DNA from: Desulfobulbaceae bacterium
Lineage (GTDB): Bacteria > Desulfobacterota > Desulfobulbia > Desulfobulbales > Desulfocapsaceae
Reading direction: 5' to 3'
Assembly: GCA_024636345.1 (NCBI GenBank)
Contig: JAGXHG010000031.1
Coordinates: 120,806 to 184,805 of the forward strand
DNA: 64,000 nucleotides
Shown piece after piece: positions 1-64,000 of the stretch. A program made the position numbers and the translations under genes. Every line of letters starts with the position of its first letter. Positions within the stretch are counted from its first letter, which is position 1. Under the pieces are notes generated by a model, which worked only from the letters and a program-made list of their open reading frames with translations, was not told where the DNA came from and did not search any database.

Positions 1-2
1 AT

Positions 3-47
3 ATCGACGACATTTACGCCTTTCTCAATACCTTGACCGATAAATAG
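3..47 (+). CDS. C-terminal end of a cytochrome c-like protein (partial)
   Basis: Only the last 14 codons and a TAG stop are inside the window. The peptide ends IDDIYAFLNTLTDK, which resembles the closing helix of c-type cytochromes and di-haem cytochrome c peroxidases (pattern I-x2-I-x-A-F-L-x-T-L-T). A strong hairpin with a T-run follows about 50 bases later, as expected at the end of a transcription unit. The family call rests on this short tail alone; the start of the gene and any haem motif lie upstream of the window. Confidence 0.35.
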   Translation: MDDIYAFLNTLTDK

Positions 48-98
48 CGTTAAGGAGATAAAAAGCCAAAGTTTTTAAGAGGCAGAAAAGAACTGTCA

Positions 99-134
99 AT
101 CCGGAGTTTCACCATGAGCGAAGCTCCGGATTTT
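99..134 (+). terminator. Rho-independent terminator
   Basis: A 12-bp stem with one G-T wobble (99-110 pairs with 120-131, core ATCCGGAG/CTCCGGAT) and a 9-base loop is followed by four T. It ends the plus-strand cytochrome-like gene. The convergent fumarase gene stops at 152, so it may help insulate that gene too. Confidence 0.75.
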
Positions 135-151
135 GTACGATGCACTTCCGG

Positions 152-1669
152 CTATTTTTTTCTGTAATCCCTTATTTTTTGCTGCCACAGCGCCGGCCCA
201 CTCTTATGTACTGACTCACCCCTGCTGTCCACGGCAACGGTCACCGGCATATCTTCCACCTCAAACTCGTAAATCGCCTCCATGCCCAGATCGGCAAAGG
301 CCACCACCCGTGATTTCTTGATCGCCTTGGAGACCAGATAAGCAGCACCGCCCACGGCCATCAGATAGACCGCACCATGTTTTTTAATGGACGCTATGGC
401 GACATCCCCCCGTTCTGACTTGCCGATCATGCCCAGCAGACCTGTCTGGGACAGCATCATCTCGGTATATTTATCCATCCGGGTGGCGGTGGTGGGACCG
501 GCAGGGCCGACGACCTCGTCACCGACCGGATCAACGGGACCGACGTAGTAGATAAATTTCCCTGTAAAATCCACGCCTTCAGGCAGGGGCTCACCCTGGG
601 CCAGCAACTGCTGGATACGGCCATGGGCAGCATCCCGACCTGTGAGGATGGTTCCATTCAGGAGCAGGGTCTCACCAATCCGCCAGTCGGCAATTTCTTC
701 ACGGCTGAGAGTATCAAGCTGAACCCGTTTCACCCCTGGCCCCATTTCCCATTTAATCTGCGGCCAGTCCTCCAGATGCGGCGGCTCAAAATGTGCCGGG
801 CCGCTGCCGTCGAGCACAAAGTGGATGTGACGGGTAGCAACACAGTTGGGGATCATGGCCACCGGCAGGGAGGCCGCGTGGGTGGGACAATCCTTGATCT
901 TGACATCGAGCGCCGTGGTCAGTCCTCCCAAGCCCTGAGCACCGATACCTAAGCTATTGACTGCCTCATAAATTTCCAGGCGCAACTCTTCTATACGGCT
1001 CACCGGCCCGCGTTCGATCAGTTCCTGAATATCAATGGGTTCCAACAGCGATTCCTTGGCCATCACCATGGCCCTATCAACCGTCCCGCCAATGCCGATG
1101 CCCAGGATTCCCGGCGGGCACCAGCCGGCGCCCATGGTCGGCAGAGTCTTCACCACCCAGTCAACGATGGAGTCGCCGGGGTTCAGGGTCACAAACCTAC
1201 TCTTATTCTCAGAACCGCCACCTTTGGCCGCGATGCGGATATCGACAACGCTGCCTGAGACAAGTTCCGTGTAAATGACTGCAGGGGTATTGTCTCCGGT
1301 ATTTTCCCTTTTTCCCGCCGGATCAGCAAGCACTGAGGCGCGCAAGGGATTTTGAGGATTGAGCCAGGCCCGGCGCACTCCTTCATCCACCAGCTCCTGA
1401 ATACTCAGATCCGTATCAAAGCGGCACTGCATACCAACTTTCAGAAAAACGGTGACAATGCCGGTGTCCTGACAGATCGGACGCCGGCCAATGGCTGCCA
1501 TCCGGGAGTTGATCAGAATCTGGGCTATAGCGTCTTTGGCTGCCGGATTCTGCTCTTTTTCATAGGCACGGGCCATGGCCTGGATAAAATCGCGGGGATG
1601 AGCATAAGAGATGGACTGCAGGCTGTCGGCAATGGAACTGATAAAGTCTTCTGGATTGATGAGAGTCAT
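152..1669 (-). CDS. fumA: Class I (iron-sulfur) fumarate hydratase
   Basis: Catalyses reversible hydration of fumarate to malate in the cytoplasm, in the TCA cycle or its reductive branch. The protein (505 aa from the ATG at 1669) contains the alpha and beta halves of the class I family in one chain. Three cysteines expected to hold the catalytic [4Fe-4S] cluster are seen in CQDTG (about residue 67), GWCPPG (about 185) and IPNCVATRH (about 275). The C-terminal half carries the beta-type motifs GPTTATRMD and YEFEVEDMP. A TTG 21 bases further upstream is an alternative start; neither has a clear Shine-Dalgarno sequence. The oxygen-sensitive enzyme type fits an anaerobe. It is the last gene of a minus-strand run, 75 bases after the MscS gene. 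Confidence 0.93.
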   Translation of the reverse strand: MTLINPEDFISSIADSLQSISYAHPRDFIQAMARAYEKEQNPAAKDAIAQILINSRMAAIGRRPICQDTGIVTVFLKVGMQCRFDTDLSIQELVDEGVRRAWLNPQNPLRASVLADPAGKRENTGDNTPAVIYTELVSGSVVDIRIAAKGGGSENKSRFVTLNPGDSIVDWVVKTLPTMGAGWCPPGILGIGIGGTVDRAMVMAKESLLEPIDIQELIERGPVSRIEELRLEIYEAVNSLGIGAQGLGGLTTALDVKIKDCPTHAASLPVAMIPNCVATRHIHFVLDGSGPAHFEPPHLEDWPQIKWEMGPGVKRVQLDTLSREEIADWRIGETLLLNGTILTGRDAAHGRIQQLLAQGEPLPEGVDFTGKFIYYVGPVDPVGDEVVGPAGPTTATRMDKYTEMMLSQTGLLGMIGKSERGDVAIASIKKHGAVYLMAVGGAAYLVSKAIKKSRVVAFADLGMEAIYEFEVEDMPVTVAVDSRGESVHKSGPALWQQKIRDYRKK

Positions 1670-1744
1670 AATAAAAATATTGAGGTGCAAAGAGAAGAGT
1701 GTGAACAGAAACAGAGGGCTCGCATGACACGTAAGCCAGGCCCT

Positions 1745-2689
1745 TTACTCCTGCGCCAGATTCCCGGGGTTACTCGCTCGGGTACTTCGCTCAAGTTTTA
1801 CCTTGAGCTCACCGGATCGAAGATGAAGATCACGCTGGGGAAAGGGAATTTCGATTGACCGCTCCCGCAACTTTGTCTCTATGGCCCAAAGATACTGGGC
1901 CTGAGCCTTGCCTGGCCTCGTCATTAAAAAGTATTCAACCCAGACAACGAGTTCAAAATTGAGGCTGCTGTCACCGAAGGCAACAAGCCAGACCTCAATC
2001 GGCCTATGGGGATCATTGAGCACGGTGCCTTCAACCTGTTTGGCTGCATCAATCACCGCCTCCCGCACCATATCCTTATCACAGCCATACGCCACACCGA
2101 ATGGCACATGAATACGACGGTTCTTTTCGTTGAAACTCCAGTTGACAACCCTGCCGTTGACAAATTCCGAGTTCGGTACGATCACATCCACATTATCACG
2201 TGTAGTGACACGGGTATAACGCAGGGCAATTTCACTGACCGAGCCCGTCACACCGGTCTGCAAATCAACAAAATCTCCAACCTTCAAGGTTTTTTCGAAA
2301 ATAAGGATAATACCCGAAATAAAGTTGCTGAAGATGTTCTGTAAACCAAAGCCGATGCCGACCCCGATAGCACCGCCGATCAAGGCCAGACTTTCAAAGC
2401 TGATTCCAAGCCAGGAAAGGCCGATCAGGGTACCGCCAAACCATACCGCATAGCGAACCAGTCGCATCAAGGCATAAATGGTCGAGTCGTCAATCCTGAG
2501 GCTTTGTTTGCTGCTGAGCATCAGCCGCCGGATTCCATCTTCCAGGCGACTGGATGCCCACCAGGAACCAAACAGGATAGCCATAAGGCCAATTATCCCC
2601 AGGAAGGAAAAAGAGGCGTCACCAACCGAAAACAAAGGTGTTCCAACCCATTTCATTATCTGGCTCAAGGCTTGTAAAACCTCATTCAT
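1745..2689 (-). CDS. MscS-family small-conductance mechanosensitive channel
   Basis: Inner-membrane channel that opens under membrane tension to release solutes during osmotic downshock. The 314-aa protein has three to four predicted membrane segments in the first 130 residues. The Gly/Ala-rich pore helix (around IGGAIGVGIGFGLQNIFSN) is followed by the cytoplasmic beta domain, with the family signatures VGDFVDL and VPNSEFVNGRVVNWS. The ATG at 2689 is chosen because GGGAGG lies five bases upstream; a GTG at 2707 would add six residues. Its length is close to E. coli MscS. It lies 73 bases downstream of the antiporter gene and could be co-transcribed. Confidence 0.9.
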   Translation of the reverse strand: MNEVLQALSQIMKWVGTPLFSVGDASFSFLGIIGLMAILFGSWWASSRLEDGIRRLMLSSKQSLRIDDSTIYALMRLVRYAVWFGGTLIGLSWLGISFESLALIGGAIGVGIGFGLQNIFSNFISGIILIFEKTLKVGDFVDLQTGVTGSVSEIALRYTRVTTRDNVDVIVPNSEFVNGRVVNWSFNEKNRRIHVPFGVAYGCDKDMVREAVIDAAKQVEGTVLNDPHRPIEVWLVAFGDSSLNFELVVWVEYFLMTRPGKAQAQYLWAIETKLRERSIEIPFPQRDLHLRSGELKVKLERSTRASNPGNLAQE

Positions 2690-2762
2690 ATTGGCCTCCC
2701 TGCTCACTCATCTCCAGAAAACAACAAAAAAATGATACGCAACAATGCTTCCTTCCATCGAA

Positions 2763-4580
2763 TCATGCCTTTTTTCCCAGAAGTGAGGCGGCAGGGCGGC
2801 AGAGGGCAATCACTGTCGATCCCTGACCAGGCTGAAGCTTGCGCCCAGCCACCACCGGTACCAGATCCTTCTTTTCGGTCACCACGAAAAGAGGAATGAC
2901 CCTGTTCCCATGGGTTTCAAGATATTTTTCATAGGAGAATGCTTCCGTGATACGAGTCCTGCGGAACCTCCCCTCCTTGGCAAGACTATCAGCCAACGTG
3001 CCGAAATTAACATCTTCACTAAAGAGGATCTGGCCACGCTGTTCATCTGAGGCGAGATGGCGCTCCGTGGCCATCGATTCTTTCATGGTCTGCAGCGAAT
3101 AAATCTTGTTCCGGCCAAATTCATTGCGATAGTGCATTGCGGAGAGCGTATTCATCTCGGATCGTTGCGACAGTGCCATCATGCAGCCGATACCTGCCAG
3201 GTCAAGATTGCGGGAAGCGTGAGCCGATACCGGATTCCCCAGATAGGTGCGCAAACCAAGCATGCGCGCCTTACGGATATAATCGACACTGTGATCGATC
3301 AAAAGCGTACGGAATCCATGCCGATCAAGTTCATGCGCCAGTTCGCGCGCTACCGGGTTGGCGCCGATAAACAGCACTCCTTTGGGCTCAGGCTCGGAAA
3401 CTCTAAGCCAACGGGCAAGGGTTCCAGCGGTGAAGCTTTGCAGCACTACGGTAAAGAGGATAACAAGAAAGGTCAGAGAGACCAGCAGGTTGGCTTCGGC
3501 ATAACCCGCACTTGCCAGTTTCATGGCAAACAGGGCTGAAACAGCTGCCGCCACGATACCGCGAGGCCCAATCCAGGAAAGCAACAGCTTATCGCGGATT
3601 GTCAGATCGGAACCGAACGTGGAAAAAAAGATATTCAAAGGACGGGCGACAAACTGGATCACCAGCAGTACTCCCACTGCCCCCAGACCGACATCCAGCA
3701 GCGCGGCCAGATCAATACGCGCCGCCAGGACAATGAACAGACCGGAAATGAAGAGGATGGAGAGCGATTCCTTGAACTCCAGCATATCTTCAATCGGCAC
3801 CTGCTTCATATTCGCCAACCATATGCCCATGACGGTTACCGCCAACAGGCCCGATTCATGAGCCAGGACATTGGAAATAGTGAAAGCGGCAAAGACAAAC
3901 AACAGTGTCCCCATATTATGCAGATACTCGGGCATCCAGTGATGCCGGAGTACCATACCCATACCATAGCCAAAGGCAGCACCAAGAAGAGTGCCTGCGC
4001 CAACGACTTTGGTAAAGGTGATCAGCGTATGGGCAATGGCGCCGCCAGCCGCCCTTGAGACAATGAACTCAAAGACCAGCACCGCCAGCAGGGCGCCAAT
4101 CGGATCAATGATAATACCTTCCCAACGCAGGATGTTGGAAATCGCGGTATTGGGTCGGACAGTCCGCAGCATTGGGACAATCACCGTCGGACCGGTAACC
4201 ACCACCAGTGATCCGAACAGCAGGGCCATTTCCCAGCTGAGGCCCAGCATGAAATGAGCCGCGCTACCAATGATGCCCCAGGTAAGCAACATGCCGGTGG
4301 AAACCAAGCGGCGCACCACTTTGCCGATCCCCTTCAACTCAGCAAATTTAAGCGACAGGGCACCTTCAAAGAGAATCAGACCAACGGCAAGAGAGACAAC
4401 GGGCATCAACAGGGCACCAAACATGTGGTCCGGATCCAGCCAGCCGGTCACGGGCCCCGCCACAATGCCGGCGAGCAAGAGAAACAGGATCGCCGGCAGC
4501 TTGACCCACCAGGCCAGCCACTGGCTGGCAATGGCCAGCAGGCCTATACCCGCAAAGGCAATCATTACTGATTCAGACAC
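2763..4580 (-). CDS. CPA1-type Na+/H+ antiporter with C-terminal TrkA-N domain
   Basis: Predicted inner-membrane cation:proton exchanger of the monovalent cation:proton antiporter-1 group. Residues 1-395 contain about 11-12 hydrophobic helices with family motifs FEGALSL, VVTGPTVIVPML, DPIGALLAVLVFE and WIGPRGIVAAAV. Residues about 400-520 form a Rossmann-like TrkA-N domain (GVLFIGANPVARELAHEL), which usually lets NAD(H) or another nucleotide gate transport. A further TrkA-C-like tail follows. The GTG at 4580 is preceded by GGGAG at five bases. Na+ or K+ as substrate cannot be told from sequence alone. It is downstream of the MinD-type ATPase genes on the same strand. Confidence 0.88.
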   Translation of the reverse strand: MSESVMIAFAGIGLLAIASQWLAWWVKLPAILFLLLAGIVAGPVTGWLDPDHMFGALLMPVVSLAVGLILFEGALSLKFAELKGIGKVVRRLVSTGMLLTWGIIGSAAHFMLGLSWEMALLFGSLVVVTGPTVIVPMLRTVRPNTAISNILRWEGIIIDPIGALLAVLVFEFIVSRAAGGAIAHTLITFTKVVGAGTLLGAAFGYGMGMVLRHHWMPEYLHNMGTLLFVFAAFTISNVLAHESGLLAVTVMGIWLANMKQVPIEDMLEFKESLSILFISGLFIVLAARIDLAALLDVGLGAVGVLLVIQFVARPLNIFFSTFGSDLTIRDKLLLSWIGPRGIVAAAVSALFAMKLASAGYAEANLLVSLTFLVILFTVVLQSFTAGTLARWLRVSEPEPKGVLFIGANPVARELAHELDRHGFRTLLIDHSVDYIRKARMLGLRTYLGNPVSAHASRNLDLAGIGCMMALSQRSEMNTLSAMHYRNEFGRNKIYSLQTMKESMATERHLASDEQRGQILFSEDVNFGTLADSLAKEGRFRRTRITEAFSYEKYLETHGNRVIPLFVVTEKKDLVPVVAGRKLQPGQGSTVIALCRPAASLLGKKA

Positions 4581-4653
4581 TCACTCTCCCTCTATTCTTA
4601 ATTTCGGGTCACTGTGAAAGAATGAGGAGTCTCTTGCTTTTGCTCTCTCTTCC

Positions 4654-5538
4654 CTATTCTTTGTTCACTTGCCTGCTAGACAGAGCCTGCCAGATCTCCC
4701 GGATAGCTCCAGCCGCAGGGCTTTGCTCATTGCAGACCACAGGTATACCCTGGATCTGGCACTCAATCACTGTGGGATCAAAGGGAATGCGGCCTAAAAC
4801 CTCAATCCCACGTTCAACACAGGCTATCTCTATCGATGCGGCCATCTCCGGATGAAGATCCCATTTATTGATACAGACAAAAGATTGTAGCCTGAAATGA
4901 AGGGCCAGGTCAAGAACTCGTTCCAGATCATGCCAGCCGGACTGACTTGGTTCGGTCACTGCCAATACCGTATCAACACTGGCAAGGGAGGCAATAACCG
5001 GACAACCGATCCCTGGCGCGCCATCAATCAGAATCAGATCAAGCCCTGTCTGTTCTGCCAGCTCGCGGGCCTGCCTTTTGATCAAGGAGACCAGTTTACC
5101 TGAATTTTCTTCGCCGGCAAAGAGCTGGGCATGAACCAGAGGGCCATAGTCAGTATCGGAGATGAACCAGTCTCCACAGTAATTTTCTTCGAGCACAATA
5201 GCCTGTTCCGGGCAGAAATGGGCACAGACGCCACAGCCTTCACAACTCAAAGGGTTCATCAAGGCCGTGGGGCCAGCAAAGTCCATTGTAATAGCCTCAA
5301 ACTGGCACAGATCAACACAGATTCCACAGCCACTGCACTGATCACTGATAACTTTTGCCTTGACCCCGGAACGGAATTCATGGCTGCTGCGAGGTTTGGG
5401 ATCAAGCAGCAGATGCAGATCAGCGGCATCCACATCACAGTCCACCAGAATCTTGTTTTCCGCGAGATAGGCCAGTGACCCTACCAGGCTGGTCTTACCG
5501 GTCCCGCCCTTACCGCTTAAGATAACAATTTCTTTCAT
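4654..5538 (-). CDS. MinD-family P-loop ATPase with inserted 2[4Fe-4S] ferredoxin domain (second of pair)
   Basis: Cytoplasmic nucleotide-binding protein of the MinD/Mrp superfamily. Residues 9-18 carry the deviant Walker A motif (SGKGGTGKTS). Two ferredoxin-type cysteine sets follow at about residues 63-75 (CSGCGICVDLC) and 94-106 (CEGCGVCAHFC). A second ATPase motif, IDGAPGIGCPV, lies at about 172. Pairs of such proteins next to NifX-like proteins are common in anaerobic Desulfobacterota and are thought to act in Fe-S or metallocofactor delivery; the exact role is not established. The ATG at 5538 has GAGGAG eight bases upstream and overlaps the upstream gene stop by 4 bp (ATGA), so the two are translationally coupled. 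Confidence 0.85.
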   Translation of the reverse strand: MKEIVILSGKGGTGKTSLVGSLAYLAENKILVDCDVDAADLHLLLDPKPRSSHEFRSGVKAKVISDQCSGCGICVDLCQFEAITMDFAGPTALMNPLSCEGCGVCAHFCPEQAIVLEENYCGDWFISDTDYGPLVHAQLFAGEENSGKLVSLIKRQARELAEQTGLDLILIDGAPGIGCPVIASLASVDTVLAVTEPSQSGWHDLERVLDLALHFRLQSFVCINKWDLHPEMAASIEIACVERGIEVLGRIPFDPTVIECQIQGIPVVCNEQSPAAGAIREIWQALSSRQVNKE

Positions 5539-6362
5539 GCCAAGATCTCCTCTATCAGGGCCTGCAGAGAGGGGCGAAGATCCGGGCGGATCTCCACCAG
5601 ACATTGGCCACGGGCATAGCCTTCCGCAATCTTTCGGTCAAAGGGAATCTTGAGCAGAACCGGAATATTTTCCTGCTGACACCACTGTTCAACCCGTGCG
5701 TCCCCCAGGTCAGCCCTGTTGATGATCACCCCACAGGGCTTGGAAAAGTTCCGGAGGACTACGGCGGCAAGCTTCAGGTCATGAAGCCCGAATGGAGTGG
5801 GCTCGGTGACCAGGATGACATAATCAGCATCGGAGATTGCCTCGACAAAAGGACAGGAGGTGCCGGGAGGTGCATCAATGATGACCAGCACATTCTTGTC
5901 CGCCTTTTTCTTCACCGCCTTCAACAGAGGAACCGCCATTGCCTCTCCCACCCGCATTCTGCCATGGACAAAGCTGATATCTCCTGCCATGCCGGACTCA
6001 AGCATGCCGATTTCCCTCTCACTCCGGACAATGGCATCATCCGGACAGACCCGAAAACAGCCAAGGCAGGAGTGGCACATCTCCGGAAAGGTCATGATGG
6101 TATTAGCAAAGAGGGTTATGGCATTAAAGCGGCAGATATCGCGGCATTTCCCGCAATAGGTACATTTTTCTTCCAGAATCTGCGGAATGATAACCGTACA
6201 CCGTTCACTGGTGGCAAGATCCGGCTTGAGGAAAATATGGCCATTGGGCTCTTCCACATCACAATCAAGGTACTGGACCCGGCCTGGGGCGCACATGGCC
6301 AGACTTGTTGAGACAATGGTCTTACCAGTTCCGCCCTTACCGCTGGCAACTGCTATCTGCAT
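5535..6362 (-). CDS. MinD-family P-loop ATPase with inserted ferredoxin domain (first of pair)
   Basis: Paralogue of the next gene downstream (275 aa). The deviant Walker A is at residues 7-16 (SGKGGTGKTI). Ferredoxin-like cysteine sets are CTYCGKCRDIC (about 67-77) and CHSCLGCFRVC (about 96-106). The switch II-like motif IDAPPGTSCP lies at about 163. The two proteins probably form a heterodimeric ATPase that moves iron-sulfur or metal cofactors. The gene begins 10 bases after the NifX-like gene ends and overlaps its partner by 4 bp, so NifX-like, ATPase A and ATPase B form one operon. Confidence 0.85.
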   Translation of the reverse strand: MQIAVASGKGGTGKTIVSTSLAMCAPGRVQYLDCDVEEPNGHIFLKPDLATSERCTVIIPQILEEKCTYCGKCRDICRFNAITLFANTIMTFPEMCHSCLGCFRVCPDDAIVRSEREIGMLESGMAGDISFVHGRMRVGEAMAVPLLKAVKKKADKNVLVIIDAPPGTSCPFVEAISDADYVILVTEPTPFGLHDLKLAAVVLRNFSKPCGVIINRADLGDARVEQWCQQENIPVLLKIPFDRKIAEGYARGQCLVEIRPDLRPSLQALIEEILA

Positions 6363-6371
6363 CTGCTCATC

Positions 6372-6872
6372 CTATCCCTTCCTGTTTCGACCTTTACCTG
6401 AACCACAACCGGCCCCGCGACCTCTTCCTTGTCCACCACCTTGGCCCTGGCCACTACCGCACCCCCGGCATTGCCCGCCACCCATGCCGCTGCCAGAAGT
6501 GGCGGTCGATGTGAAAGTAACAGGATCGGCAGAAGAGCTGACCTGAGCTTGTGAACCGCTCCGGAATTTTTCCACAGCCTCGCGTACCGTTCCACTCACA
6601 TCAGAGACAACCTGAATACCTGCTTTTTCGATCACCGGCATGGCCTTGGGTCCAACTCGTCCGGTGAGAATAGCCCCTACACCTTTATCAGCAACCAGGG
6701 CTGCCGCACTTATCCCGGCCCCCTGAGCAGCATCTCTGCCCTGGGTGTTGTCTATGGCTTCTATGAGTGTTCCGGTGTCACTGTCAATAATGAGCAGACA
6801 GGCTGCCCTGCCAAATCGAGGATCAACAGGAGAATCCAGATTCATTCCTGTGGCGGAAACAACAATTTTCAT
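6372..6872 (-). CDS. NifX/NifB-type dinitrogenase iron-molybdenum cofactor-binding domain protein with Gly-rich tail
   Basis: Residues 1-110 match the NifX/NafY/NifB C-terminal cofactor-binding fold (start MKIVVSATGMNLDSPVDPRF, then AAALVADKGVGAILTGRVGPKA). The last 45 residues are low-complexity, rich in Gly, Arg and Gln with three Cys, and end in a basic stretch. Such tails recur in proteins of this type beside MinD-like ATPases and may hold a metal cluster. The ATG at 6872 (166 aa) is preceded by GGAGGG at four bases; a longer frame extends upstream but lacks such a signal. No nitrogenase genes are nearby, so a role in nitrogen fixation should not be assumed. Confidence 0.82.
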   Translation of the reverse strand: MKIVVSATGMNLDSPVDPRFGRAACLLIIDSDTGTLIEAIDNTQGRDAAQGAGISAAALVADKGVGAILTGRVGPKAMPVIEKAGIQVVSDVSGTVREAVEKFRSGSQAQVSSSADPVTFTSTATSGSGMGGGQCRGCGSGQGQGGGQGRGRGAGCGSGKGRNRKG

Positions 6873-7052
6873 AATGCCCTCCATTTCTATTAAAAATATT
6901 TCGGTAGAACTTTCCCAAGCACGCCCATCCATATCGTGATTATGCACAGAACATAATGAGATATTACACAAAATCAAGAAATAAAATTGATTGCCCTGAA
7001 AAAAGTTTCCGACAACAGAAACTTTTTTCATATTTTTCTTACTGGTAGTGGT

Positions 7053-7853
7053 TTAACGGAGGATGGTTCGGGGCGGGTGGTAACCGGATGGAGCTGTGGT
7101 ATTGGGCATAAGGATGCCTTCTTTGCCGATCAGGGTACCGGGACTGGTTACTGAATTACATCCGGTCTGGGCCTTATCCCCAAGGATGGCGCCAAACTTT
7201 CTGCGGCCGGTATCAATAGACCCTTCACTGGTGCGAACAGCAACATTTCCTGCCAGAAATTTGAGATTGGCAAATTTGGTGCCGGCCCCCAGATTAACAT
7301 CCCTCCCCAGAATAGAGTCGCCAAGATAAGCAAAATGACCGGCCTTGGCATGATCGAGAAAGATGGAATGTTTCACCTCGGTGGTATGGCCGATGACACA
7401 ATGAGATCCGGTCAGACAATAACCTCGCAGGTAAGCCCCCTGACGGATCTCGGTATAGTCGCCAATAATGGCTGGTGACTTGATCAAGGCCCCGCTTTCC
7501 ACCAGTACACCGTCCCCCAGAGCTATCTGCTTGCCCATGAGTACGGCCCCGGCCATAATGACAGTGGCACCCTTAAGTTCCCGGCTACCAGAGCTGACCC
7601 GCAATTGCTGTTTCGTGGTATCGCCATACACAATCTGCAATCCGATGGCTGAAAGGATCTGTCCTTCATGGAGGATAACTGTTCTGGTCAGTGGCTCTCC
7701 TTCCGGAAGCAGGGGACTTGTGAGCTGCGGATACACATAACCGTTCATATACTCCTGCAGCCGAGTCAAGGCGGTCCAAACGTACTCCGTATCATGGAAA
7801 AGTGGGGCATGGAGAAACTCTGAGAGATCAAAAAAAGAGTGAGGGCTAAGCAT
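7053..7853 (-). CDS. GlmU-like left-handed beta-helix (hexapeptide repeat) protein
   Basis: The protein (266 aa) has an N-terminal helical region of about 60 residues and then many hexapeptide repeats (for example VIMAGAVLMGKQIALGDGVL and TEIRQGAYLRGYCLTGSHCV). These form the left-handed beta-helix typical of acyl- and nucleotidyltransferases. The arrangement is closest to the C-terminal acetyltransferase part of GlmU, but there is no N-terminal pyrophosphorylase domain. It may act as a sugar acyltransferase or uridyltransferase-like accessory; the substrate cannot be stated. The ATG at 7853 has GGAG seven bases upstream. It is separated from the NifX operon by about 180 bases. Confidence 0.75.
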   Translation of the reverse strand: MLSPHSFFDLSEFLHAPLFHDTEYVWTALTRLQEYMNGYVYPQLTSPLLPEGEPLTRTVILHEGQILSAIGLQIVYGDTTKQQLRVSSGSRELKGATVIMAGAVLMGKQIALGDGVLVESGALIKSPAIIGDYTEIRQGAYLRGYCLTGSHCVIGHTTEVKHSIFLDHAKAGHFAYLGDSILGRDVNLGAGTKFANLKFLAGNVAVRTSEGSIDTGRRKFGAILGDKAQTGCNSVTSPGTLIGKEGILMPNTTAPSGYHPPRTILR

Positions 7854-8321
7854 GACTGGACTCCATAAACACTAAAAAAAGATAAAACTGCAAGCACCAT
7901 AAAAAAATCAAAAAAATACAATCTCAGCCGTTGTAACAAAATAACAACAACATTGAAACAGCATGAACGGCACCTAAACAACACGGCGACACCATTTCAT
8001 TGAAAAAATTATCACAAGACTCTCAATAGTTAAAGGCAAACAATTATGATTGAAAGGAACGTTTAATTCAAGAGAAAAGGGGCAGATTCTTCCATTCTCC
8101 GGCACGTTCCCTCCTTTCCCTTGATGTTCTGCATTTACAGTCTTGACTTCGACCAGAGCAATGTTTAGTTTTTTCAGCCAGTTTGAGGATTTAAACGAGA
8201 ACCCTTTAACATACGTTCTTCCCTGTCTTAATGCACCACTCAAGCACAGGGAACTTATCGGGAGATTCTCCCTGAGTCAATAAAAGTCACTTATCCAGTT
8301 ACCCTGGATCAGGAGGTTTAC
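7854..8321. other. Intergenic region between divergent beta-helix gene and lon
   Basis: A 468-base AT-rich spacer that must hold the promoters of the divergent genes on either side. It contains one degenerate copy of the dispersed palindromic repeat (7925-7977). I see no convincing reading frame, heat-shock operator or sigma-32-like promoter. The lon ribosome-binding site AGGAGG is at 8311-8316. Confidence 0.6.
7925..7977 (-). repeat. Degenerate copy of dispersed palindromic repeat
   Basis: On the minus strand this begins TTAGGTGCCGTTCA and ends with TTTTGTTACAACGGCTGA. These arms resemble the two ends of the better-preserved copies at 14582-14621 and 30602-30660. Pairing is incomplete, so this looks like a decayed member. 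Confidence 0.45.
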
Positions 8322-10724
8322 GTGGAATTCAATGATACATTATCCATTGGGATGGATGATTTTTCCGACAGTGAAAATATGAAGATCCCTGAGGTACTGC
8401 CCATGATGGCAGTCCGGGATGTAGTGATCTTTAACTATATGATCATTCCCCTTTTTGTGGGCCGACCTGGTTCGGTGGAGGCCGTCAATGAGGCGCTGAA
8501 GAAAGATAAACTGTTGATGCTCGTCACCCAGAAAGATTCAACTCAGGACAACCCCGAAGCTAGTTCCCTCTATTCAATAGGCATGGTCTGCATGGTCATG
8601 CGCACCCTGAAACTGCCTGATGGTCGATTAAAGGTATTGGTGCAAGCGGTTTCCAAGGCCCGGATTCAGGAATATGAGCAGACCGAGCCTTTTTATCAGG
8701 TGAAGATTGAAGTGCTGCAGGAAAAAGAGCCTGAAAAAATCACGGTCAAGATCGAGGCCCTGATGCGCACTGTTCGTGAGCAAACTGAAAAAATCATGTC
8801 GCTGCGCGGCATTCTTTCTGCTGACCTGATGACCATCATCAATAACATCGAAGAACCTGGACGACTGGCTGATCTGGTTGGCTCCAATCTTCGCTTGAAA
8901 ATTGCCGAATCACAATCCATCCTTGAAGAGGTTGACTCTGTCGCCCGCCTGAAGCTGGTCAACAACCTGCTGACCAAAGAGCTTGAAGTCACCACCGTCC
9001 AGGCCAAGATCCAGTCGGATGCCAAAGAGGAGATGGGCAAATCCCAGCGGGAATATTATCTGCGGGAGCAGTTGCATGCCCTGCAGAAGGAGCTGGGTGA
9101 TGGAGATGAACGGGTGCAGGAGATCGAGGAGCTTTATAAGGCCCTGAAAAAAAAGAAGCTGCCCAAATCTGTACGCAAAGAGGCGGAAAAGCAGATCAGC
9201 CGCATGGAGATGATGCATCCTGATTCCTCTGAGGCTACCATTATCAGGACCTACATCGACTGGATCCTCGATATCCCCTGGAGAAAAGCCACCAAGGATC
9301 GTCTGGATCTGATAGCCGCCAAAGAGGTGCTCGATGAAGATCATTACGGCCTGGAGAAGGTCAAGGAGCGCATCCTTGAATATCTGGCCGTACGCAAACT
9401 GAACACCACCACCAAGGGTCCGATCCTCTGTTTCGTGGGCCCCCCAGGGGTCGGCAAGACCTCTCTCGGCAAGTCCATTGCCCGGGCCATGGGCCGCAAA
9501 TTTCACCGCATGTCACTGGGTGGGATGCGTGATGAGGCCGAGATCCGTGGCCATCGCCGCACCTATATCGGGGCCATGCCGGGACGAATTATCCAGGGTC
9601 TGAAACTGGTTTCTTCTAATAATCCCATTTTCATGATGGATGAGATTGACAAGATCGGTTCTGATTATCGTGGCGATCCCTCATCTGCCCTCCTTGAGGT
9701 TCTCGATCCGGAGCAGAATTTTGAGTTCACCGATCACTATATGAACATGCCCTTTGATCTCTCCAAGGTCATGTTCATCACCACTGCCAATATGACCGAT
9801 ACCATCCCAGGGCCTCTGCTGGACAGGATGGAGGTGATTCGCCTTTCCGGCTATACTCAGGAGGAGAAACTGGCCATTGCCAGACGCTATCTGCTGCCCC
9901 GACAGATCAAGGAAAACGGCATCAAGACCCGCCATATCCGCCTGCAGGATGAAACCCTGCAATATATTATCAGCCATTATACCTACGAGGCCGGCCTGCG
10001 AAATCTGGAGCGCGAGATTGGCAAGGTCTGCCGCAAGGTGGCCAGGAAGATCGCAGAAGGCGGCAAAGGACCTTACAGTATCACTCCAAAAACCATTGAG
10101 CGTTATCTTGGCCCGCCAAAAAACATTCCAGAGTCAGAACTTGATTCCCTGTCGCAACCAGGTCTGGTCACCGGACTGGCTTGGACCGAAGTAGGTGGTG
10201 AGATCCTCCATATCGAGGTCAATCTCATGCCGGGCAAGGGTACTTTAACCCTTACCGGCCAGCTTGGCGATGTAATGAAAGAGTCGGTACAGGCAGCGCT
10301 CACCTATTGCCGCAGCCGCTCCCAGGAGATGGGTGTGGAAGACAGTTTTTTTGAAAAAACAGATATCCATGTCCATGTCCCGGCCGGCGCCATCCCCAAA
10401 GATGGCCCTTCAGCCGGGATTACCATGGCCACGGCCATTTATTCCGCCGTCACCAAGCAATCGCTGATCAAAGGTCTGGCCATGACCGGCGAGGTAACCT
10501 TGCGTGGTCGGGTACTGCCCATTGGTGGACTGAAAGAGAAGGCCCTGGCTGCCCTGCGTGCAAATATAAACAAAGTGATCATTCCCGAGCAGAACCAAAA
10601 AGATCTGGCCGAGATCCCCAAAGATATCCGTGACAAGATGCAGTTTTTTCCGGTCAAGGACATGGACGATGTGGTCAAGATTGCCTTCGGGCGTGTCCAG
10701 AAAACGGACAATAAACAAGATTGA
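8322..10724 (+). CDS. lon: ATP-dependent Lon protease
   Basis: Cytoplasmic AAA+ serine protease that degrades misfolded and regulatory proteins. The 800-aa protein has the N-terminal LON substrate-binding domain (about 25-220), a coiled linker and an AAA+ module with Walker [10 protein letters not shown] near residue 373 and Walker B FMMDEIDK. The C-terminal protease domain has catalytic Ser697 in DGPSAG and Lys740 in [10 protein letters not shown]. It starts at a GTG (8322) with AGGAGG five bases upstream. Its length is normal for bacterial LonA. The next gene begins at its stop codon, so they are probably co-transcribed. Confidence 0.97.
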
Positions 10725-11869
10725 AACCCAGCGATGCAGCAGAGCCTGATTGTCCGCAGGCTAAAAATGACCAAGGGCCGCCCATTCCAGAAATTGATAA
10801 TGAGCGGCCTCCCCAGATGAGTAACGAGAGTCCGCATAACGGCTCTGTTTTTTTAAAAAAAAGGTCCGTTCGCTGGACTGCCTTTTTTTTATTACTTTGC
10901 CCGATGGCAGTGGCTGGCTGGCTGACCCTCTATGCCTGGCAGCCTGCGCCCCAGCAGAAGGCAGAATACGCCATTATCACGATTCCGTCTGGATCAGGGA
11001 GCAGACAGATACAAAAGATCCTGGCCGAAGCCAAGCTGGTTGATGATGACATCCGCTTTCTGTTGCTGGCCAAGGTTCTTGGCCTGGCTCGGAAATTACC
11101 GGCTGGCGAGTTCAGGTTAAGCCTCGGCAAAAAACCGGGTGAGGTCTTACGACAACTGGCAACGGCCAAACCGGTACAATATGCAGTAACCATCCCCGAA
11201 GGACTGCGGTTAGAGGAGGTGGCGGAAATCTTTGCCGCCGGATCCTGGTGTGATCGGGATCGGTTCCTGGCTCTGGCCCACGATCCTGAATTTATTCATT
11301 CCCTGGGACTTCCATCAGTACCAAGCCTGGAGGGCTATCTTTATCCAGACACCTATCACCTGACCCACGATCTGCAGGATACCAAAGACCTGATCGCCAT
11401 GCAGGTGGCCCGTTTTTTTAAAATATGGTCTGCATTACCCAATAATGCCGGACAACAGATGAACCGTCATGAAATTGTCACCCTGGCCTCGGTAGTGGAA
11501 AAGGAGACCGCTGATTCAACAGAAAGACCCCTTATTGCAGGCGTCTTTCTTAACCGACTCAAGACTGGAATGCGCCTGCAATCAGATCCCACAGTTGTCT
11601 ATGGCCTGGAAAATTTTTCAGGCAACCTGACCAGAACAGACCTCAAGACAGAGCACCCCTATAACACCTATGTCATCCCGGCATTACCCGCCGGTCCCAT
11701 CTGCAATCCAGGCCAGAAGGCCATGGAGGCCGTTCTGCGTCCTGCATCTACTGACTTTTTTTATTTTGTCTCCAAGAATAACGGATCCCACCAGTTCTCG
11801 AAAGATATTTCCGAACATAATCAGGCAGTTCAGGAATATCAGCGCAGAAAAAAATCACAAGAAAAATAA
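10721..11869 (+). CDS. mltG: Endolytic murein transglycosylase MltG
   Basis: Membrane-anchored lytic transglycosylase of the YceG family that cleaves nascent peptidoglycan glycan strands. A cytoplasmic N-terminal stretch of about 45 residues precedes one membrane helix (about residues 50-72). The LysM-like and catalytic YceG regions follow, with [13 protein letters not shown], catalytic Glu in [19 protein letters not shown] and the C-terminal TDFFYFV. The TTG at 10721 overlaps the lon stop codon. An in-frame ATG at 10817 would shorten the cytoplasmic tail by 32 residues, and neither start has a strong ribosome site. The family identity is secure; the start is not. Confidence 0.92.
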
Positions 11870-11911
11870 TACCCCATCAATACTCACTGACGTGGATATT
11901 ACAAAAATAAG

Positions 11912-11941
11912 TTGACTTAAGCTTTCTTTCTGGCCGATAAT
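11912..11941 (+). promoter_or_regulatory. Candidate sigma-70 promoter
   Basis: TTGACT at 11912-11917 and GATAAT at 11936-11941 are separated by 18 bases. They lie about 100 bases upstream of the favoured ATG of the PEP-synthase-like gene. The prediction rests on consensus only. Confidence 0.45.
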
Positions 11942-12044
11942 CAAACTTGACTCGCTTGTGCTTATAACCACTGAAAAGCACAACAACAAACCACAAGGAG
12001 TCCCCTTCTTTTTGTGGCACCCCTTGATTCCAAGGCCGTCAACA

Positions 12045-14549
12045 ATGCTTATCAACACCCTTTTCAAATACTGGACCTATCGCCTCTTTGCTCCCGGTGT
12101 GCTTCTCCGTGGAACCTATGATGCCTTTCGGGAGCTCCTGGTCTTTGACAGTCGGAGTCACGAACTCATGGCCGACCTGGAAGATCTCTATTATCAAGGG
12201 AAAAAAGAAGATTTCTGCAGGATTGCTACCAGATACGATGCTCTTTCGGCCAGTGTTGGCGGCATGGTAGAGAGCCTTGAGCGTATGGCTCCTGGTTCTT
12301 TTGTCACTTTGCCTGAATATTTTCGTAAGTTTGATTTTTACTGTAAATTCTTGCTGGCCCCACCCACTCTCCATTTTGGGCCGCCCTTTGTCCTGACTCT
12401 GACCGACCCCGTCTTAAAACCAGCCCTTGCCGGTGGTAAAAGCGCCACCCTGGCCATATTGGCCAACACTTTGCAACTGCCTGTACCTTCCGGTTTTGTC
12501 ATCACGGTGAACAGCTTTCATTACCTGCTGGAGTATAATGATCTGCGGAGCAAGATCAATGAGCTCTTGGCACAGATCAATATTTCCATCCCTGACAGCC
12601 TGGCAGGGATCTCAAAACAGCTGAAGGATCTGATCACGGATGCCGAGGTTCCTTCTGCTATTGAAGACGAGATCCTTGCCGCCCATGCAAGCGTATGGGC
12701 AGACCAGGCCGATGATCTCCGGGTGGCGGTACGCAGCAGTGCCGTGGGTGAAGATGGCGAATGCTCGTTTGCCGGACAGTACACGACCCTCCTTGAGGTT
12801 CGACAAGAAAATCTCATCCAGGCCTATCTTACCGTTCTTGCCAGTAAATATACGCCAGAGTCATTGGCCTACCGGATACACAATGGACTGAGCGATGAAG
12901 AAACACCCATGGCAGTACTGGTAGTCGAGATGATAGATGCCTTGGCCAGCGGAGTCGTATACACTCTTGACCCGGCAAACAGAGATACTGCACATCTGCT
13001 CATCCATGCCGTGCCGGGACAGGGAGAAGCACTGGTCAGCGGACGGGAAATCCCGGATGTTCTGGCAGTGAAAAGAGAAGACACCACCTGCCACAAACCA
13101 GACACACAAGATGCAGCCAGGCACTTCCTGTCTCAAGTGATGACCGCTGAACAGATCACATCTCTGGCCACTGATGCCCTGAAGATAGAGACTCATTTCC
13201 AAACCCCTCAGGATATCGAATGGACTCTAACTGAGACAGGAAAGGTCCTTTTTCTCCAGAGTCGTGCTCTGCAATCTCATTCACAATCACCAGACACAGA
13301 CATTGAGAAAGACCCGACATCAATTAGCGAAATCCTGAACGCACCTCTACTCCATGGTGGAACCATGGCTGCGCTCGGTCAGGCCTGTGGCCCGGCCTTC
13401 TGTGTGGACAAAAGCCATGCCGTAGAACAGACGCCTGCCGGCGCTATTCTGGTAATCAGAGAGACACTGCCCTCTTACGTCCAGGTTCTTGACCGGGTCA
13501 ATGGAGTACTGGCCGAGCTGGGCAGTGTTGCCGGCCATTTTTCCACAGTCTGCAGGGAATACGGCGTCCCCCTGATCTGCGGCCTGGGTCCTGAACTTCA
13601 GACAGTAGATCAAGGTAAGATCATAACCATGCACGCAGAAAAGAGGAGCGTCTATGAGGGCGACATCCTGCCTCGTCTGGCAACAGTTCCTCTCCATGAA
13701 TCACAAAAAAAGCTTCCTTTTTTCCGGAAACTGCGCAAGCTCCTTGACACCATCACCCCCCTGCACCTGATTGACCCTAAAGCCAAAGGCTTTAACCCCG
13801 AATCATGCCGTTCCCTACATGACATTATCCGTTTTGCCCATGAACAGGCGGTCAGGTCAATGTTTTCTCTGGGAGATCGCCTGGGGAACCGTTCCCGGAA
13901 CCGGAAAAAATTGCTTTCAGATCTGCCTTTTGATATCTTTGTTGTCGATGTCGGTGGCGGTCTTCTGCCCTCAGCCGTCGGGGAAGAGACGATCACAGTG
14001 GATCAGATCAGTTCAGCACCCTTTCAGTCTTTGTGGGCAGGACTGACCCACCCTTCGGTACAATGGCAGGAGAGGTCTCATTTTGACTGGAAACAGTTTG
14101 GCGAACTGACCATGGCCGACGGAATCGCCAGCTCAGAATCACCTGACTTTGCCAGCTATGCGGTGCTTGGCGCTGACTATATCAATCTGATCATGCGTTT
14201 TGGCTATCACTTTACCCTGGTCGATGCCCTCTGTGGCAAGGACAGCTCCAATAACTACTGTCAATTCCGTTTTGCCGGTGGCGGGGCTGATTTTTCCGGC
14301 CGCCTGCTGCGTCTTGATTTTATCAGAACCCTGCTCCAGCAGGCGGGCTTTCAAATCGAGACCCGGGGTGATCTGCTTGATGCCAGAATTTCTGTTCTTT
14401 CTGTTCCGGAGATGAAGGAACATCTGCTGACCCTGGGCCGATTACTCGGTGCCACCAAACTTATGGACATGTCCCTTCATAACAAGCAGGAGGTTGAACA
14501 ATACGTACAGAACTTTATGGCAGCAACAAAATCCGGTGAAACAGGATAA
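12045..14549 (+). CDS. PEP synthase-like protein: ATP-grasp and phosphohistidine domains with an unrecognised C-terminal domain
   Basis: After about 120 unassigned residues, the region at about 125-420 matches the ATP/pyruvate-phosphate dikinase N-terminal domain (GGKSATLAILANTL, VAVRSSAVGEDGECSFAGQY, ending in IEWTLTETGKVLFLQSRAL). A swivelling phosphohistidine domain follows at about 470-540, with a conserved His in AGHFSTVCREYGVPLI, the position phosphorylated in PpsA and PpdK. The usual PEP-binding TIM barrel is absent. The last 250 residues form a different region with the motif NYCQFRFAGGGAD that I cannot assign. The protein may transfer phosphate to an unusual acceptor. The ATG at 12045 is favoured because the residues from there (MLINTLFKYWTYRLFAPG) fit the rest of the protein; a GTG at 11958 gives a longer form. 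Confidence 0.78.
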   Translation: MLINTLFKYWTYRLFAPGVLLRGTYDAFRELLVFDSRSHELMADLEDLYYQGKKEDFCRIATRYDALSASVGGMVESLERMAPGSFVTLPEYFRKFDFYCKFLLAPPTLHFGPPFVLTLTDPVLKPALAGGKSATLAILANTLQLPVPSGFVITVNSFHYLLEYNDLRSKINELLAQINISIPDSLAGISKQLKDLITDAEVPSAIEDEILAAHASVWADQADDLRVAVRSSAVGEDGECSFAGQYTTLLEVRQENLIQAYLTVLASKYTPESLAYRIHNGLSDEETPMAVLVVEMIDALASGVVYTLDPANRDTAHLLIHAVPGQGEALVSGREIPDVLAVKREDTTCHKPDTQDAARHFLSQVMTAEQITSLATDALKIETHFQTPQDIEWTLTETGKVLFLQSRALQSHSQSPDTDIEKDPTSISEILNAPLLHGGTMAALGQACGPAFCVDKSHAVEQTPAGAILVIRETLPSYVQVLDRVNGVLAELGSVAGHFSTVCREYGVPLICGLGPELQTVDQGKIITMHAEKRSVYEGDILPRLATVPLHESQKKLPFFRKLRKLLDTITPLHLIDPKAKGFNPESCRSLHDIIRFAHEQAVRSMFSLGDRLGNRSRNRKKLLSDLPFDIFVVDVGGGLLPSAVGEETITVDQISSAPFQSLWAGLTHPSVQWQERSHFDWKQFGELTMADGIASSESPDFASYAVLGADYINLIMRFGYHFTLVDALCGKDSSNNYCQFRFAGGGADFSGRLLRLDFIRTLLQQAGFQIETRGDLLDARISVLSVPEMKEHLLTLGRLLGATKLMDMSLHNKQEVEQYVQNFMAATKSGETG

Positions 14550-14581
14550 GCCATTGTAAAGGACATGAACCGAACAGTATA

Positions 14582-14621
14582 AGGGACCGTAACAAAATGA
14601 CCTTATTTCGTTACGGTCCCT
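14582..14621. repeat. Dispersed palindromic repeat, probably also a transcription stop
   Basis: Arms of 17 bp with one mismatch (14582-14598 and 14605-14621, core AGGGACCGTAAC/GTTACGGTCCCT) enclose a 6-base loop. It lies 33 bases after the PEP-synthase-like gene. No T-run follows, so it is not a classical terminator. Its sequence is closely related to the element at 30602-30660. Confidence 0.7.
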
Positions 14622-14688
14622 AAAAATAGGTACATAAAATTTTCTGCAAAAAATGCAGAATTCCCTCCAAATTGTAAAAAACAGTATC

Positions 14689-15726
14689 ATGCCTTATACC
14701 GTAAACTGGCTTACCAGCCAACTGGCTGCCGGCTCCGCCCCCATGTCTTATGATGACCTAGATGCCATCAGAGATCAGGGGATTGATGCCATTGTCAATC
14801 TATGCGGCGAGTTCTGCGACCTGCACCAGATTGAGCAGGAATCAGGATTTGAGGTTTACTATCTTCCTGTTCCGGATGAATGCGCGCCTGATATGGAGTT
14901 GATGGAAAAGGCGCTGCAATGGCTGGATGAGGCCCTCTATCTGAAGAAAAAAATTCTTATCCACTGCCGTCATGGCCTGGGCCGTACCGGCACCTTTGTC
15001 TCCGCCTACCTGCTGAGGCGCGGACTGGGGCTTAAGCTCACCGAAAAAAAACTGAAGCCCGCCCGGGTGACTCCCGGCAGCTACAGCCAGTGGCAACTGT
15101 TGCGCAAGTATGGTAAACAACAGGGACAATTGAACGCGCGCACGCCGAGCCTTGAAGACAAAGAAACCGTTAACCTGCTACCCTTTCTGCTCGAATATTC
15201 GGCAATCCTGCAGGAAGCGGAGAATCTGACCCGGCAAGCAGGAATTGACCCTCTGGAACTGGATACAGAAAGATGCTGTCATGCCTATTTCGAGATGGAA
15301 TTGATAGAGGCCGTCCATATCAGCCACACCTTGAATCGACAGTTAAACCGGGAACAGCGCCTGGCCGCCATGGAGCGGGCAGGCGAGACATCTTGCCGGC
15401 TCAGAAAAAAACAGAAGTCAGAAGGCGGCAGTCCGGAAGAAGCTGCCCGACAGCTTGCCGCCACCCAGACCCTTTCCTGCCCGCTCCTGGTGGACCAGGC
15501 CTGCATCCTGCACACCAAGAGACCCCTAAGATGCCGCGCCGGTTTAAACATGGAGGCACAAAACAGGCTGAATGAGTCAATACACAACTACTCGCGTGAT
15601 ATTTTTCTCGCCCTCACCGGAGAGTTCCCTCCGGCCGGCAGCCTGAGATTTTCAATTTTTGACACAGTTTCAGGTCGTTTTGTACAACAATACTTTCAGG
15701 CCATGATAAAGGATTCTCAAGGATAA
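14689..15726 (+). CDS. Dual-specificity phosphatase domain fused to a YkgJ-like cysteine-rich region
   Basis: Residues 1-145 form a dual-specificity/tyrosine phosphatase domain with the complete P-loop HCRHGLGRTG (general form H-C-x5-R) and an upstream LPVPDECAPD loop that could supply the general acid. The C-terminal half (about 165-320) has cysteines in a YkgJ/UPF0153-like pattern (RCCHAYF, then SCPLLVDQACILHTKRPLRC). That family is suspected to bind zinc or an iron-sulfur cluster. The fusion may allow metal or redox control of dephosphorylation, which is inference. The ATG at 14689 is preferred on domain alignment; 14653 is an alternative. The sigma-54 activator gene starts six bases after its stop. 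Confidence 0.8.
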   Translation: MPYTVNWLTSQLAAGSAPMSYDDLDAIRDQGIDAIVNLCGEFCDLHQIEQESGFEVYYLPVPDECAPDMELMEKALQWLDEALYLKKKILIHCRHGLGRTGTFVSAYLLRRGLGLKLTEKKLKPARVTPGSYSQWQLLRKYGKQQGQLNARTPSLEDKETVNLLPFLLEYSAILQEAENLTRQAGIDPLELDTERCCHAYFEMELIEAVHISHTLNRQLNREQRLAAMERAGETSCRLRKKQKSEGGSPEEAARQLAATQTLSCPLLVDQACILHTKRPLRCRAGLNMEAQNRLNESIHNYSRDIFLALTGEFPPAGSLRFSIFDTVSGRFVQQYFQAMIKDSQG

Positions 15727-15732
15727 AAACGT

Positions 15733-17154
15733 ATGCCTCAGGAACAGAAACCAACCCGCCTGCTGATTGTTGACGATGAACGGGATCTCCTTGACCTGCT
15801 CAAGAAAGTCCTGTCCAAAAAATGTGGATGTGATGTCGCTTTAACATCATCCAGCCTCGAGGCCCTGGAACTGGCCTCGAGCTGGAAACCGGATGTGGTG
15901 CTCACCGACATTATCATGCCGGACATGGATGGTCTGCAGCTCCTGCAGTCTATCAGTACCATTGATCCCACCATCAGCACCATTATCATGACCGGCTATG
16001 GCACCATTGAGAACGCCGTGCAGGCCCTGAAAGACGGCGCCTATGATTTTTTTGAAAAACCCTTTGATAACGACAAGATCAGCCGGGTCGTCAGGCGTGC
16101 CCTTGAGCGTACCTATCTGTTGCGGGAAAACCTGCATCTTCAACAACGCCTGACCGGTACCAGTGCACTGACCGGGTTCATCGGTCACTCACCGCCCTTA
16201 CGACGAACCATTGATCTTTTGTCACGCTTGGGACAAAGCGACGCTACAGTTCTTATTCGCGGAGAATCAGGCACCGGCAAGGAAGTGGCTGCCCGCACTA
16301 TCCATGCCATGAGTAAACGGGCAGAAAAGAAGATGATCACCATCAACTGCCCGGCCCTCCCTGAAAACATCCTGGAAAGTGAGTTGTTTGGCTATTGCAA
16401 GGGGGCCTTCACCGGTGCCGACCGTGATAAAACCGGCCTTTTTCTTGAAGCAGATGGCTCCACCATCTTCCTTGATGAAATTGCCGATCTCCCCTTGGGA
16501 TTACAGACAAAACTCCTGCGAGTCCTGCAGGAAAAGGAAATCCAGCCCCTGGGGCAGACTAAAACCATCAAGGTTGATGTCCGGGTTCTGGCCGCCACCA
16601 ATCAGGATCTGGAGGCCAAGATGGCCAGGGGAGAATTTCGGGAAGATCTTTTTTACCGCCTGAATGTGATGGCTGTCACCCTACCCACCCTGGCCGAAAT
16701 CAAGGAAGATATCCCCCTGCTGGCCCAACATTTTTTGGTCAAGTATTCCCAGGAATATGAGCGCGAAGGGATGGAATTCACCCCCGAGTCCCTGCAATGT
16801 CTGATGCGCAGGCAATGGAAAGGAAATGTCCGGCAACTGCAGAACATCATCAACCGGGCGGTACTACTCTCAGACAACCGAAAGATCACCCCGCACGAGC
16901 TGACAAACTTTGAAGATAACAGCAAGAACGGAGAGACGAAAAGCCAGGTTCCTGCCTGCGTTTATCAGCTTCCATATCGAGAAGCCAAGGAAAAGGTGAT
17001 CGGCCCCTTCACCAGCTCATACCTGCGGCACTGCCTGACGGGCTCCAAAGGCAACGTTTCGGCTGCGGCCAAGGCCAGTGGCATGGAGCGACAGGCCTTT
17101 CAGCGCCTGATGCGCCGCTATCAGATTGATGCCGACACCTTCAGGATAGCCTGA
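15733..17154 (+). CDS. NtrC-family sigma-54-dependent response regulator
   Basis: Activator of sigma-54 RNA polymerase (473 aa). The N-terminal receiver (1-125) has the acidic pocket DDERD and phosphoacceptor Asp in LTDIIMPDMDG. The AAA+ domain (about 145-385) has Walker A GESGTGKE, the sigma-54 contact loop GAFTGAD and Walker B IFLDEIADLP. A Fis-type helix-turn-helix closes the protein (NVSAAAKASGMERQAFQRLM). AAGGA lies ten bases before the ATG, just at the end of the phosphatase gene. The histidine kinase at 17930 is the likeliest partner. Targets are not known, but a sigma-54-like site sits upstream of 17463. Confidence 0.93.
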   Translation: MPQEQKPTRLLIVDDERDLLDLLKKVLSKKCGCDVALTSSSLEALELASSWKPDVVLTDIIMPDMDGLQLLQSISTIDPTISTIIMTGYGTIENAVQALKDGAYDFFEKPFDNDKISRVVRRALERTYLLRENLHLQQRLTGTSALTGFIGHSPPLRRTIDLLSRLGQSDATVLIRGESGTGKEVAARTIHAMSKRAEKKMITINCPALPENILESELFGYCKGAFTGADRDKTGLFLEADGSTIFLDEIADLPLGLQTKLLRVLQEKEIQPLGQTKTIKVDVRVLAATNQDLEAKMARGEFREDLFYRLNVMAVTLPTLAEIKEDIPLLAQHFLVKYSQEYEREGMEFTPESLQCLMRRQWKGNVRQLQNIINRAVLLSDNRKITPHELTNFEDNSKNGETKSQVPACVYQLPYREAKEKVIGPFTSSYLRHCLTGSKGNVSAAAKASGMERQAFQRLMRRYQIDADTFRIA

Positions 17155-17462
17155 AATTTCCTCAATACCTTCCCTCTCCTCCTGTTCCCGCCAGAATAAT
17201 CACCATCCGGACAACGGGTGACACCTGAATGTTTCACTGTCTCTTTTTTGTTGCAGCCTCTGAATAGAGATTCAAGAGGAACCGCCATATCCTCCATAAC
17301 AGCCCCAAAACGAATAAATACATAACATCTTAATATGACAACACATATACTCTTTTCTCATTTCCTTTCTTTTTCTGGCGCTCAATGTGCATAGCAGAAT
17401 GATATTGACCTGATATCTATCCATTAACCTCCTGGCAAAAGCACTTCCTGCTCCATAGCCAT
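17155..17462. other. Intergenic region upstream of the membrane protein-kinase operon
   Basis: A 308-base spacer with no plausible gene. Its main visible signal is the sigma-54-like promoter near 17376. I see no classical terminator for the upstream activator gene. Confidence 0.6.
17376..17391 (+). promoter_or_regulatory. Candidate sigma-54 (-24/-12) promoter
   Basis: TGGCGC, five bases, then GTGCA matches TGGCAC-N5-TTGCW with two mismatches and keeps the GG-to-GC spacing. It lies about 70 bases before the gene at 17463 and just downstream of a sigma-54 activator gene. Confidence 0.4.
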
Positions 17463-17933
17463 ATGAACATAATAAGAAAATTCAACATACTGGCCCTGTT
17501 CCTGCCCCTGGCATTGCTTCTTGCCCCGGACCAGGCCTGGGCATTACAAGCCCACGCCCCCCCGGAAGGCATTTATGTCCATCAGCTGGCCCATCTCTTT
17601 TTTGCGGCCGCCCTAAGCTATCTTTTCTGGGACGTGCGACGAAGCGCCTTTCCCGGCAAGGGCTGGCGCTATCTCCAGATCTTCTGCATCCTGATGATCC
17701 TCTGGAATATCCTGGCCTTTTCCGGACACTGGCTGGGATTCCACATTGACAATTCCGACATCTTCCATGGAAGCGGATATTTTTCATCACAGATTTTAGG
17801 ACCCATTACCAGTATCAAAGTCATCTATTACTGTGCCACATTGGACCACCTGCTGAGCGTGCCGGCACTCATTTTCCTCTTCCTTTGCCTGCGTTCCCTC
17901 TATCGCAGCATAGATAAGGAGGAAGAAAAATGA
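17463..17933 (+). CDS. Unrecognised four-helix membrane protein, co-operonic with a histidine kinase
   Basis: The protein (156 aa) begins with a likely signal peptide or first helix ending at about residue 28 (ALA before LQAHAPP) and has three further hydrophobic segments. Histidines lie near membrane faces (VHQLAHLFFAA, FSGHWLGFHIDN, FHGSG), which could bind haem or metal but cannot be confirmed. Its stop overlaps the kinase start by 4 bp, which argues that it is a sensor or accessory for that kinase. No family is recognised. Confidence 0.72.
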   Translation: MNIIRKFNILALFLPLALLLAPDQAWALQAHAPPEGIYVHQLAHLFFAAALSYLFWDVRRSAFPGKGWRYLQIFCILMILWNILAFSGHWLGFHIDNSDIFHGSGYFSSQILGPITSIKVIYYCATLDHLLSVPALIFLFLCLRSLYRSIDKEEEK

Positions 17934-19498
17934 CAAGCCTTCCCCTTTTTCCCGCCATTTTCACTGACATGGTGGGCTCTCTGTGTATCATTATTTTTTC
18001 ATTTCTTTCTCTGCGCTATGCCTGGTTGCTGATCAAAAAACAGCCGGAGAATTTCCTCTGGGGCTTTCTCTTTTATTTTTGCCTGACCCTTGCCACCTTT
18101 GCTATCTCACGGGCCACGGGACATTTACTCAAACATATTCTCTTATTTTCGGGCAACCAAGAGGCATGGCGGATTGTCAACCCCATTTCCGGAGGTGCCA
18201 ACACCCTATTCATGATCTCTCTGGCGGCCGTCACCATTTATTACCATAAAGGGATTGAAGGCTACCAAGCCATTAATCGCAAGGCCAGAAGTCTGAAAGA
18301 GGCGTATGATCAACTGGAAATCGCAGCCGACCAGCTGCACAAGATGAACCTGCACCTGGAAGAAATGGTCGAGGAAAGAACCCTTGAGCTCTCGGCCTCG
18401 GAAAAGAAATTCCGTAATCTTTTCAACAACTCCAAAGACATGGTCTTTTTCAGCGATGCCACAAATCACCTTTTGACCATGAACAGTGCCGGTTTCGAGA
18501 TGCTCGGCTACCCCATCGAAGGCCCCCCCAACCTAAACCTCGTCGATATTTTCAAAAATGAGGATGAACTGGAAAGCTATCATAATGTTCTACGTTCTCA
18601 AGGATTTGTTGAAGATCTGGAGGTAGAGTTTGCCAAAGCGGACGGAACCGGCATTTCAGTTCTTTTATCGGCCACTGCTATTTACGATGAAAACAACAAA
18701 TTTAGCGGCTGTGATGCCATTGTCAAAGATCTCACCCGGATCAAGACCATGATGGAACAGCTGGCAGCCAGTGAAAAAATGGCCTCGGTGGGCCAGATGG
18801 CTGCAGGTGTGGCCCATGAGATCAACACTCCCTTGGGCGTTATCCTTGGCTACGCACAACTAATGATGGATGATTTTTCTGCTGAAAGTGAACCGGGACA
18901 GAATCTGGCTATTATTGAACGACAAACAAAGGCCTGCCGGAAAATTGTGGCCGATCTGCTCAAGTTTTCCCGTCAATCGGAAAGTGCCCGCGAAGATGTC
19001 TCCATCAATGAGATTCTGATGGATGTGATTGCCGTAACCCAGCACTCCCTGAACATGGATCACATCAATGTCCATCAGGATTTCACCCCGGATCTGCCGC
19101 TTATTGTCGGCGACACCGAACGATTACGTCAGGTCTTCGTCAATTTGGTCAACAATGCCCATCATGCCATGGAGCAGCAGGGGGTAGGCGATCTGACCAT
19201 GATTACTCACTATGATGCAACCACCCATGAAGTAGTGGCCACGGTTCAGGATACCGGACACGGCATCCCGGAAAAGATCCGGGCCAGAATCTTTGATCCA
19301 TTTTTTACCACCAAATCAGTGGGCAAGGGAACGGGTCTGGGCCTCTCGGTTTCCTACGGAATCATTCAGGACCATGGCGGACGAATAGAAGTGGAAAGTC
19401 CGGTAACCAACAAACAATCGGGCGAAAAGGTTCAGGGAACAGCCTTTCACATCAAACTTCCAGCAGTGCTGGTTGAGGCAGCTAGTGTACGCGAATAA
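17930..19498 (+). CDS. Membrane-bound PAS sensor histidine kinase
   Basis: Hybrid-free sensor kinase (522 aa). The N-terminal 110 residues contain three membrane helices, followed by a coiled linker ([20 protein letters not shown]) and a PAS domain (about 155-270). The HisKA domain has phosphoacceptor His in [11 protein letters not shown] (about residue 294). The HATPase domain has N, G1 and G2 boxes ([32 protein letters not shown]). The gene is translationally coupled to the upstream membrane protein. The sigma-54 regulator upstream and the receiver protein downstream are the likely phosphorylation partners. Confidence 0.92.
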
Positions 19499-19583
19499 TA
19501 TTTGTAAAAAACAAGAAGTTGATGAATCTGAATAAAGTCATCAAAGATATGGTCAAAAAAAAACAACCTATTGGAGGTAAATC

Positions 19584-19970
19584 ATGGCTGAGATATTAGC
19601 ATTGGACGATGTACAGGATGCAACCGTACTCATTGGAAAGATTTTGACCAAAAAAGGTCATAATGTGCATACCTTTACCGAAGAAGACGAGGCTATTGCC
19701 TACGCAAAGGCCAATAAAGTGGACCTGGCTATCCTTGATATCAAACTGAAAAAGATGAGCGGAATCGAGGTACTGGAACTGCTCAAGGCTTCAACCCCGG
19801 AGATGCGGGCCATCATGCTCACCGGCTATCCGACCGTAGAGACGGCCCGCGAAGCCATCAGCCTGGGGGCAGACGAATACTGTGTTAAACCCATTGACCG
19901 GGACGAGCTCGAAGAAAAAGTAGAAAAGGTTTTAAAAGGAAAAGACAAGAAAAGCAGTATCAATGTTTAG
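19584..19970 (+). CDS. Single-domain response regulator (CheY-like receiver)
   Basis: 128-aa receiver domain with no output domain: acidic pair in ALDDVQD, phosphoacceptor Asp in LAILDIKLKKMSG, conserved Thr in MLTGYP and Lys in CVKPID. GGAGG precedes the ATG. It probably relays phosphate from the adjacent kinase or works by protein contact. The stop codon TAG lies at the base of the hairpin at 19967-20026. Confidence 0.9.
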   Translation: MAEILALDDVQDATVLIGKILTKKGHNVHTFTEEDEAIAYAKANKVDLAILDIKLKKMSGIEVLELLKASTPEMRAIMLTGYPTVETAREAISLGADEYCVKPIDRDELEEKVEKVLKGKDKKSSINV

Positions 19971-20026
19971 GTGCCGTTGCCGAAAAAGCAAGGGCGTTTT
20001 CTTGCTTCTTTGGCTTACAGCACCTT
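19967..20026. repeat. Imperfect palindrome overlapping the receiver-gene stop codon
   Basis: Arms of about 26 bases beginning TTAGGTGCCGTTGCCG and ending GGCTTACAGCACCTTA pair with a few mismatches. The head matches the dispersed repeat family (TTAGG-N2-CCGTT). As RNA it would form a long hairpin directly at the end of the receiver gene and may limit read-through into the oxidoreductase gene. Confidence 0.55.
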
Positions 20027-20029
20027 ATG

Positions 20030-20074
20030 CCGCTTCAAAGAAACAGCACCTTTAGGGCTGTTTCTTTGAAGCGG
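20030..20074. repeat. Perfect 18-bp inverted repeat
   Basis: Positions 20030-20047 and 20057-20074 are exact reverse complements (CCGCTTCAAAGAAACAGC) around a 9-base loop. It stands right after another hairpin and about 110 bases before the TorD-oxidoreductase gene. There is no T-run, so it could act as an RNA stabiliser, attenuator or insertion remnant. Confidence 0.75.
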
Positions 20075-20183
20075 TCTGACAGGTAACGAACAAGACAATT
20101 TGGACAGTACAAATGGTGCATAAAATGCACTCTACCGACTCACTACTCACTACTTCCCCATCATAATTGGAGGATATTTTCCC

Positions 20184-23033
20184 ATGGATATTAAAGCAAT
20201 AAACCTGGCGCGGGCCAAGATGTATCACTTTCTCTCAGCCATGTATCGAGATGAGATCCCCCTCCATCTGATAGAACAGATGAAGAACCGTGATTTTTCA
20301 GATCGAATCGATGCACTGCAAAAGGTTTGCACAATTCAAGACTTCTGTTCCGGCCTGACCAAGATGACCTCAGGTCTCCAGTCAGGAACACCGCAAGAGG
20401 TCTTCAGTGAACTGCGCTACGAATATGCCGACCTTTTCTTGAACGCCGGTAACAATCCGGCCTTTCCATATGAATCCTGCTATGCTACCCGGGAACCGCT
20501 GGTCATGCAGGAACCGGTTGTCGCCATACGCGCCGCCTTGAATGCAGCCGGAGTCCATAAGAATCCCGATTATTTTGATCTCGATGACCATATCGCCGTC
20601 GAGCTCGAATTCATGCGCTATCTGGCAGAGCGCGCGGCCTATAACAACGAGGATCAGGCAGGACAGTTCACCTTCCTGCGCAACCACCTCATGGGCTGGA
20701 CCGTGGAATTCTGTGCGGTGCTGGCTTCCGCCGCCAAGAGTGACTTCTATCGCGGTCTCTCCGAACTGACCATGAGCTATCTCTTCAACGAACGGATGTT
20801 CTCTTTCTCCATGCTCGCGGACCAGGCCACCAGCCAGGCCTATATCACTATCCTCGAACAGATGGCGGCAGCAGTCGGCACTCTCAATCTGGGAGAGGAG
20901 TACACCACCATTGCCGAAGGGGCCGAGACACCTGAGAAGATGCGCAGCGTCAACACACATTGCTACATCTGCCTTGGTCTCTGCGGCCAGGAGGTCAAAG
21001 TCAAGGACAATATCATCACCGGCTGCAAGGGTCTGGCCGGCGATCCCAAAGGTGGCGGCCGGCTCTGTATCAAAGGGGCGAACGCCCACAACAATACCTA
21101 CAGCGCCTATCGCCTGAAGACTCCGCTGATCAAGGAAAACGGGCGGTTCCGCAAGGCAAGCTGGGATGAGGCCATGGAGCGCACGATTGAAAACCTGAAA
21201 AGAATCGATCCTGTTCAGGTCGGATTTCATCAGGGCAATGATTTTAATATGTGGTGCTATGACGCGGTGATGGCAGCCTACGGCACCCCTAATAAAACAA
21301 CCCATCGCCAGATGTGCGACAATCCAGCGCGCATGGCCAACGAGAAAAACTACAGCGAGAAGCGACCCTGGATTGACTATACCAACTCCAAATTCATCCT
21401 CCTCTTTGGCATCAACGAACTGGCCACTTCAGCCGGACAACGCAAGGTCACTCTGCTCAAACAGGCGGTCAAAAACGGGGCCAAGCTGGTGGTGGTTGAC
21501 CCCCGCCGCTGCGAGACAGCAACCATTGCCACCGAGTGGATCGCCATCAAACCGGGTACGGACGGGGCCATGGCTATGGGCATGTGTCATGTCATTGTTA
21601 AAGAGGGGCTGTATGATAAGGAGTTTGTCGAAAAGTGGACCTATGGCTTTGACGCTTTTCAGAAACGACTTCTGGGCGAAGAGGATGGCATAGAGCGCAC
21701 TCCCGAATGGGCGGCGGAGATCTGCGGGGTCTCAGCCGAGACCATCCGGCGGTTGGCCCATGAGTTTGCCGCCGCTGCTCCGGCTGCTGGCGCCAACTCC
21801 TGGACCGGGGTTGCTCAGGGCGCTAACACCCTGCACGCCGTCCAGGCCCTGATTGCCCTCAATGGACTCATGGGTTGCTTTGATGCCCCTGGCGGCCCGG
21901 CACTGATCAGCAAGTTCAAACTGGCCTCTCCCTGGGGCACCGACCAACCCAAACCCCCAAACAATACGGCCAAGGTCAAACTCGACAAAGGCCATATCTG
22001 GAGCGGCTGGATCCCAGGCTACTTTGAAAAGGATGTGGACGCGGGCAAACTCAAGGCCATGCTCTGCTATTTTGGCAATCCGGTCATGTCCAGCGGCAAT
22101 GAGCCCTCCATCAAACGGGCCATTGAAAAGCTGGAATTCTCCTGTTCCATTGACTGCTTCATGTCCAACACCACCGAACTCTGTGATGTGGTGCTGCCGG
22201 ACTGCACCTATCTGGAACAGAGCCGGGTGGTAACCGACTGGATGTATGAGGCCTTCATCTCTCTGGGGCAAAAGGCCATCAATCCCATGTACCAGTCCCG
22301 CTCCATCGTCTCCATCTTTTCGGAACTGGCAAGACGCCTTGGGTTTGGTGAATACTTCCCCTGGAAGAGTGACGAAGAGTACATGGAAAACCAGATGCGC
22401 AATCAGGAGATAACCCTCGATGACCTGCGCAAGGTTGGCTATCACGTCACCCATCAACAAGAGTTTTACAAGTACAAGGACTGGGGATCCATGAATCCAC
22501 CAGCCGGATATGGCTCTTCCGGCAGCACCAAAACAGGCAAATACAATTTCATGAATCCTCTGGCCGAGGAAAACGGGGTGGACGGCCTACCAGACTACAA
22601 AGACCCCTGGGCCGATTGGCCGGAACTCCAGCCCGATGTAGAGTTTCCCATGATCACCGGCTATTTCCGGGTGTTGGAACATGAGCATACCAGCACCTTC
22701 TGGAATGTAGCCCTGATGAAACAGTGCGGCACCAACCCGGTCTGGATCAATTTTGTCGATGCCAAAAACCTAGGGATCGTAAACGGTGACGAAGTAGTGA
22801 TTGCCTCCCCCTGGGGTGAAACCAAAGCCAGGGCATTTGTCACCTGGGATATCCGCCAGGGAGTTTTGGGTGCCGCTGGTGGCTTTGGCCATAAATATGG
22901 ATTGGAGGGCGACCCTAAATACCCGCAGTTCAAGGGATTCAACACCAATGTCCTGATGCCGCCCAACGTGGCCTGCAAATGGACGGGAACACCGCCGTTG
23001 AAGTACATCAAAACAAATATCAGGAAGGCCTGA
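20184..23033 (+). CDS. TorD-like chaperone domain fused to a DMSO reductase-family molybdopterin oxidoreductase
   Basis: The 949-aa protein joins a helical TorD/DmsD-type maturation chaperone (residues about 1-235) to a full molybdo- or tungstopterin oxidoreductase. The catalytic part begins with a [4Fe-4S] motif Cys260, Cys263, Cys267 and Cys295 (C-x2-C-x3-C-x27-C), followed by the Mo/W bis-PGD domains. Cys378 in HRQMCDN is the probable metal ligand, as in thiosulfate/polysulfide reductase-type enzymes. The C-terminal cofactor-binding domain starts near residue 815 (MITGYFRVLEHE). There is no Tat signal, so it acts in the cytoplasm. No Fe-S or membrane subunit gene is adjacent. GGAGG lies 10 bases before the ATG. 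The substrate is not identifiable. Confidence 0.88.
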   Translation: MDIKAINLARAKMYHFLSAMYRDEIPLHLIEQMKNRDFSDRIDALQKVCTIQDFCSGLTKMTSGLQSGTPQEVFSELRYEYADLFLNAGNNPAFPYESCYATREPLVMQEPVVAIRAALNAAGVHKNPDYFDLDDHIAVELEFMRYLAERAAYNNEDQAGQFTFLRNHLMGWTVEFCAVLASAAKSDFYRGLSELTMSYLFNERMFSFSMLADQATSQAYITILEQMAAAVGTLNLGEEYTTIAEGAETPEKMRSVNTHCYICLGLCGQEVKVKDNIITGCKGLAGDPKGGGRLCIKGANAHNNTYSAYRLKTPLIKENGRFRKASWDEAMERTIENLKRIDPVQVGFHQGNDFNMWCYDAVMAAYGTPNKTTHRQMCDNPARMANEKNYSEKRPWIDYTNSKFILLFGINELATSAGQRKVTLLKQAVKNGAKLVVVDPRRCETATIATEWIAIKPGTDGAMAMGMCHVIVKEGLYDKEFVEKWTYGFDAFQKRLLGEEDGIERTPEWAAEICGVSAETIRRLAHEFAAAAPAAGANSWTGVAQGANTLHAVQALIALNGLMGCFDAPGGPALISKFKLASPWGTDQPKPPNNTAKVKLDKGHIWSGWIPGYFEKDVDAGKLKAMLCYFGNPVMSSGNEPSIKRAIEKLEFSCSIDCFMSNTTELCDVVLPDCTYLEQSRVVTDWMYEAFISLGQKAINPMYQSRSIVSIFSELARRLGFGEYFPWKSDEEYMENQMRNQEITLDDLRKVGYHVTHQQEFYKYKDWGSMNPPAGYGSSGSTKTGKYNFMNPLAEENGVDGLPDYKDPWADWPELQPDVEFPMITGYFRVLEHEHTSTFWNVALMKQCGTNPVWINFVDAKNLGIVNGDEVVIASPWGETKARAFVTWDIRQGVLGAAGGFGHKYGLEGDPKYPQFKGFNTNVLMPPNVACKWTGTPPLKYIKTNIRKA

Positions 23034-23101
23034 TAAAATGAAGGCGGGAGGAAAAAAGACTTTCCTTCCGCCTTCCACCTTCAGCATTATACGCCTGTGA
23101 T

Positions 23102-24760
23102 ATGGAACAGATCAACGAACTAAAATTTCTCAAGGTCTTTCAGAAGGTGACCAAACTGATCAGCATGGTGCTTGATCACCAGCAGGTGATGGATACCATT
23201 GTCAGAGAGTTACCTGGCCTCCTCGATATTGACGCGGCCACCATCCGCCTGCTTGACCCCTCGACCAACACCTTTGTCATGGGCGCTGCCCACGGACTGT
23301 CCATGGAATATCTCTCCCGCACCAATATTGATACCGAAGAGACCATGGCGATGATCAATTCGGGATGTCCAGTTGCCAAAACCAATGTGGACCAAAACAC
23401 CGATTTCAGTGATCAGGACTTGGTCAGCCAGGAGGGCATCAAGAGTGTGCTCACCCTTCCCATCCTCTTTCAGGATTCGGTCATCGGTATCCTGCGTCTG
23501 CTGACCCGTCGCAACCGAACATTTACCTCGGAGGAGATCTCTTTTGCCATGGCCCTGGCCGAGCAGGTGGGTATCGCCATCTCCAATAGCCGCATGTTCA
23601 CTGAAATGGAAAATCAGATTGATTTCATGAAAGAGGTGCAGGAAGTCTCGGCCCTGGTCAACTCAACCTTGGATCTTGATTCGGTCTTGAATACCATTGT
23701 TGAACGACTTCCCCGCAGTATGGGCTGCAAGGCGTGCACCATCCGCCTGTTACGAACACAAACCAATCAACTGGAGTTGGTGGCCTCCCATGGAATTTCG
23801 GAGGAATATCTGCAACGGGGAGAGGTAGAAGGAGAAAGAAATATCACCCTTGCCCTCAGCGGCGAACCTGTCTCCATTTATGATGTGAGCCGCGACGAAC
23901 GGGTACGTTACAAGGACAATATGAAAAAGGAGGGGATTAAATCTCTACTGGCAGTTCCTCTCAAGGTCAAAGGGGAGGTTATCGGCATCATGCGTATCCT
24001 CACGGCCAGCCACCATTGTTTTACCAGCAGTGAGATCAATTTTGCCGTCACCGTCGCCGAAATAGGCGGGACCGCCATCCAGAATGCCCGGACCTATCAA
24101 AAGATAACCCTGCTCTTTAATCAGGTGGAAGAAAGCGAACGTTTTGTCGCCAATATCCTCAACTGCATCCGCCCGCAACTGCTGGTGGTGGACAGGAATC
24201 TCCATCTGGTACTGGCCAACAGGGTCTTTCTGGCAAACATGGGCAAGGAAGAAAAGGAACTTCTGGGAGTTGACTATCGCAGCCTGTGGCAGGACCAGGA
24301 TTGTCCTGCTGAAAAGTGTCCCGTGGAACTGGTACTGGCAACGGGTCAAACCGCAAGTTACGAGCATCAACTGGTCAAAGATGATGGCACACACTGGGTT
24401 GAACGAACGGCCTCACCCATGCTTGACGATGCGGGGCAGGTTGAGTATGTGATCGAGGTTATCCGTGATATCACCGCCAAACGGCAATTGGAACAGGAAC
24501 ATCTGGAGCGGGTCAAGCTGCAGGGGGTTGTAGAACTGGCCGGGACAGTCGCGCATGAGATCAACTCACCTCTCTTCGCAGCTCTCGGAACAGCACAACT
24601 CCTAGAAGAGGAACTGGAATCGAAAGAGTTGGCCGATGACGTTCAAACCATCATCAGAAATCTTAAAAAAATCGGTGAATTAACCAAGAAGATGACGACC
24701 ATGACCGGTTTTGAAAGCCGTGACTACGTTGGTGAAACTAAAATCGTTATCTTACGATAA
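23102..24760 (+). CDS. GAF-GAF-PAS signalling protein with HisKA-like domain but no ATPase domain
   Basis: The protein (552 aa) has two GAF domains (about 15-165 and 185-335), a PAS domain (about 345-465) and a dimerisation domain with the phosphoacceptor-like His in GTVAHEINSPLFAALG (about residue 484). It stops at YVGETKIVILR with no HATPase domain. This ending resembles other short deltaproteobacterial sensor proteins that I recall, so it may be natural rather than a truncation. It could be phosphorylated by another kinase or act as a ligand sensor. It follows the TorD-oxidoreductase gene by 68 bases and may share its transcript. Confidence 0.82.
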   Translation: MEQINELKFLKVFQKVTKLISMVLDHQQVMDTIVRELPGLLDIDAATIRLLDPSTNTFVMGAAHGLSMEYLSRTNIDTEETMAMINSGCPVAKTNVDQNTDFSDQDLVSQEGIKSVLTLPILFQDSVIGILRLLTRRNRTFTSEEISFAMALAEQVGIAISNSRMFTEMENQIDFMKEVQEVSALVNSTLDLDSVLNTIVERLPRSMGCKACTIRLLRTQTNQLELVASHGISEEYLQRGEVEGERNITLALSGEPVSIYDVSRDERVRYKDNMKKEGIKSLLAVPLKVKGEVIGIMRILTASHHCFTSSEINFAVTVAEIGGTAIQNARTYQKITLLFNQVEESERFVANILNCIRPQLLVVDRNLHLVLANRVFLANMGKEEKELLGVDYRSLWQDQDCPAEKCPVELVLATGQTASYEHQLVKDDGTHWVERTASPMLDDAGQVEYVIEVIRDITAKRQLEQEHLERVKLQGVVELAGTVAHEINSPLFAALGTAQLLEEELESKELADDVQTIIRNLKKIGELTKKMTTMTGFESRDYVGETKIVILR

Positions 24761-25032
24761 GTTGTGGAACGTTGGACATGCCGAATTATTTTATTCCCCA
24801 AAAATAATCTCAAAAACTCAATCCACCAAGAAAATAATGACTTGCTTTCTCCCCTCTCGGTTCCAAGTTCAACTTGTCACCAAATCCATTTTTAAACCAT
24901 ATAGACCATACCTTTTCTTCTTACCACCCTGCAGCTTTTTTTTATCAAGTACTTGATTAGCAGGATAACTACTTGATGATATATCAAAATTATTTTTGCT
25001 ATATATCAAAAATAATTTGATTATATTACTGA

Positions 25033-25051
25033 TTTTCCTAGAGTAGGAAAA
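25033..25051. repeat. Short perfect hairpin TTTTCCTA-GAG-TAGGAAAA
   Basis: Eight-base arms with a three-base loop in the AT-rich spacer. It could be a weak terminator for the upstream gene or an operator. Confidence 0.4.
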
Positions 25052-25187
25052 CACAGACAAACAGCTTTCAAATAACACTAATCACTGCCATACCAGCAAC
25101 TTACCACCAAAACAGATAACACACCTACCGCTCATTTCACCTGCTTCTTGATTTGACATTGGGGAACAAAAAATATCATTTTTCCCC

Positions 25188-25222
25188 TTGACTTTCTCTG
25201 AAAGAGCGCTAAGACTAGCGAA
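25188..25222 (+). promoter_or_regulatory. Promoter-like element with internal inverted repeat, copy 1
   Basis: TTGACT (25188-25193), 16 bases, then TAAGAC (25210-25215) resembles a sigma-70 promoter. Overlapping the -10 region is the inverted repeat CGCTA-AGAC-TAGCG (25207-25220). Nearly the same 33-base sequence recurs at 34555 ahead of sulP, with 28 of 33 positions the same by eye. The start of the carbonic anhydrase-like gene is about 245 bases downstream. Confidence 0.6.
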
Positions 25223-25467
25223 CAAAATTTGAGGCAATAAATAAAAAAAAACAACTCTAACCATCTTGATGGTCATCCTTAAAACTTTTAATGTAATCCT
25301 CTGCCGTCGCCCCAGTTTAACTGGAGAGGAAAGATGCAACAGACTGAAATATAAAGACAATACCATGAACTGAATCACAACATGGCCAAAACGACCATGG
25401 ATGGAATTTCAAAATAATTTTTTGTGGCAATTGGTTCTCATTAATAAAAAATGCCAAGGATAAAAAA

Positions 25468-26649
25468 ATGCCAAACAGATATCAAAAAACAAGTATTATT
25501 CGCAAATTAGCCCCATTCAAAATTGATGGCCACGCCATTTCCTATGCAGAGTTTGCCCCCAAACTTTATAATCTCTGCATGACGCTCGGTTTTCGCAAAG
25601 GTCTGATTATGCCGTCCCGAGCCTTCTGCTCCGACGAGAATCAGGGCTGGCCCATTATCTTACTGACCAAACATTTCGGAACCTTTCCCTTTAATCATGG
25701 CAGGGTTGGCGGCATTGTCGCCATTGATCGCCATGGGCCCCATGCCCATCATGGTGAAGATTCGGTGCTTGTTCAGGCCAGTCACGTTGGCTACGACCCC
25801 CACACCGGAGCCTATGGCAAATGTACCCGCCCCAAAATGGCGGGTACTTGCATCTCTGATTCCTGCGGGAAAATAACCCATGTTATTACTCCCTATCTTG
25901 AGCAATACCAATTTGCCAAAGAGAGGATCTTTCTTCACCTGGACGATAAGGGCACTCATTTCATTACCGTGAAGAACTCCTTTATTGACTTTGATTCACA
26001 CCCTGTCAAAAATGGCCTGGTACTTCACTTGGAAAGTATTGTCAAAACCAATGAAAACGGCAAGATCCTGCCCGTCACTGCTATCAGCACCAGCCAGACC
26101 TATAAGGTTTCTGAAGAATTCCGCAAGCGTATTGATGCTACTGGCTATGTCTGGAAAACCGGAGAAGGCGAGAGCATCGGTAAGTACCTGTTCGAAGACC
26201 TTTTTTATTTCCGGGAAGATCTTCACGAGACAGACGAATCGATCCTCCTGGAACGGAACCTCATTGAATTCATGCCGCTTATTGTCACCTCGCGCAATCC
26301 TCCGTTGCGGGCAGCCAAGATCAATATTCAGCTGGAATTTGCCCGCACCGTGGAATCCATCCGGCGTGGTTCGGAATATGACGGCAAGAATCTCCTCTAT
26401 GTTGCCGGCTTGAATATTGATATTTCCGAATATGAGGGCTATCCGGCCACCACCTATTTTGTGCCCTGGGCCGCCCATATCCAGCTCAAGGACGGAACAC
26501 CTGAAGAATACAGCAAGCCCCTGGAGCAAGATGCGATCTACACATTTTTGATGGAACAGGACAGCATCAACTCGGAACAGGCGGACTTGAAAGAGGAAAT
26601 CGGCAGAATGCTGGCGGCACCCCGGTTTGATATCACCTCTCCTCAATAA
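25468..26649 (+). CDS. LCIB-type (beta-like) carbonic anhydrase-like protein
   Basis: The protein has 393 aa with no signal peptide. Residues about 40-145 have the layout of the LCIB/theta carbonic anhydrase family: Cys54 in FCSDE with Asp56 two residues on, GRVGGIVAID, a His-rich HAHHGED loop, His106 in ASHVGYD, YGK, and Cys133 in DSCGK. Cys-His-Cys plus an Asp close to the first Cys is the zinc site known in LCIB proteins. The remaining 250 residues are not recognised. If the call is right it would interconvert CO2 and bicarbonate. AAGGA lies seven bases before the ATG. It stands at the head of the Ehr-SulP-Ehr locus and shares a promoter-like element with sulP. The family assignment is from memory of motifs and is moderately sure. 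Confidence 0.55.
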   Translation: MPNRYQKTSIIRKLAPFKIDGHAISYAEFAPKLYNLCMTLGFRKGLIMPSRAFCSDENQGWPIILLTKHFGTFPFNHGRVGGIVAIDRHGPHAHHGEDSVLVQASHVGYDPHTGAYGKCTRPKMAGTCISDSCGKITHVITPYLEQYQFAKERIFLHLDDKGTHFITVKNSFIDFDSHPVKNGLVLHLESIVKTNENGKILPVTAISTSQTYKVSEEFRKRIDATGYVWKTGEGESIGKYLFEDLFYFREDLHETDESILLERNLIEFMPLIVTSRNPPLRAAKINIQLEFARTVESIRRGSEYDGKNLLYVAGLNIDISEYEGYPATTYFVPWAAHIQLKDGTPEEYSKPLEQDAIYTFLMEQDSINSEQADLKEEIGRMLAAPRFDITSPQ

Positions 26650-26668
26650 CTTCCCTCAAAGAGGGAAG
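26650..26668 (+). terminator. Short hairpin after the carbonic anhydrase-like gene
   Basis: CTTCCCTC-AAA-GAGGGAAG is a perfect 8-bp stem with a short T-stretch (AGTTTA) beyond it. It starts one base after the stop codon and is probably a weak terminator or attenuator before the membrane-complex genes. The rest of the gap to 26920 shows no clear gene. Confidence 0.5.
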
Positions 26669-26919
26669 AGTTTAATGGCCGCTGCTTGGCCCAGAAAATA
26701 TTTTCACGCCCTGCCCCATTTTCGCGCAAACTGTGCCCTCATTGTGACACCTGTTTAAAATACCGAAAAGAAGAGCATTCATACGGGACGAGAAGGCCTG
26801 CCCCAAAGGGACATGGCCAAGGCAATCTACTGCGCGTTGCCACCATGACAGATAAAAAAAGACATTACATACGATCGTTGCGTGTAATGACAGCGTATAA
26901 AAAATTTGGAGGGAAATAA

Positions 26920-28878
26920 ATGGACACCATGTTTGTGTCGCTTGCTGTAATCCTGGCAGGAGGAGTTGCTGCACTCCTCTTATGCCGGCAGTTTACCTTG
27001 ATGAAATTGGTAACTATTGCCACGACAACTGCAGGTTGTGGAGTTGGCCTTTTTTACAGCCTCTCAAATCTTCTGAGCCACGCAGCACCAATTGAAATGA
27101 GCTGGAGCTGGCTCCACCTTTTCTCCCTTGCCTTTAAGGTGGACAGCATATCCCTCTTTTTCCTGGTACCGATATTCACCATAACCCCGATGGCGCTGTT
27201 GTACAGCTTCCATTACATGGGTGATAAGGCCAAGGCAACCAGAACGGCCATCAACTATTTCTTTTTCACGATTCTGGTGGCCTCCATGGCCCTGGTTGTT
27301 ACGGCGGCAAACATCATTACCTTTGCCCTGGCATGGGAGATCATGTCCCTCTCCTCCTTCTTTCTGGTGATCTTTGACTATCAGGTCAAGGCGAACCGCC
27401 AGGCAGGCTATATCTATTTTATCTTTGCCCAAGGCGGGGCCATGTTCCTCTTTGCCGCCTTTGCCCTTCTTTACCAACACACGGGTAGTTTTGACTTCTC
27501 AACTTTCTCCACTATTCCGGAAAATGTTAAGCTCCTGGTTTTCATCCTGGCCTTTCTCTGTTTTGGCTCAAAAGCGGGTATCTTTCCCCTCCATCTGGCG
27601 AAAATTCAATCTGGTCCGGCCGCTCCGAGTCATATTGCCGCAATTATGTCTGCAGTCATGAGCAAGATGGGTATCTACGCAATTTTTCGGATGTACCTGC
27701 TGCTTGATGCCACAACGCCATTCATCGGCCAGATCGTTCTGGTGACCGGTATTGGTACCGGTGTCCTGGGTGTTGTCTATGCCCTGGCCAAACAAGACCT
27801 CAAGGTACTTCTCGCTTATAGTAGTGTGGAGAATATCGGCATCATCCTCATTGGCTTGGGGATCGGTATGGTCGGCGTCTCCGAACAGAGTCAGGCAATG
27901 GCCTTCTTCGGTTTTGCCGGGGCCTTTATGCATGTCTTTAACCACTCCATATTTAAATCGCTGCTCTTCATGGGAGCAGGTGCAGTATCTCGCAAGGCCA
28001 AGACCACCAATATTGACCAGCTGGGTGGCCTGATGAAACGGATGCCCATCACCGGCAGAACCTTCTTGGCCGGTTCTGTTGCCATCTCCGGCCTGCCGCC
28101 ATTCAGCGGTTTTATCGGTGAATTTTTGATCTATTACGGGGCCTTCTACGGTATCAGCAATCATCGTCTTCCTTTTATTCTGGCAATTCTGGCCATTGTC
28201 TCCCTGGCAGTTATAGGTGGCCTGGCTGCGGCTTGCTTTACCAAGGTGGTTGGTCTGGGATTTTTGGGGGAACCACGCACCGAGAATGCTGCCAAGGCAA
28301 CCGAGACAGGATCCTCCATGACTCTGATCATGGTCGTCTTGGCCATTGCCAGCCTGGTGATCGGCATCCTCCCGGAGCCCTTTATCAGGCTCGCCTTTGC
28401 CGGCATCAACGATGTTCCTTATACCGTCGGCTTTGATACTCTGGCCTTTATGGGAATTGTTCGTCAAGTATCGCAGACGGTTGCCATCTTCATAGGCCTT
28501 TTGCTGCTTATCACCCTTTTGCGCAAGATCCTCTACCTGAAGAAAGAAATCGGCAGCGGCGGCACCTGGGGCTGCGGCTTTACCCAGCCCACGGTCCGCA
28601 TGCAGTACACCGGCACCTCTTATGCCGCAGAAATGATCGATTTTTATCGGCCCTTTGTACCGGTAAAAAAGATCTATACGGGTATCTCTAAAATCTTCCC
28701 CGGCAAGACCACCTGGGAGACAGAGGTGGAAGATGTGGCGGAACTAAACTACCAGCTGCGCCTGATCCAGCCGCTACTCAAATTCCTGAATAAGCTGCGA
28801 TGGATCCAACATGGGAAGATCCAGCTCTATATTGCTTATATTGTTCTGGCCATTATCGTCCTGCTCCTCCTTTTATAA
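26920..28878 (+). CDS. hyfB: HyfB-like antiporter-type membrane subunit, Ehr module A
   Basis: Large proton-conducting subunit of the NuoL/MrpA/HyfB family (652 aa, about 15-16 membrane helices). It carries the family core with antiporter-like Lys and His residues (FNHSIFKSLLFMGAG, AYSSVENIGIILIG, GSKAGIFPLHLAKI). The C-terminal HyfB/HycC-specific part contains GTWGCGF and VRMQYTGTSYAAE, and a long lateral region ends in a final helix. It would translocate H+ or Na+ when the peripheral arm passes electrons. GGAGG lies upstream of the ATG. It is first in module A, followed after a hairpin by the HyfC-like gene. Confidence 0.9.
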   Translation: MDTMFVSLAVILAGGVAALLLCRQFTLMKLVTIATTTAGCGVGLFYSLSNLLSHAAPIEMSWSWLHLFSLAFKVDSISLFFLVPIFTITPMALLYSFHYMGDKAKATRTAINYFFFTILVASMALVVTAANIITFALAWEIMSLSSFFLVIFDYQVKANRQAGYIYFIFAQGGAMFLFAAFALLYQHTGSFDFSTFSTIPENVKLLVFILAFLCFGSKAGIFPLHLAKIQSGPAAPSHIAAIMSAVMSKMGIYAIFRMYLLLDATTPFIGQIVLVTGIGTGVLGVVYALAKQDLKVLLAYSSVENIGIILIGLGIGMVGVSEQSQAMAFFGFAGAFMHVFNHSIFKSLLFMGAGAVSRKAKTTNIDQLGGLMKRMPITGRTFLAGSVAISGLPPFSGFIGEFLIYYGAFYGISNHRLPFILAILAIVSLAVIGGLAAACFTKVVGLGFLGEPRTENAAKATETGSSMTLIMVVLAIASLVIGILPEPFIRLAFAGINDVPYTVGFDTLAFMGIVRQVSQTVAIFIGLLLLITLLRKILYLKKEIGSGGTWGCGFTQPTVRMQYTGTSYAAEMIDFYRPFVPVKKIYTGISKIFPGKTTWETEVEDVAELNYQLRLIQPLLKFLNKLRWIQHGKIQLYIAYIVLAIIVLLLLL

Positions 28879-28929
28879 TAAGCGGAGATTATTCATGGTT
28901 GATGTTTGGCAACTGACGTAAAAAAATAA

Positions 28930-28964
28930 AAAGTGCCGGGACAACACTCTGTCCGGCGCACTTT
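28930..28964. repeat. Hairpin between module A hyfB-like and hyfC-like genes
   Basis: AAAGTGCCGGGACA (28930-28943) pairs with TGTCCGGCGCACTTT (28950-28964) apart from one bulge. No long T-run follows. It is likely an RNA-processing or attenuation element that sets the ratio of HyfB-like to the downstream subunits. Confidence 0.5.
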
Positions 28965-28993
28965 CAAGCACCATAAATAAATTGAGGTAAGAG

Positions 28994-29911
28994 ATGGAAT
29001 CCATATTCTCGTTTTGTTTTGCAATCCTGATAACGCCCCTTCTACCGGCGCTCATCAAGAAGGTAAAGGCCTGTTATGCGGGCCAGCAGGGTCCACCGCT
29101 GCTGATCAACTACTACACCATGGCTAAACTCTTTAAAAAGGGTTCGGTCTACAGCACCAGCACCACTTTTGTCTTTAGGATGGGACCGGTGGTGGGCTGT
29201 GCCACCAGCCTGATGATGCTGCTTTTCTTTCCCATGGCCGGCATAGCTCCCCTCTTCTCTTTTCATGGAGATGTGCTGATTCTTTTTTATCTCATGGGAC
29301 TGGGTCGTTTTTTTACCATTCTGGCCGCACTCGACACCGCATCACCCTTTGAGGGCATGGGGGCTGCCCGGGAGGCTTTTTTCTCCACCCTGGCAGAAGC
29401 CACCGTCTTTGGCATCCTCGTCCTCTTCTTCCGGATCACCGGATCCTTGAGCTTTGCCGAATTCTTTTCCGGCAGCCACCCCATCAGCCTCACAGGTGAA
29501 CACGGGGCGCTGCTGATCCTGGTCATCGTGGCCCTGTACATCGTCATGCTCACCGAGAACTCGCGGGTGCCGGTGGATGACCCGGCCACCCATCTTGAGC
29601 TCACTATGATCCATGAGGTTATGATTCTTGATCACAGCGGTCCGGATCTGGCTTTAATCGAGCTGGGCGCCTGGTTTAAACTTCTTTTTTACGCGGGCTT
29701 CCTGGCCAGGATTATAGACCCATTCCAACTGCAAAACGTCTGGCTCAACGGTCTGCTCTTTTATGCAGTTGTCACCTTTATCTACATAACCATCGGCACG
29801 GTGGAGTCTATTACCGCCAGATATAAGATGAATATGGTGCCGAAATTCATTCTGACCCCCTTTATTCTGGTCTTTTTCGCCACCATCCTCACCATGGAGC
29901 TGATCAAATGA
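28994..29911 (+). CDS. hyfC: HyfC-like (NuoH-type) membrane subunit, Ehr module A
   Basis: Integral membrane subunit of the NuoH/HyfC/EchB family (305 aa, about eight helices) that docks the soluble redox arm on the membrane arm. Conserved features include a cytoplasmic loop with GPPLLINYYTMAKLFKKG, DTASPFEGMGAAREAFFS, ENSRVPVDDPATHLELTMIH and the Asp/Glu-rich helix borders typical of the family. GAGGT precedes the ATG. The stop overlaps the HyfE-like start by 4 bp. The module B paralogue is at 37272. Confidence 0.92.
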   Translation: MESIFSFCFAILITPLLPALIKKVKACYAGQQGPPLLINYYTMAKLFKKGSVYSTSTTFVFRMGPVVGCATSLMMLLFFPMAGIAPLFSFHGDVLILFYLMGLGRFFTILAALDTASPFEGMGAAREAFFSTLAEATVFGILVLFFRITGSLSFAEFFSGSHPISLTGEHGALLILVIVALYIVMLTENSRVPVDDPATHLELTMIHEVMILDHSGPDLALIELGAWFKLLFYAGFLARIIDPFQLQNVWLNGLLFYAVVTFIYITIGTVESITARYKMNMVPKFILTPFILVFFATILTMELIK

Positions 29912-30567
29912 GTGCTTTTTCAGATGCCCTGCTGGCCTTTACCCTTCTGTCAGTGTTAATGTCACTGGCTGCGCACCGCCTCGTGGCCCTGGTCAAGATT
30001 ATGGCCTTTCAAGGCATTGTGGTGTCGCTCATTCCCCTTTTCCTTGAACACTCTCATACCCTGACCATGGGCTCCATTCTCATGCTGCAGGTCATGATTC
30101 TCATTAAAGGATTCTTTATCCCCGGCTTTATCTATGTGGCAGTGAGAAAGATCAAAATAAGGCGCGAGATTGAGCCCATTGTCGGCTACCATGCCTCACT
30201 CTTTGCCGGCCTGCTCTTTATCCTGATTTCCGCCTTTATTGCCGATCGGATCTATGCATCCCAATCTCTTCCCGGGGAGTATGTGCTGCTGATGATTACT
30301 GCCATCACTACCCTGGCCTCCGGGCTTTTTCTGCTCATGAGCCGTCATAAGGCCATTACCCAGGTTATTGGCTATTTGATGATGGAAAACGGCATCTACC
30401 TCTTCGGTACCGCCCTGGCCAAGCAGACCCACACCCAGTATCTAGTTGAGTTCGGAGTCTTACTCGATCTCCTCGTTGGTATCATGATCATGGGTATTGT
30501 GCTCAATAATATCAACAGCTCCTTTGACGATGTCGATACCGCCCTCCTTGGGCAATTAAAGGATTAG
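29908..30567 (+). CDS. hyfE: HyfE-like membrane subunit (NuoK-related), Ehr module A
   Basis: Six- to seven-helix membrane protein (219 aa) of the HyfE family, whose core is related to NuoK/MrpC. Motifs include ILIKGFFIPGFIYVAVRKI, REIEPIVGYHAS, QVIGYLMMENGIYLFG and EFGVLLDLLVGIMIMGIV, with acidic residues inside helices as in NuoK. It is translationally coupled to the HyfC-like gene. A 226-base gap with a palindromic repeat separates it from the HyfF-like gene. Confidence 0.9.
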   Translation: MSAFSDALLAFTLLSVLMSLAAHRLVALVKIMAFQGIVVSLIPLFLEHSHTLTMGSILMLQVMILIKGFFIPGFIYVAVRKIKIRREIEPIVGYHASLFAGLLFILISAFIADRIYASQSLPGEYVLLMITAITTLASGLFLLMSRHKAITQVIGYLMMENGIYLFGTALAKQTHTQYLVEFGVLLDLLVGIMIMGIVLNNINSSFDDVDTALLGQLKD

Positions 30568-30601
30568 CGAAGGCGCCGAGATGGTTGAGTCGTTGCCAAT
30601 A

Positions 30602-30660
30602 TTTAGGAGCCGTTACGAAATAACTAGACCATTTCAAATTCATTTTGTTACGGCTCCTTA
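30602..30660. repeat. Dispersed palindromic repeat inside Ehr module A
   Basis: Arms TTAGGAGCCGTTACGAAAT and CATTTTGTTACGGCTCCTTA pair with about three mismatches around a 20-base middle. The element closely matches the copy at 14582-14621, with related heads at 19967 and 56194. It lies in the gap between hyfE-like and hyfF-like genes, where hydrogenase operons normally run without a break. Confidence 0.7.
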
Positions 30661-30793
30661 CGCAGAGCAGGGATGCTCCAGTGTCGCTCGCTCCATGGAT
30701 GGATTAAGGGCGACTGCCGTTTTTGATTTTCAGATGGCCATGTTATTTTTTTACAGCGGCTTATTTTTCATTTAGGTAAGGATATATAAAAAA

Positions 30794-32221
30794 ATGTTAG
30801 AATTTACCTGCCTCATCCCTCTGTTTACCGGGATTATCGCCATGTTCCTGCCAGTCAAGTTTGGCCGGGGAATCCTGGTGGTGACAGCCTTGCTTCACCT
30901 GCAGATAACGATCATGGCCTGGCTGGGCAAGATAACGCCGGGTCTGCCCCAATATTTTTCCGCCTCTCCAGAGGGGCTGCTGGTGCTGCTGGTCGCCTCG
31001 TTTATTTTTCTCTTTATCTCGATTTATGCCGTGTCTTACATGAGCGTGACCGAGATAACGAGTGAGCCCATCTACATCGGCTGTACCCTGTTCTTCCTGT
31101 CCTCCATGTCCATGGTTGCCCTGGCCGACCACCTGATTGTACTGTGGATCGCCATTGAGGCCACTACGCTGATGAGTGCCCCCTTGATCTTCCTGCATCG
31201 CTCCAAGTCGGCCCTGGAGGCGACCTGGAAATATGTCATGATCTGTTCTGTGGGTATTGCCCTGGCCCTGCTTGGCTGTTTCTTCATCGTCCTGTCCATG
31301 GATATCGGCAATGTCCAGGTTGCGCTTACCTTCAGCTCGTTAGGAGCGGTGGCAACACAACTTGACCCTATGTGGCTGAAGGCCGGTTTTATCTTTCTGG
31401 TCATCGGTTATGGGACCAAGATGGGCCTGGCTCCCATGCATACCTGGCTGCCGGATGCCCATAGTGAGGCCCCAAGCCCGGCCTCGGCCCTGCTTTCAGG
31501 AGCCCTGCTCAACTGCGCCTTCCTCGGTGTCTATCGCAGTCATCGGCTCCTGTACCAAGCCGGCCTCGGTGATTTTTCCAGCAATATTCTTATCGGCCTT
31601 GGCCTGTTGTCCATGCTCATTGCCGCCATCTTCATTTTTAACCAGACCGGCTATAAGCGGATGCTGGCTTATTCAAGTATCGAGAATATGGGCATTATCG
31701 CCTTTGGTGTGGGGATCGGCGGCCTGGCTACCTATGGCGCCATGCTCCATCTCATCCACCACTCGCTGATTAAATCTTCTCTGTTTTTGTCCGCCGGTAA
31801 CATTTTGCTGGGCTACGGCAGCAAGCTGATCAGCAAGACAGGCAATATGGCCAAGGTCTTCCCCAAGACCTTCACCGCATTTTTTGCGGGATTTGCCGGA
31901 ATTTCAGGTTTCCCACCCTTTGGTATCTTTGTCAGTGAGCTGCTCATTATCATAGGGGCCTTTCAGAAGGGCAGGACTATCAGCGTCAGCATCTTTATCC
32001 TAGCCCTTATTTTAATCTTCGCCGGCGCCTCGCGTCTGGTAATGAAGATGAGCTTTGGTAAATGGGATGAAGAGATCCTGGTTGATGAAAATTGGGCCAG
32101 GGTTCTGCCCTCATACGCCCTGCTGCTCACCTCGGTAATTCTCTGTGTGTGGCTGCCGGACAGCCTGTATCAAACAATTCTTTCGGCAATTGCCACTATC
32201 GGAGGTAGCGTTAATGGATAA
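30794..32221 (+). CDS. hyfF: HyfF-like antiporter-type membrane subunit, Ehr module A
   Basis: NuoN/M-type proton channel subunit (475 aa, about 14 helices) of the HyfF family. Conserved pieces are LWIAIEATTLMSAPLIF, KMGLAPMHTWLPDAHSEAPS, YSSIENMGIIAFGVGIGG and IHHSLIKSSLFLSAGN. Lys and Glu residues lie at the positions used for proton transfer in complex I subunits. With the HyfB-like protein it gives the module two antiporter-type subunits. The stop overlaps the HyfG-like start by 8 bp. Confidence 0.91.
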   Translation: MLEFTCLIPLFTGIIAMFLPVKFGRGILVVTALLHLQITIMAWLGKITPGLPQYFSASPEGLLVLLVASFIFLFISIYAVSYMSVTEITSEPIYIGCTLFFLSSMSMVALADHLIVLWIAIEATTLMSAPLIFLHRSKSALEATWKYVMICSVGIALALLGCFFIVLSMDIGNVQVALTFSSLGAVATQLDPMWLKAGFIFLVIGYGTKMGLAPMHTWLPDAHSEAPSPASALLSGALLNCAFLGVYRSHRLLYQAGLGDFSSNILIGLGLLSMLIAAIFIFNQTGYKRMLAYSSIENMGIIAFGVGIGGLATYGAMLHLIHHSLIKSSLFLSAGNILLGYGSKLISKTGNMAKVFPKTFTAFFAGFAGISGFPPFGIFVSELLIIIGAFQKGRTISVSIFILALILIFAGASRLVMKMSFGKWDEEILVDENWARVLPSYALLLTSVILCVWLPDSLYQTILSAIATIGGSVNG

Positions 32222-33719
32222 GTTGCTACATATACAAAACAATGAAAAAGTAAACCGGGCCGATATCCCCAACCTGCCCTTTGACACCTTTCGCCGGCAA
32301 CTTCTCGAGTGTGCAGCGGCAGGAGGAAAGGTAGTACAATTTTTCGCCTATGAGGACCAGGGTGTCAGCAAGCTGCTGGCTGTCATGCGCACCGATAAAC
32401 TTTACGTCGGTGGCTGTGACGCCCCTGATTCCTTTGCCTCCCTGACTGTGGAATCGGAAATATTCCACATGTTTGAGCGGGAGATCGGCGAGCAGTATGG
32501 CCTCAAGGCAGAAGGACACCCCTGGTTGAAGATGGTACGTTACCATGCCAACTACAACGGTAAAAAGGATGTCTTTGACAATAACTACAAGCAGGAGATT
32601 CCAGGCAACTACCCCTACTTCACCGTCGAGGGCGAAACCGTCCATGAGGTTGCGGTGGGACCGGTTCATGCCGGAATTATCGAGCCCGGTCATTTCCGCT
32701 TCCAATGTTGTGGCGAGCGCGTTTTTCACCTGGAGATCCAGCTCGGCTATCAGCACCGTGGAGTCGAGAAACTTCTGCAAAGCGTTCCCATGAAGCGAAT
32801 GCCCATTATTGCCGAAACCATTGCCGGCGATACCACCATCGGCCACGGCCTCTGTCAGGCCCAAGCCATCGAAGCACTGGCAGGCCTGCAAGTGGATGAA
32901 GGTGCCAAGATAGTGCGCACCATCGCTCTCGAGCTTGAACGCATTGCCAATCATATCGGTGACCTGGGTGCCCTTAGCCTTGATGTGGCCTTTAATCCGC
33001 CTGCTGCCTATTTCGGCCGGATCCGGGGCGAATATCTCAACTTGACCCAGATCTTGGGTGGCAACCGTTTTGGACGCGGCCTGGTAAGAGCGGGTGGGGT
33101 TACCCATGTTATGGGAGACGAACAGAAAAAATTGCTGCGCGACAAGCTGGTTGAGCTTACCCCCGAGGTAGAGCATGTCAATCATCTGATCTTTTCCGCC
33201 CCCAGTGTTACGGGCCGTTTTGACAATACCGGCAAGGTGAGCCGCGAGAATGCGGAAAAAATAGGTCTGGTCGGTTACGCCGGCCGCGCCTCCGGCCTGA
33301 ACTATGATGCCAGGGTCAGCTTCCCGACGGAATGTTATGGTGAACTTCCAGCCAACAGCAACAGCCGAACCGATGGCGATGTCTGCTCACGAGGCTTGGT
33401 GCGGCGGGAGGAGATCATGCATTCCACCCGCCTGATTAATACCCTGCTGGACAAAAAAGAAGAGGCCAAACCCTACACGCCTCAGGAGATTCAACTGGCC
33501 CCTCAGTCCTTTGTAGTCAGCATCAACGAAGCTTGGCGGGGAGAGATTTCTCACTGCATTTTGACCGATGACAAGGGAGGAATCTTGCGCTACAAGGTGA
33601 AAGATCCTTCTTTTCACAACTGGACTGGTCTGGCCTTGTCTCTGCGCGATGAAGGGATTTCCGATTTCCCTTTGTGCAATAAGAGCTTCAATCTTTCCTA
33701 CTGCGGATTTGATCTGTAA
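32214..33719 (+). CDS. hyfG: HyfG-like (NuoC-NuoD fusion) large subunit without NiFe ligands, Ehr module A
   Basis: 501-aa soluble subunit with an N-terminal NuoC/HycE-type 30-kDa domain (about 1-120) and a hydrogenase large-subunit/NuoD fold (about 145-501; VHAGIIEPGHFRF, LGYQHRGVEKL, LELERIANHIGDLGALS). In NiFe hydrogenases the first cysteine pair is in RxCGxC; here residues 201-212 read ETIAGDTTIGHG with no Cys. The C-terminal DPCxxC is replaced by DPSFHNW (464-470). A NiFe centre therefore cannot form in the normal way. The protein belongs to the energy-converting hydrogenase-related (Ehr) class. GGAGG precedes the ATG at 32214. The electron acceptor is unknown. Confidence 0.9.
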   Translation: MDKLLHIQNNEKVNRADIPNLPFDTFRRQLLECAAAGGKVVQFFAYEDQGVSKLLAVMRTDKLYVGGCDAPDSFASLTVESEIFHMFEREIGEQYGLKAEGHPWLKMVRYHANYNGKKDVFDNNYKQEIPGNYPYFTVEGETVHEVAVGPVHAGIIEPGHFRFQCCGERVFHLEIQLGYQHRGVEKLLQSVPMKRMPIIAETIAGDTTIGHGLCQAQAIEALAGLQVDEGAKIVRTIALELERIANHIGDLGALSLDVAFNPPAAYFGRIRGEYLNLTQILGGNRFGRGLVRAGGVTHVMGDEQKKLLRDKLVELTPEVEHVNHLIFSAPSVTGRFDNTGKVSRENAEKIGLVGYAGRASGLNYDARVSFPTECYGELPANSNSRTDGDVCSRGLVRREEIMHSTRLINTLLDKKEEAKPYTPQEIQLAPQSFVVSINEAWRGEISHCILTDDKGGILRYKVKDPSFHNWTGLALSLRDEGISDFPLCNKSFNLSYCGFDL

Positions 33720-33756
33720 CGCCTCTTAACTTCAGGATAAATATTAAGGTTTAGCT

Positions 33757-34500
33757 ATGTTACAAGTAATAAAAAACAGATTAGAACAAGGGCACCGGAC
33801 CTCTAAATACCCCAAAGAGCCGATCAACCTCTACAAGAGATTTCGCGGTCTGCCCAAGGTAGATCCGAAATGTGATGGAGACCTGCTACAACGCTGCGCT
33901 GACGCTTGTCCCCAGAACGCCATTGATGCCAAAAACTGCCGGATTGATCTGGGCCGATGTGTTTTCTGCGGCCTCTGTGAAACTCTGTCCGGCGGCAGAT
34001 TTGCAACCTTCACCCAGAATTGTGAAATGGGAACCGCCAGTCGTGATGATCTCTTTACCACGGGTGACCTGCCCGCCCTGGCTGAACATTCCAAAAAGCA
34101 TTTTAAGAAACTCTTTGGCCGATCCCTGCAGCTCCGCCAGATATCAGCAGGAGGTTGTAATGCCTGCGAGGCCGACACCAATGTATTGAATACCCCCTTC
34201 TGGGATCTCTCCCGCTTCGGAATTCAATTTGTCGCCTCACCTCGGCATGCTGACGGCATCCACGTCACCGGTCCTCTTACAAAAAATATGCGGGCCGCGA
34301 CCATCACCACCTTTGAGGCCATTCCACACCCCAAAGTCGTGATCGCCAGTGGTGCCTGCGCTATTTCCGGCGGCCCTTTTTTCGGCAGTGATGAAATCCT
34401 TGGCGACCTCAACAGCATCATCCCTGTTGATCTTTATATCCCCGGGTGTCCTCCACATCCGCTAACCACCCTGCACGCCTTATTGAGTTATTTTAAGTAG
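33757..34500 (+). CDS. hyfI: HyfI-like (NuoB-type) small subunit with fused ferredoxin region, Ehr module A
   Basis: 247-aa iron-sulfur subunit. The C-terminal NuoB/HyfI domain keeps four cysteines for the proximal [4Fe-4S] cluster (Cys134, Cys137, Cys201 and Cys231, in GGCNACEAD, SGACAISGG and IPGCPP). The N-terminal ferredoxin-like region has Cys39, Cys47, Cys51, Cys61, Cys68, Cys71 and Cys74. One complete cluster set can be drawn (68, 71, 74 and 51), but the second seems incomplete, unlike the module B paralogue. The fused domain replaces the separate HyfH/NuoI protein. It ends module A; the sulP promoter-like element follows about 55 bases later. Confidence 0.9.
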   Translation: MLQVIKNRLEQGHRTSKYPKEPINLYKRFRGLPKVDPKCDGDLLQRCADACPQNAIDAKNCRIDLGRCVFCGLCETLSGGRFATFTQNCEMGTASRDDLFTTGDLPALAEHSKKHFKKLFGRSLQLRQISAGGCNACEADTNVLNTPFWDLSRFGIQFVASPRHADGIHVTGPLTKNMRAATITTFEAIPHPKVVIASGACAISGGPFFGSDEILGDLNSIIPVDLYIPGCPPHPLTTLHALLSYFK

Positions 34501-34554
34501 TTGCATAAAAATTAGCTAGTTGCAGTGATATCGAAGAAGCTTGGCAGTTTCCTC

Positions 34555-34590
34555 TTGACTTTCTCCGTCAGAGCGCTATGACTAGCGTAC
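34555..34590 (+). promoter_or_regulatory. Promoter-like element with internal inverted repeat, copy 2
   Basis: TTGACT (34555-34560), 16 bases, TATGAC (34577-34582), with the inverted repeat CGCTA-TGAC-TAGCG at 34574-34587. It is almost the same as the copy at 25188 upstream of the carbonic anhydrase-like gene. The sulP ATG is about 120 bases downstream. Conservation across the spacer suggests that a regulator binds here. Confidence 0.62.
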
Positions 34591-34704
34591 TTGAATTTCA
34601 GGATATGAATTAAAGTTTATTTTTCACCATTACGGTGATCATTTTTATAATTTTTTACAACGGCCTTTCGGGCCAACCAAATTTACTTGAAGAGGAAAGA
34701 AAAA

Positions 34705-36852
34705 ATGCTGACAAAAATTTTTCCGTTTTTAGCCTGGTTTCAAGACTATAGCGGCGGTAAATTCAAGCTGGATTTTGTGGCCGGCATTACGGTAGCCCTG
34801 GTGCTGATTCCCCAGTCCATGGCCTATGCCCAGCTGGCGGGTCTCCCTGCCTACTACGGCCTGTATGCCGCTTTTCTCCCCCCGATGATTGCAGCCTTGT
34901 TCGGTTCAAGTCGCCAACTCGGCACCGGCCCGGTGGCCGTTGTTTCCCTGATGTCCGCAGCCTCCCTGGCACCGCTGGCCTCGGCCGGTTCCCCCGAGTT
35001 TATTGCCTACTCCATCGCCTTGGCCCTGGTTGTCGGAATTTTCCAGTTTTCTCTGGGTGTCCTGCGTCTCGGCATGGTGGTTAATTTTCTTTCCCATCCG
35101 GTGATCAACGGCTTTACCAATGCAGCTGCCATTATCATTGCCTCCTCCCAGTTTTCCAAGTTTTTCGGCGTATATGTAGACAGTGCCCCCCACCACTATC
35201 AAACCATGGTACGGGTGTTCCAGGCTGCCATGGACTACACGCATATTCCGACCCTGGTTTACGGTATTGGCGCAGTTGCCATTATGGTCGTTCTGCGTCG
35301 TATCAATCCGCGGATTCCTAATGTGCTGATTGCAGTTGTGATCACTACCCTGCTTTCTTATTTTACCCATTTTAACAACGATGCCTCTGTGCCGGCCGGT
35401 GCTATCCACGTCGACGGAATTGAGAAAACCATGACCGAATTCAATCAGGCGATCATGGCAATCAAAGAGAAAGGTGATGAGCGTACCCGGATTGGCAAAG
35501 AAGTTGATACCCTGCAAGCCGAACATGGCAGCCATGGGGCCTCGATTGAGCTGATCAAGGCAAAACACGAAGTAGATATACTGACCGCGGAAATGGAAGA
35601 GGCCAAAATTCATTCCGAGGACTTGCGTTATGAACTACGTCACATGAAACTCGAAGCGGTGAAAGAGGGAGAGCAATTTACCTTCTACCCCAAGGGACAT
35701 CTGCCCGATGGCCTCAAGGGTGACGGCGGTACCTGGAGGATCAAGGTAAAAAACAGTTCTCTGGATCCAGCGAAGATCACCATGATGGGTGGCGGTGCTA
35801 TTGTCGGCACGATCCCTGAAGGCCTGCCGAAATTCGCCATACCAGTCCTGAATGCCAAGACTTTTTCCAAACTGCTGCCCACAGCGATTATCATTTCCCT
35901 GCTTGGTTTCATGGAGGCCATCGCCATTGCCAAGGCCATGGCGGCCAAGACCGGACAGAAACTCGATCCCAATCAGGAACTGATCGGACAGGGACTTGGA
36001 AATATACTGGGATCACTCAGCTCCAGTTACGCAACTTCCGGTTCTTTCTCCCGTTCTGCGGTCAACCTGCAGGCTGGTGCGGTCTCCGGTATCTCTTCGG
36101 TGGTCACCTCCCTGATGGTAGTTGCCACCCTGCTTTTCTTCACCCCACTGCTCTATCATCTGCCCCAGGCCACTCTGGCTGCAGTCATCATGATGGCGGT
36201 TATCGGCCTGCTCAACGTCAAGGGCTTTGCCCATGCCTGGAAGGCTCAGTGGTATGATGGTGCCATCTCCATCCTCGCATTCTGCGTCACCCTTTATTTT
36301 GCACCGCATCTTGACAAGGGCATCATGGTCGGTGTCGCACTATCCATGGCAGTCTTTCTCTACAAGTCGATGCGTCCTGTAGTGGCCTCTCTGTCAATGA
36401 ATGAGAACAATGTTCTGACAAACGCTGAGCATTATCGCTTAAAAGGTTGCCGCCATGTGTCAGTGGTGCGTTTTGACGGCGCGTTGTTCTTTGCCAACGC
36501 CAGCTATCTTGATGAGCAGGTTGCCAAGTTCCGTACCGAACAGCCCGACCTGCGTTACGTCCTCCTTGATGCCAAGGGTATCAACGACATGGACGCCTCG
36601 GGAGAAGAGGCTCTGGCCATGCTCGTTGCCCGCATGCGTGCAGCCAAACTTGGCTTTGCCATGTGCGGTATCAAAGGTCAGGTCATGACCGTTATGGAGC
36701 GCACCGGCCTCCATAATAAAATCGGAGCCGATCATCTCTTCCCTGATACGGAAACAGCGCTTAAGTCCATTCTCGAGGAGATCCACACCAATCCCGACCT
36801 GCCTCTTAAGGGCTGTGGAGACTGCCCTTTGACGAAGTATATCCCAGCCTAA
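34705..36852 (+). CDS. SulP-family anion transporter with a large central insertion and STAS domain
   Basis: Predicted inner-membrane permease for sulfate, bicarbonate or related anions (715 aa; family members are usually 550-600). The N-terminal signature FVAGITVALVLIPQSMAYAQ and the later PEGLPKFAIP and GFMEAIAIAKAMAAKTGQ blocks are clear. Between them, at residues about 230-360, is an extra soluble segment of some 125 residues: a charged helical, probably coiled-coil part, then a short beta-rich part. A STAS domain (about 585-690, with NDMDASGEEAL) and a Cys pair in GCGDC end the protein. The ATG at 34705 has AGAGGA upstream. Its position between two Ehr modules and its shared promoter-like element suggest a link to the carbonic anhydrase-like protein. 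Substrate is not proven. Confidence 0.88.
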   Translation: MLTKIFPFLAWFQDYSGGKFKLDFVAGITVALVLIPQSMAYAQLAGLPAYYGLYAAFLPPMIAALFGSSRQLGTGPVAVVSLMSAASLAPLASAGSPEFIAYSIALALVVGIFQFSLGVLRLGMVVNFLSHPVINGFTNAAAIIIASSQFSKFFGVYVDSAPHHYQTMVRVFQAAMDYTHIPTLVYGIGAVAIMVVLRRINPRIPNVLIAVVITTLLSYFTHFNNDASVPAGAIHVDGIEKTMTEFNQAIMAIKEKGDERTRIGKEVDTLQAEHGSHGASIELIKAKHEVDILTAEMEEAKIHSEDLRYELRHMKLEAVKEGEQFTFYPKGHLPDGLKGDGGTWRIKVKNSSLDPAKITMMGGGAIVGTIPEGLPKFAIPVLNAKTFSKLLPTAIIISLLGFMEAIAIAKAMAAKTGQKLDPNQELIGQGLGNILGSLSSSYATSGSFSRSAVNLQAGAVSGISSVVTSLMVVATLLFFTPLLYHLPQATLAAVIMMAVIGLLNVKGFAHAWKAQWYDGAISILAFCVTLYFAPHLDKGIMVGVALSMAVFLYKSMRPVVASLSMNENNVLTNAEHYRLKGCRHVSVVRFDGALFFANASYLDEQVAKFRTEQPDLRYVLLDAKGINDMDASGEEALAMLVARMRAAKLGFAMCGIKGQVMTVMERTGLHNKIGADHLFPDTETALKSILEEIHTNPDLPLKGCGDCPLTKYIPA

Positions 36853-36869
36853 GGCAGCCTAAACGTATT

Positions 36870-36921
36870 GCTTAATAAAAAGCCGGGTGTCCCTTTGAGG
36901 ATGTCTGACTTTTTATTAAGC
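36870..36921 (+). terminator. Long hairpin after sulP
   Basis: GCTTAATAAAAAG (36870-36882) and CTTTTTATTAAGC (36909-36921) are exact complements, with partial pairing continuing inward. The right arm includes five T. It begins 17 bases after the sulP stop and probably ends that transcript, in either direction. Confidence 0.6.
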
Positions 36922-36959
36922 CAACGTGAGATGAGATAAAACGTCCCACATTTCAAATC

Positions 36960-37220
36960 TTACCCAAGGGTATAACATGCATGGGCATACTCGTGATGGG
37001 CTACAAAAGGTCGTTTACAACTTTCAGATACCATTTTATTTTCTAAAAAATTGACAATCACAACAACATTATAATATAAATCGTCTGGTACGTAACAGGC
37101 ATTGACAATGGAGACGGGAATATCTTCATTGTCATCATTCTGCTCCTTTTCCGGGCAGGGCCATGGGTGAGGTGAGGAGTGACGATGGATTCGCACAGAC
37201 TCACTTACCTGCTTCGCCAT
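36960..37220 (-). pseudogene. Small reading frame, possible remnant of a glycine cleavage H-like protein
   Basis: An open frame of 86 codons on the minus strand contains CYVPDDLYYNV and, further on, HEYAHACYTLG. These faintly recall the start of lipoyl-carrier H proteins (DLYYNV ... YAQ-x3-G). The lipoyl-lysine region is absent and spacing is wrong, so if real it is a fragment. A sigma-70-like promoter on the opposite strand overlaps it. It may be chance. Confidence 0.2.
37051..37080 (+). promoter_or_regulatory. Candidate sigma-70 promoter for Ehr module B
   Basis: TTGACA at 37051-37056 and TATAAA at 37075-37080 are 18 bases apart, about 190 bases before the first gene of module B and beyond the sulP hairpin. 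This would let module B be expressed apart from sulP. Confidence 0.45.
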
Positions 37221-37271
37221 TCCCTTGATGATTTTCAAAAGAGACCATCAATGATGAGTCATGGATAAGAA

Positions 37272-38192
37272 ATGAAAACCACAATACTGCAACTGTTCCT
37301 GCATCTGCTTCTGCTTTTCAGCCTTTCTCCGTTGCTGGCGGGTGTTATCGGCAAGACTAAGGCACTTTTTGCCGGCCGCATCGGTCCACCATTTCTCCAG
37401 TTGTACTTTGACATCTGGAAGTTGTTCAGCAAGAGACTGGTCATCAGCCGCACCACCACCTGGATTTTCCGGGTCGGACCAGTGACAGGCCTTGTCGTTC
37501 CGGTGCTTGCGGCCCTCCTGATCCCCTTCGGGGCCATCGGCGCGCCCATCTCCTTTAGCGGCGACCTGATCTTTTTTGTCTATCTTTTCGGATTATCCCG
37601 TTTCTTCATCGCCTCTTCCGCACTTGATACCGGCTCTCCCTTTGAAGGCATGGGAGCGGTACGTGAGGTTACCTATTCCTGTCTGGCTGAACCCACCATT
37701 TTATTATCCTTCATCGTTCTGTCCCGGCTTTCCGGATCACTTTCCCTGGATGCCATGTTCGGCCAGACCCTGACAGGATCCTGGCATAGTGCCGCGCCAT
37801 CACTGCTGTTAATCCTAGTGTGCCTGTTCCTTGTGACCCTGGTGGAAAACTGCCGCATCCCCTTTGATGATCCTAACACCCACCTGGAATTGACCATGAT
37901 CCACGAAGTCATGGTCCTTGATCATAGCGGGCCGGATTTCGCCCTGATTCTCTATGGCGCGGCCATGAAACTCTTTGTCCTTGGTGCCTTGGTGGTGGGC
38001 TTATTAGTTCCTGACACAACAGGCAATATGGCCCTTGATATCCTGCTGTTTACCGGCTGTATGCTGCTGCTGGCCGTGCTTGTCGGGGTCGTTGAATCCA
38101 CCATCGCCCGCTTACGGCTGATACGGATTCCGCAACTACTGGTGGGCGGCATGCTGCTCTCATTTTTCTCACTGATCCTGCTTTTAAGGTAA
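37272..38192 (+). CDS. hyfC: HyfC-like (NuoH-type) membrane subunit, Ehr module B
   Basis: Paralogue of the module A subunit at 28994 (306 aa, about eight helices). The same landmarks are seen: GPPFLQLYFDIWKLFSKR, DTGSPFEGMGAVREVTYS and ENCRIPFDDPNTHLELTMIH. It would connect the redox arm to the membrane arm. It opens module B, whose order is C-E-F-G-I-B rather than B-C-E-F-G-I. The ribosome site is weak. The HyfE-like gene starts four bases after its stop. Confidence 0.91.
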   Translation: MKTTILQLFLHLLLLFSLSPLLAGVIGKTKALFAGRIGPPFLQLYFDIWKLFSKRLVISRTTTWIFRVGPVTGLVVPVLAALLIPFGAIGAPISFSGDLIFFVYLFGLSRFFIASSALDTGSPFEGMGAVREVTYSCLAEPTILLSFIVLSRLSGSLSLDAMFGQTLTGSWHSAAPSLLLILVCLFLVTLVENCRIPFDDPNTHLELTMIHEVMVLDHSGPDFALILYGAAMKLFVLGALVVGLLVPDTTGNMALDILLFTGCMLLLAVLVGVVESTIARLRLIRIPQLLVGGMLLSFFSLILLLR

Positions 38193-38196
38193 CTCC

Positions 38197-38835
38197 ATGA
38201 ATAATACTGCCAACCTTCTGTTGTTACTGGTCGTCATGCTCAACTTCTTTATTTTGGGCAGCAGCCGCCTGGGGTCGAATATCCGCACAATTGCCATTCA
38301 GGGTGGGATGATTTCCCTGTTGCCTGTTCTCGCTCACGGATTTTCCAACCATACCATCTTTCTGGCAGTCGCGGCCTTTCTGCTCAAGGGAATTGCCATC
38401 CCGTACCTGCTTTTCAGGGCCGTCCGTCAGGTTCATATCGGCCGGGAGATCGAGCCTTTGTTCGGCTATGTGCCAACCCTTATTCTTGGTACCCTGGCCA
38501 CCGCCGCTTCCTTTATCTTCAGCGACCGGTTGCCGCTGATTGCCGAACACAGCCAGACACTTTTCGTCCCGGTAGGTCTTGCCACCCTGGCCACCGGCTT
38601 TCTTCTGCTCATTACCCGACGTAAGGCCATTAATCAGGTCATTGGCTACCTGATCTTTGAAAATGGTATCTTCATCTTCGGTATGCTGTTGACTGAAGCC
38701 ATGCCCCTCATGGTGGAGTCAGGCGTCCTGCTCGATCTGCTGGTTGCAGTCTTTATTATGGTTATTGTCATGCATCAGATCAAACGCGAATTTTCCACTA
38801 TCAATATTGACCAGCTGACGTCATTAAAAGAATAA
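38197..38835 (+). CDS. hyfE: HyfE-like membrane subunit (NuoK-related), Ehr module B
   Basis: 212-aa membrane protein parallel to the module A copy at 29908: FLLKGIAIPYLLFRAV, REIEPLFGYVPT, QVIGYLIFENGIFIFG and ESGVLLDLLVAVFIMVIV. AAGGT lies six bases before the ATG. As in module A, the link to the HyfF-like gene is interrupted, here by 169 bases holding a degenerate repeat. Confidence 0.9.
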   Translation: MNNTANLLLLLVVMLNFFILGSSRLGSNIRTIAIQGGMISLLPVLAHGFSNHTIFLAVAAFLLKGIAIPYLLFRAVRQVHIGREIEPLFGYVPTLILGTLATAASFIFSDRLPLIAEHSQTLFVPVGLATLATGFLLLITRRKAINQVIGYLIFENGIFIFGMLLTEAMPLMVESGVLLDLLVAVFIMVIVMHQIKREFSTINIDQLTSLKE

Positions 38836-38857
38836 TAACATCTCACAAAATCCATTA

Positions 38858-38960
38858 TGGTCATTCCATACGATGAAAGGAATCTTTCACTCTGCTGACT
38901 TCTTGAACCTGACGTTCAGTGGAGTCTCGAATACGTAAGATTGCTTACCTGGTTGAAATG
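38858..38960. repeat. Degenerate intergenic repeat (TGGTCATTCC type)
   Basis: The gap begins ATGGTCATTCCATACGATGA and ends near GAAATGACAGGATTACGACT. It shares pieces with the sequence at 45357-45480 (TGGTCATTCCAAACAAAGTA, then ACTGTGTTGATT). This resembles the GTCATTCCGAACGAAGTGAGG-type elements scattered in many deltaproteobacterial genomes. The copy is worn and its borders are approximate. Confidence 0.4.
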
Positions 38961-39004
38961 ACAGGATTACGACTTCAAAAACTTTTTTAAGCTACTCGAA
39001 TACT

Positions 39005-40450
39005 ATGGAAAATAATCTTATCACACTCCTGTTACTTATTCCTTTCAGCGGAGTCTTACTCGCTTTGGTTCTACCTTCAAATCGTTTCAGGCCGTGGCTG
39101 TTGCCCATAGTCAGCATGATGCATCTGGCACTGACCTTCCTTATCATCCAGGCCGGACCACTGTCGGCAGCCAATGGCTGGCTGGGCGTTGATGCCCTCA
39201 GCCGTCTCATCCTGCTGATTATCAGTCTGCTCTTCTGCGGCTGTTCATTTTACGCCTTGGGCTATCTTCGTTACCGTCTTTCCTGGGGAAACAGGGTCTT
39301 TGTAAGCTGCCTCCTCCTCTTTCTCTTCGCCATGAGCCTTGCGACCATATCGCGTCATCTAGGTATCCTCTGGGTGGCAGTAGAGACAACCACCCTCGCC
39401 AGCGCCCCGCTTATCTATTTTAACCGTAATCGTCTCTCCATCGAGGCAACCTGGAAATATCTGCTCCTCAGTTCGGTTGGCATTGCCCTTGCCATGCTTG
39501 GTATTCTCTTTATCGCCTATGCCGGTTTGACTGAAGGCGGACACGTCAGCCTGCAATTTGACGACATCCTGCAAGGTGCCGCCAGCTTTTCCCGACCATG
39601 GCTCAGAGCCGGCTTTGTCTTTCTCCTTGTGGGCTTTGGCACCAAGGTAGGTTTTGCCCCACTGCACACCTGGAAGCCAGATGCTTATGGCGAGGCACCC
39701 GGTGTAGTTGGCGCGCTCCTGGCCGGTGGACTTACCAGTGTGGCCTTTCTTGCCCTCCTTCGGACCCTGCAGATTATGGATGCTGCCAGTGAAGCGGTCC
39801 TGGCCCGTGAGGCCTTCCTGGCCATGGGACTTATCTCAATGGCCTTTGCTGCTGTTTTTGTTGTCCGCCAGCCTGACTTTAAACGCATGCTTGCCTATTC
39901 CAGTGTTGAACATATGGGAATTATTGCCATCGGGGTCAGCATGGGCGGGATTGCCACCTATGGGGCCATGCTGCATCTGATGAATAATGCTATGACCAAG
40001 GGGGTTCTTTTCCTGTCGTCGGCCAATATTCATCGTCGTTTTGGTAGCAAACGGATGGATGAAGTCCGTGGAGCCATAACCCTGGTGCCTTTTTCCTCCA
40101 TTCTTTTTCTTTTAGGCTTTATTGCCATCACCGGTTCACCGCCGTTTGGCCCGTTTATCAGTGAATTTACTATCCTGCAGGGGGTTTTCAGCGGCGGTCA
40201 TTATGTTACCGGTGGACTTTTTCTTTTCTTCCTGGCGGTCATCTTCATCGGAATGGGCACGACAGTACTTTCAGTTGTCTTTGGTACTCCATCAGAGAAT
40301 GCAGGCGATAAGGATTATCGAGAGACCTTTGCCACTACCGGGATGCCATTGCTTATGCTGCTGATCATCTTTGTTCTGGGTGTCTATTTACCTGATTCAA
40401 TCCGCCAGATTTTTGTTGATGCGGCCGCATTACTTGAGGTGAGAGCATGA
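39005..40450 (+). CDS. hyfF: HyfF-like antiporter-type membrane subunit, Ehr module B
   Basis: 481-aa NuoN/M-type subunit, about 14 helices: LWVAVETTTLASAPLIY, KVGFAPLHTWKPDAYGEAPG, YSSVEHMGIIAIGVSMGG and MNNAMTKGVLFLSSAN. The last motif has the Lys of the antiporter family but MNN where module A has IHH. No clear ribosome site is seen before the ATG, perhaps because the upstream gap has been rearranged. The stop overlaps the HyfG-like start (ATGA). Confidence 0.9.
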   Translation: MENNLITLLLLIPFSGVLLALVLPSNRFRPWLLPIVSMMHLALTFLIIQAGPLSAANGWLGVDALSRLILLIISLLFCGCSFYALGYLRYRLSWGNRVFVSCLLLFLFAMSLATISRHLGILWVAVETTTLASAPLIYFNRNRLSIEATWKYLLLSSVGIALAMLGILFIAYAGLTEGGHVSLQFDDILQGAASFSRPWLRAGFVFLLVGFGTKVGFAPLHTWKPDAYGEAPGVVGALLAGGLTSVAFLALLRTLQIMDAASEAVLAREAFLAMGLISMAFAAVFVVRQPDFKRMLAYSSVEHMGIIAIGVSMGGIATYGAMLHLMNNAMTKGVLFLSSANIHRRFGSKRMDEVRGAITLVPFSSILFLLGFIAITGSPPFGPFISEFTILQGVFSGGHYVTGGLFLFFLAVIFIGMGTTVLSVVFGTPSENAGDKDYRETFATTGMPLLMLLIIFVLGVYLPDSIRQIFVDAAALLEVRA

Positions 40451-41982
40451 TGAAACAGAATATTGAGCCGCAACTCATGAAAAATGGTGGGACTGTTGAT
40501 CTAAGCCTGGTGGAATCACTCAGTTATGATGACTTCAGTCGCTGCCTGCTGACCGAAGTCGAAACAGGCGGCAGGGTGGCCGCATTTTTCGGTGTTCCAG
40601 GGGTAGGGAAGAACGATGATCTTGAGTTGTTCGCCCTCATTGCCAGGGATCGCCATGCGACAATTGCTGTGTACAGAACCGAGGTTGGGACCTCTTTCCC
40701 TTCCCTTACCACCAGTTGTCCGCAGCTCCATCTGTTTGAAAGAGAGATTGCGGAACAATACGGGGTCAGGCCAACAGACCATCCCTGGCTCAAGCCCGTA
40801 CGTTTTCACCGGGTCTGGCAAGGAAAAACCGATGTCTGGGGCCGCCCGCTGGACCAACATCCGCTGCCAGGTGATATGGAGTATTACCGGGTGGAGGGTG
40901 ATGGAGTACATGAAGTAGCTGTCGGCCCGGTTCATGCCGGAATCATCGAACCTGGTCATTTCCGTTTCCAGTGCTATGGGGAAAAGGTGATGCATCTTGA
41001 GATATCCCTTGGCTACCAGCACCGGGGTATTGAGCCGATGCTGCTCCAGGGTCCGCATTCCTCGACCATGGCCCAAATGGAAACCATTGCCGGTGATACC
41101 ACTATCGGTCATGGCCTTGCCTACTGTCAGGTTATTGAGGCCTTAAGCGGCTGCGAGGTTCCAGCCCGAGCCCAGTCCATCCGTGCCATGGGACTGGAAC
41201 TGGAACGACTGGCCAACCATGTGGGCGATATCGGGGCCCTGGCCGGTGATGTTGGTTTTCTACCCACCGCCTCCTTTTGCGGCCGCCTGCGCGGCGACTA
41301 TCTCAACCTGAGTGCGGCTTTGTGCGGCAGTCGGTTTGGACGAGGTCTGGTGCGCCCTGGCGGAGTTCTCTTCGACCTTGATGCAACGCTTGAAAGCGCA
41401 GTGCAAACCCGCATCGATGAGATTGAAAGTAATACTCTAGGCGCACTTAATCTTTTCTTTGATGCACCTTCGGTCTTGAGCCGTCTTGAAGGGTGTGGTC
41501 ACGTGTCCCTTTCGGTGGCTGAAGATCTTGGACTGCTGGGAGTAGCTGCCAAGGCCTGTGGTGTCCCTCGTGACAGTCGTTTTTTCCATCCCACCGGGAT
41601 ATATCGCAAGGTTTTTGACGAGCTGATAACAGAGGAAACGGGTGACGTCTGGGCCAGGGCCCATGTGCGGTACCGGGAGGTCATAGCATCCATCGACCTT
41701 CTCCGGAGAATCGGCAAGAATCTGCCGTCAGGTCCTGTCAAGGTACCAGTCGGGCCGCTTAAGGCCAATACCCTGGCTGTTTCTCTGGTGGAAGGCTGGC
41801 GGGGAGAGGTAGCTCATATTGGGATTACCGATGCCGATGGCCAGCTCCGGCGTTACAAAATAGTTGACCCCTCTTTTCATAATTGGAGTGGATTGGCCAT
41901 GGCACTGCGTGATGAACAGATCTCTGATTTTCCCCTGTGCAATAAAAGTTTTAGTTTATCTTACTGCGGCTATGATCTGTAA
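40447..41982 (+). CDS. hyfG: HyfG-like large subunit without NiFe ligands, Ehr module B
   Basis: 511-aa NuoC-NuoD type fusion, paralogous to the module A protein at 32214. The hydrogenase fold is plain (VHAGIIEPGHFRF, LGYQHRGIEPM, LELERLANHVGDIGALA). Both NiFe ligand pairs are missing: ETIAGDTTIGHG at 212-223 stands in place of RxCGxC, and DPSFHNW near the C-terminus in place of DPCxxC. The same replacements occur in module A, so the loss came before the duplication. The tail after DPSFHNW (DFPLCNKSFSLSYCGYDL) is also shared and carries two Cys, perhaps structural. It cannot work as a normal hydrogenase. Confidence 0.9.
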   Translation: MMKQNIEPQLMKNGGTVDLSLVESLSYDDFSRCLLTEVETGGRVAAFFGVPGVGKNDDLELFALIARDRHATIAVYRTEVGTSFPSLTTSCPQLHLFEREIAEQYGVRPTDHPWLKPVRFHRVWQGKTDVWGRPLDQHPLPGDMEYYRVEGDGVHEVAVGPVHAGIIEPGHFRFQCYGEKVMHLEISLGYQHRGIEPMLLQGPHSSTMAQMETIAGDTTIGHGLAYCQVIEALSGCEVPARAQSIRAMGLELERLANHVGDIGALAGDVGFLPTASFCGRLRGDYLNLSAALCGSRFGRGLVRPGGVLFDLDATLESAVQTRIDEIESNTLGALNLFFDAPSVLSRLEGCGHVSLSVAEDLGLLGVAAKACGVPRDSRFFHPTGIYRKVFDELITEETGDVWARAHVRYREVIASIDLLRRIGKNLPSGPVKVPVGPLKANTLAVSLVEGWRGEVAHIGITDADGQLRRYKIVDPSFHNWSGLAMALRDEQISDFPLCNKSFSLSYCGYDL

Positions 41983-42017
41983 TTGGGAAAAATGAGAGAA
42001 TACAAGGATAAAACAGT

Positions 42018-42779
42018 ATGTTAGATATAATCAGCGAGCGATTTCGTCAGGGATTCAGGACCGGGAAATTCCCCTTGGAGGAGCCCAAATTAGCTCCGCG
42101 CTTTCGGGGAATGCCGGAGTTTAGGGGAGAGTGTCCATCAGGATGTAAAGCCTGTGAGCAACTTTGCCCGTTTGGTGCTTGTGGAGTACGAGAAGGGAAA
42201 ATGGCCCTTGACCTGGGTCGTTGTTTATTCTGTGCCGACTGCCAAGCCTGCCCTGAGGATCGCATCAATTTTGGCAATGAGTACCGACTGGCAGTTAGGA
42301 ACCGTCAGGATCTCCTCTTCAGCGGCGAAGAATATCCTTTAGCCAAACCCCTTGAACCTGCCCGGCTCAAGCTCTTGGGTCGTTCACTCAAACTGCGCCA
42401 GATTTCCGCTGCCGGCTGCAATGCCTGTGAGGCCGATTGCAACGTCCTTGGGACTCTGGTCTTTGACCTTGGCCGTTTTGGTATCCAGTTTGTCGCTTCC
42501 CCCCGCCATGCGGATGGGATTCTAGTCACCGGACCGGTCTCTGAAAATATGCGCACCGCAGTGCTGGACACCTATGAAGCCGTTCCTGGACCCAAAGTCG
42601 TAATCGTTGTCGGGGCCTGCGCGATCAATGGTGGACCTTTTATCCACAGCAGCGAAACAAACCAGGGGCTGGATTCCCTGCTGCCCGTGGATCTCTATAT
42701 TCCAGGCTGTACGCCGCAGCCTTATACTATTCTTGATGGCCTTCTCCGTTTGCTTGGTAGAAGGGAACAAAGGGGTTAA
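42018..42779 (+). CDS. hyfI: HyfI-like small subunit with fused 2[4Fe-4S] ferredoxin domain, Ehr module B
   Basis: 253-aa protein. The N-terminal ferredoxin domain has two full cluster motifs, Cys39-43-46-50 and Cys69-72-75-78. The C-terminal NuoB/HyfI domain has the proximal cluster cysteines 134, 137, 201 and 231. Electrons could therefore run through three clusters toward the NiFe-less large subunit. The module A paralogue has lost part of the second ferredoxin motif. AAGGA lies upstream of the ATG. The HyfB-like gene follows after five bases. Confidence 0.91.
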   Translation: MLDIISERFRQGFRTGKFPLEEPKLAPRFRGMPEFRGECPSGCKACEQLCPFGACGVREGKMALDLGRCLFCADCQACPEDRINFGNEYRLAVRNRQDLLFSGEEYPLAKPLEPARLKLLGRSLKLRQISAAGCNACEADCNVLGTLVFDLGRFGIQFVASPRHADGILVTGPVSENMRTAVLDTYEAVPGPKVVIVVGACAINGGPFIHSSETNQGLDSLLPVDLYIPGCTPQPYTILDGLLRLLGRREQRG

Positions 42780-42784
42780 AGGAC

Positions 42785-44770
42785 ATGGCTGAAATCTTTT
42801 TTGCTGCAGTTATTCTGATATTCTGTTCCGGGCTGCCAGCCCTGGCGCGTGGACACTACGCCAGGCCGGGTGAAATACTCTCGGTCATCCTGTTGTTACT
42901 GGGAGTCTCTCTGGCCCTTTTCTCTTCTCTGGCCGGGGGCTGGCAGACGCCATCCCCCATGCTGACCATGGCTTGGGCACATCCAGGCGGCCCGTTTATC
43001 CTGGAACTGGACGGGCTTGCCTCTCTCTTCCAGCTGCCGGCCCTGGTCGTTCTGGGCATGGGAGGTATTTACGGTCTTGGTTACCTGCCCCAGGCTAAAG
43101 TAGGCGCGCTAGCAGGAAGACTGCGTGTTTTCTATGGCATATTGGGAGCCACCATTGTCTTCCTGCCCACCTGCCGCAATGGAATCGTCTTTCTGATGGC
43201 CTGGGAAATCATGGCCCTCAGCTGTTTTTTCCTCCTCCTTACTGAACAAAAGGAGAAGGAAACCCGCCGGGCCGCGTATGTCTATCTCGTGGCCACCCAT
43301 ATCGGGACCCTGGCTCTTTTTGGCATGTTCCTCCTGCTGGCGGGCAGCAGCGGTGGAAGCCTCAATTTTCCTCAGGCCGGAACCTTACAGGGCGCAACGC
43401 TTGAGGCCGGCGCGATCTTTTTGCTTGCCCTGTTTGGTTTTGGAATGAAGGCGGGGGTGATGCCTTTCCACTTCTGGTTACCAGCCGCTCATGCCCAAGC
43501 TCCCAGTCATGTCTCCGCCCTAATGAGCGGAGTCATGATCAAAATGGGGATTTACGGCATAGTACGCATTACCAGCTTTTATATCAGCGCGCCTGCCTGG
43601 TGGGGATGGACGATCCTGGTGCTGGGAGTCATTTCAGCCATCATGGGTGTGGCCTTTGCCCTGGCCCAGCACGATATCAAGCGCTTGCTTGCCTATCATA
43701 GCGTGGAGAATATCGGCATCATCCTTATCGGCCTCGGTTGTGCCCTGCTGGGGCAGAGCTACCATTACCCGTCTCTGGTTGCCTTGGGTCTGGCTGGGGC
43801 CCTGCTCCATGTGGTCAACCATGGCCTGTTCAAGTCCCTGCTCTTTCTCGGGGCTGGGTCTGTGATTCATGCCACCGGAACGAGAACCATCGACCATTAC
43901 GGCGGACTGCTTAAGACTATGCCGCGCACTGCCTTTTTCTTTCTGGGCGGGGCAGTGGCCATCTGCGGGCTGCCACCGTTCAACGGTTTTGTCAGTGAAT
44001 GGCTTATCTATCTCGGCCTGCTCCACAGTCAAACGGAGGGCGCAACGTTTCCGTTTTCTCTGATTGTGCTGGCTGTCCCCGCCCTGGCCATGACAGGAGC
44101 TTTGGCCCTTGCCTGTTTTGTTAAAGTCTTCGGCATCACTTTCCTGGGAACAGCACGCAAGGAGTTCCCGGTTGCGCCCCATGAAGCACCTGGCACTATG
44201 CTTCTGCCCATGGGAGTGCTTTTTCTCGGCTGTCTGACCATAGGTCTGATGCCATGGACCATTATTCCTCTGTTGCAACGGGGAATTAGTTCCTGGCTGG
44301 GAGTGGCCTCCGTTAGCACACCTTTGGTCTCTACCTTGGCACCGGCAACATGGATCAGCCTTGGTGCCGCTTTGTTAATAGGGCTTAGTGTGGCTGTCTG
44401 GCGCTGGCAAAAATCCTTTACTGAGGAAAGCTATCAACAACGTCCCACTACCTGGGGTTGTGGATATTTTAAGGGAACGGCCCGGATGCAATACACAGCG
44501 GTATCCTTTGCTGAACAGCTTGTCAACCTCTTCAGGTGGGGATTAAGAAGTGATGTTTCCGATGGACGAGCCATTGGTCTTTTTCCATCCGTGGCTCATT
44601 TTGCTGTCCATACCCCTGACGTTTTCCTTGATCGTCTGATTTATCCCACCTGTCATGGCTTGGTCAGGGCGGCCTTTGTTGTCCGCTCCTTTTTTCACCA
44701 GGGCTGGCTTAATGTTTATTTGCTTTATTCAGCTATTACCCTCTGCGTGTTGCTGATATGGATCATTTGA
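42785..44770 (+). CDS. hyfB: HyfB-like antiporter-type membrane subunit, Ehr module B
   Basis: 661-aa NuoL/HyfB-family proton channel subunit, about 15-16 helices: LMAWEIMALSCFFLL, KAGVMPFHFWLPAAHAQAPS, YHSVENIGIILIGLG and VNHGLFKSLLFLGAG. The HyfB-type C-terminal part includes TTWGCGYFKGTARMQYT. It is last in module B, whereas its paralogue is first in module A, so the two hyfB-like genes lie at the outer ends of the whole locus. A perfect 11-bp hairpin follows the gene. Confidence 0.9.
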   Translation: MAEIFFAAVILIFCSGLPALARGHYARPGEILSVILLLLGVSLALFSSLAGGWQTPSPMLTMAWAHPGGPFILELDGLASLFQLPALVVLGMGGIYGLGYLPQAKVGALAGRLRVFYGILGATIVFLPTCRNGIVFLMAWEIMALSCFFLLLTEQKEKETRRAAYVYLVATHIGTLALFGMFLLLAGSSGGSLNFPQAGTLQGATLEAGAIFLLALFGFGMKAGVMPFHFWLPAAHAQAPSHVSALMSGVMIKMGIYGIVRITSFYISAPAWWGWTILVLGVISAIMGVAFALAQHDIKRLLAYHSVENIGIILIGLGCALLGQSYHYPSLVALGLAGALLHVVNHGLFKSLLFLGAGSVIHATGTRTIDHYGGLLKTMPRTAFFFLGGAVAICGLPPFNGFVSEWLIYLGLLHSQTEGATFPFSLIVLAVPALAMTGALALACFVKVFGITFLGTARKEFPVAPHEAPGTMLLPMGVLFLGCLTIGLMPWTIIPLLQRGISSWLGVASVSTPLVSTLAPATWISLGAALLIGLSVAVWRWQKSFTEESYQQRPTTWGCGYFKGTARMQYTAVSFAEQLVNLFRWGLRSDVSDGRAIGLFPSVAHFAVHTPDVFLDRLIYPTCHGLVRAAFVVRSFFHQGWLNVYLLYSAITLCVLLIWII

Positions 44771-44775
44771 AAACT

Positions 44776-44806
44776 GGCTGATTAAGTATCATCTGCTTAA
44801 TCAGCC
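44776..44806 (+). terminator. Hairpin at the end of Ehr module B
   Basis: GGCTGATTAAG (44776-44786) and CTTAATCAGCC (44796-44806) are exact complements with a 9-base loop, five bases after the stop. The T-run is poor, but the position fits a terminator. Confidence 0.55.
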
Positions 44807-44868
44807 TCAAAATTACAATAACCATCAAAAGATGGTCATTACTTCTAACACTCTCGGGAAAAGTATAA

Positions 44869-45150
44869 ATGTTTAAAACCAATGAATATTTTGACGGCAA
44901 GGTGAAATCCATCGCCTTTACCAGTTCCGAAGGACCCGCCACCGTGGGAGTCATGGCACCTGGAGAATATGAGTTCGGCACGAGCTCTGTGGAGATTATG
45001 TCCGTGATTTCCGGGGCCATGGAAGTCAAACTGCCAGGAAGCGAAAAATGGCAGACCATACAGGCAAACGAAAATTTTGAAGTGGCCGCCAACGTAAAAT
45101 TTGGGGTGCGCATACAGGCTGACACTTCTTATCTCTGTCTCTACAAATAG
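44869..45150 (+). CDS. ppnP: Pyrimidine/purine nucleoside phosphorylase PpnP
   Basis: Small cupin-fold enzyme of the PpnP (YaiE, DUF1255) family, 93 aa, the normal length. The family catalyses phosphorolysis of several purine and pyrimidine nucleosides. Landmarks are [39 protein letters not shown] and the closing YLCLYK. Upstream is a short hairpin (ACCATC-AAAA-GATGGT near 44820). A nested terminator follows the gene, so it is probably a single-gene unit unrelated to the Ehr locus. Confidence 0.93.
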
Positions 45151-45189
45151 CCACCAAGACCGTCATTCCGCTCTATCACAACTAGCACT

Positions 45190-45236
45190 CACCCTGAACA
45201 AAGTGCTCTTTTCAGCACCGCTCGTCAGGGTGTTTT
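45190..45236 (+). terminator. Terminator after ppnP
   Basis: Outer arms CACCCTGA (45190-45197) and TCAGGGTG (45225-45232) enclose an inner GTGCT/AGCAC stem and are followed by TTTT. Confidence 0.7.
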
Positions 45237-45635
45237 CCCTCCCCCTTGTTTTTACCTCAAATATATTGTATTTTGTCTGCAGGAAAATTTTCACCAAGAG
45301 GATTTAACAGCATTTTACCCTCCTCTTTCATTCGAGGGACCTGCAAAAGTCCTTCATGGTCATTCCAAACAAAGTAAGAAAGTTTTTACTGTGTTGATTC
45401 CTGTACGACTTTTTCCATCGAAGCCTTTTAGATAAAAGCATAGACTTCGAATTTTCATTCCGGGTCGACATGACAAAACTCTGATTCTAAAGACGGTTAC
45501 AAGAGGCTCTCTTTAAATGAGTACTCACTAAACGACTGATAGTTTCACATAACGATATCTTTATATTTCCCTATACAAACACCTGCAGTCCACCTGCATT
45601 TCTAAGTTTATCATTTTTCTTAACAAGGATTCACC
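45237..45635. other. Long leader/intergenic region upstream of deaD
   Basis: About 400 bases without a gene. Positions 45357-45480 resemble the TGGTCATTCC-type repeat seen at 38858. The rest may be a long untranslated leader; such leaders are common for cold-induced DEAD-box helicase genes, which is inference. AAGGA lies just before the deaD ATG. Confidence 0.5.
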
Positions 45636-47564
45636 ATGTCTTTTGACGATCAGCCCCAAACCACATTTTCTGACTTCGCATTCAGCCCAGCCATCCTCAA
45701 GGCCATTGATGACTTGGGCTATGAATCTCCCACTCCAATTCAGTCTACCATCATTCCTCATGTTCTGGCAGGAACGGATGTAGTTGGTCAGGCCCAGACC
45801 GGTACCGGCAAGACAGCGGCCTTTGCCTTGCCGCTTCTTTCACGCCTTGACCTGAATAAAAGAAAGCCGCAGGTCCTGGTACTGGCACCCACCCGGGAGC
45901 TGGCCATCCAGGTTGCCGAGGCATTTCATAGTTACGCCACCCATATGAAAGGGTTTCAAGTGGTTCCCATCTATGGCGGCCAGGATTACAAGATCCAGCT
46001 CCGGCAGCTGGAGCGCGGCGTTCACGTTGTGGTCGGCACTCCGGGCCGGGTCATGGATCATATCCGACGCAAGACCCTGATCCTGGATGAACTTGACTGC
46101 CTGGTACTCGATGAAGCTGACGAGATGCTGCGCATGGGTTTCATAGATGATGTTGAATGGATTCTGGAGCAAACTCCGGAGAGCCGGCAGATTGCTCTCT
46201 TCTCGGCTACCATGCCCGTCAGTATCCGCCGCATCGCCCAGAAATACCTCAATAATCCTCAAGAGATTACCATCAAGGGAAAAACCAGCACCGCCCAGAA
46301 TATCCGTCAACGCTTTCTCGTCACCAGCGGTTTTCATAAGCTTGACTCCCTTACCAGGGTTCTGGAGGCAGAATCCTTTGAAGGAATGCTGATCTTTGTC
46401 CGTACCAAGAATCAGACTGTGGAACTGGCCGAGAAGCTGGCGGCCCGAGGTTACTCCGTGGCCCCGCTCAACGGCGACATACCACAGAATCAGCGACAAC
46501 GAACCGTGGAACAGCTCAAAAGCGGCAAGCTGGATATCCTGGTGGCGACCGATGTGGCGGCCAGGGGACTGGACGTAGAGCGCATCAGCCATGTACTCAA
46601 TTTTGACATCCCCTATGACACCGAATCGTACATCCACCGCATTGGCCGGACCGGCAGGGCTGGACGCAGCGGTGAGGCCATTCTCTTTGTCACCACCAGG
46701 GAACGACAGATGGTGGGTACCATTGAGCGGGCCACCCGACAGAAGATTGAATTGATGAAACTCCCCTCCACCGAGGTCATCAATGATAAACGAATCATGG
46801 AATTCAAGCAGCGGATCACCGATGCCCTTACCGCCGACAATCTTGATTTTTTTCAGAGACTGATCGAGGAATATCTGGGAGAACATGACGTCCCAGCCGA
46901 TATGGTGGCCGCAGCCCTGGCCAGTTTGTCACAGGGTGACACGCCTTTGTTGCTGAAGGACCTACCGACTCCCAAGCCAGAACGTTCCGTTCCTTTTGAT
47001 CGCTCAGCCAGAGGAGGCCGAAGGTTTGAAAAATCAGACCGGCCATCTTTCAGAGAGAGAAAAGAAGAACCAAGAGAGTTTAGAGAGGCCAGGGAATTTA
47101 AAGAATACCGTGATCCTAAAAAGTTCAGGGAGCAACGGGAAGCAAGGGAACCGAGACCTTCCACCGTACCTGATCATGGCATGGAACGCTTTCGCATTGA
47201 GGTGGGTCTCAACCAGGGAGTCAAACCGGGGAACATTGTCGGGGCCATTGCCAATGAAGCCGATCTCAGCAGTAAGCACATCGGCAGAATCTCGATCTTT
47301 GAGGATCACAGCACTGTGGATCTGCCGGCCGGGTTACCCCAGGATACCCTGACCCTCCTCAAAAAAGTCAAGGTAGCAGATAAACAGCTCAGGATCAGCC
47401 GGCTGGATGAATCAAAGGCCCAAGCCCACAATCCACCAGCACAAGTGGTGCGAAAGACCGAGGAGAAGACCGAGAGAAGAGAAACGGCCATAGGACGCGC
47501 CAGAAGACGGGGTCAGATGAGCGCCCCATCTGTCGCCGCCAGGAAAAAAAGGGTTAAAGAGTAA
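45636..47564 (+). CDS. deaD: DEAD-box RNA helicase DeaD/CsdA
   Basis: ATP-dependent RNA helicase (642 aa) active in ribosome assembly and mRNA turnover, usually at low temperature. The helicase core shows the Q motif (FSDFAFSPAILKAIDDLGY), Walker A AQTGTGKTA, PTRELA, DEAD, SAT and HRIGRTGRAGR. A low-complexity Arg/Glu-rich linker (about 470-525) precedes a DbpA-type RNA-binding domain (about 530-605; FRIEVGLNQGVKPGNIVGAI). The tail is basic. It has a long upstream region and a hairpin immediately downstream. Confidence 0.96.
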   Translation: MSFDDQPQTTFSDFAFSPAILKAIDDLGYESPTPIQSTIIPHVLAGTDVVGQAQTGTGKTAAFALPLLSRLDLNKRKPQVLVLAPTRELAIQVAEAFHSYATHMKGFQVVPIYGGQDYKIQLRQLERGVHVVVGTPGRVMDHIRRKTLILDELDCLVLDEADEMLRMGFIDDVEWILEQTPESRQIALFSATMPVSIRRIAQKYLNNPQEITIKGKTSTAQNIRQRFLVTSGFHKLDSLTRVLEAESFEGMLIFVRTKNQTVELAEKLAARGYSVAPLNGDIPQNQRQRTVEQLKSGKLDILVATDVAARGLDVERISHVLNFDIPYDTESYIHRIGRTGRAGRSGEAILFVTTRERQMVGTIERATRQKIELMKLPSTEVINDKRIMEFKQRITDALTADNLDFFQRLIEEYLGEHDVPADMVAAALASLSQGDTPLLLKDLPTPKPERSVPFDRSARGGRRFEKSDRPSFRERKEEPREFREAREFKEYRDPKKFREQREAREPRPSTVPDHGMERFRIEVGLNQGVKPGNIVGAIANEADLSSKHIGRISIFEDHSTVDLPAGLPQDTLTLLKKVKVADKQLRISRLDESKAQAHNPPAQVVRKTEEKTERRETAIGRARRRGQMSAPSVAARKKRVKE

Positions 47565-47571
47565 AGGGTAC

Positions 47572-47598
47572 CTTGAAAAATCAGGATTTTTGTTCAAG
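47572..47598 (+). terminator. Hairpin after deaD
   Basis: CTTGAAAAATC and GATTTTTGTTCAAG pair around a two-base loop, with T-rich sequence in the right arm, six bases after the stop codon. Confidence 0.5.
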
Positions 47599-47737
47599 AT
47601 CAAGGCGTGAAAAAAAATTTATCGCAAACTTATAATAAATATTCCGAGGATAATTTTTTTTTGAACAACACAGAGATTGGTCAAAAAGACAATTTTTCCA
47701 AGTACCCTAAAAGCGACCAATCAGAGAGCCAAGCATC

Positions 47738-48217
47738 GTGGAAGTAATTATCATCGTGGCAATGGCTGCCAACCGGGTAATCGGCAGGGGAAACACCATC
47801 CCCTGGCACATTCCCGAGGAATTGCAATGGTTCAAGGGCACAACCATGGGCCATACCCTGATCATGGGCCGCAAAACCTATGAGTCCATTGGTCGTCCCC
47901 TGCCCGGTCGCAGCACCATTATCCTCAGCCGCGATAAAGACTGTTGTTTCCCGGGATGCACCACGGTCCAGAGCCTGAACCAAGCCCTGAACCTGTGCGC
48001 GGGGCACGAAAAGGTCTTCATTGCCGGGGGAGCACAGATATACACCCTGGCCCTTCCCCTAACAGACACCATTATCCTCAGCGTCCTCGATCAAGAGGTT
48101 GAGGGGGACACCTTTTTTCCCCCTGTGCCAGAAGAGGAATTTACCGAGACAACACGAACAGCGGTGCCAGGCCCAACCCCCTATACCCGCATCACTTACC
48201 ACCGTAAAAGGAAATAG
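47738..48217 (+). CDS. folA: Dihydrofolate reductase
   Basis: Reduces dihydrofolate to tetrahydrofolate with NADPH in the cytoplasm. The protein has 159 aa, the normal size. Signatures seen are IVAMAANRVIGRGNTIPWHIPE (substrate site with catalytic acidic residue after PWH), MGRKTYESIGRPLPGR, IILSRD, VFIAGGAQIY and TRITYHR. It starts at a GTG with a poor ribosome site. It lies between deaD and the convergent DsrE-like gene. Unlike many genomes, thyA is not adjacent. Confidence 0.95.
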   Translation: MEVIIIVAMAANRVIGRGNTIPWHIPEELQWFKGTTMGHTLIMGRKTYESIGRPLPGRSTIILSRDKDCCFPGCTTVQSLNQALNLCAGHEKVFIAGGAQIYTLALPLTDTIILSVLDQEVEGDTFFPPVPEEEFTETTRTAVPGPTPYTRITYHRKRK

Positions 48218-48247
48218 ATCAGAATTTGAGACTACCGCAAAGAGTCG

Positions 48248-48598
48248 TCACGGTTTGATATAGGCAAAGCCCTGATTCTGCAGATCAATGAGTACCACAA
48301 TCCCCGCGGGAACGACCTGAGGTTCCGCAATCAGACTGTCACGACTGACCTCAAAACGTTTCAAGGCATTCTCGCAGACCTGAAAACGGACCCCCTGGGC
48401 CGAAAGTTCTTGAATCCTCTCCAGAAATGAAACCGCAGCCTCTCTGGTTACCAGACTGACAGCCGGACCATTCAACAGCACAATCAACTCATGCTCCTGA
48501 CCGGGAATGGCATTCAGGAGATTGATGACATTATTGAGGGCCAGATTAAAGACCTGCTCATCATTCTGATCAACATGAAAAACCGCCTTATATTGCAT
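48248..48598 (-). CDS. DsrE/DsrF-like family protein
   Basis: 116-aa single-domain protein of the DsrE-like fold (starts MQYKAVFHVDQND, then HELIVLLNGPAVSLVT and GVRFQVCENAL). Members include sulfur-relay proteins; one Cys (CENAL, about residue 80) is at the usual active position of many family members. No dsr or tus genes are nearby, so the partner is unknown. GAGGGGG lies five bases before the ATG. It ends close to the convergent folA gene. Confidence 0.8.
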   Translation of the reverse strand: MQYKAVFHVDQNDEQVFNLALNNVINLLNAIPGQEHELIVLLNGPAVSLVTREAAVSFLERIQELSAQGVRFQVCENALKRFEVSRDSLIAEPQVVPAGIVVLIDLQNQGFAYIKP

Positions 48599-48675
48599 GA
48601 CAACCCCCTCGTTGTTTTAAATTTAAGAAAATCACAGCTCCACAAAACTCACCATATCTTCCAGAAAAAGAAGAA

Positions 48676-49206
48676 CTATCCTTCTGCCTCAATTTTCTTT
48701 TTCAGTTGGCGTACGTATTTTGGAGCAGTAGGATGTCCTTTCAATGCTGCCAGTTCCCACCAGTAAAGTGCCTGATGGTAATCCTTTCTGACTCCCAACC
48801 CTTTCGCATACAAAAGACCGATATTAATATGGGCATCAGTATATCCTTGTTGCGCAGCAATCTTGAAACATTGCAACGCAGTTTTATAATTCTGGATGCC
48901 ACCCTTGCCCGAAGCATACAAACGTCCCATGACAAAATTGGCATGGGCGACAATTTTGGCATCTGCCCCCTCATTATCAATTACTTTCCCGTACCAATAT
49001 TTGGCTTTCTCAAAGTCTTGCGTCACTCCTTTCCCTGAAAGATACAAATGTCCAAGATAGCATTGCGCATCACAATCACCATGTTCAGCCCTGTGAAGAA
49101 GGCTCTCGGGACTTCCGGCAACTGCGGCAACGCCCTGAGACGAAACGGTGCAAATGACAAAAAGAAAAACAGAAACTGAGATCAGATACAATCTTAATAA
49201 ACGCAT
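48676..49206 (-). CDS. Secreted Sel1-repeat protein
   Basis: 176 aa with an N-terminal signal peptide (hydrophobic 5-22, cleavage near VAAVA) and about three to four Sel1-like helical repeats (AQCYLGHLYLSGKGVTQDFE, VMGRLYASGKGGIQNYK, INIGLLYAKGLGVRKDYHQ). Sel1 repeats mediate protein-protein contacts. It probably sits in the periplasm or outer membrane as a scaffold. GGAGG lies five bases before the ATG. Confidence 0.85.
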   Translation of the reverse strand: MRLLRLYLISVSVFLFVICTVSSQGVAAVAGSPESLLHRAEHGDCDAQCYLGHLYLSGKGVTQDFEKAKYWYGKVIDNEGADAKIVAHANFVMGRLYASGKGGIQNYKTALQCFKIAAQQGYTDAHINIGLLYAKGLGVRKDYHQALYWWELAALKGHPTAPKYVRQLKKKIEAEG

Positions 49207-49310
49207 ACTTTCCTCCCCAACTCGAGTTCATCACAATACAATGCTGAACAATACTCAAGTTTTCAAAAATTAAAATATGTTCTACAAAAATTCATACAAA
49301 CAGCAAGCCA

Positions 49311-50192
49311 TCACGGCTTCCCCAGAAGTTCCGACACCTCTGCCAGGAAGCCATCAACCATCTGCTCGCCGGAAAGTTCCGGAATCTCTTTCACCCTCAG
49401 GCCATCAGCCGACTGTAACATCCTCTGCCGCCAGCGTTGTTGCGACTCAAACTTTGCCTGCCAGAAAGGATGAGTACAACACAGCTCAGCCGCTAGCAAT
49501 TTATTCAAGATAAAACCATTCACCTGAATGCCAAAGGCGGTTAGCGATGCTGCAATGTTGAGCGCCTGCTCTACCGGCAAACGCTCGGGGTTGGCAACCA
49601 CCCAGGCTGTTGTTTCCGTTTGCAGCATGTCTATAATCTGCGCTGTCAACTGCCGCCAACTATTAATCAAAGAAAGCGGATCAGCCCCAGTGAAAACACC
49701 TTGGACCTTCAAATAAACCTTCTGGGCCTGAGTCAGATGGGTGTAAAAAAGCTGCTGAATAAAGAGCAGGTTAAGAGTAGTTACCGTCGGGGCCGTATCC
49801 CAGACAATCGTCTGGTAAATATTACTTTGCGCTTTTGTCAGGAGGTAGTCGAGCATAAACTCTTCCTCAACCCCTGGAGCACCTTCAAGATAGTCGATAA
49901 TTTCTCGTCCAACCGGCAAAAAAGATGATAACACCGTATAAATCTCATCTGCAAATTTTTCTCGCCATAAATCAAGAACCAGTTGCCGAGACAACTCAAC
50001 GACATCAAGATTGTTCATAACCTCAGTCACCCGCTGGTCTAACGGCTGGGAAAAGATCGCCGAGAGAGAACCGGAAGGGTCTGTCGAGATCAGCAGCGTT
50101 TTACCGGATTGGGCATATTTTAAGGCAGTGGCAACGGCCATCGTCGTCTTCCCGACGCCGCCTTTTCCGGTAAACATCTCGATTCTGGTCAT
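49311..50192 (-). CDS. ArsA/GET3-type anion-transporting ATPase family protein
   Basis: 293-aa ATPase with deviant Walker A FTGKGGVGKTT at the N-terminus, switch I STDPSGSLSAIF, switch II WDTAPTVTTL and A-loop-like NPERLPVEQA. It is a single ATPase unit, unlike the tandem ArsA of arsenite pumps, and no ars genes are adjacent. A role in protein or metal handling is equally possible. It starts 51 bases after purL ends on the same strand and may be read from the purL transcript. Confidence 0.82.
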   Translation of the reverse strand: MTRIEMFTGKGGVGKTTMAVATALKYAQSGKTLLISTDPSGSLSAIFSQPLDQRVTEVMNNLDVVELSRQLVLDLWREKFADEIYTVLSSFLPVGREIIDYLEGAPGVEEEFMLDYLLTKAQSNIYQTIVWDTAPTVTTLNLLFIQQLFYTHLTQAQKVYLKVQGVFTGADPLSLINSWRQLTAQIIDMLQTETTAWVVANPERLPVEQALNIAASLTAFGIQVNGFILNKLLAAELCCTHPFWQAKFESQQRWRQRMLQSADGLRVKEIPELSGEQMVDGFLAEVSELLGKP

Positions 50193-50243
50193 ACTTGCAA
50201 CCCAATTATCAATCGTCGCGCCATCATTGCAGGACTGTCGATT

Positions 50244-53200
50244 TCATTCCCCCACGCACCACGTATAGGCATTCTGGAACATCTTCAGCCAGGGGGAGGC
50301 CTGTATATCTTTCATTGCCTCCGGCAGATAATGGAGCTGCCAAGGCAGGAAGGCCCGCTCAGGATGAGGCATCAGGGCCAGATGACGGCCATCCGGCGAA
50401 CAGAGAGCGGCGAGCCCATCCGGTGAACCGTTGGGATTAAAAGGATAGGCCTCTGTGGCCTGACCCTTGTCATCCACGTAGACCATGGGGGTCATGTTAC
50501 CTGCCTCCACCTGCTGCCGTACGGCGGGGTCAGGAAAATGAAGCCTGCCCTCGCCATGATCCAGGTGGATGCCGAAGACCAGATCCTCCATCCCCTTGAA
50601 CATAATGGATTTTGATGGTTGGACCTTGACCGTCACCCAGCGCGACTCAAAGCGGCCTGAGGTATTGTGGGCAAATCGAGGCTGGCTTTCAGGCGCTATT
50701 CCCTGCCACGGCACCCAACCCAGGAGACCAAAAAGCTGACAACCGTTGCAGATTCCCAGGGTAAAGGTATCAGGCCGGTTATAAAATTCATTGAACATGG
50801 CCTTGAGCTGCTCATTAAAGAGGATGGTGGTAGCCCAGCCCTTGGCCGACTCAGGGACATCGGCATAGGAAAATCCGCCCACCGCCGCCAAGCCTCGAAA
50901 ACCATCGAGGGTGATCCGGCCGGCCAGCAGATCGTTCATACAAATATCCCAGGGTTCAAATCCAGCGGCGTAGAAAGCGGCTGTCATCTCCCGGTCTGAA
51001 TTGGAACCCTCATCACGGAGAATGGCCACCTTAGGTTTCTCTTTTGCCTCCAGGATGTGGGCCGGGGTGAGTTCCGGCGTAAAGCTCAAATGATAGGCAG
51101 GCCCTTTACGATCAGCAATATTCTCTTTCTCCTCTTCGGCACAAATAGGATTCATCTGTAGCCGTTCGAGCTGATAACTGGTCTCCTCCCACCACTGGCG
51201 CAAGGTCTGCATCTTTTCATCGAGAACCAATTCACCATTACAGCGGACCCGGATCTGTTTAGCAGCAGCACTCCGGCCGATGACACTATAGGGGATATCG
51301 CTTGCAATCAGCAGGGCCGCAATCACATCGAGATCATCCTGCCCGCACTCGACGACCAGCCCCAGTTCTTCGGAAAAGAGGGAGGCCAAGGGTGAATCGC
51401 TACTGGCAAGATCAATATCCAGGCCACAGTTGCCACTGAAAGCCATCTCCAACAGGGTGGTGATCAGACCGCCGTCACTGCGATCATGGCCGGAGAGGAT
51501 CAGGCCACGGCGGATAAGCTCCTGCACCGCCTGAAAGGCCTGTTTGAACTGGATTGGGTCCTCCATATCCGGACTCTCGTTGCCAATCTGCCCCTGCACC
51601 TGGGCCAGGGCTGTGCCGCCCAGCCTGTTTTTACCCTTCCCCAGATCAATCAAGACCAGAACACTGTCCGACTCCTTGATATCCGGGGTCATCACCTGCC
51701 GGATGTCCGGCACCGCTGCATAAACCGAAATGACCAGTTGACGGGGTGACTTCACCGTCTCTCCAGCCACCATAGTGGCCATGGAAAGACTGTCCTTACC
51801 GCCATCAACAGCGATTCCAATGGCAATCATGGCATCACGCATAGCCCTGGCTGCGTCATAAATAGCCGCGCCCTCACCGGGCAGCTTGGGGGCCCACATC
51901 CAGTTGGCCGAGCACTTGACCTGCTCCAGATCCTCAATCCCGGCCCAGACCAGATTGGTCAGGGCCTCACCAACTGCCATCCGCGCGCCGGCCGCCGGAT
52001 TAACCAGCATCTTGATCGGCTGCTCGCCGATGGCGGTTGCGATCCCGGTCAGCCCAAAATGACTCTGGGCAACCACTGCCACATCGCTGACCGTGAGTTG
52101 GAGCGGGCCGCAACACTGCTGCCGAACGATGAGACCGGAGACCGCACGATCCACCTTATTGGTGAGAAAACGCTTGGAACCAACAGAAAGCAACCGCAAC
52201 ACGTCATGCAGGGCCTGCGCCACGCTCAGATCTTGAGGCAAAGCCAAGGCTTGCAGGCCAGGATCACGTCGCTGGTCTGTAAAAGTCTTCTGCGGGATAT
52301 TGCCGAGCAGGACATCAAGCTCGATATCTACCGGAGTGGAATCATCGACCGCATCATGGAGGACAAAACGCAGGTCACCAGTGACCTCACCCAGCACCTC
52401 ACAGCCCACCTTTTCCCGCGCACAGATGGCCTGAAACTGCTCAATATTCTCGGGACGGATCAGGAAGCCGTTACGCTCCTGGTATTCGGCCACATAGATT
52501 TCCAGCACAGACATGGTGGGATCACCGACACGGATATTGCGGATTTCCACCCGGCCTCCTGATTTTTCCACCACCTCCTTGAGCACATTGGCCGGCCCGC
52601 CGGCACCTTGATCATGGATCACATCGATCAGGGTTTTGTCACCCATCTCATTGCAGGCGCGGATAACCCGGTTCATCTTCTGTTCCATCTCGGCATCGCC
52701 ACGCTGTACGGCGTTGAAATCAAGCTCTGAGGCATTCTCTCCCTGGAGCATGCTGGAAGCAGCACCACCGCCAAAGCCGACACGGTAGGCCGGCCCGCCC
52801 ACCTGGACAATAATCATGCCCTTCTGCTCTTTTTCCTTTTTGGTATGGCGGTCATCAATCTGGCCCACGCCGGCGGTGAACATGATCGGTTTCAAATACC
52901 CCCAACGCTCACCATCTGCAAGGCGCAGGTCAAAGGAGCGGGTAAAGCCCTGGATCAGAGGCTCGCCAAACTTATTGCCGTAGTCCGAGGCGCCGTTGCT
53001 GGCATCAATCTCAATCTGCAGGGCCGAGGCCAGATTATCCGGACAGGGATAATGATTTTCCCAGCCCAGGGCATAACCTGGGATATGAAGATTGCCCACA
53101 CAATAACCGGCAGTGCCGGCAATGACAAAGCCACCCTTGCCCGTCCCCTGGACGTCACGAATCCTGCCGCCGGTCCCGGTCTCGGCACCTGGGAAGGGGG

Positions 53201-54047
53201 CCACACCGGTAGGGAAGTTATGGGTCTCGGCGGTAAGTAAGGGATGATAACGAACATCACGAGCTACAAAAGCGGAAGCAATCCCCGGCAGACTCGGATG
53301 AAGAGTCGTGATATCATACCCCTCAACCACGCTGGAGTTATCCTTGAAGGCAATCACTGAGCCCTTGGGGTTGGCAGTCAGGGTCTCAATAACCAAATCA
53401 AAGAGGGTTTCCTCCTGCTCCTGACCGTCAAGAACCTGTTTCCCCTTGAAAAAACCGTGGCGGGAATGCTCGGAGTTGGCGTTGTTGAGATCCATGATCT
53501 CGACAATGGTCGGGTTGCGTTTATGCTTGGTGACAAAATAATCATAATAAAAGTTGCGATCCCACTCGTCCATGGAGATGCCGGGGATATTAAGCAAGGC
53601 GTCCGGCCCACCGGACTTGAGATCGACATCATAAACCGCCTCGGGCACGACCCCGGTTTCAAAAGTGTGCAGCGGCTCAGGATAGGGACACTCGGTCATT
53701 CGGTCATGGTGGCTGGCAATAAAGGCCTGTACGTCCTGATCATCCGGCACCAGATAACGGCGCGAACGTTCCACCCTGGTCACACAATCAATCCCAGTGG
53801 CCCGGCAGATGGAAACCATATTCGAAGACCAGGCCGTGGCAAAATTCAGCCGTGGCCCCACCTCCACCACTCGCTCTCCCTGGAGCACAGGCTCAAGCGA
53901 CACCGTTTCCAGCAGGAAACCATCGGCCAGCACCAGCCGCAGACACTCCATCTCCCTGTCTGTCAGCAGCCGTGTTGATTCCACATTAAAACAATATGCC
54001 CGGCTCTCGTCAATCCTGCGATACAGCTGCGTCACCATTGATCCCAT
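50244..54047 (-). CDS. purL: Phosphoribosylformylglycinamidine synthase, single-chain form
   Basis: Fourth step of purine synthesis: FGAR, glutamine and ATP to FGAM. The 1267-aa chain has the FGAM synthase halves (HSRHGFFKG, LTAETHNFPTGVAPFPGAET, HDQGAGGPANV, SGHDRSDGGLI). The C-terminal glutaminase domain has the nucleophile in LGICNGCQLFG (about residue 1096) and the His-Glu pair in PHPERAF (about 1227). The size fits the large enterobacterial-type PurL rather than the split PurL-PurQ-PurS form. The ATG at 54047 follows a weak purine-rich site. The upstream leader contains a GGCCC/GGGCC hairpin near 54070. Confidence 0.96.
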   Translation of the reverse strand: MGSMVTQLYRRIDESRAYCFNVESTRLLTDREMECLRLVLADGFLLETVSLEPVLQGERVVEVGPRLNFATAWSSNMVSICRATGIDCVTRVERSRRYLVPDDQDVQAFIASHHDRMTECPYPEPLHTFETGVVPEAVYDVDLKSGGPDALLNIPGISMDEWDRNFYYDYFVTKHKRNPTIVEIMDLNNANSEHSRHGFFKGKQVLDGQEQEETLFDLVIETLTANPKGSVIAFKDNSSVVEGYDITTLHPSLPGIASAFVARDVRYHPLLTAETHNFPTGVAPFPGAETGTGGRIRDVQGTGKGGFVIAGTAGYCVGNLHIPGYALGWENHYPCPDNLASALQIEIDASNGASDYGNKFGEPLIQGFTRSFDLRLADGERWGYLKPIMFTAGVGQIDDRHTKKEKEQKGMIIVQVGGPAYRVGFGGGAASSMLQGENASELDFNAVQRGDAEMEQKMNRVIRACNEMGDKTLIDVIHDQGAGGPANVLKEVVEKSGGRVEIRNIRVGDPTMSVLEIYVAEYQERNGFLIRPENIEQFQAICAREKVGCEVLGEVTGDLRFVLHDAVDDSTPVDIELDVLLGNIPQKTFTDQRRDPGLQALALPQDLSVAQALHDVLRLLSVGSKRFLTNKVDRAVSGLIVRQQCCGPLQLTVSDVAVVAQSHFGLTGIATAIGEQPIKMLVNPAAGARMAVGEALTNLVWAGIEDLEQVKCSANWMWAPKLPGEGAAIYDAARAMRDAMIAIGIAVDGGKDSLSMATMVAGETVKSPRQLVISVYAAVPDIRQVMTPDIKESDSVLVLIDLGKGKNRLGGTALAQVQGQIGNESPDMEDPIQFKQAFQAVQELIRRGLILSGHDRSDGGLITTLLEMAFSGNCGLDIDLASSDSPLASLFSEELGLVVECGQDDLDVIAALLIASDIPYSVIGRSAAAKQIRVRCNGELVLDEKMQTLRQWWEETSYQLERLQMNPICAEEEKENIADRKGPAYHLSFTPELTPAHILEAKEKPKVAILRDEGSNSDREMTAAFYAAGFEPWDICMNDLLAGRITLDGFRGLAAVGGFSYADVPESAKGWATTILFNEQLKAMFNEFYNRPDTFTLGICNGCQLFGLLGWVPWQGIAPESQPRFAHNTSGRFESRWVTVKVQPSKSIMFKGMEDLVFGIHLDHGEGRLHFPDPAVRQQVEAGNMTPMVYVDDKGQATEAYPFNPNGSPDGLAALCSPDGRHLALMPHPERAFLPWQLHYLPEAMKDIQASPWLKMFQNAYTWCVGE

Positions 54048-54289
54048 TCTTTTTCCCTTTCTTTTCTGAGGGCCCGGCTAACCCCTGGGCCAGTAACTTT
54101 GGCGTGAACGGCACGACATCTCAATGCGCCGGAAATTTACATCATCATGTATTCAAAACAGCAATTCAACCTTATCATGAAAGCTCTTGTCAGGAAAGCC
54201 CAGACCATCTCCTGCCGTGCTTTTTCTCCTTCACAAAAACAGCGTCCCGCAAAAATAAAAGACTCATGACCAAAAGAGCCGTCAGAGAA

Positions 54290-55711
54290 TCACGGCAAGA
54301 GCTCGCCAATCAATCGTCCAAGTGTTTCAACACCAGCGCTCATCACCGGACTCCAGGCGACCCCGCAATTCAGACGAATACAATGTTGATATTGACCAGA
54401 ACCCGAACAGACCGCTCCCGGCAGAATGGAGATCCCGACCTCTGCCGCCCTGGTGAAAAGTTGCAGACTGTCAATCCCACGATTGAGCTCTACCCACAGG
54501 ACAAGCCCCCCTTCGGGTGACGACATCCTTGTATCAGCCGGAAAGGCATTGGCCACGGCTCTGGTCATAGTGGCAACCTGAGATTTGAGAGAGGTACGCA
54601 TTATCCGCAGATGCCGATCATAGGCACCTGCCTCCATGAACCCGGCAATGATCAGCTGGTTCAATTTGGAGGTGGCAATCATACTGTTGAACTTCAAGCG
54701 CTTTACCTTTTCTTTGAACCGTCCGGGCACAACCCAGCCCACACGGAAATCAGGGAGCAAAGTTTTGGAGAAGGAGGAGCAATAGAGAACAAGTCCCTGC
54801 TCATCGAACTGTTTCATGGTGGTCGGCCTGGTCTCACCAAAATAGAGATCTCCATAGAGATCATCTTCAATAATCGGGATCCCCCGTCCGCATATCATGC
54901 GAACCATTTCCTGTTTTTTTTCTCCGCTGACCCGGTACCCTAAGGGATTGGGGAAATTAGAATTCAACAATACAGCCCGCACATCATGTTCTTCGACAGT
55001 GCGGGCCAGCATATCAAGATCCAGACCAGAAACAGGATCAGCAGGGAGCTCAAGCACCCGCATATTCAGATCTTCAATCAACTGAAGATAACAGAGAAAT
55101 GTGGGTGACTCAACCAGGATAATATCGCCGGGACTGGCAACAGCCCGAAGACAAAGATTGATGGCGTCCATACATCCACAGGTTATAATAATTTCCTCCC
55201 CGGAAAAGGCATCATACCAATCCAGATGCCGGGCAATCTGTTTTTGCAGTTCCGGCTGTCCGGCAGGAGAACCGTATCCTGTTCCACCTGCCCTAAACAG
55301 GTATGTTGCCCCAATCTCACGGGCCATCTTGGACAGTTGTTTAACCGGAAGCAACTCAGGTCCCGGAACAGCTGCGCTGAAAGGAATCATTTCAGGATGA
55401 TCGAAAAGATTCTGCAGCACTCCGGCCAGGGTGTTAACCTTGACCTTGAGTGGCTTGAGAAAGAACTGCCCTGCCGCTGGCAGCGGTAATAACTTCTTCA
55501 TTTGCGGCCGCACATAAAAACCAGATTTGCTCCGAGCCTCAATCACACCACGATTCTCCAGCTCGACATAGGCCTGATAGACTGTAGACAGAGACAAACG
55601 TTTCTGTTCCTTAATCCTGCGCAAGGAAGGCAACTTTTCACCGACAACAAGAGAACCTGACGCCACCTTGCCTTCAATCTCATTTGCCAATCGAACATAT
55701 TGATATTCCAT
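54290..55711 (-). CDS. MocR-type GntR/aminotransferase transcription regulator
   Basis: 473-aa regulator with an N-terminal GntR winged helix (1-75; LPSLRRIKEQKRLSLSTVYQ) and a class I PLP-dependent aminotransferase-like domain (about 110-473). The PLP lysine is in SSFSKTLLPDFRVGW. MocR proteins use PLP as an effector and often control vitamin B6, amino acid or GABA genes. The ATG at 55711 has AGGAGG four bases upstream. The small membrane protein gene at 55841 is divergent and is the nearest candidate target. Confidence 0.9.
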   Translation of the reverse strand: MEYQYVRLANEIEGKVASGSLVVGEKLPSLRRIKEQKRLSLSTVYQAYVELENRGVIEARSKSGFYVRPQMKKLLPLPAAGQFFLKPLKVKVNTLAGVLQNLFDHPEMIPFSAAVPGPELLPVKQLSKMAREIGATYLFRAGGTGYGSPAGQPELQKQIARHLDWYDAFSGEEIIITCGCMDAINLCLRAVASPGDIILVESPTFLCYLQLIEDLNMRVLELPADPVSGLDLDMLARTVEEHDVRAVLLNSNFPNPLGYRVSGEKKQEMVRMICGRGIPIIEDDLYGDLYFGETRPTTMKQFDEQGLVLYCSSFSKTLLPDFRVGWVVPGRFKEKVKRLKFNSMIATSKLNQLIIAGFMEAGAYDRHLRIMRTSLKSQVATMTRAVANAFPADTRMSSPEGGLVLWVELNRGIDSLQLFTRAAEVGISILPGAVCSGSGQYQHCIRLNCGVAWSPVMSAGVETLGRLIGELLP

Positions 55712-55728
55712 AGTGCCTCCTACCCCCA

Positions 55729-55768
55729 ATCTGTTCTGTATATTTTTTCAACAATCTGCATCTGTACT
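55729..55768. promoter_or_regulatory. Candidate MocR operator with direct repeats
   Basis: AATCTGTTCTG at 55729 and AATCTGCATCTGTACTAG at 55753 are related direct repeats 24 bases apart in the divergent promoter region. On the minus strand TTGAAA, 17 bases, TATTCT (about 55765-55793) could be the regulator's own promoter. MocR proteins typically bind direct repeats near their promoters. Confidence 0.3.
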
Positions 55769-55840
55769 AGAATACCAAGACATGTCATATTTTTCAAAGA
55801 AGAAACAACACGCATCCCCCTCTCCCTGGAGGCAATAAAT

Positions 55841-56038
55841 ATGACATCGCTGCGACAACTTATCCACATCATTTTCTGGCTGTTAACCCCTGAGCCCAGT
55901 GACAATAAGCCTGACAACCACCGATCTCTAGCCGGCAATCGGGCAGAGACCAATACTCCCTTACCATACTGGATCAAGACCCTGTTCTGGTATGGGATAG
56001 CCCTGACCATTACTCTGTTTATCGGAAATCCAGAATAG
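55841..56038 (+). CDS. Small membrane protein of unknown function
   Basis: 65-aa protein from an ATG preceded by GGAGG at eight bases, a strong site for so short a frame. It has an N-terminal amphipathic or hydrophobic stretch (LRQLIHIIFWLLT), a polar middle rich in Asn, Asp and Arg, and a C-terminal membrane helix (FWYGIALTITLFIG). It is divergent from the MocR regulator. No family is recognised. Confidence 0.5.
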   Translation: MTSLRQLIHIIFWLLTPEPSDNKPDNHRSLAGNRAETNTPLPYWIKTLFWYGIALTITLFIGNPE

Positions 56039-56374
56039 ACAAAATCTGTTCTGGTCACAAGTGCCGATCAGTGAGATCTTTCCAAGAAAAAAATTTCATT
56101 TTCCATACGATTCTCCAGCCTGCAAGGCATCTCTTCCGCCTTTTTCCTTGCAGAGAAGGCCAAGAAAGAGTAAATCTATAACATTCCGTTATGTTAGGAG
56201 CCGTTAAAAATAACAATTACATTTCGCAACCCACAAATGGTTCAAGAGCGATCAACTCTTTATGCCGATTTGGGCAGTTGAATGTTTCGGCTATTGTTAA
56301 ATGATGACTCTGCATGACACACAATCCTTCCTTCTTACCACCAGGCAGGAACAACCATTTCCACAGAGCTTCCT
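56039..56374. other. Intergenic region upstream of ppiD
   Basis: A 336-base gap holding a third AATCTGTTCTG word (about 56042) and a left-half copy of the dispersed palindrome (56194-56220, TTAGGAGCCGTTAAAAATAA) whose right arm is not recognisable. No gene is evident. Confidence 0.5.
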
Positions 56375-58273
56375 ATGCTGCAGATCCTCCGTAACAAAGC
56401 GCAATCCACTATCATCCAGGCCCTTGTCCTGATTATCGCCCTGGTCTTTATCTTCTGGGGTGTAGGCACCAATATGACGAATAGTCGGGATGCCGCCATC
56501 TCAATAAACAACGAAGAGATCTCCTTCCAGGAATTTCAAAAAAGCTACGATCAGGCAATAGCCGGTTACCGGCAGCAATTTGGCGACGCCATCTCCGACG
56601 AACTCCTCAAAGGTCTCGGGGTGAAACAGCAGGTTGTCAATCAGCTGACCCAAATCACGCTCCTGCGCCAAGGCCTCAAGGCCATGGGTGTCATGGTAAC
56701 TCCTGTCGAAATACAGACCACCATCGAGAAGATGCCCCAATTCCAGAAAGATAGTAGCTTTAACCTGGACATCTACCAGACGATTCTAGGCACCAACCGT
56801 TTGACCCCCCACAAATTCGAAGACTCCATAAGTCGCGATCTGCTTAGCGAAAAAGGCATCACCTTTATCAATAACTTTGCCACTACAGTCAGTGCCGCTG
56901 AGATCAATGAAATACATCAGCGTGACCAGGAAACTGTTACCGTGAAGGTGGTCAAGGTTTCACCTGATCTCTTCAGTGACAAAATAGTGGTAAATCCGCA
57001 AGACCTTGCCGCCTGGTTTGAGACCAAAAAGGATAATTACAAAACAGAACAGAAAGTCAAAGTGCAATACCTGAGTTTTCCCTACAAAGCCCAGCAAAAG
57101 AATATAACAATCAGTGATGAGCAGGTTCGGGCCCAATATGAAAAAGATAAGGCCGCTTACCAGATCCCAGAAAAACGACATGCCAGACATATCCTGTTCA
57201 AAACAGAAGAGAACAGCTCTGCCGAAAAACAGAGGACACAACTGAAAAAAGCAGAAGAAATTCTGGCCAGAGCCCGTGCCGGTGAAGATTTTTCCACACT
57301 GGCCAAGACCTACTCAGAAGATCAGGCCAAAGCAACAGGCGGGGACCTGGGGACATTTGCCAGAGGACGCATGATCAAAGAATTTGACGATGCAGTGTTC
57401 TCCATGCAGCCAAATGCCATCAGTGATATCGTAAAAACGCAATTCGGCTATCATATCATCAAACTCGAGGAGATCCTGCCCGCAGTGACCCAACCCCTGG
57501 AGGAAGTGCGTGTCGCCATTGTAACAAAACTTCAGACCGAGCAGGCAAGACCTGCCACTTTCCAAATGGCCAACGAGGCCTATGAAGGTATTATTGCCGC
57601 CGGCAGCCTGCAGGCCTATGCTCAAAAACATACTGACAAAGCAGTTATTCCGACCGATTTTTTCAGTCGCACCACCCCCCCAGCAGACCTGAGCCATGAG
57701 CCCAAATTTATGGACACCGTCTTTTCCCTCAAAAAAGGTGAGCTCAGTTCCCTGGTTGAAGATCCATCCGGCTATTTCATCATTTTTGCTGAAGAAATTC
57801 AGCAACCTACCCCACCAAAACTTGAGGCAGTAAACGAACAGGCGACCAAAGATTACAAGCTAGCCAAGGCCACAGAAATGGCCAAGGAAACCGCGACTAC
57901 TCTTTTAGCCAAAGTAAAGGGAGGAGCTGATCTTGAGACAAGTGCCAGGGAGGAAAAATTACAGGCCATCAAGTCAGGTCCTGTCCGTAAAAACAATCCA
58001 ACCCCTGACCCTGCTCTGCCGGCATCTCTCGTTGATCAGGCCTTACGACTTGGTGCCAAAAGCCCCTTTCCTCCAGAGGCCCTGGCAGTCGGGGATGACT
58101 TATACATATTGCAATTCGTTGAAAGAAAGTCACCTGAAATCAGCAAATTGGATGAGACTACCAAACAAAATTACACCGCCACTCTGCTCAAACAAAAACA
58201 AGATAGGCTGCTTGGCGCCTGGCTGAAACACCAGGAAAAAAATGCCAAGATATTCACCAGCAAGAATATCTGA
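56375..58273 (+). CDS. ppiD: PpiD-like periplasmic peptidyl-prolyl isomerase/chaperone
   Basis: 632-aa inner-membrane-anchored periplasmic folding factor. A single N-terminal membrane helix (about 12-32; IIQALVLIIALVFIFWGVG) is followed by a SurA_N-type chaperone region (40-190) and a parvulin domain (about 265-370; KRHARHILFKTE, ARAGEDFSTLAKTYSED, TQFGYHIIKLE). A second, degenerate parvulin-like region comes after it. This is the standard PpiD architecture. The SNF2 helicase gene follows after 200 bases. Confidence 0.92.
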   Translation: MLQILRNKAQSTIIQALVLIIALVFIFWGVGTNMTNSRDAAISINNEEISFQEFQKSYDQAIAGYRQQFGDAISDELLKGLGVKQQVVNQLTQITLLRQGLKAMGVMVTPVEIQTTIEKMPQFQKDSSFNLDIYQTILGTNRLTPHKFEDSISRDLLSEKGITFINNFATTVSAAEINEIHQRDQETVTVKVVKVSPDLFSDKIVVNPQDLAAWFETKKDNYKTEQKVKVQYLSFPYKAQQKNITISDEQVRAQYEKDKAAYQIPEKRHARHILFKTEENSSAEKQRTQLKKAEEILARARAGEDFSTLAKTYSEDQAKATGGDLGTFARGRMIKEFDDAVFSMQPNAISDIVKTQFGYHIIKLEEILPAVTQPLEEVRVAIVTKLQTEQARPATFQMANEAYEGIIAAGSLQAYAQKHTDKAVIPTDFFSRTTPPADLSHEPKFMDTVFSLKKGELSSLVEDPSGYFIIFAEEIQQPTPPKLEAVNEQATKDYKLAKATEMAKETATTLLAKVKGGADLETSAREEKLQAIKSGPVRKNNPTPDPALPASLVDQALRLGAKSPFPPEALAVGDDLYILQFVERKSPEISKLDETTKQNYTATLLKQKQDRLLGAWLKHQEKNAKIFTSKNI

Positions 58274-58472
58274 AGCTGAATAGTTCCACAAAGAATAATT
58301 ATATCTGGGTTTACCTGTCCGGCTATGGTTGTTCTTACACTCCTTTCCTGAATCCGCTTCCATGTCGTGGCGCCTGACACCAGGGTTCATTGATCATTCT
58401 TCGTTGTAAATCGATTCCTATATTTCTCACAATACCCATGATCGTTTCGATCAAGACAAGGGCGCATTTATT

Positions 58473-61400
58473 ATGACAAATTCACACCCTCTTCTGCAGC
58501 ACTATGAGAAACTCAACACATTTGAGCAGACCTTTCTTCAATTTCTGTCCATTGTTTACGAAACACCTCATATCACACTATTGATAAACTGCCTTACCAG
58601 ACTGGACATGCGCAGTCCCCGAGGCACCTGCCCCACAGCAGCCAACCTCACCCATTATTTCAACAAATTCCAAAAACTTGGTCTCGTGACCAAAGAAAGG
58701 CAATGCGCACCGGAGATCACTGAAATATTAAGCCGGATCTCAGTGACCGAGGGAACGTTTCCCACTTTTGCCAAGGTGGTCCGTAAAGAAGCCCCTGTCT
58801 CCTACTATTACGGCAAATGGACAACTCGCTGCTGGCGGGCCGTACGCGAACTTCGTATTGGTATTTATACCCAGCAGTTTGATCTTATCGACGATGCCCT
58901 TGATTTTATAGGTGGTCAGTGCAAAGAGTTTTTTTCTGCCCTTCCACCCACTGTCCAGATCATCACCACTCCCTTTGATCCTGTCTGGTTTCGAACTCTT
59001 GCCCCTTCATTTCAGTTTTTCTTACTGGACAAGACCCTTCGTTTTGCCCAGTCCGAATTATTGTCCTTTCCAGAGATTCTCTTCTATCTTCAAAACAAGG
59101 ACAACTTTCAGCATCTCGACAACGATGAGAGACTCCCTTTTCAGCGACTGCTTTTCAACCAACTCCTCCTGCAGGGAGAGCTTGATAGTGCTGAACAACT
59201 GATCACTGAACAGCCTGAAAGCTTTATCGGAACTGGAGCCATAGGTTCTCTCTATTTTTTACGCGGGAAGTACAGCCAAGCAAGGCAATCTTTTGCTGAC
59301 GACCTCCAGACCCTCCAGCAACTCAGCGGCAATGACCAGGTGGCCTTTTTTGGCCCACAGGGACTCTTTCATCTTCTGGCCTGCCTCCAGGAAGACACCT
59401 CCGACCCGAACCAGACCGTGGCACACCGTATCGGTATCACCCTGTCACTCTTTAGCGGGACAGCAGAAGAAAAGGCATACCATTTTCTGGCCGCCTTGCT
59501 CAGCGCCCAGAATACCAGCAAACTTTCAGAGGAAGCGTTCTCTCTTTTTCATGAGGAAAAACCACATAGCTTAACCATCCTTTTTGCCGGACTTTGCGGG
59601 TACTGGCTGAACAGCACCCTGACTCCAGATACGGAAGAAAGAATCCAGGCCTTATACCAACAGGCCATGACCTTCCAATATCACTTTTTCTCCCTGAATC
59701 TGGCTGACATTCTGGCCAAGACCTCCACAGACAGCAGTGAAGACCTTACGACCATTCAGGCTGTCCAGGAAAAGACCGGACAAGTCTCTCTTGCCTCCAT
59801 TCTCGAACCCGAAGAACCCTGGAAACGAAGTCTGCAGGCGTTGATTCAGGCCACCACTATCCAGCAGCCCTTTGCCAAGGATCAGACAATCAGAATGGCC
59901 TGGTTCATAGACTACAAAAATGATGCCATTACCATCAGTCCGAAAGAACAGAAAATCTCCCCCAATGGGCAATGGAGTAAAGGCAGACCCATATCGCTTT
60001 CCCGTCTCTATTCTGGCGATATGCTCCCCTATCTGACCATCCAGGATCGCAAGATATGCGCGGCCATCAAGAAAATCCAGCACCCCGAAACCCATGGGAT
60101 AAGTTATCAGTTTAACATAGACAAGGCTCTGATCGCCATGATTGGCCATCCTCTGCTTTTCCTGACCAAGTCACCCACCTCAGCAGTGGAATTTGTTGCC
60201 GGAGAACCTGAGCTCCTGGTTGAAGAACGGGGCGGGCAGCTCCACATCCGCTTCGCCCAGGCAGTGACTAAAGACTCTATTACTGTTTTCCAGGAGACTC
60301 CCAACCGTTTCAAGATCATTGCCATTAACGACAATCATCGCCGCATTGCCCAGATTACCGGCCCAGACGGCCTCAGCGTCCCAATTGAAGCGAGTGAACA
60401 GGTACTCACTGCGATTGGCAATATCTCTTCCTATATGACGGTCCATTCGGCAATCGCCGCCGACGCCTCAAGCAATACCAATGTCGTATTTGTCGAGGCA
60501 GATCCATCCATCTACATCCACCTCCTCCCTTTTGGTACGGGTTTCCGGCTGGAGATGTTCGTCAAGCCCTTTGTCGAAGGCACTCATTACTTGAAACCCG
60601 GTCAGGGTGTTGAGAATATCATGGCTGAGGTGCGGGGCAGACGCCTGCAGACCCGTCGTAATCTCGCACTCGAAGAGGAGAAGGCCAGAGAGATTGAAGA
60701 ATCCTGTCCCATCCTTGACCTGGCCATTGATATCGAACAGGAGAATGATCGGGAATGGCACCTGCAGGACCCTGATGACTGCCTCCAAGCCCTGTTGGAA
60801 TTACAAGCCATTCATGATCAGGTTATCATTGAATGGCCTGAAGGTGAAAAACTGGCGATCACCCATCAGGCTTCGCTAAAAAACCTGAACCTGAAGATAC
60901 GAACCAATCGTCAGAACTGGTTTAGCCTGTCCGGACACGTAGAACTTGACCAGGATACCGTCATTGACCTGCGTGAACTTCTCAGCAAGGTCAAAGGGGC
61001 CTCAAGCCGTTTTGTTCAGATTGGGGAAGGACAGTTTCTGGCACTGACCCAGGAATTTAAAAAACGACTGGAAGAGCTGAACACCTACTCGGAAGGGTTA
61101 GATCCAGACGGGGGAGACGAGATTCTCCTTCACCCCCTGGCTGTTATACCGCTTGAACAACTGATCGAACAGGCAAAGACTAATACCGATGCAGGCTGGG
61201 ACGCTCAGCGGGACAGACTCAAGGATATTCAATCCTTCAGCCCCCAGCTGCCATCCACCCTCCAGGCAGAATTACGGGATTATCAACTCGAGGGCTACAA
61301 CTGGCTCTCCCGCCTCGTGCACTGGGGCGTTGGTGGCTGTCTTGCCGATGACATGGGGCTGGGCAAGACCATCCAGTCCCTGGCCATCCTCCTGGAACTC

Positions 61401-62639
61401 TCCCCAGACGGACCCTCTCTGGTCATCGCCCCGACCTCGGTCTCCACCAACTGGGAATCAGAGGTGAATCGCTTTGCCCCCACTCTCAACATCAAATCGC
61501 TGACGGGAAAAGATCGTCAGAAAACCATTAAAGAATTGGGGAAATTTGATCTCCTGATCACCACCTATACCCTGCTCCAGCAAGAGAATGAGCTTCTGTC
61601 TCAGGTTAAATGGCAGGCTGTTATTCTCGATGAGGCCCAGGCTATAAAAAATGCGGCGACCAAACGCTCCAAGGCCGCCATGGCCCTCCAGGCCAGATTC
61701 AAGCTCCTCACCACCGGTACCCCCATTGAGAACCACCTGGGAGAGCTATGGAACCTCTTTCACTTTATCAATCCGGGCCTGTTGGGATCCCTTAATCGTT
61801 TCAATGAACGCTTTGCAATTCCCATCGAACGCTACCACGACCGAGAGGCCCGGCTGAAACTGAAAAAACTCATTCGTCCCTTTATCCTGCGACGGATAAA
61901 ATCTGAAGTGCTGGAAGAGCTGCCTCCACGGACAGAGATAACCCTCCACGTGGCCATGAGCACAGAGGAAACCCATTTCTATGAAGCTCTGCGACAAAAT
62001 GCACTGCAGGCCCTGGAGAACAATCAGGAGAAAAAGGGAAGGCATCTGCAGATCCTGACAGAGATCATGAAATTACGCCAGGCCTGTTGCCATCCCCGCC
62101 TGATTGCCCCTGACACCAATCTTCCCAGCGCAAAACTCGAAGTCTTCGCTGCCGTCGTTGAGGAGCTGCTGGGTGGTCGCCATAAAGCCCTGGTGTTCAG
62201 CCAATTTATCGGCCATTTGCAGATCCTGCGAGAATACCTGGATGGAAAGGGAATTGCCTACAAATATCTGGACGGCTCAACCAATACCGCCAAACGCAAA
62301 CAACAGGTTGATGAATTCCAATCGGGCGAAAGTGATCTCTTCCTCATCAGTCTCAAGGCCGGTGGGCTCGGTCTGAACCTGACCGCAGCCGATTACGTCA
62401 TCCATATGGACCCCTGGTGGAATCCAGCCATTGAAGATCAAGCGTCTGATCGAGCCCATCGCATCGGTCAGACACGGCCCGTTACTATCTACAGACTCAT
62501 CTGTAAAAACAGCATTGAGGAAAAAATTGTCAAGCTCCATCAAGAAAAACGAGATCTGGCAGGAAGCTTACTGGAAGGAAGCGATATAAGCGCCAAGATG
62601 AGCACTGAAGATCTACTGGATCTGATCAAAGAAAACTGA
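58473..62639 (+). CDS. Large SNF2-family DEAD/DEAH-type helicase
   Basis: 1388-aa protein. The C-terminal third (from about residue 934, RDYQLEGYNWLSRL) is a full Swi2/Snf2 ATPase: Walker A DDMGLGKTIQ (about 959), DEAQAIKNAATKRS (about 1053), TGTPIENHLGELWNLF, and the helicase C part with GLNLTAADYVIHMDPWWNP and DRAHRIGQTRPV. The first 930 residues are poorly conserved to my eye and hold no clear SWIM zinc finger. Residues 1-300 look helical and may be a substrate-binding region. Bacterial SNF2 proteins act in transcription recycling (RapA), repair or defence; context here is housekeeping. Confidence 0.9.
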   Translation: MTNSHPLLQHYEKLNTFEQTFLQFLSIVYETPHITLLINCLTRLDMRSPRGTCPTAANLTHYFNKFQKLGLVTKERQCAPEITEILSRISVTEGTFPTFAKVVRKEAPVSYYYGKWTTRCWRAVRELRIGIYTQQFDLIDDALDFIGGQCKEFFSALPPTVQIITTPFDPVWFRTLAPSFQFFLLDKTLRFAQSELLSFPEILFYLQNKDNFQHLDNDERLPFQRLLFNQLLLQGELDSAEQLITEQPESFIGTGAIGSLYFLRGKYSQARQSFADDLQTLQQLSGNDQVAFFGPQGLFHLLACLQEDTSDPNQTVAHRIGITLSLFSGTAEEKAYHFLAALLSAQNTSKLSEEAFSLFHEEKPHSLTILFAGLCGYWLNSTLTPDTEERIQALYQQAMTFQYHFFSLNLADILAKTSTDSSEDLTTIQAVQEKTGQVSLASILEPEEPWKRSLQALIQATTIQQPFAKDQTIRMAWFIDYKNDAITISPKEQKISPNGQWSKGRPISLSRLYSGDMLPYLTIQDRKICAAIKKIQHPETHGISYQFNIDKALIAMIGHPLLFLTKSPTSAVEFVAGEPELLVEERGGQLHIRFAQAVTKDSITVFQETPNRFKIIAINDNHRRIAQITGPDGLSVPIEASEQVLTAIGNISSYMTVHSAIAADASSNTNVVFVEADPSIYIHLLPFGTGFRLEMFVKPFVEGTHYLKPGQGVENIMAEVRGRRLQTRRNLALEEEKAREIEESCPILDLAIDIEQENDREWHLQDPDDCLQALLELQAIHDQVIIEWPEGEKLAITHQASLKNLNLKIRTNRQNWFSLSGHVELDQDTVIDLRELLSKVKGASSRFVQIGEGQFLALTQEFKKRLEELNTYSEGLDPDGGDEILLHPLAVIPLEQLIEQAKTNTDAGWDAQRDRLKDIQSFSPQLPSTLQAELRDYQLEGYNWLSRLVHWGVGGCLADDMGLGKTIQSLAILLELSPDGPSLVIAPTSVSTNWESEVNRFAPTLNIKSLTGKDRQKTIKELGKFDLLITTYTLLQQENELLSQVKWQAVILDEAQAIKNAATKRSKAAMALQARFKLLTTGTPIENHLGELWNLFHFINPGLLGSLNRFNERFAIPIERYHDREARLKLKKLIRPFILRRIKSEVLEELPPRTEITLHVAMSTEETHFYEALRQNALQALENNQEKKGRHLQILTEIMKLRQACCHPRLIAPDTNLPSAKLEVFAAVVEELLGGRHKALVFSQFIGHLQILREYLDGKGIAYKYLDGSTNTAKRKQQVDEFQSGESDLFLISLKAGGLGLNLTAADYVIHMDPWWNPAIEDQASDRAHRIGQTRPVTIYRLICKNSIEEKIVKLHQEKRDLAGSLLEGSDISAKMSTEDLLDLIKEN

Positions 62640-62738
62640 TCCGACCCCAACGTGAAAGTTTGAGGTTGAACACCAGAGAGAGAATGCAGTTGCTTTTTGC
62701 CCCCATTCGATTAAAATAGCTTGTTCTCAAAAAGATAT

Positions 62739-62815
<77 letters not shown>

Positions 62816-62823
62816 GTAAATAC

Positions 62824-62857
62824 AAGGGGTTAAGTCATTTCGGCTTAACCCCTTTTT
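62824..62857 (+). terminator. Rho-independent terminator after tRNA-Arg
   Basis: AAGGGGTTAAG (62824-62834) and CTTAACCCCTT (62844-62854) are exact complements, and the T-run extends to 62857. Confidence 0.85.
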
Positions 62858-62863
62858 CGTTCC

Positions 62864-62885
62864 GTACTATGCCGGTACTATGCCG
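62864..62885. repeat. Tandem 11-bp repeat
   Basis: GTACTATGCCG occurs twice without a gap immediately beyond the tRNA terminator. It may mark a recombination scar or attachment-site remnant. Confidence 0.5.
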
Positions 62886-63639
62886 CTCGGAAATAGAAAA
62901 TCCAAAAGTCGCGTAAAAGTTACGCCCCCCCTATCGAATTTTGATATTTCGTCACGATCAACCAACAAAATCCCTCCACCATTCTCCATCCCCAATTCAA
63001 CCATAGCCCTCCACAGATTTCTCTGCTTGTGCGCCTTCCCTCTGAATGCAAAAATCTGCTTTTTGAATTTGCTATCTCCATTGTTTTGAGATATAAAACC
63101 TTATCGCCTTGCTTTATTTTCTGCAATTTCAATAGCTTACAATTGAGACTATTTGAGATGTCAGAATATCAGAGAATACGTAACAAGACCATAGACTCCT
63201 CTCATGGTACTGAGATGGATGGTAATAACAGAGATTTTCGGCGATTCACTCACTGATAAAATTGCCTCGTCAATAAAATCTGTGGATACAACTCAGCATA
63301 ATTAAGAAATACCTCTTTCGAGATAATCCACAAGAAACTCCCAGGCCAGGATGTTCTGGTAAGAATGGGATGAAAACGGTGGGCACTCCGCACCTCCCAA
63401 AAAAGTGCCTAAAAATGAACACAACGGGCGACTTTTAAGAATAATGCAAATTAAAGAAATGTATTATTTACGAGCAGTTGCACTTAATTTGGAAACAATA
63501 CAAAACAGTTAATAAATCCGACTCTAAAGTTTTTTCGTAACATTTCTACCGGAGTAATTGAGTGTGTAAGGTGCCTGCTTTGGCCACCACCAGACTCCAT
63601 GCATGGGATTGGCAGACCTAAGTTGCAAGCCCTTTCATT
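62886..63639. other. Gene-poor region downstream of tRNA-Arg
   Basis: About 750 bases with only short frames of no recognisable family on either strand. Base composition is uneven and AT-rich. The flanking tRNA and IS21 element suggest decayed accessory DNA. Confidence 0.5.
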
Positions 63640-63780
63640 TCAAGGAATGGTACCTTCTCTGAATGATCGTAATTGGTGACAGTTATTATTGATAGTGACC
63701 AGGATATTTGCCCCTGAGTCAGGCGCCATGGCAAGGCGTTGACTTGATCCAAAAACATGTACCTGTGCATTGAGAGCCAT
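63640..63780 (-). pseudogene. Degenerate fragment of an MNT-type nucleotidyltransferase
   Basis: A 46-codon frame reads MALNAQVHVFGSSQRLAMAP and then DSGANILVTI. This follows the nucleotidyltransferase pattern FGSRARG-x3-PDSDIDLLV. The catalytic D-x-D is lost (DSGAN), and the frame ends soon after. MNT proteins are commonly antitoxins paired with HEPN toxins; no partner is seen. A decayed fragment is the best reading, with chance similarity possible. Confidence 0.3.
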
Positions 63781-63860
63781 ATGGATCCCCGGATCTCACG
63801 CATACAGCAGTATAATTTATGGGGCTCTAATTGAAGGATCTGCTACCTTCGGCGCATTTT

Positions 63861-64000
63861 TGTTGATCAGCGTGGAATAATGACCCCTCTATAGCAGAAA
63901 ACAGCGTCGAAAATTGACCCCACTATGTTATCCCCTTCGTGATCATAAAATCACGGAGGTAATGGAGGATGTTAGTAGTGGAGACAATAGCCAAGATACG
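63861..64000 (+). mobile_element. IS21-family insertion sequence, left end (partial)
   Basis: The left end begins TGTTGATCAG. The related direct repeats AATGACCCCTCTAT and ATTGACCCCACTAT lie within the next 75 bases, as is usual for IS21 termini with multiple transposase-binding sites. An istA-like start follows. The right end lies outside the window, so target duplication cannot be checked. Confidence 0.7.
63969..64000 (+). CDS. istA: IS21-family transposase IstA, N-terminal fragment
   Basis: Only ten complete codons are present (MLVVETIAKI, then R from the start of the next), which match the opening of IstA proteins (VETI-x-KIRR). GGAGG at 63955-63959 is nine bases before the ATG. The gene continues beyond the window. 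Confidence 0.7.
   Translation, partial: MLVVETIAKI

Follow-up and report, generated by a model that had tools for sequence, protein, structure and literature searches.

The nearest working parallel to the locus considered here is cyanobacterial NDH-1MS/NDH-1MS' (CupA/CupB), in which a complex-I relative is tied to a CO2-hydrating partner, an arrangement that the locus resembles, and which is described as coupling ferredoxin oxidation, via that relative, to CO2 hydration. A similar likeness exists to DAB2/DabAB, in which a NuoL-like membrane subunit and a carbonic-anhydrase-like partner perform energy-coupled, one-way CO2 hydration; as characterized in PMC13144422, DAB2 works without electron transfer, whereas the complex in the present locus, Ehr1, retains cysteines of the iron-sulphur type. 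Ehr complexes are portrayed in PMC6349859 as relatives of Group 4 hydrogenases that lack the residues coordinating Ni and Fe at the hydrogenase site, with an uncertain and unsettled function; a formate dehydrogenase partner was proposed for the Ehr described there, whereas the recurrent partners in the present study are carbonic anhydrases and SulP. Among open-licence papers, we found none that joins LCIB or any carbonic anhydrase to an Ehr complex.

The window, which is the whole 64,000-nt stretch of a Desulfobulbaceae bacterium within which all coordinates are counted, was originally predicted to contain a plus-strand locus of 14 genes at 25188..44806. Every gene is present, the last ending at 44770, although the span had been started 280 bp early because the LCIB-like ORF begins at 25468. 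We propose that the LCIB-like protein, the first Ehr module (Ehr1) and, less often, a long SulP make up a recurring cluster that supplies inorganic carbon, and we put the probability of this whole reading at about one half. CO2 would be hydrated by the LCIB-like protein on the cytoplasmic side of Ehr1, the NiFe-less, complex-I-like Ehr1 would energise this hydration, and SulP would likely import bicarbonate, its presumed cargo; Ehr1 would also pump ions, with ferredoxin as the presumptive donor.

The LCIB-like protein and Ehr1

The LCIB-like gene (25468..26649, plus strand, as are all genes of the locus) encodes a 393-aa product that we predict to act as a carbonic anhydrase of the beta type. 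Since Pfam gives only a sub-threshold match (PF18599, 18.6 bits; cut-off, 25), the assignment is carried by fold prediction, and the model (pLDDT 84.3) does carry the LCIB fold foreseen in the original prediction, with LCIB-family matches in the structure search. All 44 members of alignment A1, which were picked out of 120 listed homologues (2454 matched), match PF18599 at E <= 0.1 (best, 1.9e-8), and the family is annotated in the database for 10 of the 120. PDB sequence searches with the protein or its profile gave no match (E up to 10; up to 1 in one run), and thus only the fold comparison links it to the family; classical beta-carbonic anhydrase chains are absent among the fold-match rows shown, an absence that carries no weight. 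C54, D56, H106 and C133, which are invariant in the 44 chosen rows, would suit a beta-carbonic anhydrase site, with a Cys-His-Cys set of candidate zinc ligands beside the Asp. Algal LCIB/LCIC and diatom PtLCIB4 share the predicted fold, but their chains are of 198-248 residues and 10-17% identical in structural alignments, and the bacterial gene differs from theirs in being tied to an Ehr operon. We infer that the protein has carbonic anhydrase activity.

In some loci, degenerate LCIB relatives, which lack the presumed active site, are retained at the head of Ehr1; the comparison of degenerate copies took in 12 of 13 rows, the fragment G197:C58 being excluded. At locus L123, such a degenerate gene stands with B1 and C1, the rest of the module is not in view, and the genome (G126) has no G1 match, which may reflect a contig end. 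Against our reading, these copies argue that LCIB catalysis is not always needed by the cluster; their place at the head of Ehr1 supports the physical tie of LCIB to Ehr1 that we infer.

Module 1, six genes in the order B-C-E-F-G-I, encodes the hydrogenase-4/complex-I subunit set of an Ehr complex, antiporter-like subunits included, the subunits being named after HycE, HyfB and similar genes. B1 (26920..28878; PF00361, 1.7e-48), a HyfB/NuoL-like antiporter-type membrane subunit, aligns with 7z0s_C and 6cfw_H and has E140, K218, K249 and K346 in 47 of 47 aligned rows, residues that presumably belong to an ion path. It is followed by the HyfC/NuoH-like C1 (28994..29911; PF00146, 5.1e-25), the HyfE/NuoK-like E1 (29908..30567; NF008556, 3.4e-19, with 69.6 bits below the cut-off of 136) and the HyfF/NuoN-like antiporter-type F1 (30794..32221; PF00361, 3.6e-48). 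The large subunit, the HyfG/NuoD-like G1 (32214..33719; PF00346, 1.2e-31), the ORF of which is open from GTG 32145 with a likely start at ATG 32214, was aligned to 7z0s_E, 6cfw_L and 2fug_4. Both N-terminal NiFe-ligand cysteines are missing, as had been predicted for the two large subunits of the locus: where the FHL large subunit has VCGIC, the aligned stretch of G1 is IAGDT, in which I is kept in 43, A in 45, and G, D and T each in 46 of the 46 aligned G1 rows. The C-terminal C520 is kept in 46/46 and is out of register, as judged by eye, with what we take to be the C-terminal cysteine pair of hydrogenases. The quinone-site Tyr, which we assume to be important in NuoD, is not seen in G1 when aligned to Nqo4, and so, in the absence of NiFe ligands and of this Tyr, no electron acceptor is visible. 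I1 (33757..34500; PF01058, 2.4e-24), in which a HyfH-like ferredoxin-type part is fused to a HyfI/NuoB-like small subunit, aligns to 7z0s_G and matches 7z0s_F; C134, C137, C201 and C231, together with C51, C68, C71 and C74, are kept in 41/41 rows. Two of the eight ferredoxin-type cysteines of I2, its counterpart in module 2, are absent by eye, and the input chain is therefore probably short of one cluster. This gap and the want of a visible electron acceptor both tell against the proposed role.

The locus differs from NDH-1MS in the predicted LCIB beta-carbonic anhydrase fold of the partner and in a membrane part of the hydrogenase-4/Ehr type, with its NiFe-less large subunit lacking a visible quinone-site Tyr; the Cup family is absent among the Pfam matches of the 14 products. 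A bolder reading, which we hold to be less likely than not, adds a third kind to the energy-coupled (vectorial) carbonic anhydrases: a NiFe-less hydrogenase-4 complex of anaerobic bacteria, Ehr1 with its LCIB-type subunit, in which electrons passing via I1 and the NiFe pocket of G1, now empty, would drive one-way CO2 hydration by LCIB and the active-site-less copies would be relics or regulators of the same complex.

The SulP transporter and module 2

The SulP-family anion transporter (34705..36852; PF00916, 2.4e-101; ORF open from TTG 34687) has a STAS domain (PF01740, 2.5e-16) and a C-terminal CxxCPL motif, the cysteines of which are found in 120 and 119 of 120 listed relatives. The large insertion noted in the original prediction is confirmed: PF00916 matches in two pieces (positions 1-219 and 218-378) with an insert of approximately 133 residues between them. 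The score against TIGR00815 (435.5 bits) exceeds the cut-off of 380.45, while that against the BicA equivalog model NF050096 (148.6 bits) is far below 880. The protein resembles BicA and carbonic anhydrase-linked SulP transporters in its STAS domain and, in relatives, in the beta-carbonic anhydrase gene beside it, but differs from BicA in the insert, the CxxCPL motif and the sub-cut-off score. A sigma-70-like site precedes the gene, such sites being no commoner than in shuffles, and a weak terminator-like hairpin from the hairpin scan (36884..36907, plus strand) lies just 3' of it and may separate module 2; 34 such hairpins were found against 23.5 expected in shuffles.

Module 2, in the order C-E-F-G-I-B, consists of probable bystanders: the HyfC-like C2 (37272..38192; PF00146, 6.1e-35), the HyfE-like E2 (38197..38835; PF00420, 2.6e-5, with 24.3 bits below the cut-off of 26.1), the HyfF-like F2 (39005..40450; PF00361, 7.7e-50), the NiFe-less HyfG-like G2 (40447..41982; PF00346, 4.5e-33), which is 47% identical to G1 and also has IAGDT at the NiFe-ligand stretch, the HyfH-HyfI fusion I2 (42018..42779; PF01058, 6.4e-26), in which the eight N-terminal cysteines form a two-cluster pattern by eye, and the HyfB-like B2 (42785..44770; PF00361, 6.8e-55). 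Both Ehr complexes had been assigned to one candidate system, a claim that we reject as the main reading because the adjacency is rare and the homologues of module 2 keep other company. Module 2 lies beside module 1 in two of the four genomes with two matches, namely those of the window and its closest relative; in the other two, the modules are on different contigs or 68 kb apart. In L109, L025, L111, L136, L137, L138 and L140, C2 is preceded by a second HyfB-like gene and by an HTH-EIIA gene or one matching it in size (the domain scan covers L109 and L025 only); in L139, the second HyfB-like gene is present and the regulator is not shown. SulP occupies their place in the window, and neither was found in the genome of the window, which is 83% complete, such that this absence shows little. 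Against the rejection, LCIB stands beside a module-2-like cluster in L025, and a beta-carbonic anhydrase gene is divergent to one in L136. Module 2 is probably outside the LCIB-Ehr1 system.

Recurrence of the cluster and alternative explanations

The cluster of LCIB and Ehr1, sometimes with SulP or a second carbonic anhydrase, recurs in relatives of Desulfobulbus and Desulfocapsa, including the cable bacterium Candidatus Electrothrix gigas, Desulfoprunum benzoelyticum DSM 28570 and Desulfofustis glycolicus DSM 9705. Our survey of 242 genomes took 88 of 124 SulP genomes, without fragments and rows of 53-60% identity, and, without the module-2-like rows of 44-52% identity, 91 of 123 Ehr1 genomes. 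LCIB and the Ehr1 large subunit co-occur (Fisher p = 1e-14, kinship ignored), so that neither a lack of co-occurrence nor a structure without the LCIB fold, two outcomes that would have refuted the original proposal, was observed. LCIB adjoins Ehr1 in 34 genomes, SulP is near Ehr1 in 15, and SulP adjacency is seen in 18. The predicted involvement of LCIB, Ehr and SulP in inorganic carbon also gained support: LCIB and Ehr1 occur in two gene orders, SulP in several orientations, and classical beta-carbonic anhydrase genes either follow Ehr1 or adjoin this same SulP; the beta-carbonic anhydrase tally, for which 48 such rows and portions of the SulP and G1 listings were picked by eye, gives at least 12 and at least 5. 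Against the proposal, the partners also occur apart, with Ehr1 lacking any LCIB relative in 36/91 genomes and LCIB genomes lacking a G1 match at >=55% identity in 12/60. In the set of 80 LCIB loci, 59 Desulfobulbia-type and 18 gammaproteobacterial-type loci were counted (L009, L079 and L081 gave no LCIB ORF): Ehr1 is not in view at 25 of the former, seven of which have more than 9 kb on both sides, and none of the latter shows a B or F subunit that reaches 35% identity. On a tree of 55 large subunits, the LCIB-adjacent label needs six changes, with L009 labelled 'none' wrongly, as it has LCIB, and L114 because its contig ends. Also against the proposal, LCIB did not track the absence of PF00484 as a whole (34/60 vs 124/182, p = 0.12, kinship ignored).

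It is possible, although we regard it as rather unlikely, that Ehr1 only makes a Na or proton gradient for bicarbonate import by SulP, while the LCIB-like protein and beta-carbonic anhydrase are free and uncoupled in the cytoplasm. SulP lies directly 5' of B1 without LCIB in L100 and L101, the four charged residues of B1 are fully kept, and pairs of SulP with beta-carbonic anhydrase (L134) or LCIB (L131 and L132) occur with Ehr1 not in view, all of which suit a gradient-only role; however, Ehr1 adjoins LCIB in more than twice as many genomes as it has SulP nearby, and the active-site-less LCIB copies at its head suggest a subunit, not a free enzyme. We consider it improbable that Ehr1 serves Wood-Ljungdahl autotrophs as a redox enzyme, producing or consuming low-potential ferredoxin for CO2 reduction, with the carbonic anhydrases feeding in CO2 by bicarbonate dehydration. 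The Wood-Ljungdahl marker CdhC goes with LCIB (56/60 vs 126/182 genomes), and the genome of the window has CdhC and only a sub-cut-off RuBisCO match, but CdhC is not tracked by Ehr1 itself (72/91 vs 110/151, p = 0.29, kinship ignored), SulP beside the cluster suggests transport, and CODH and formate dehydrogenase are absent from the subset of Ehr1-flanking genes that was domain-scanned. An upstream molybdopterin oxidoreductase (20184-23033), below every cut-off, is nearest to thiosulfate/polysulfide reductases, with 306.5 bits for PhsA thiosulfate reductase (cut-off, 694) against 245.7 for formate dehydrogenase alpha (cut-off, 666) in NCBIfam and 2vpw, a thiosulfate reductase, ahead of formate dehydrogenase in the PDB; we do not favour it as the formate dehydrogenase with which Ehr would pair.

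A loose neighbourhood, in which SulP imports sulphate for an organism that metabolises sulphur, LCIB serves as a carbonic anhydrase for general use and Ehr1 conserves energy as an unrelated complex under common regulation, appears very improbable. The scores that mark SulP as a general family member far from BicA, its adjacency in only 18 genomes, and the promoter-like and hairpin sites around it, the former as frequent in shuffles, would accord with such an arrangement, but the two LCIB/Ehr1 orders, the varied orientations of SulP and the double placement of beta-carbonic anhydrase speak against it.

Considering the proposed supply of inorganic carbon, the partnership with LCIB-type and classical beta carbonic anhydrases and SulP gives Ehr a testable role, and, if the reading is correct, coupling of a complex-I relative to CO2 hydration would seem to have arisen more than once, here in bacteria mostly with CdhC. 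DabA (PF10070) is absent from the genome of the window and from 241 of the 242 class genomes, one matching, as do 2 of 14 control genomes. If vectorial hydration were true, an Ehr of this type would for the first time have a defined function, one that evolved independently of NDH-1MS and DAB. The cable bacterium and the two DSM-numbered strains make a test feasible.

Upstream genes

Upstream of LCIB, the domain scan of the window showed an NtrC-type regulator and a PAS histidine kinase; a GAF-GAF-PAS-HisKA sensor-like protein is encoded at 23102..24760 (plus strand). A sigma-54 promoter before LCIB was rejected, since scanning the 300 bp in front of the gene for the consensus gave scores similar to those of shuffles in nearly all loci. 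Rfam at gathering scores gave a single tRNA. A gene of the GAF-GAF-PAS-HisKA type recurs upstream of LCIB in 7/80 loci, and genes of two clusters, in 19/80 and 17/80 loci, are assumed from size and place to be kin of the NtrC-type regulator and PAS kinase.

Composition of the locus and its pairings across the class

The locus on which the original prediction was based is real and unusual: 14 genes, all on the plus strand, were found at 25468..44770 in the order LCIB-like gene, Ehr1 (B-C-E-F-G-I), SulP, and Ehr2 (C-E-F-G-I-B), with each subunit pair of the two hydrogenase-4-type modules sharing 36-51% identity. The source genome is a draft of 2.96 Mb (83% complete), and the database entries closest to the LCIB-like gene (25468..26649, plus strand; 393 aa with a predicted LCIB/beta-carbonic anhydrase fold) are titled Desulfocapsaceae, Desulfoarculaceae, and Desulfobulbaceae.

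Co-occurrence was assessed in 242 genomes of the class, in which the LCIB-like gene was counted if full-length and the NiFe-less large subunit of Ehr1 (G1 type) at 55% identity or more. The former was present in 60 genomes, the latter in 91, and both in 48. The two lie less than 12 kb apart on the same strand in 34 of these 48, with the LCIB-like gene first in 30 and the Ehr1 module first in four. The remaining 14 genomes have them on separate contigs, and, therefore, no contig carries both apart from each other. Part of these 14 cases are true separations, such as the locus L132, in which, as in L131, SulP adjoins the LCIB-like gene with no Ehr1 in view. Two counts stand against the LCIB-Ehr1 link, namely, the 36 of 91 G1 genomes without an LCIB relative and the 12 of 60 LCIB genomes without a G1 match. 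Among 59 Desulfobulbia-type loci, B1 was downstream of the LCIB-like gene in 31 and I1 upstream in three, and neither was seen in 25, seven of which extend for more than 9 kb on both sides. When 55 large subunits are placed on a tree, the LCIB-adjacent label takes six changes, and the partnership was thus repeatedly lost or regained.

The long SulP gene (34705..36852, plus strand) has relatives less than 12 kb from the LCIB-like gene in 14 genomes and from G1 in 15 (18 in total), in varying positions and orientations; in loci L100 and L101, it is located directly 5' of B1, and LCIB is absent. A classical beta-carbonic anhydrase of 196 aa (PF00484, 1.5e-37 in L018) directly follows I1 in L018, L026, L126, and the cut-off locus L114, giving the order LCIB-Ehr1-beta-carbonic anhydrase in the first three, and at least 12 genomes have a PF00484 gene on the same strand as the long SulP and no more than 330 bp away from it. 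This mixed pairing of the four components provides the best evidence for a common inorganic-carbon role of LCIB, Ehr1, and SulP, a link that had been proposed from the window and is well supported by the comparison with relatives; judging from these neighbourhoods, the locus is probably linked to inorganic carbon (probability of approximately 0.85).

Relatives of the long SulP, including the window gene, have a near-invariant G-C-x-x-C-P-L end after the STAS domain, the two cysteines of which were conserved in 120/120 and 119/120 of the homologues listed. This C-terminal motif is a possible redox or metal switch.

Ehr1 subunits and a candidate mechanism

Given the conserved residues of B1 and I1 and the replaced cysteine pair of G1, the coupling machinery of Ehr1 looks intact, and, as read from the alignments, its hydrogenase site is gone. 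The best alignments of G1 were with FHL, MBH, and NuoD-type large subunits, and IAGDT takes the place of the VCGIC stretch that holds the first NiFe cysteine pair. The new stretch is maintained across 46 G1 rows (I 43, A 45, G 46, D 46, and T 46), as is C520, a single C-terminal cysteine (46/46). I1 consists of a ferredoxin-type part fused to the small subunit, in which four cysteines of each were found in 41/41 rows; two of the eight ferredoxin-type cysteines present in I2 are missing. The residues E140, K218, K249, and K346 of B1, which we take to lie on the ion path, are conserved in 47/47 rows and align with positions that are charged in MBH and Mrp subunits.

The following mechanism is inferred at every step from the genes, the neighbourhoods in which they occur, and the fold predicted for the LCIB-like protein. 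CO2 would enter the cell by diffusion, and the LCIB-type protein, sitting on the cytoplasmic arm of Ehr1, would convert it to bicarbonate; Ehr1 would render this hydration one-way via coupling to electron flow or an ion gradient, SulP would supply further bicarbonate by import, and a soluble beta-carbonic anhydrase, if present, would give CO2 back to CO2-using enzymes. The coupling of CO2 hydration to Ehr1 is a tentative proposal, to which we assign somewhat less than even odds. The vectorial carbonic anhydrase idea put forward for NDH-1MS and DAB2 in PMC13144422 offers a parallel, which is itself hypothesis-based because the activity of CupA/B and LCIB/LCIC awaits confirmation according to PMC10096703.

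A cytidylate-kinase-like gene (PF13189) directly follows Ehr1 in two related loci (L098:3925-4764 and L107:3629-4468).

The second module

The inclusion of module 2 in the same system, as originally predicted, was unsupported. Modules 1 and 2 adjoin in two of the four genomes matching both, namely, the window and its closest relative L141; they are on separate contigs in the genome G037 and are separated by approximately 68 kb in G139. In several relatives of module 2, C2 is preceded by an additional HyfB-like gene and by an HTH-EIIA gene or a similarly sized one, neither of which was found in the window's own genome (83% complete). A terminator-like hairpin, predicted with weak support, is located 3' of SulP. 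Module 2 is taken as a neighbour of the LCIB-Ehr1-SulP system and not as a component.

In the module-2-type clusters L109, L025, L111, L136, L137, L138, and L140, an HTH_17-PTS_EIIA_2 fusion (domains scanned in L109 and L025) or a gene of similar size (the other loci) is followed by a second HyfB-like gene; these clusters are a separate Ehr type with a regulator that may point to PTS-like phosphorylation input. G2-type ORFs of approximately 890 aa at L111:7475-10141 and L139:1494-4175 look like a fusion of F with G or like the two taken as a single reading frame.

Metabolic setting and other neighbours

The source genome carries the acetyl-CoA synthase marker CdhC and one beta-carbonic anhydrase on another contig (1.1e-39); at 83% completeness, no DabA was found in it, and the RuBisCO family gave a sub-cut-off match only (22.1 bits vs 30.1). 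In counts that take no account of phylogeny, CdhC was present in 56/60 LCIB genomes of the class vs 126/182 others, and the strong beta-carbonic anhydrase type (E < 1e-50) in 9/60 vs 61/182 (p = 0.005), PF00484 overall showed no clear trend with LCIB (34/60 vs 124/182, p = 0.12), and, in the window's genus, the strong type occurred in 6/6 LCIB-negative and 1/9 LCIB-positive genomes.

Upstream of the locus, 20184-23033 encodes a molybdopterin oxidoreductase with an N-terminally fused TorD-like chaperone part (PF02613; NF003442 at 89.7 bits vs a cut-off of 132) and a catalytic part closest to thiosulfate/polysulfide reductase; it has relatives upstream of LCIB in L005 and L020. The adjacent GAF-GAF-PAS-HisKA protein (23102-24760) terminates at HisKA, with no ATPase domain found in the domain scan, and the seven relatives adjoining LCIB are most often 552 aa long. 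Two neighbouring MinD/ParA-type ATPases with 4Fe-4S ferredoxin domains are encoded on the minus strand at 4654-6362. On a gammaproteobacterial contig (L072:3563-12743), LCIB is followed downstream by three NuoL/HyfB-like ORFs and then, as the fourth ORF, by DabA (PF10070, 6.9e-230).
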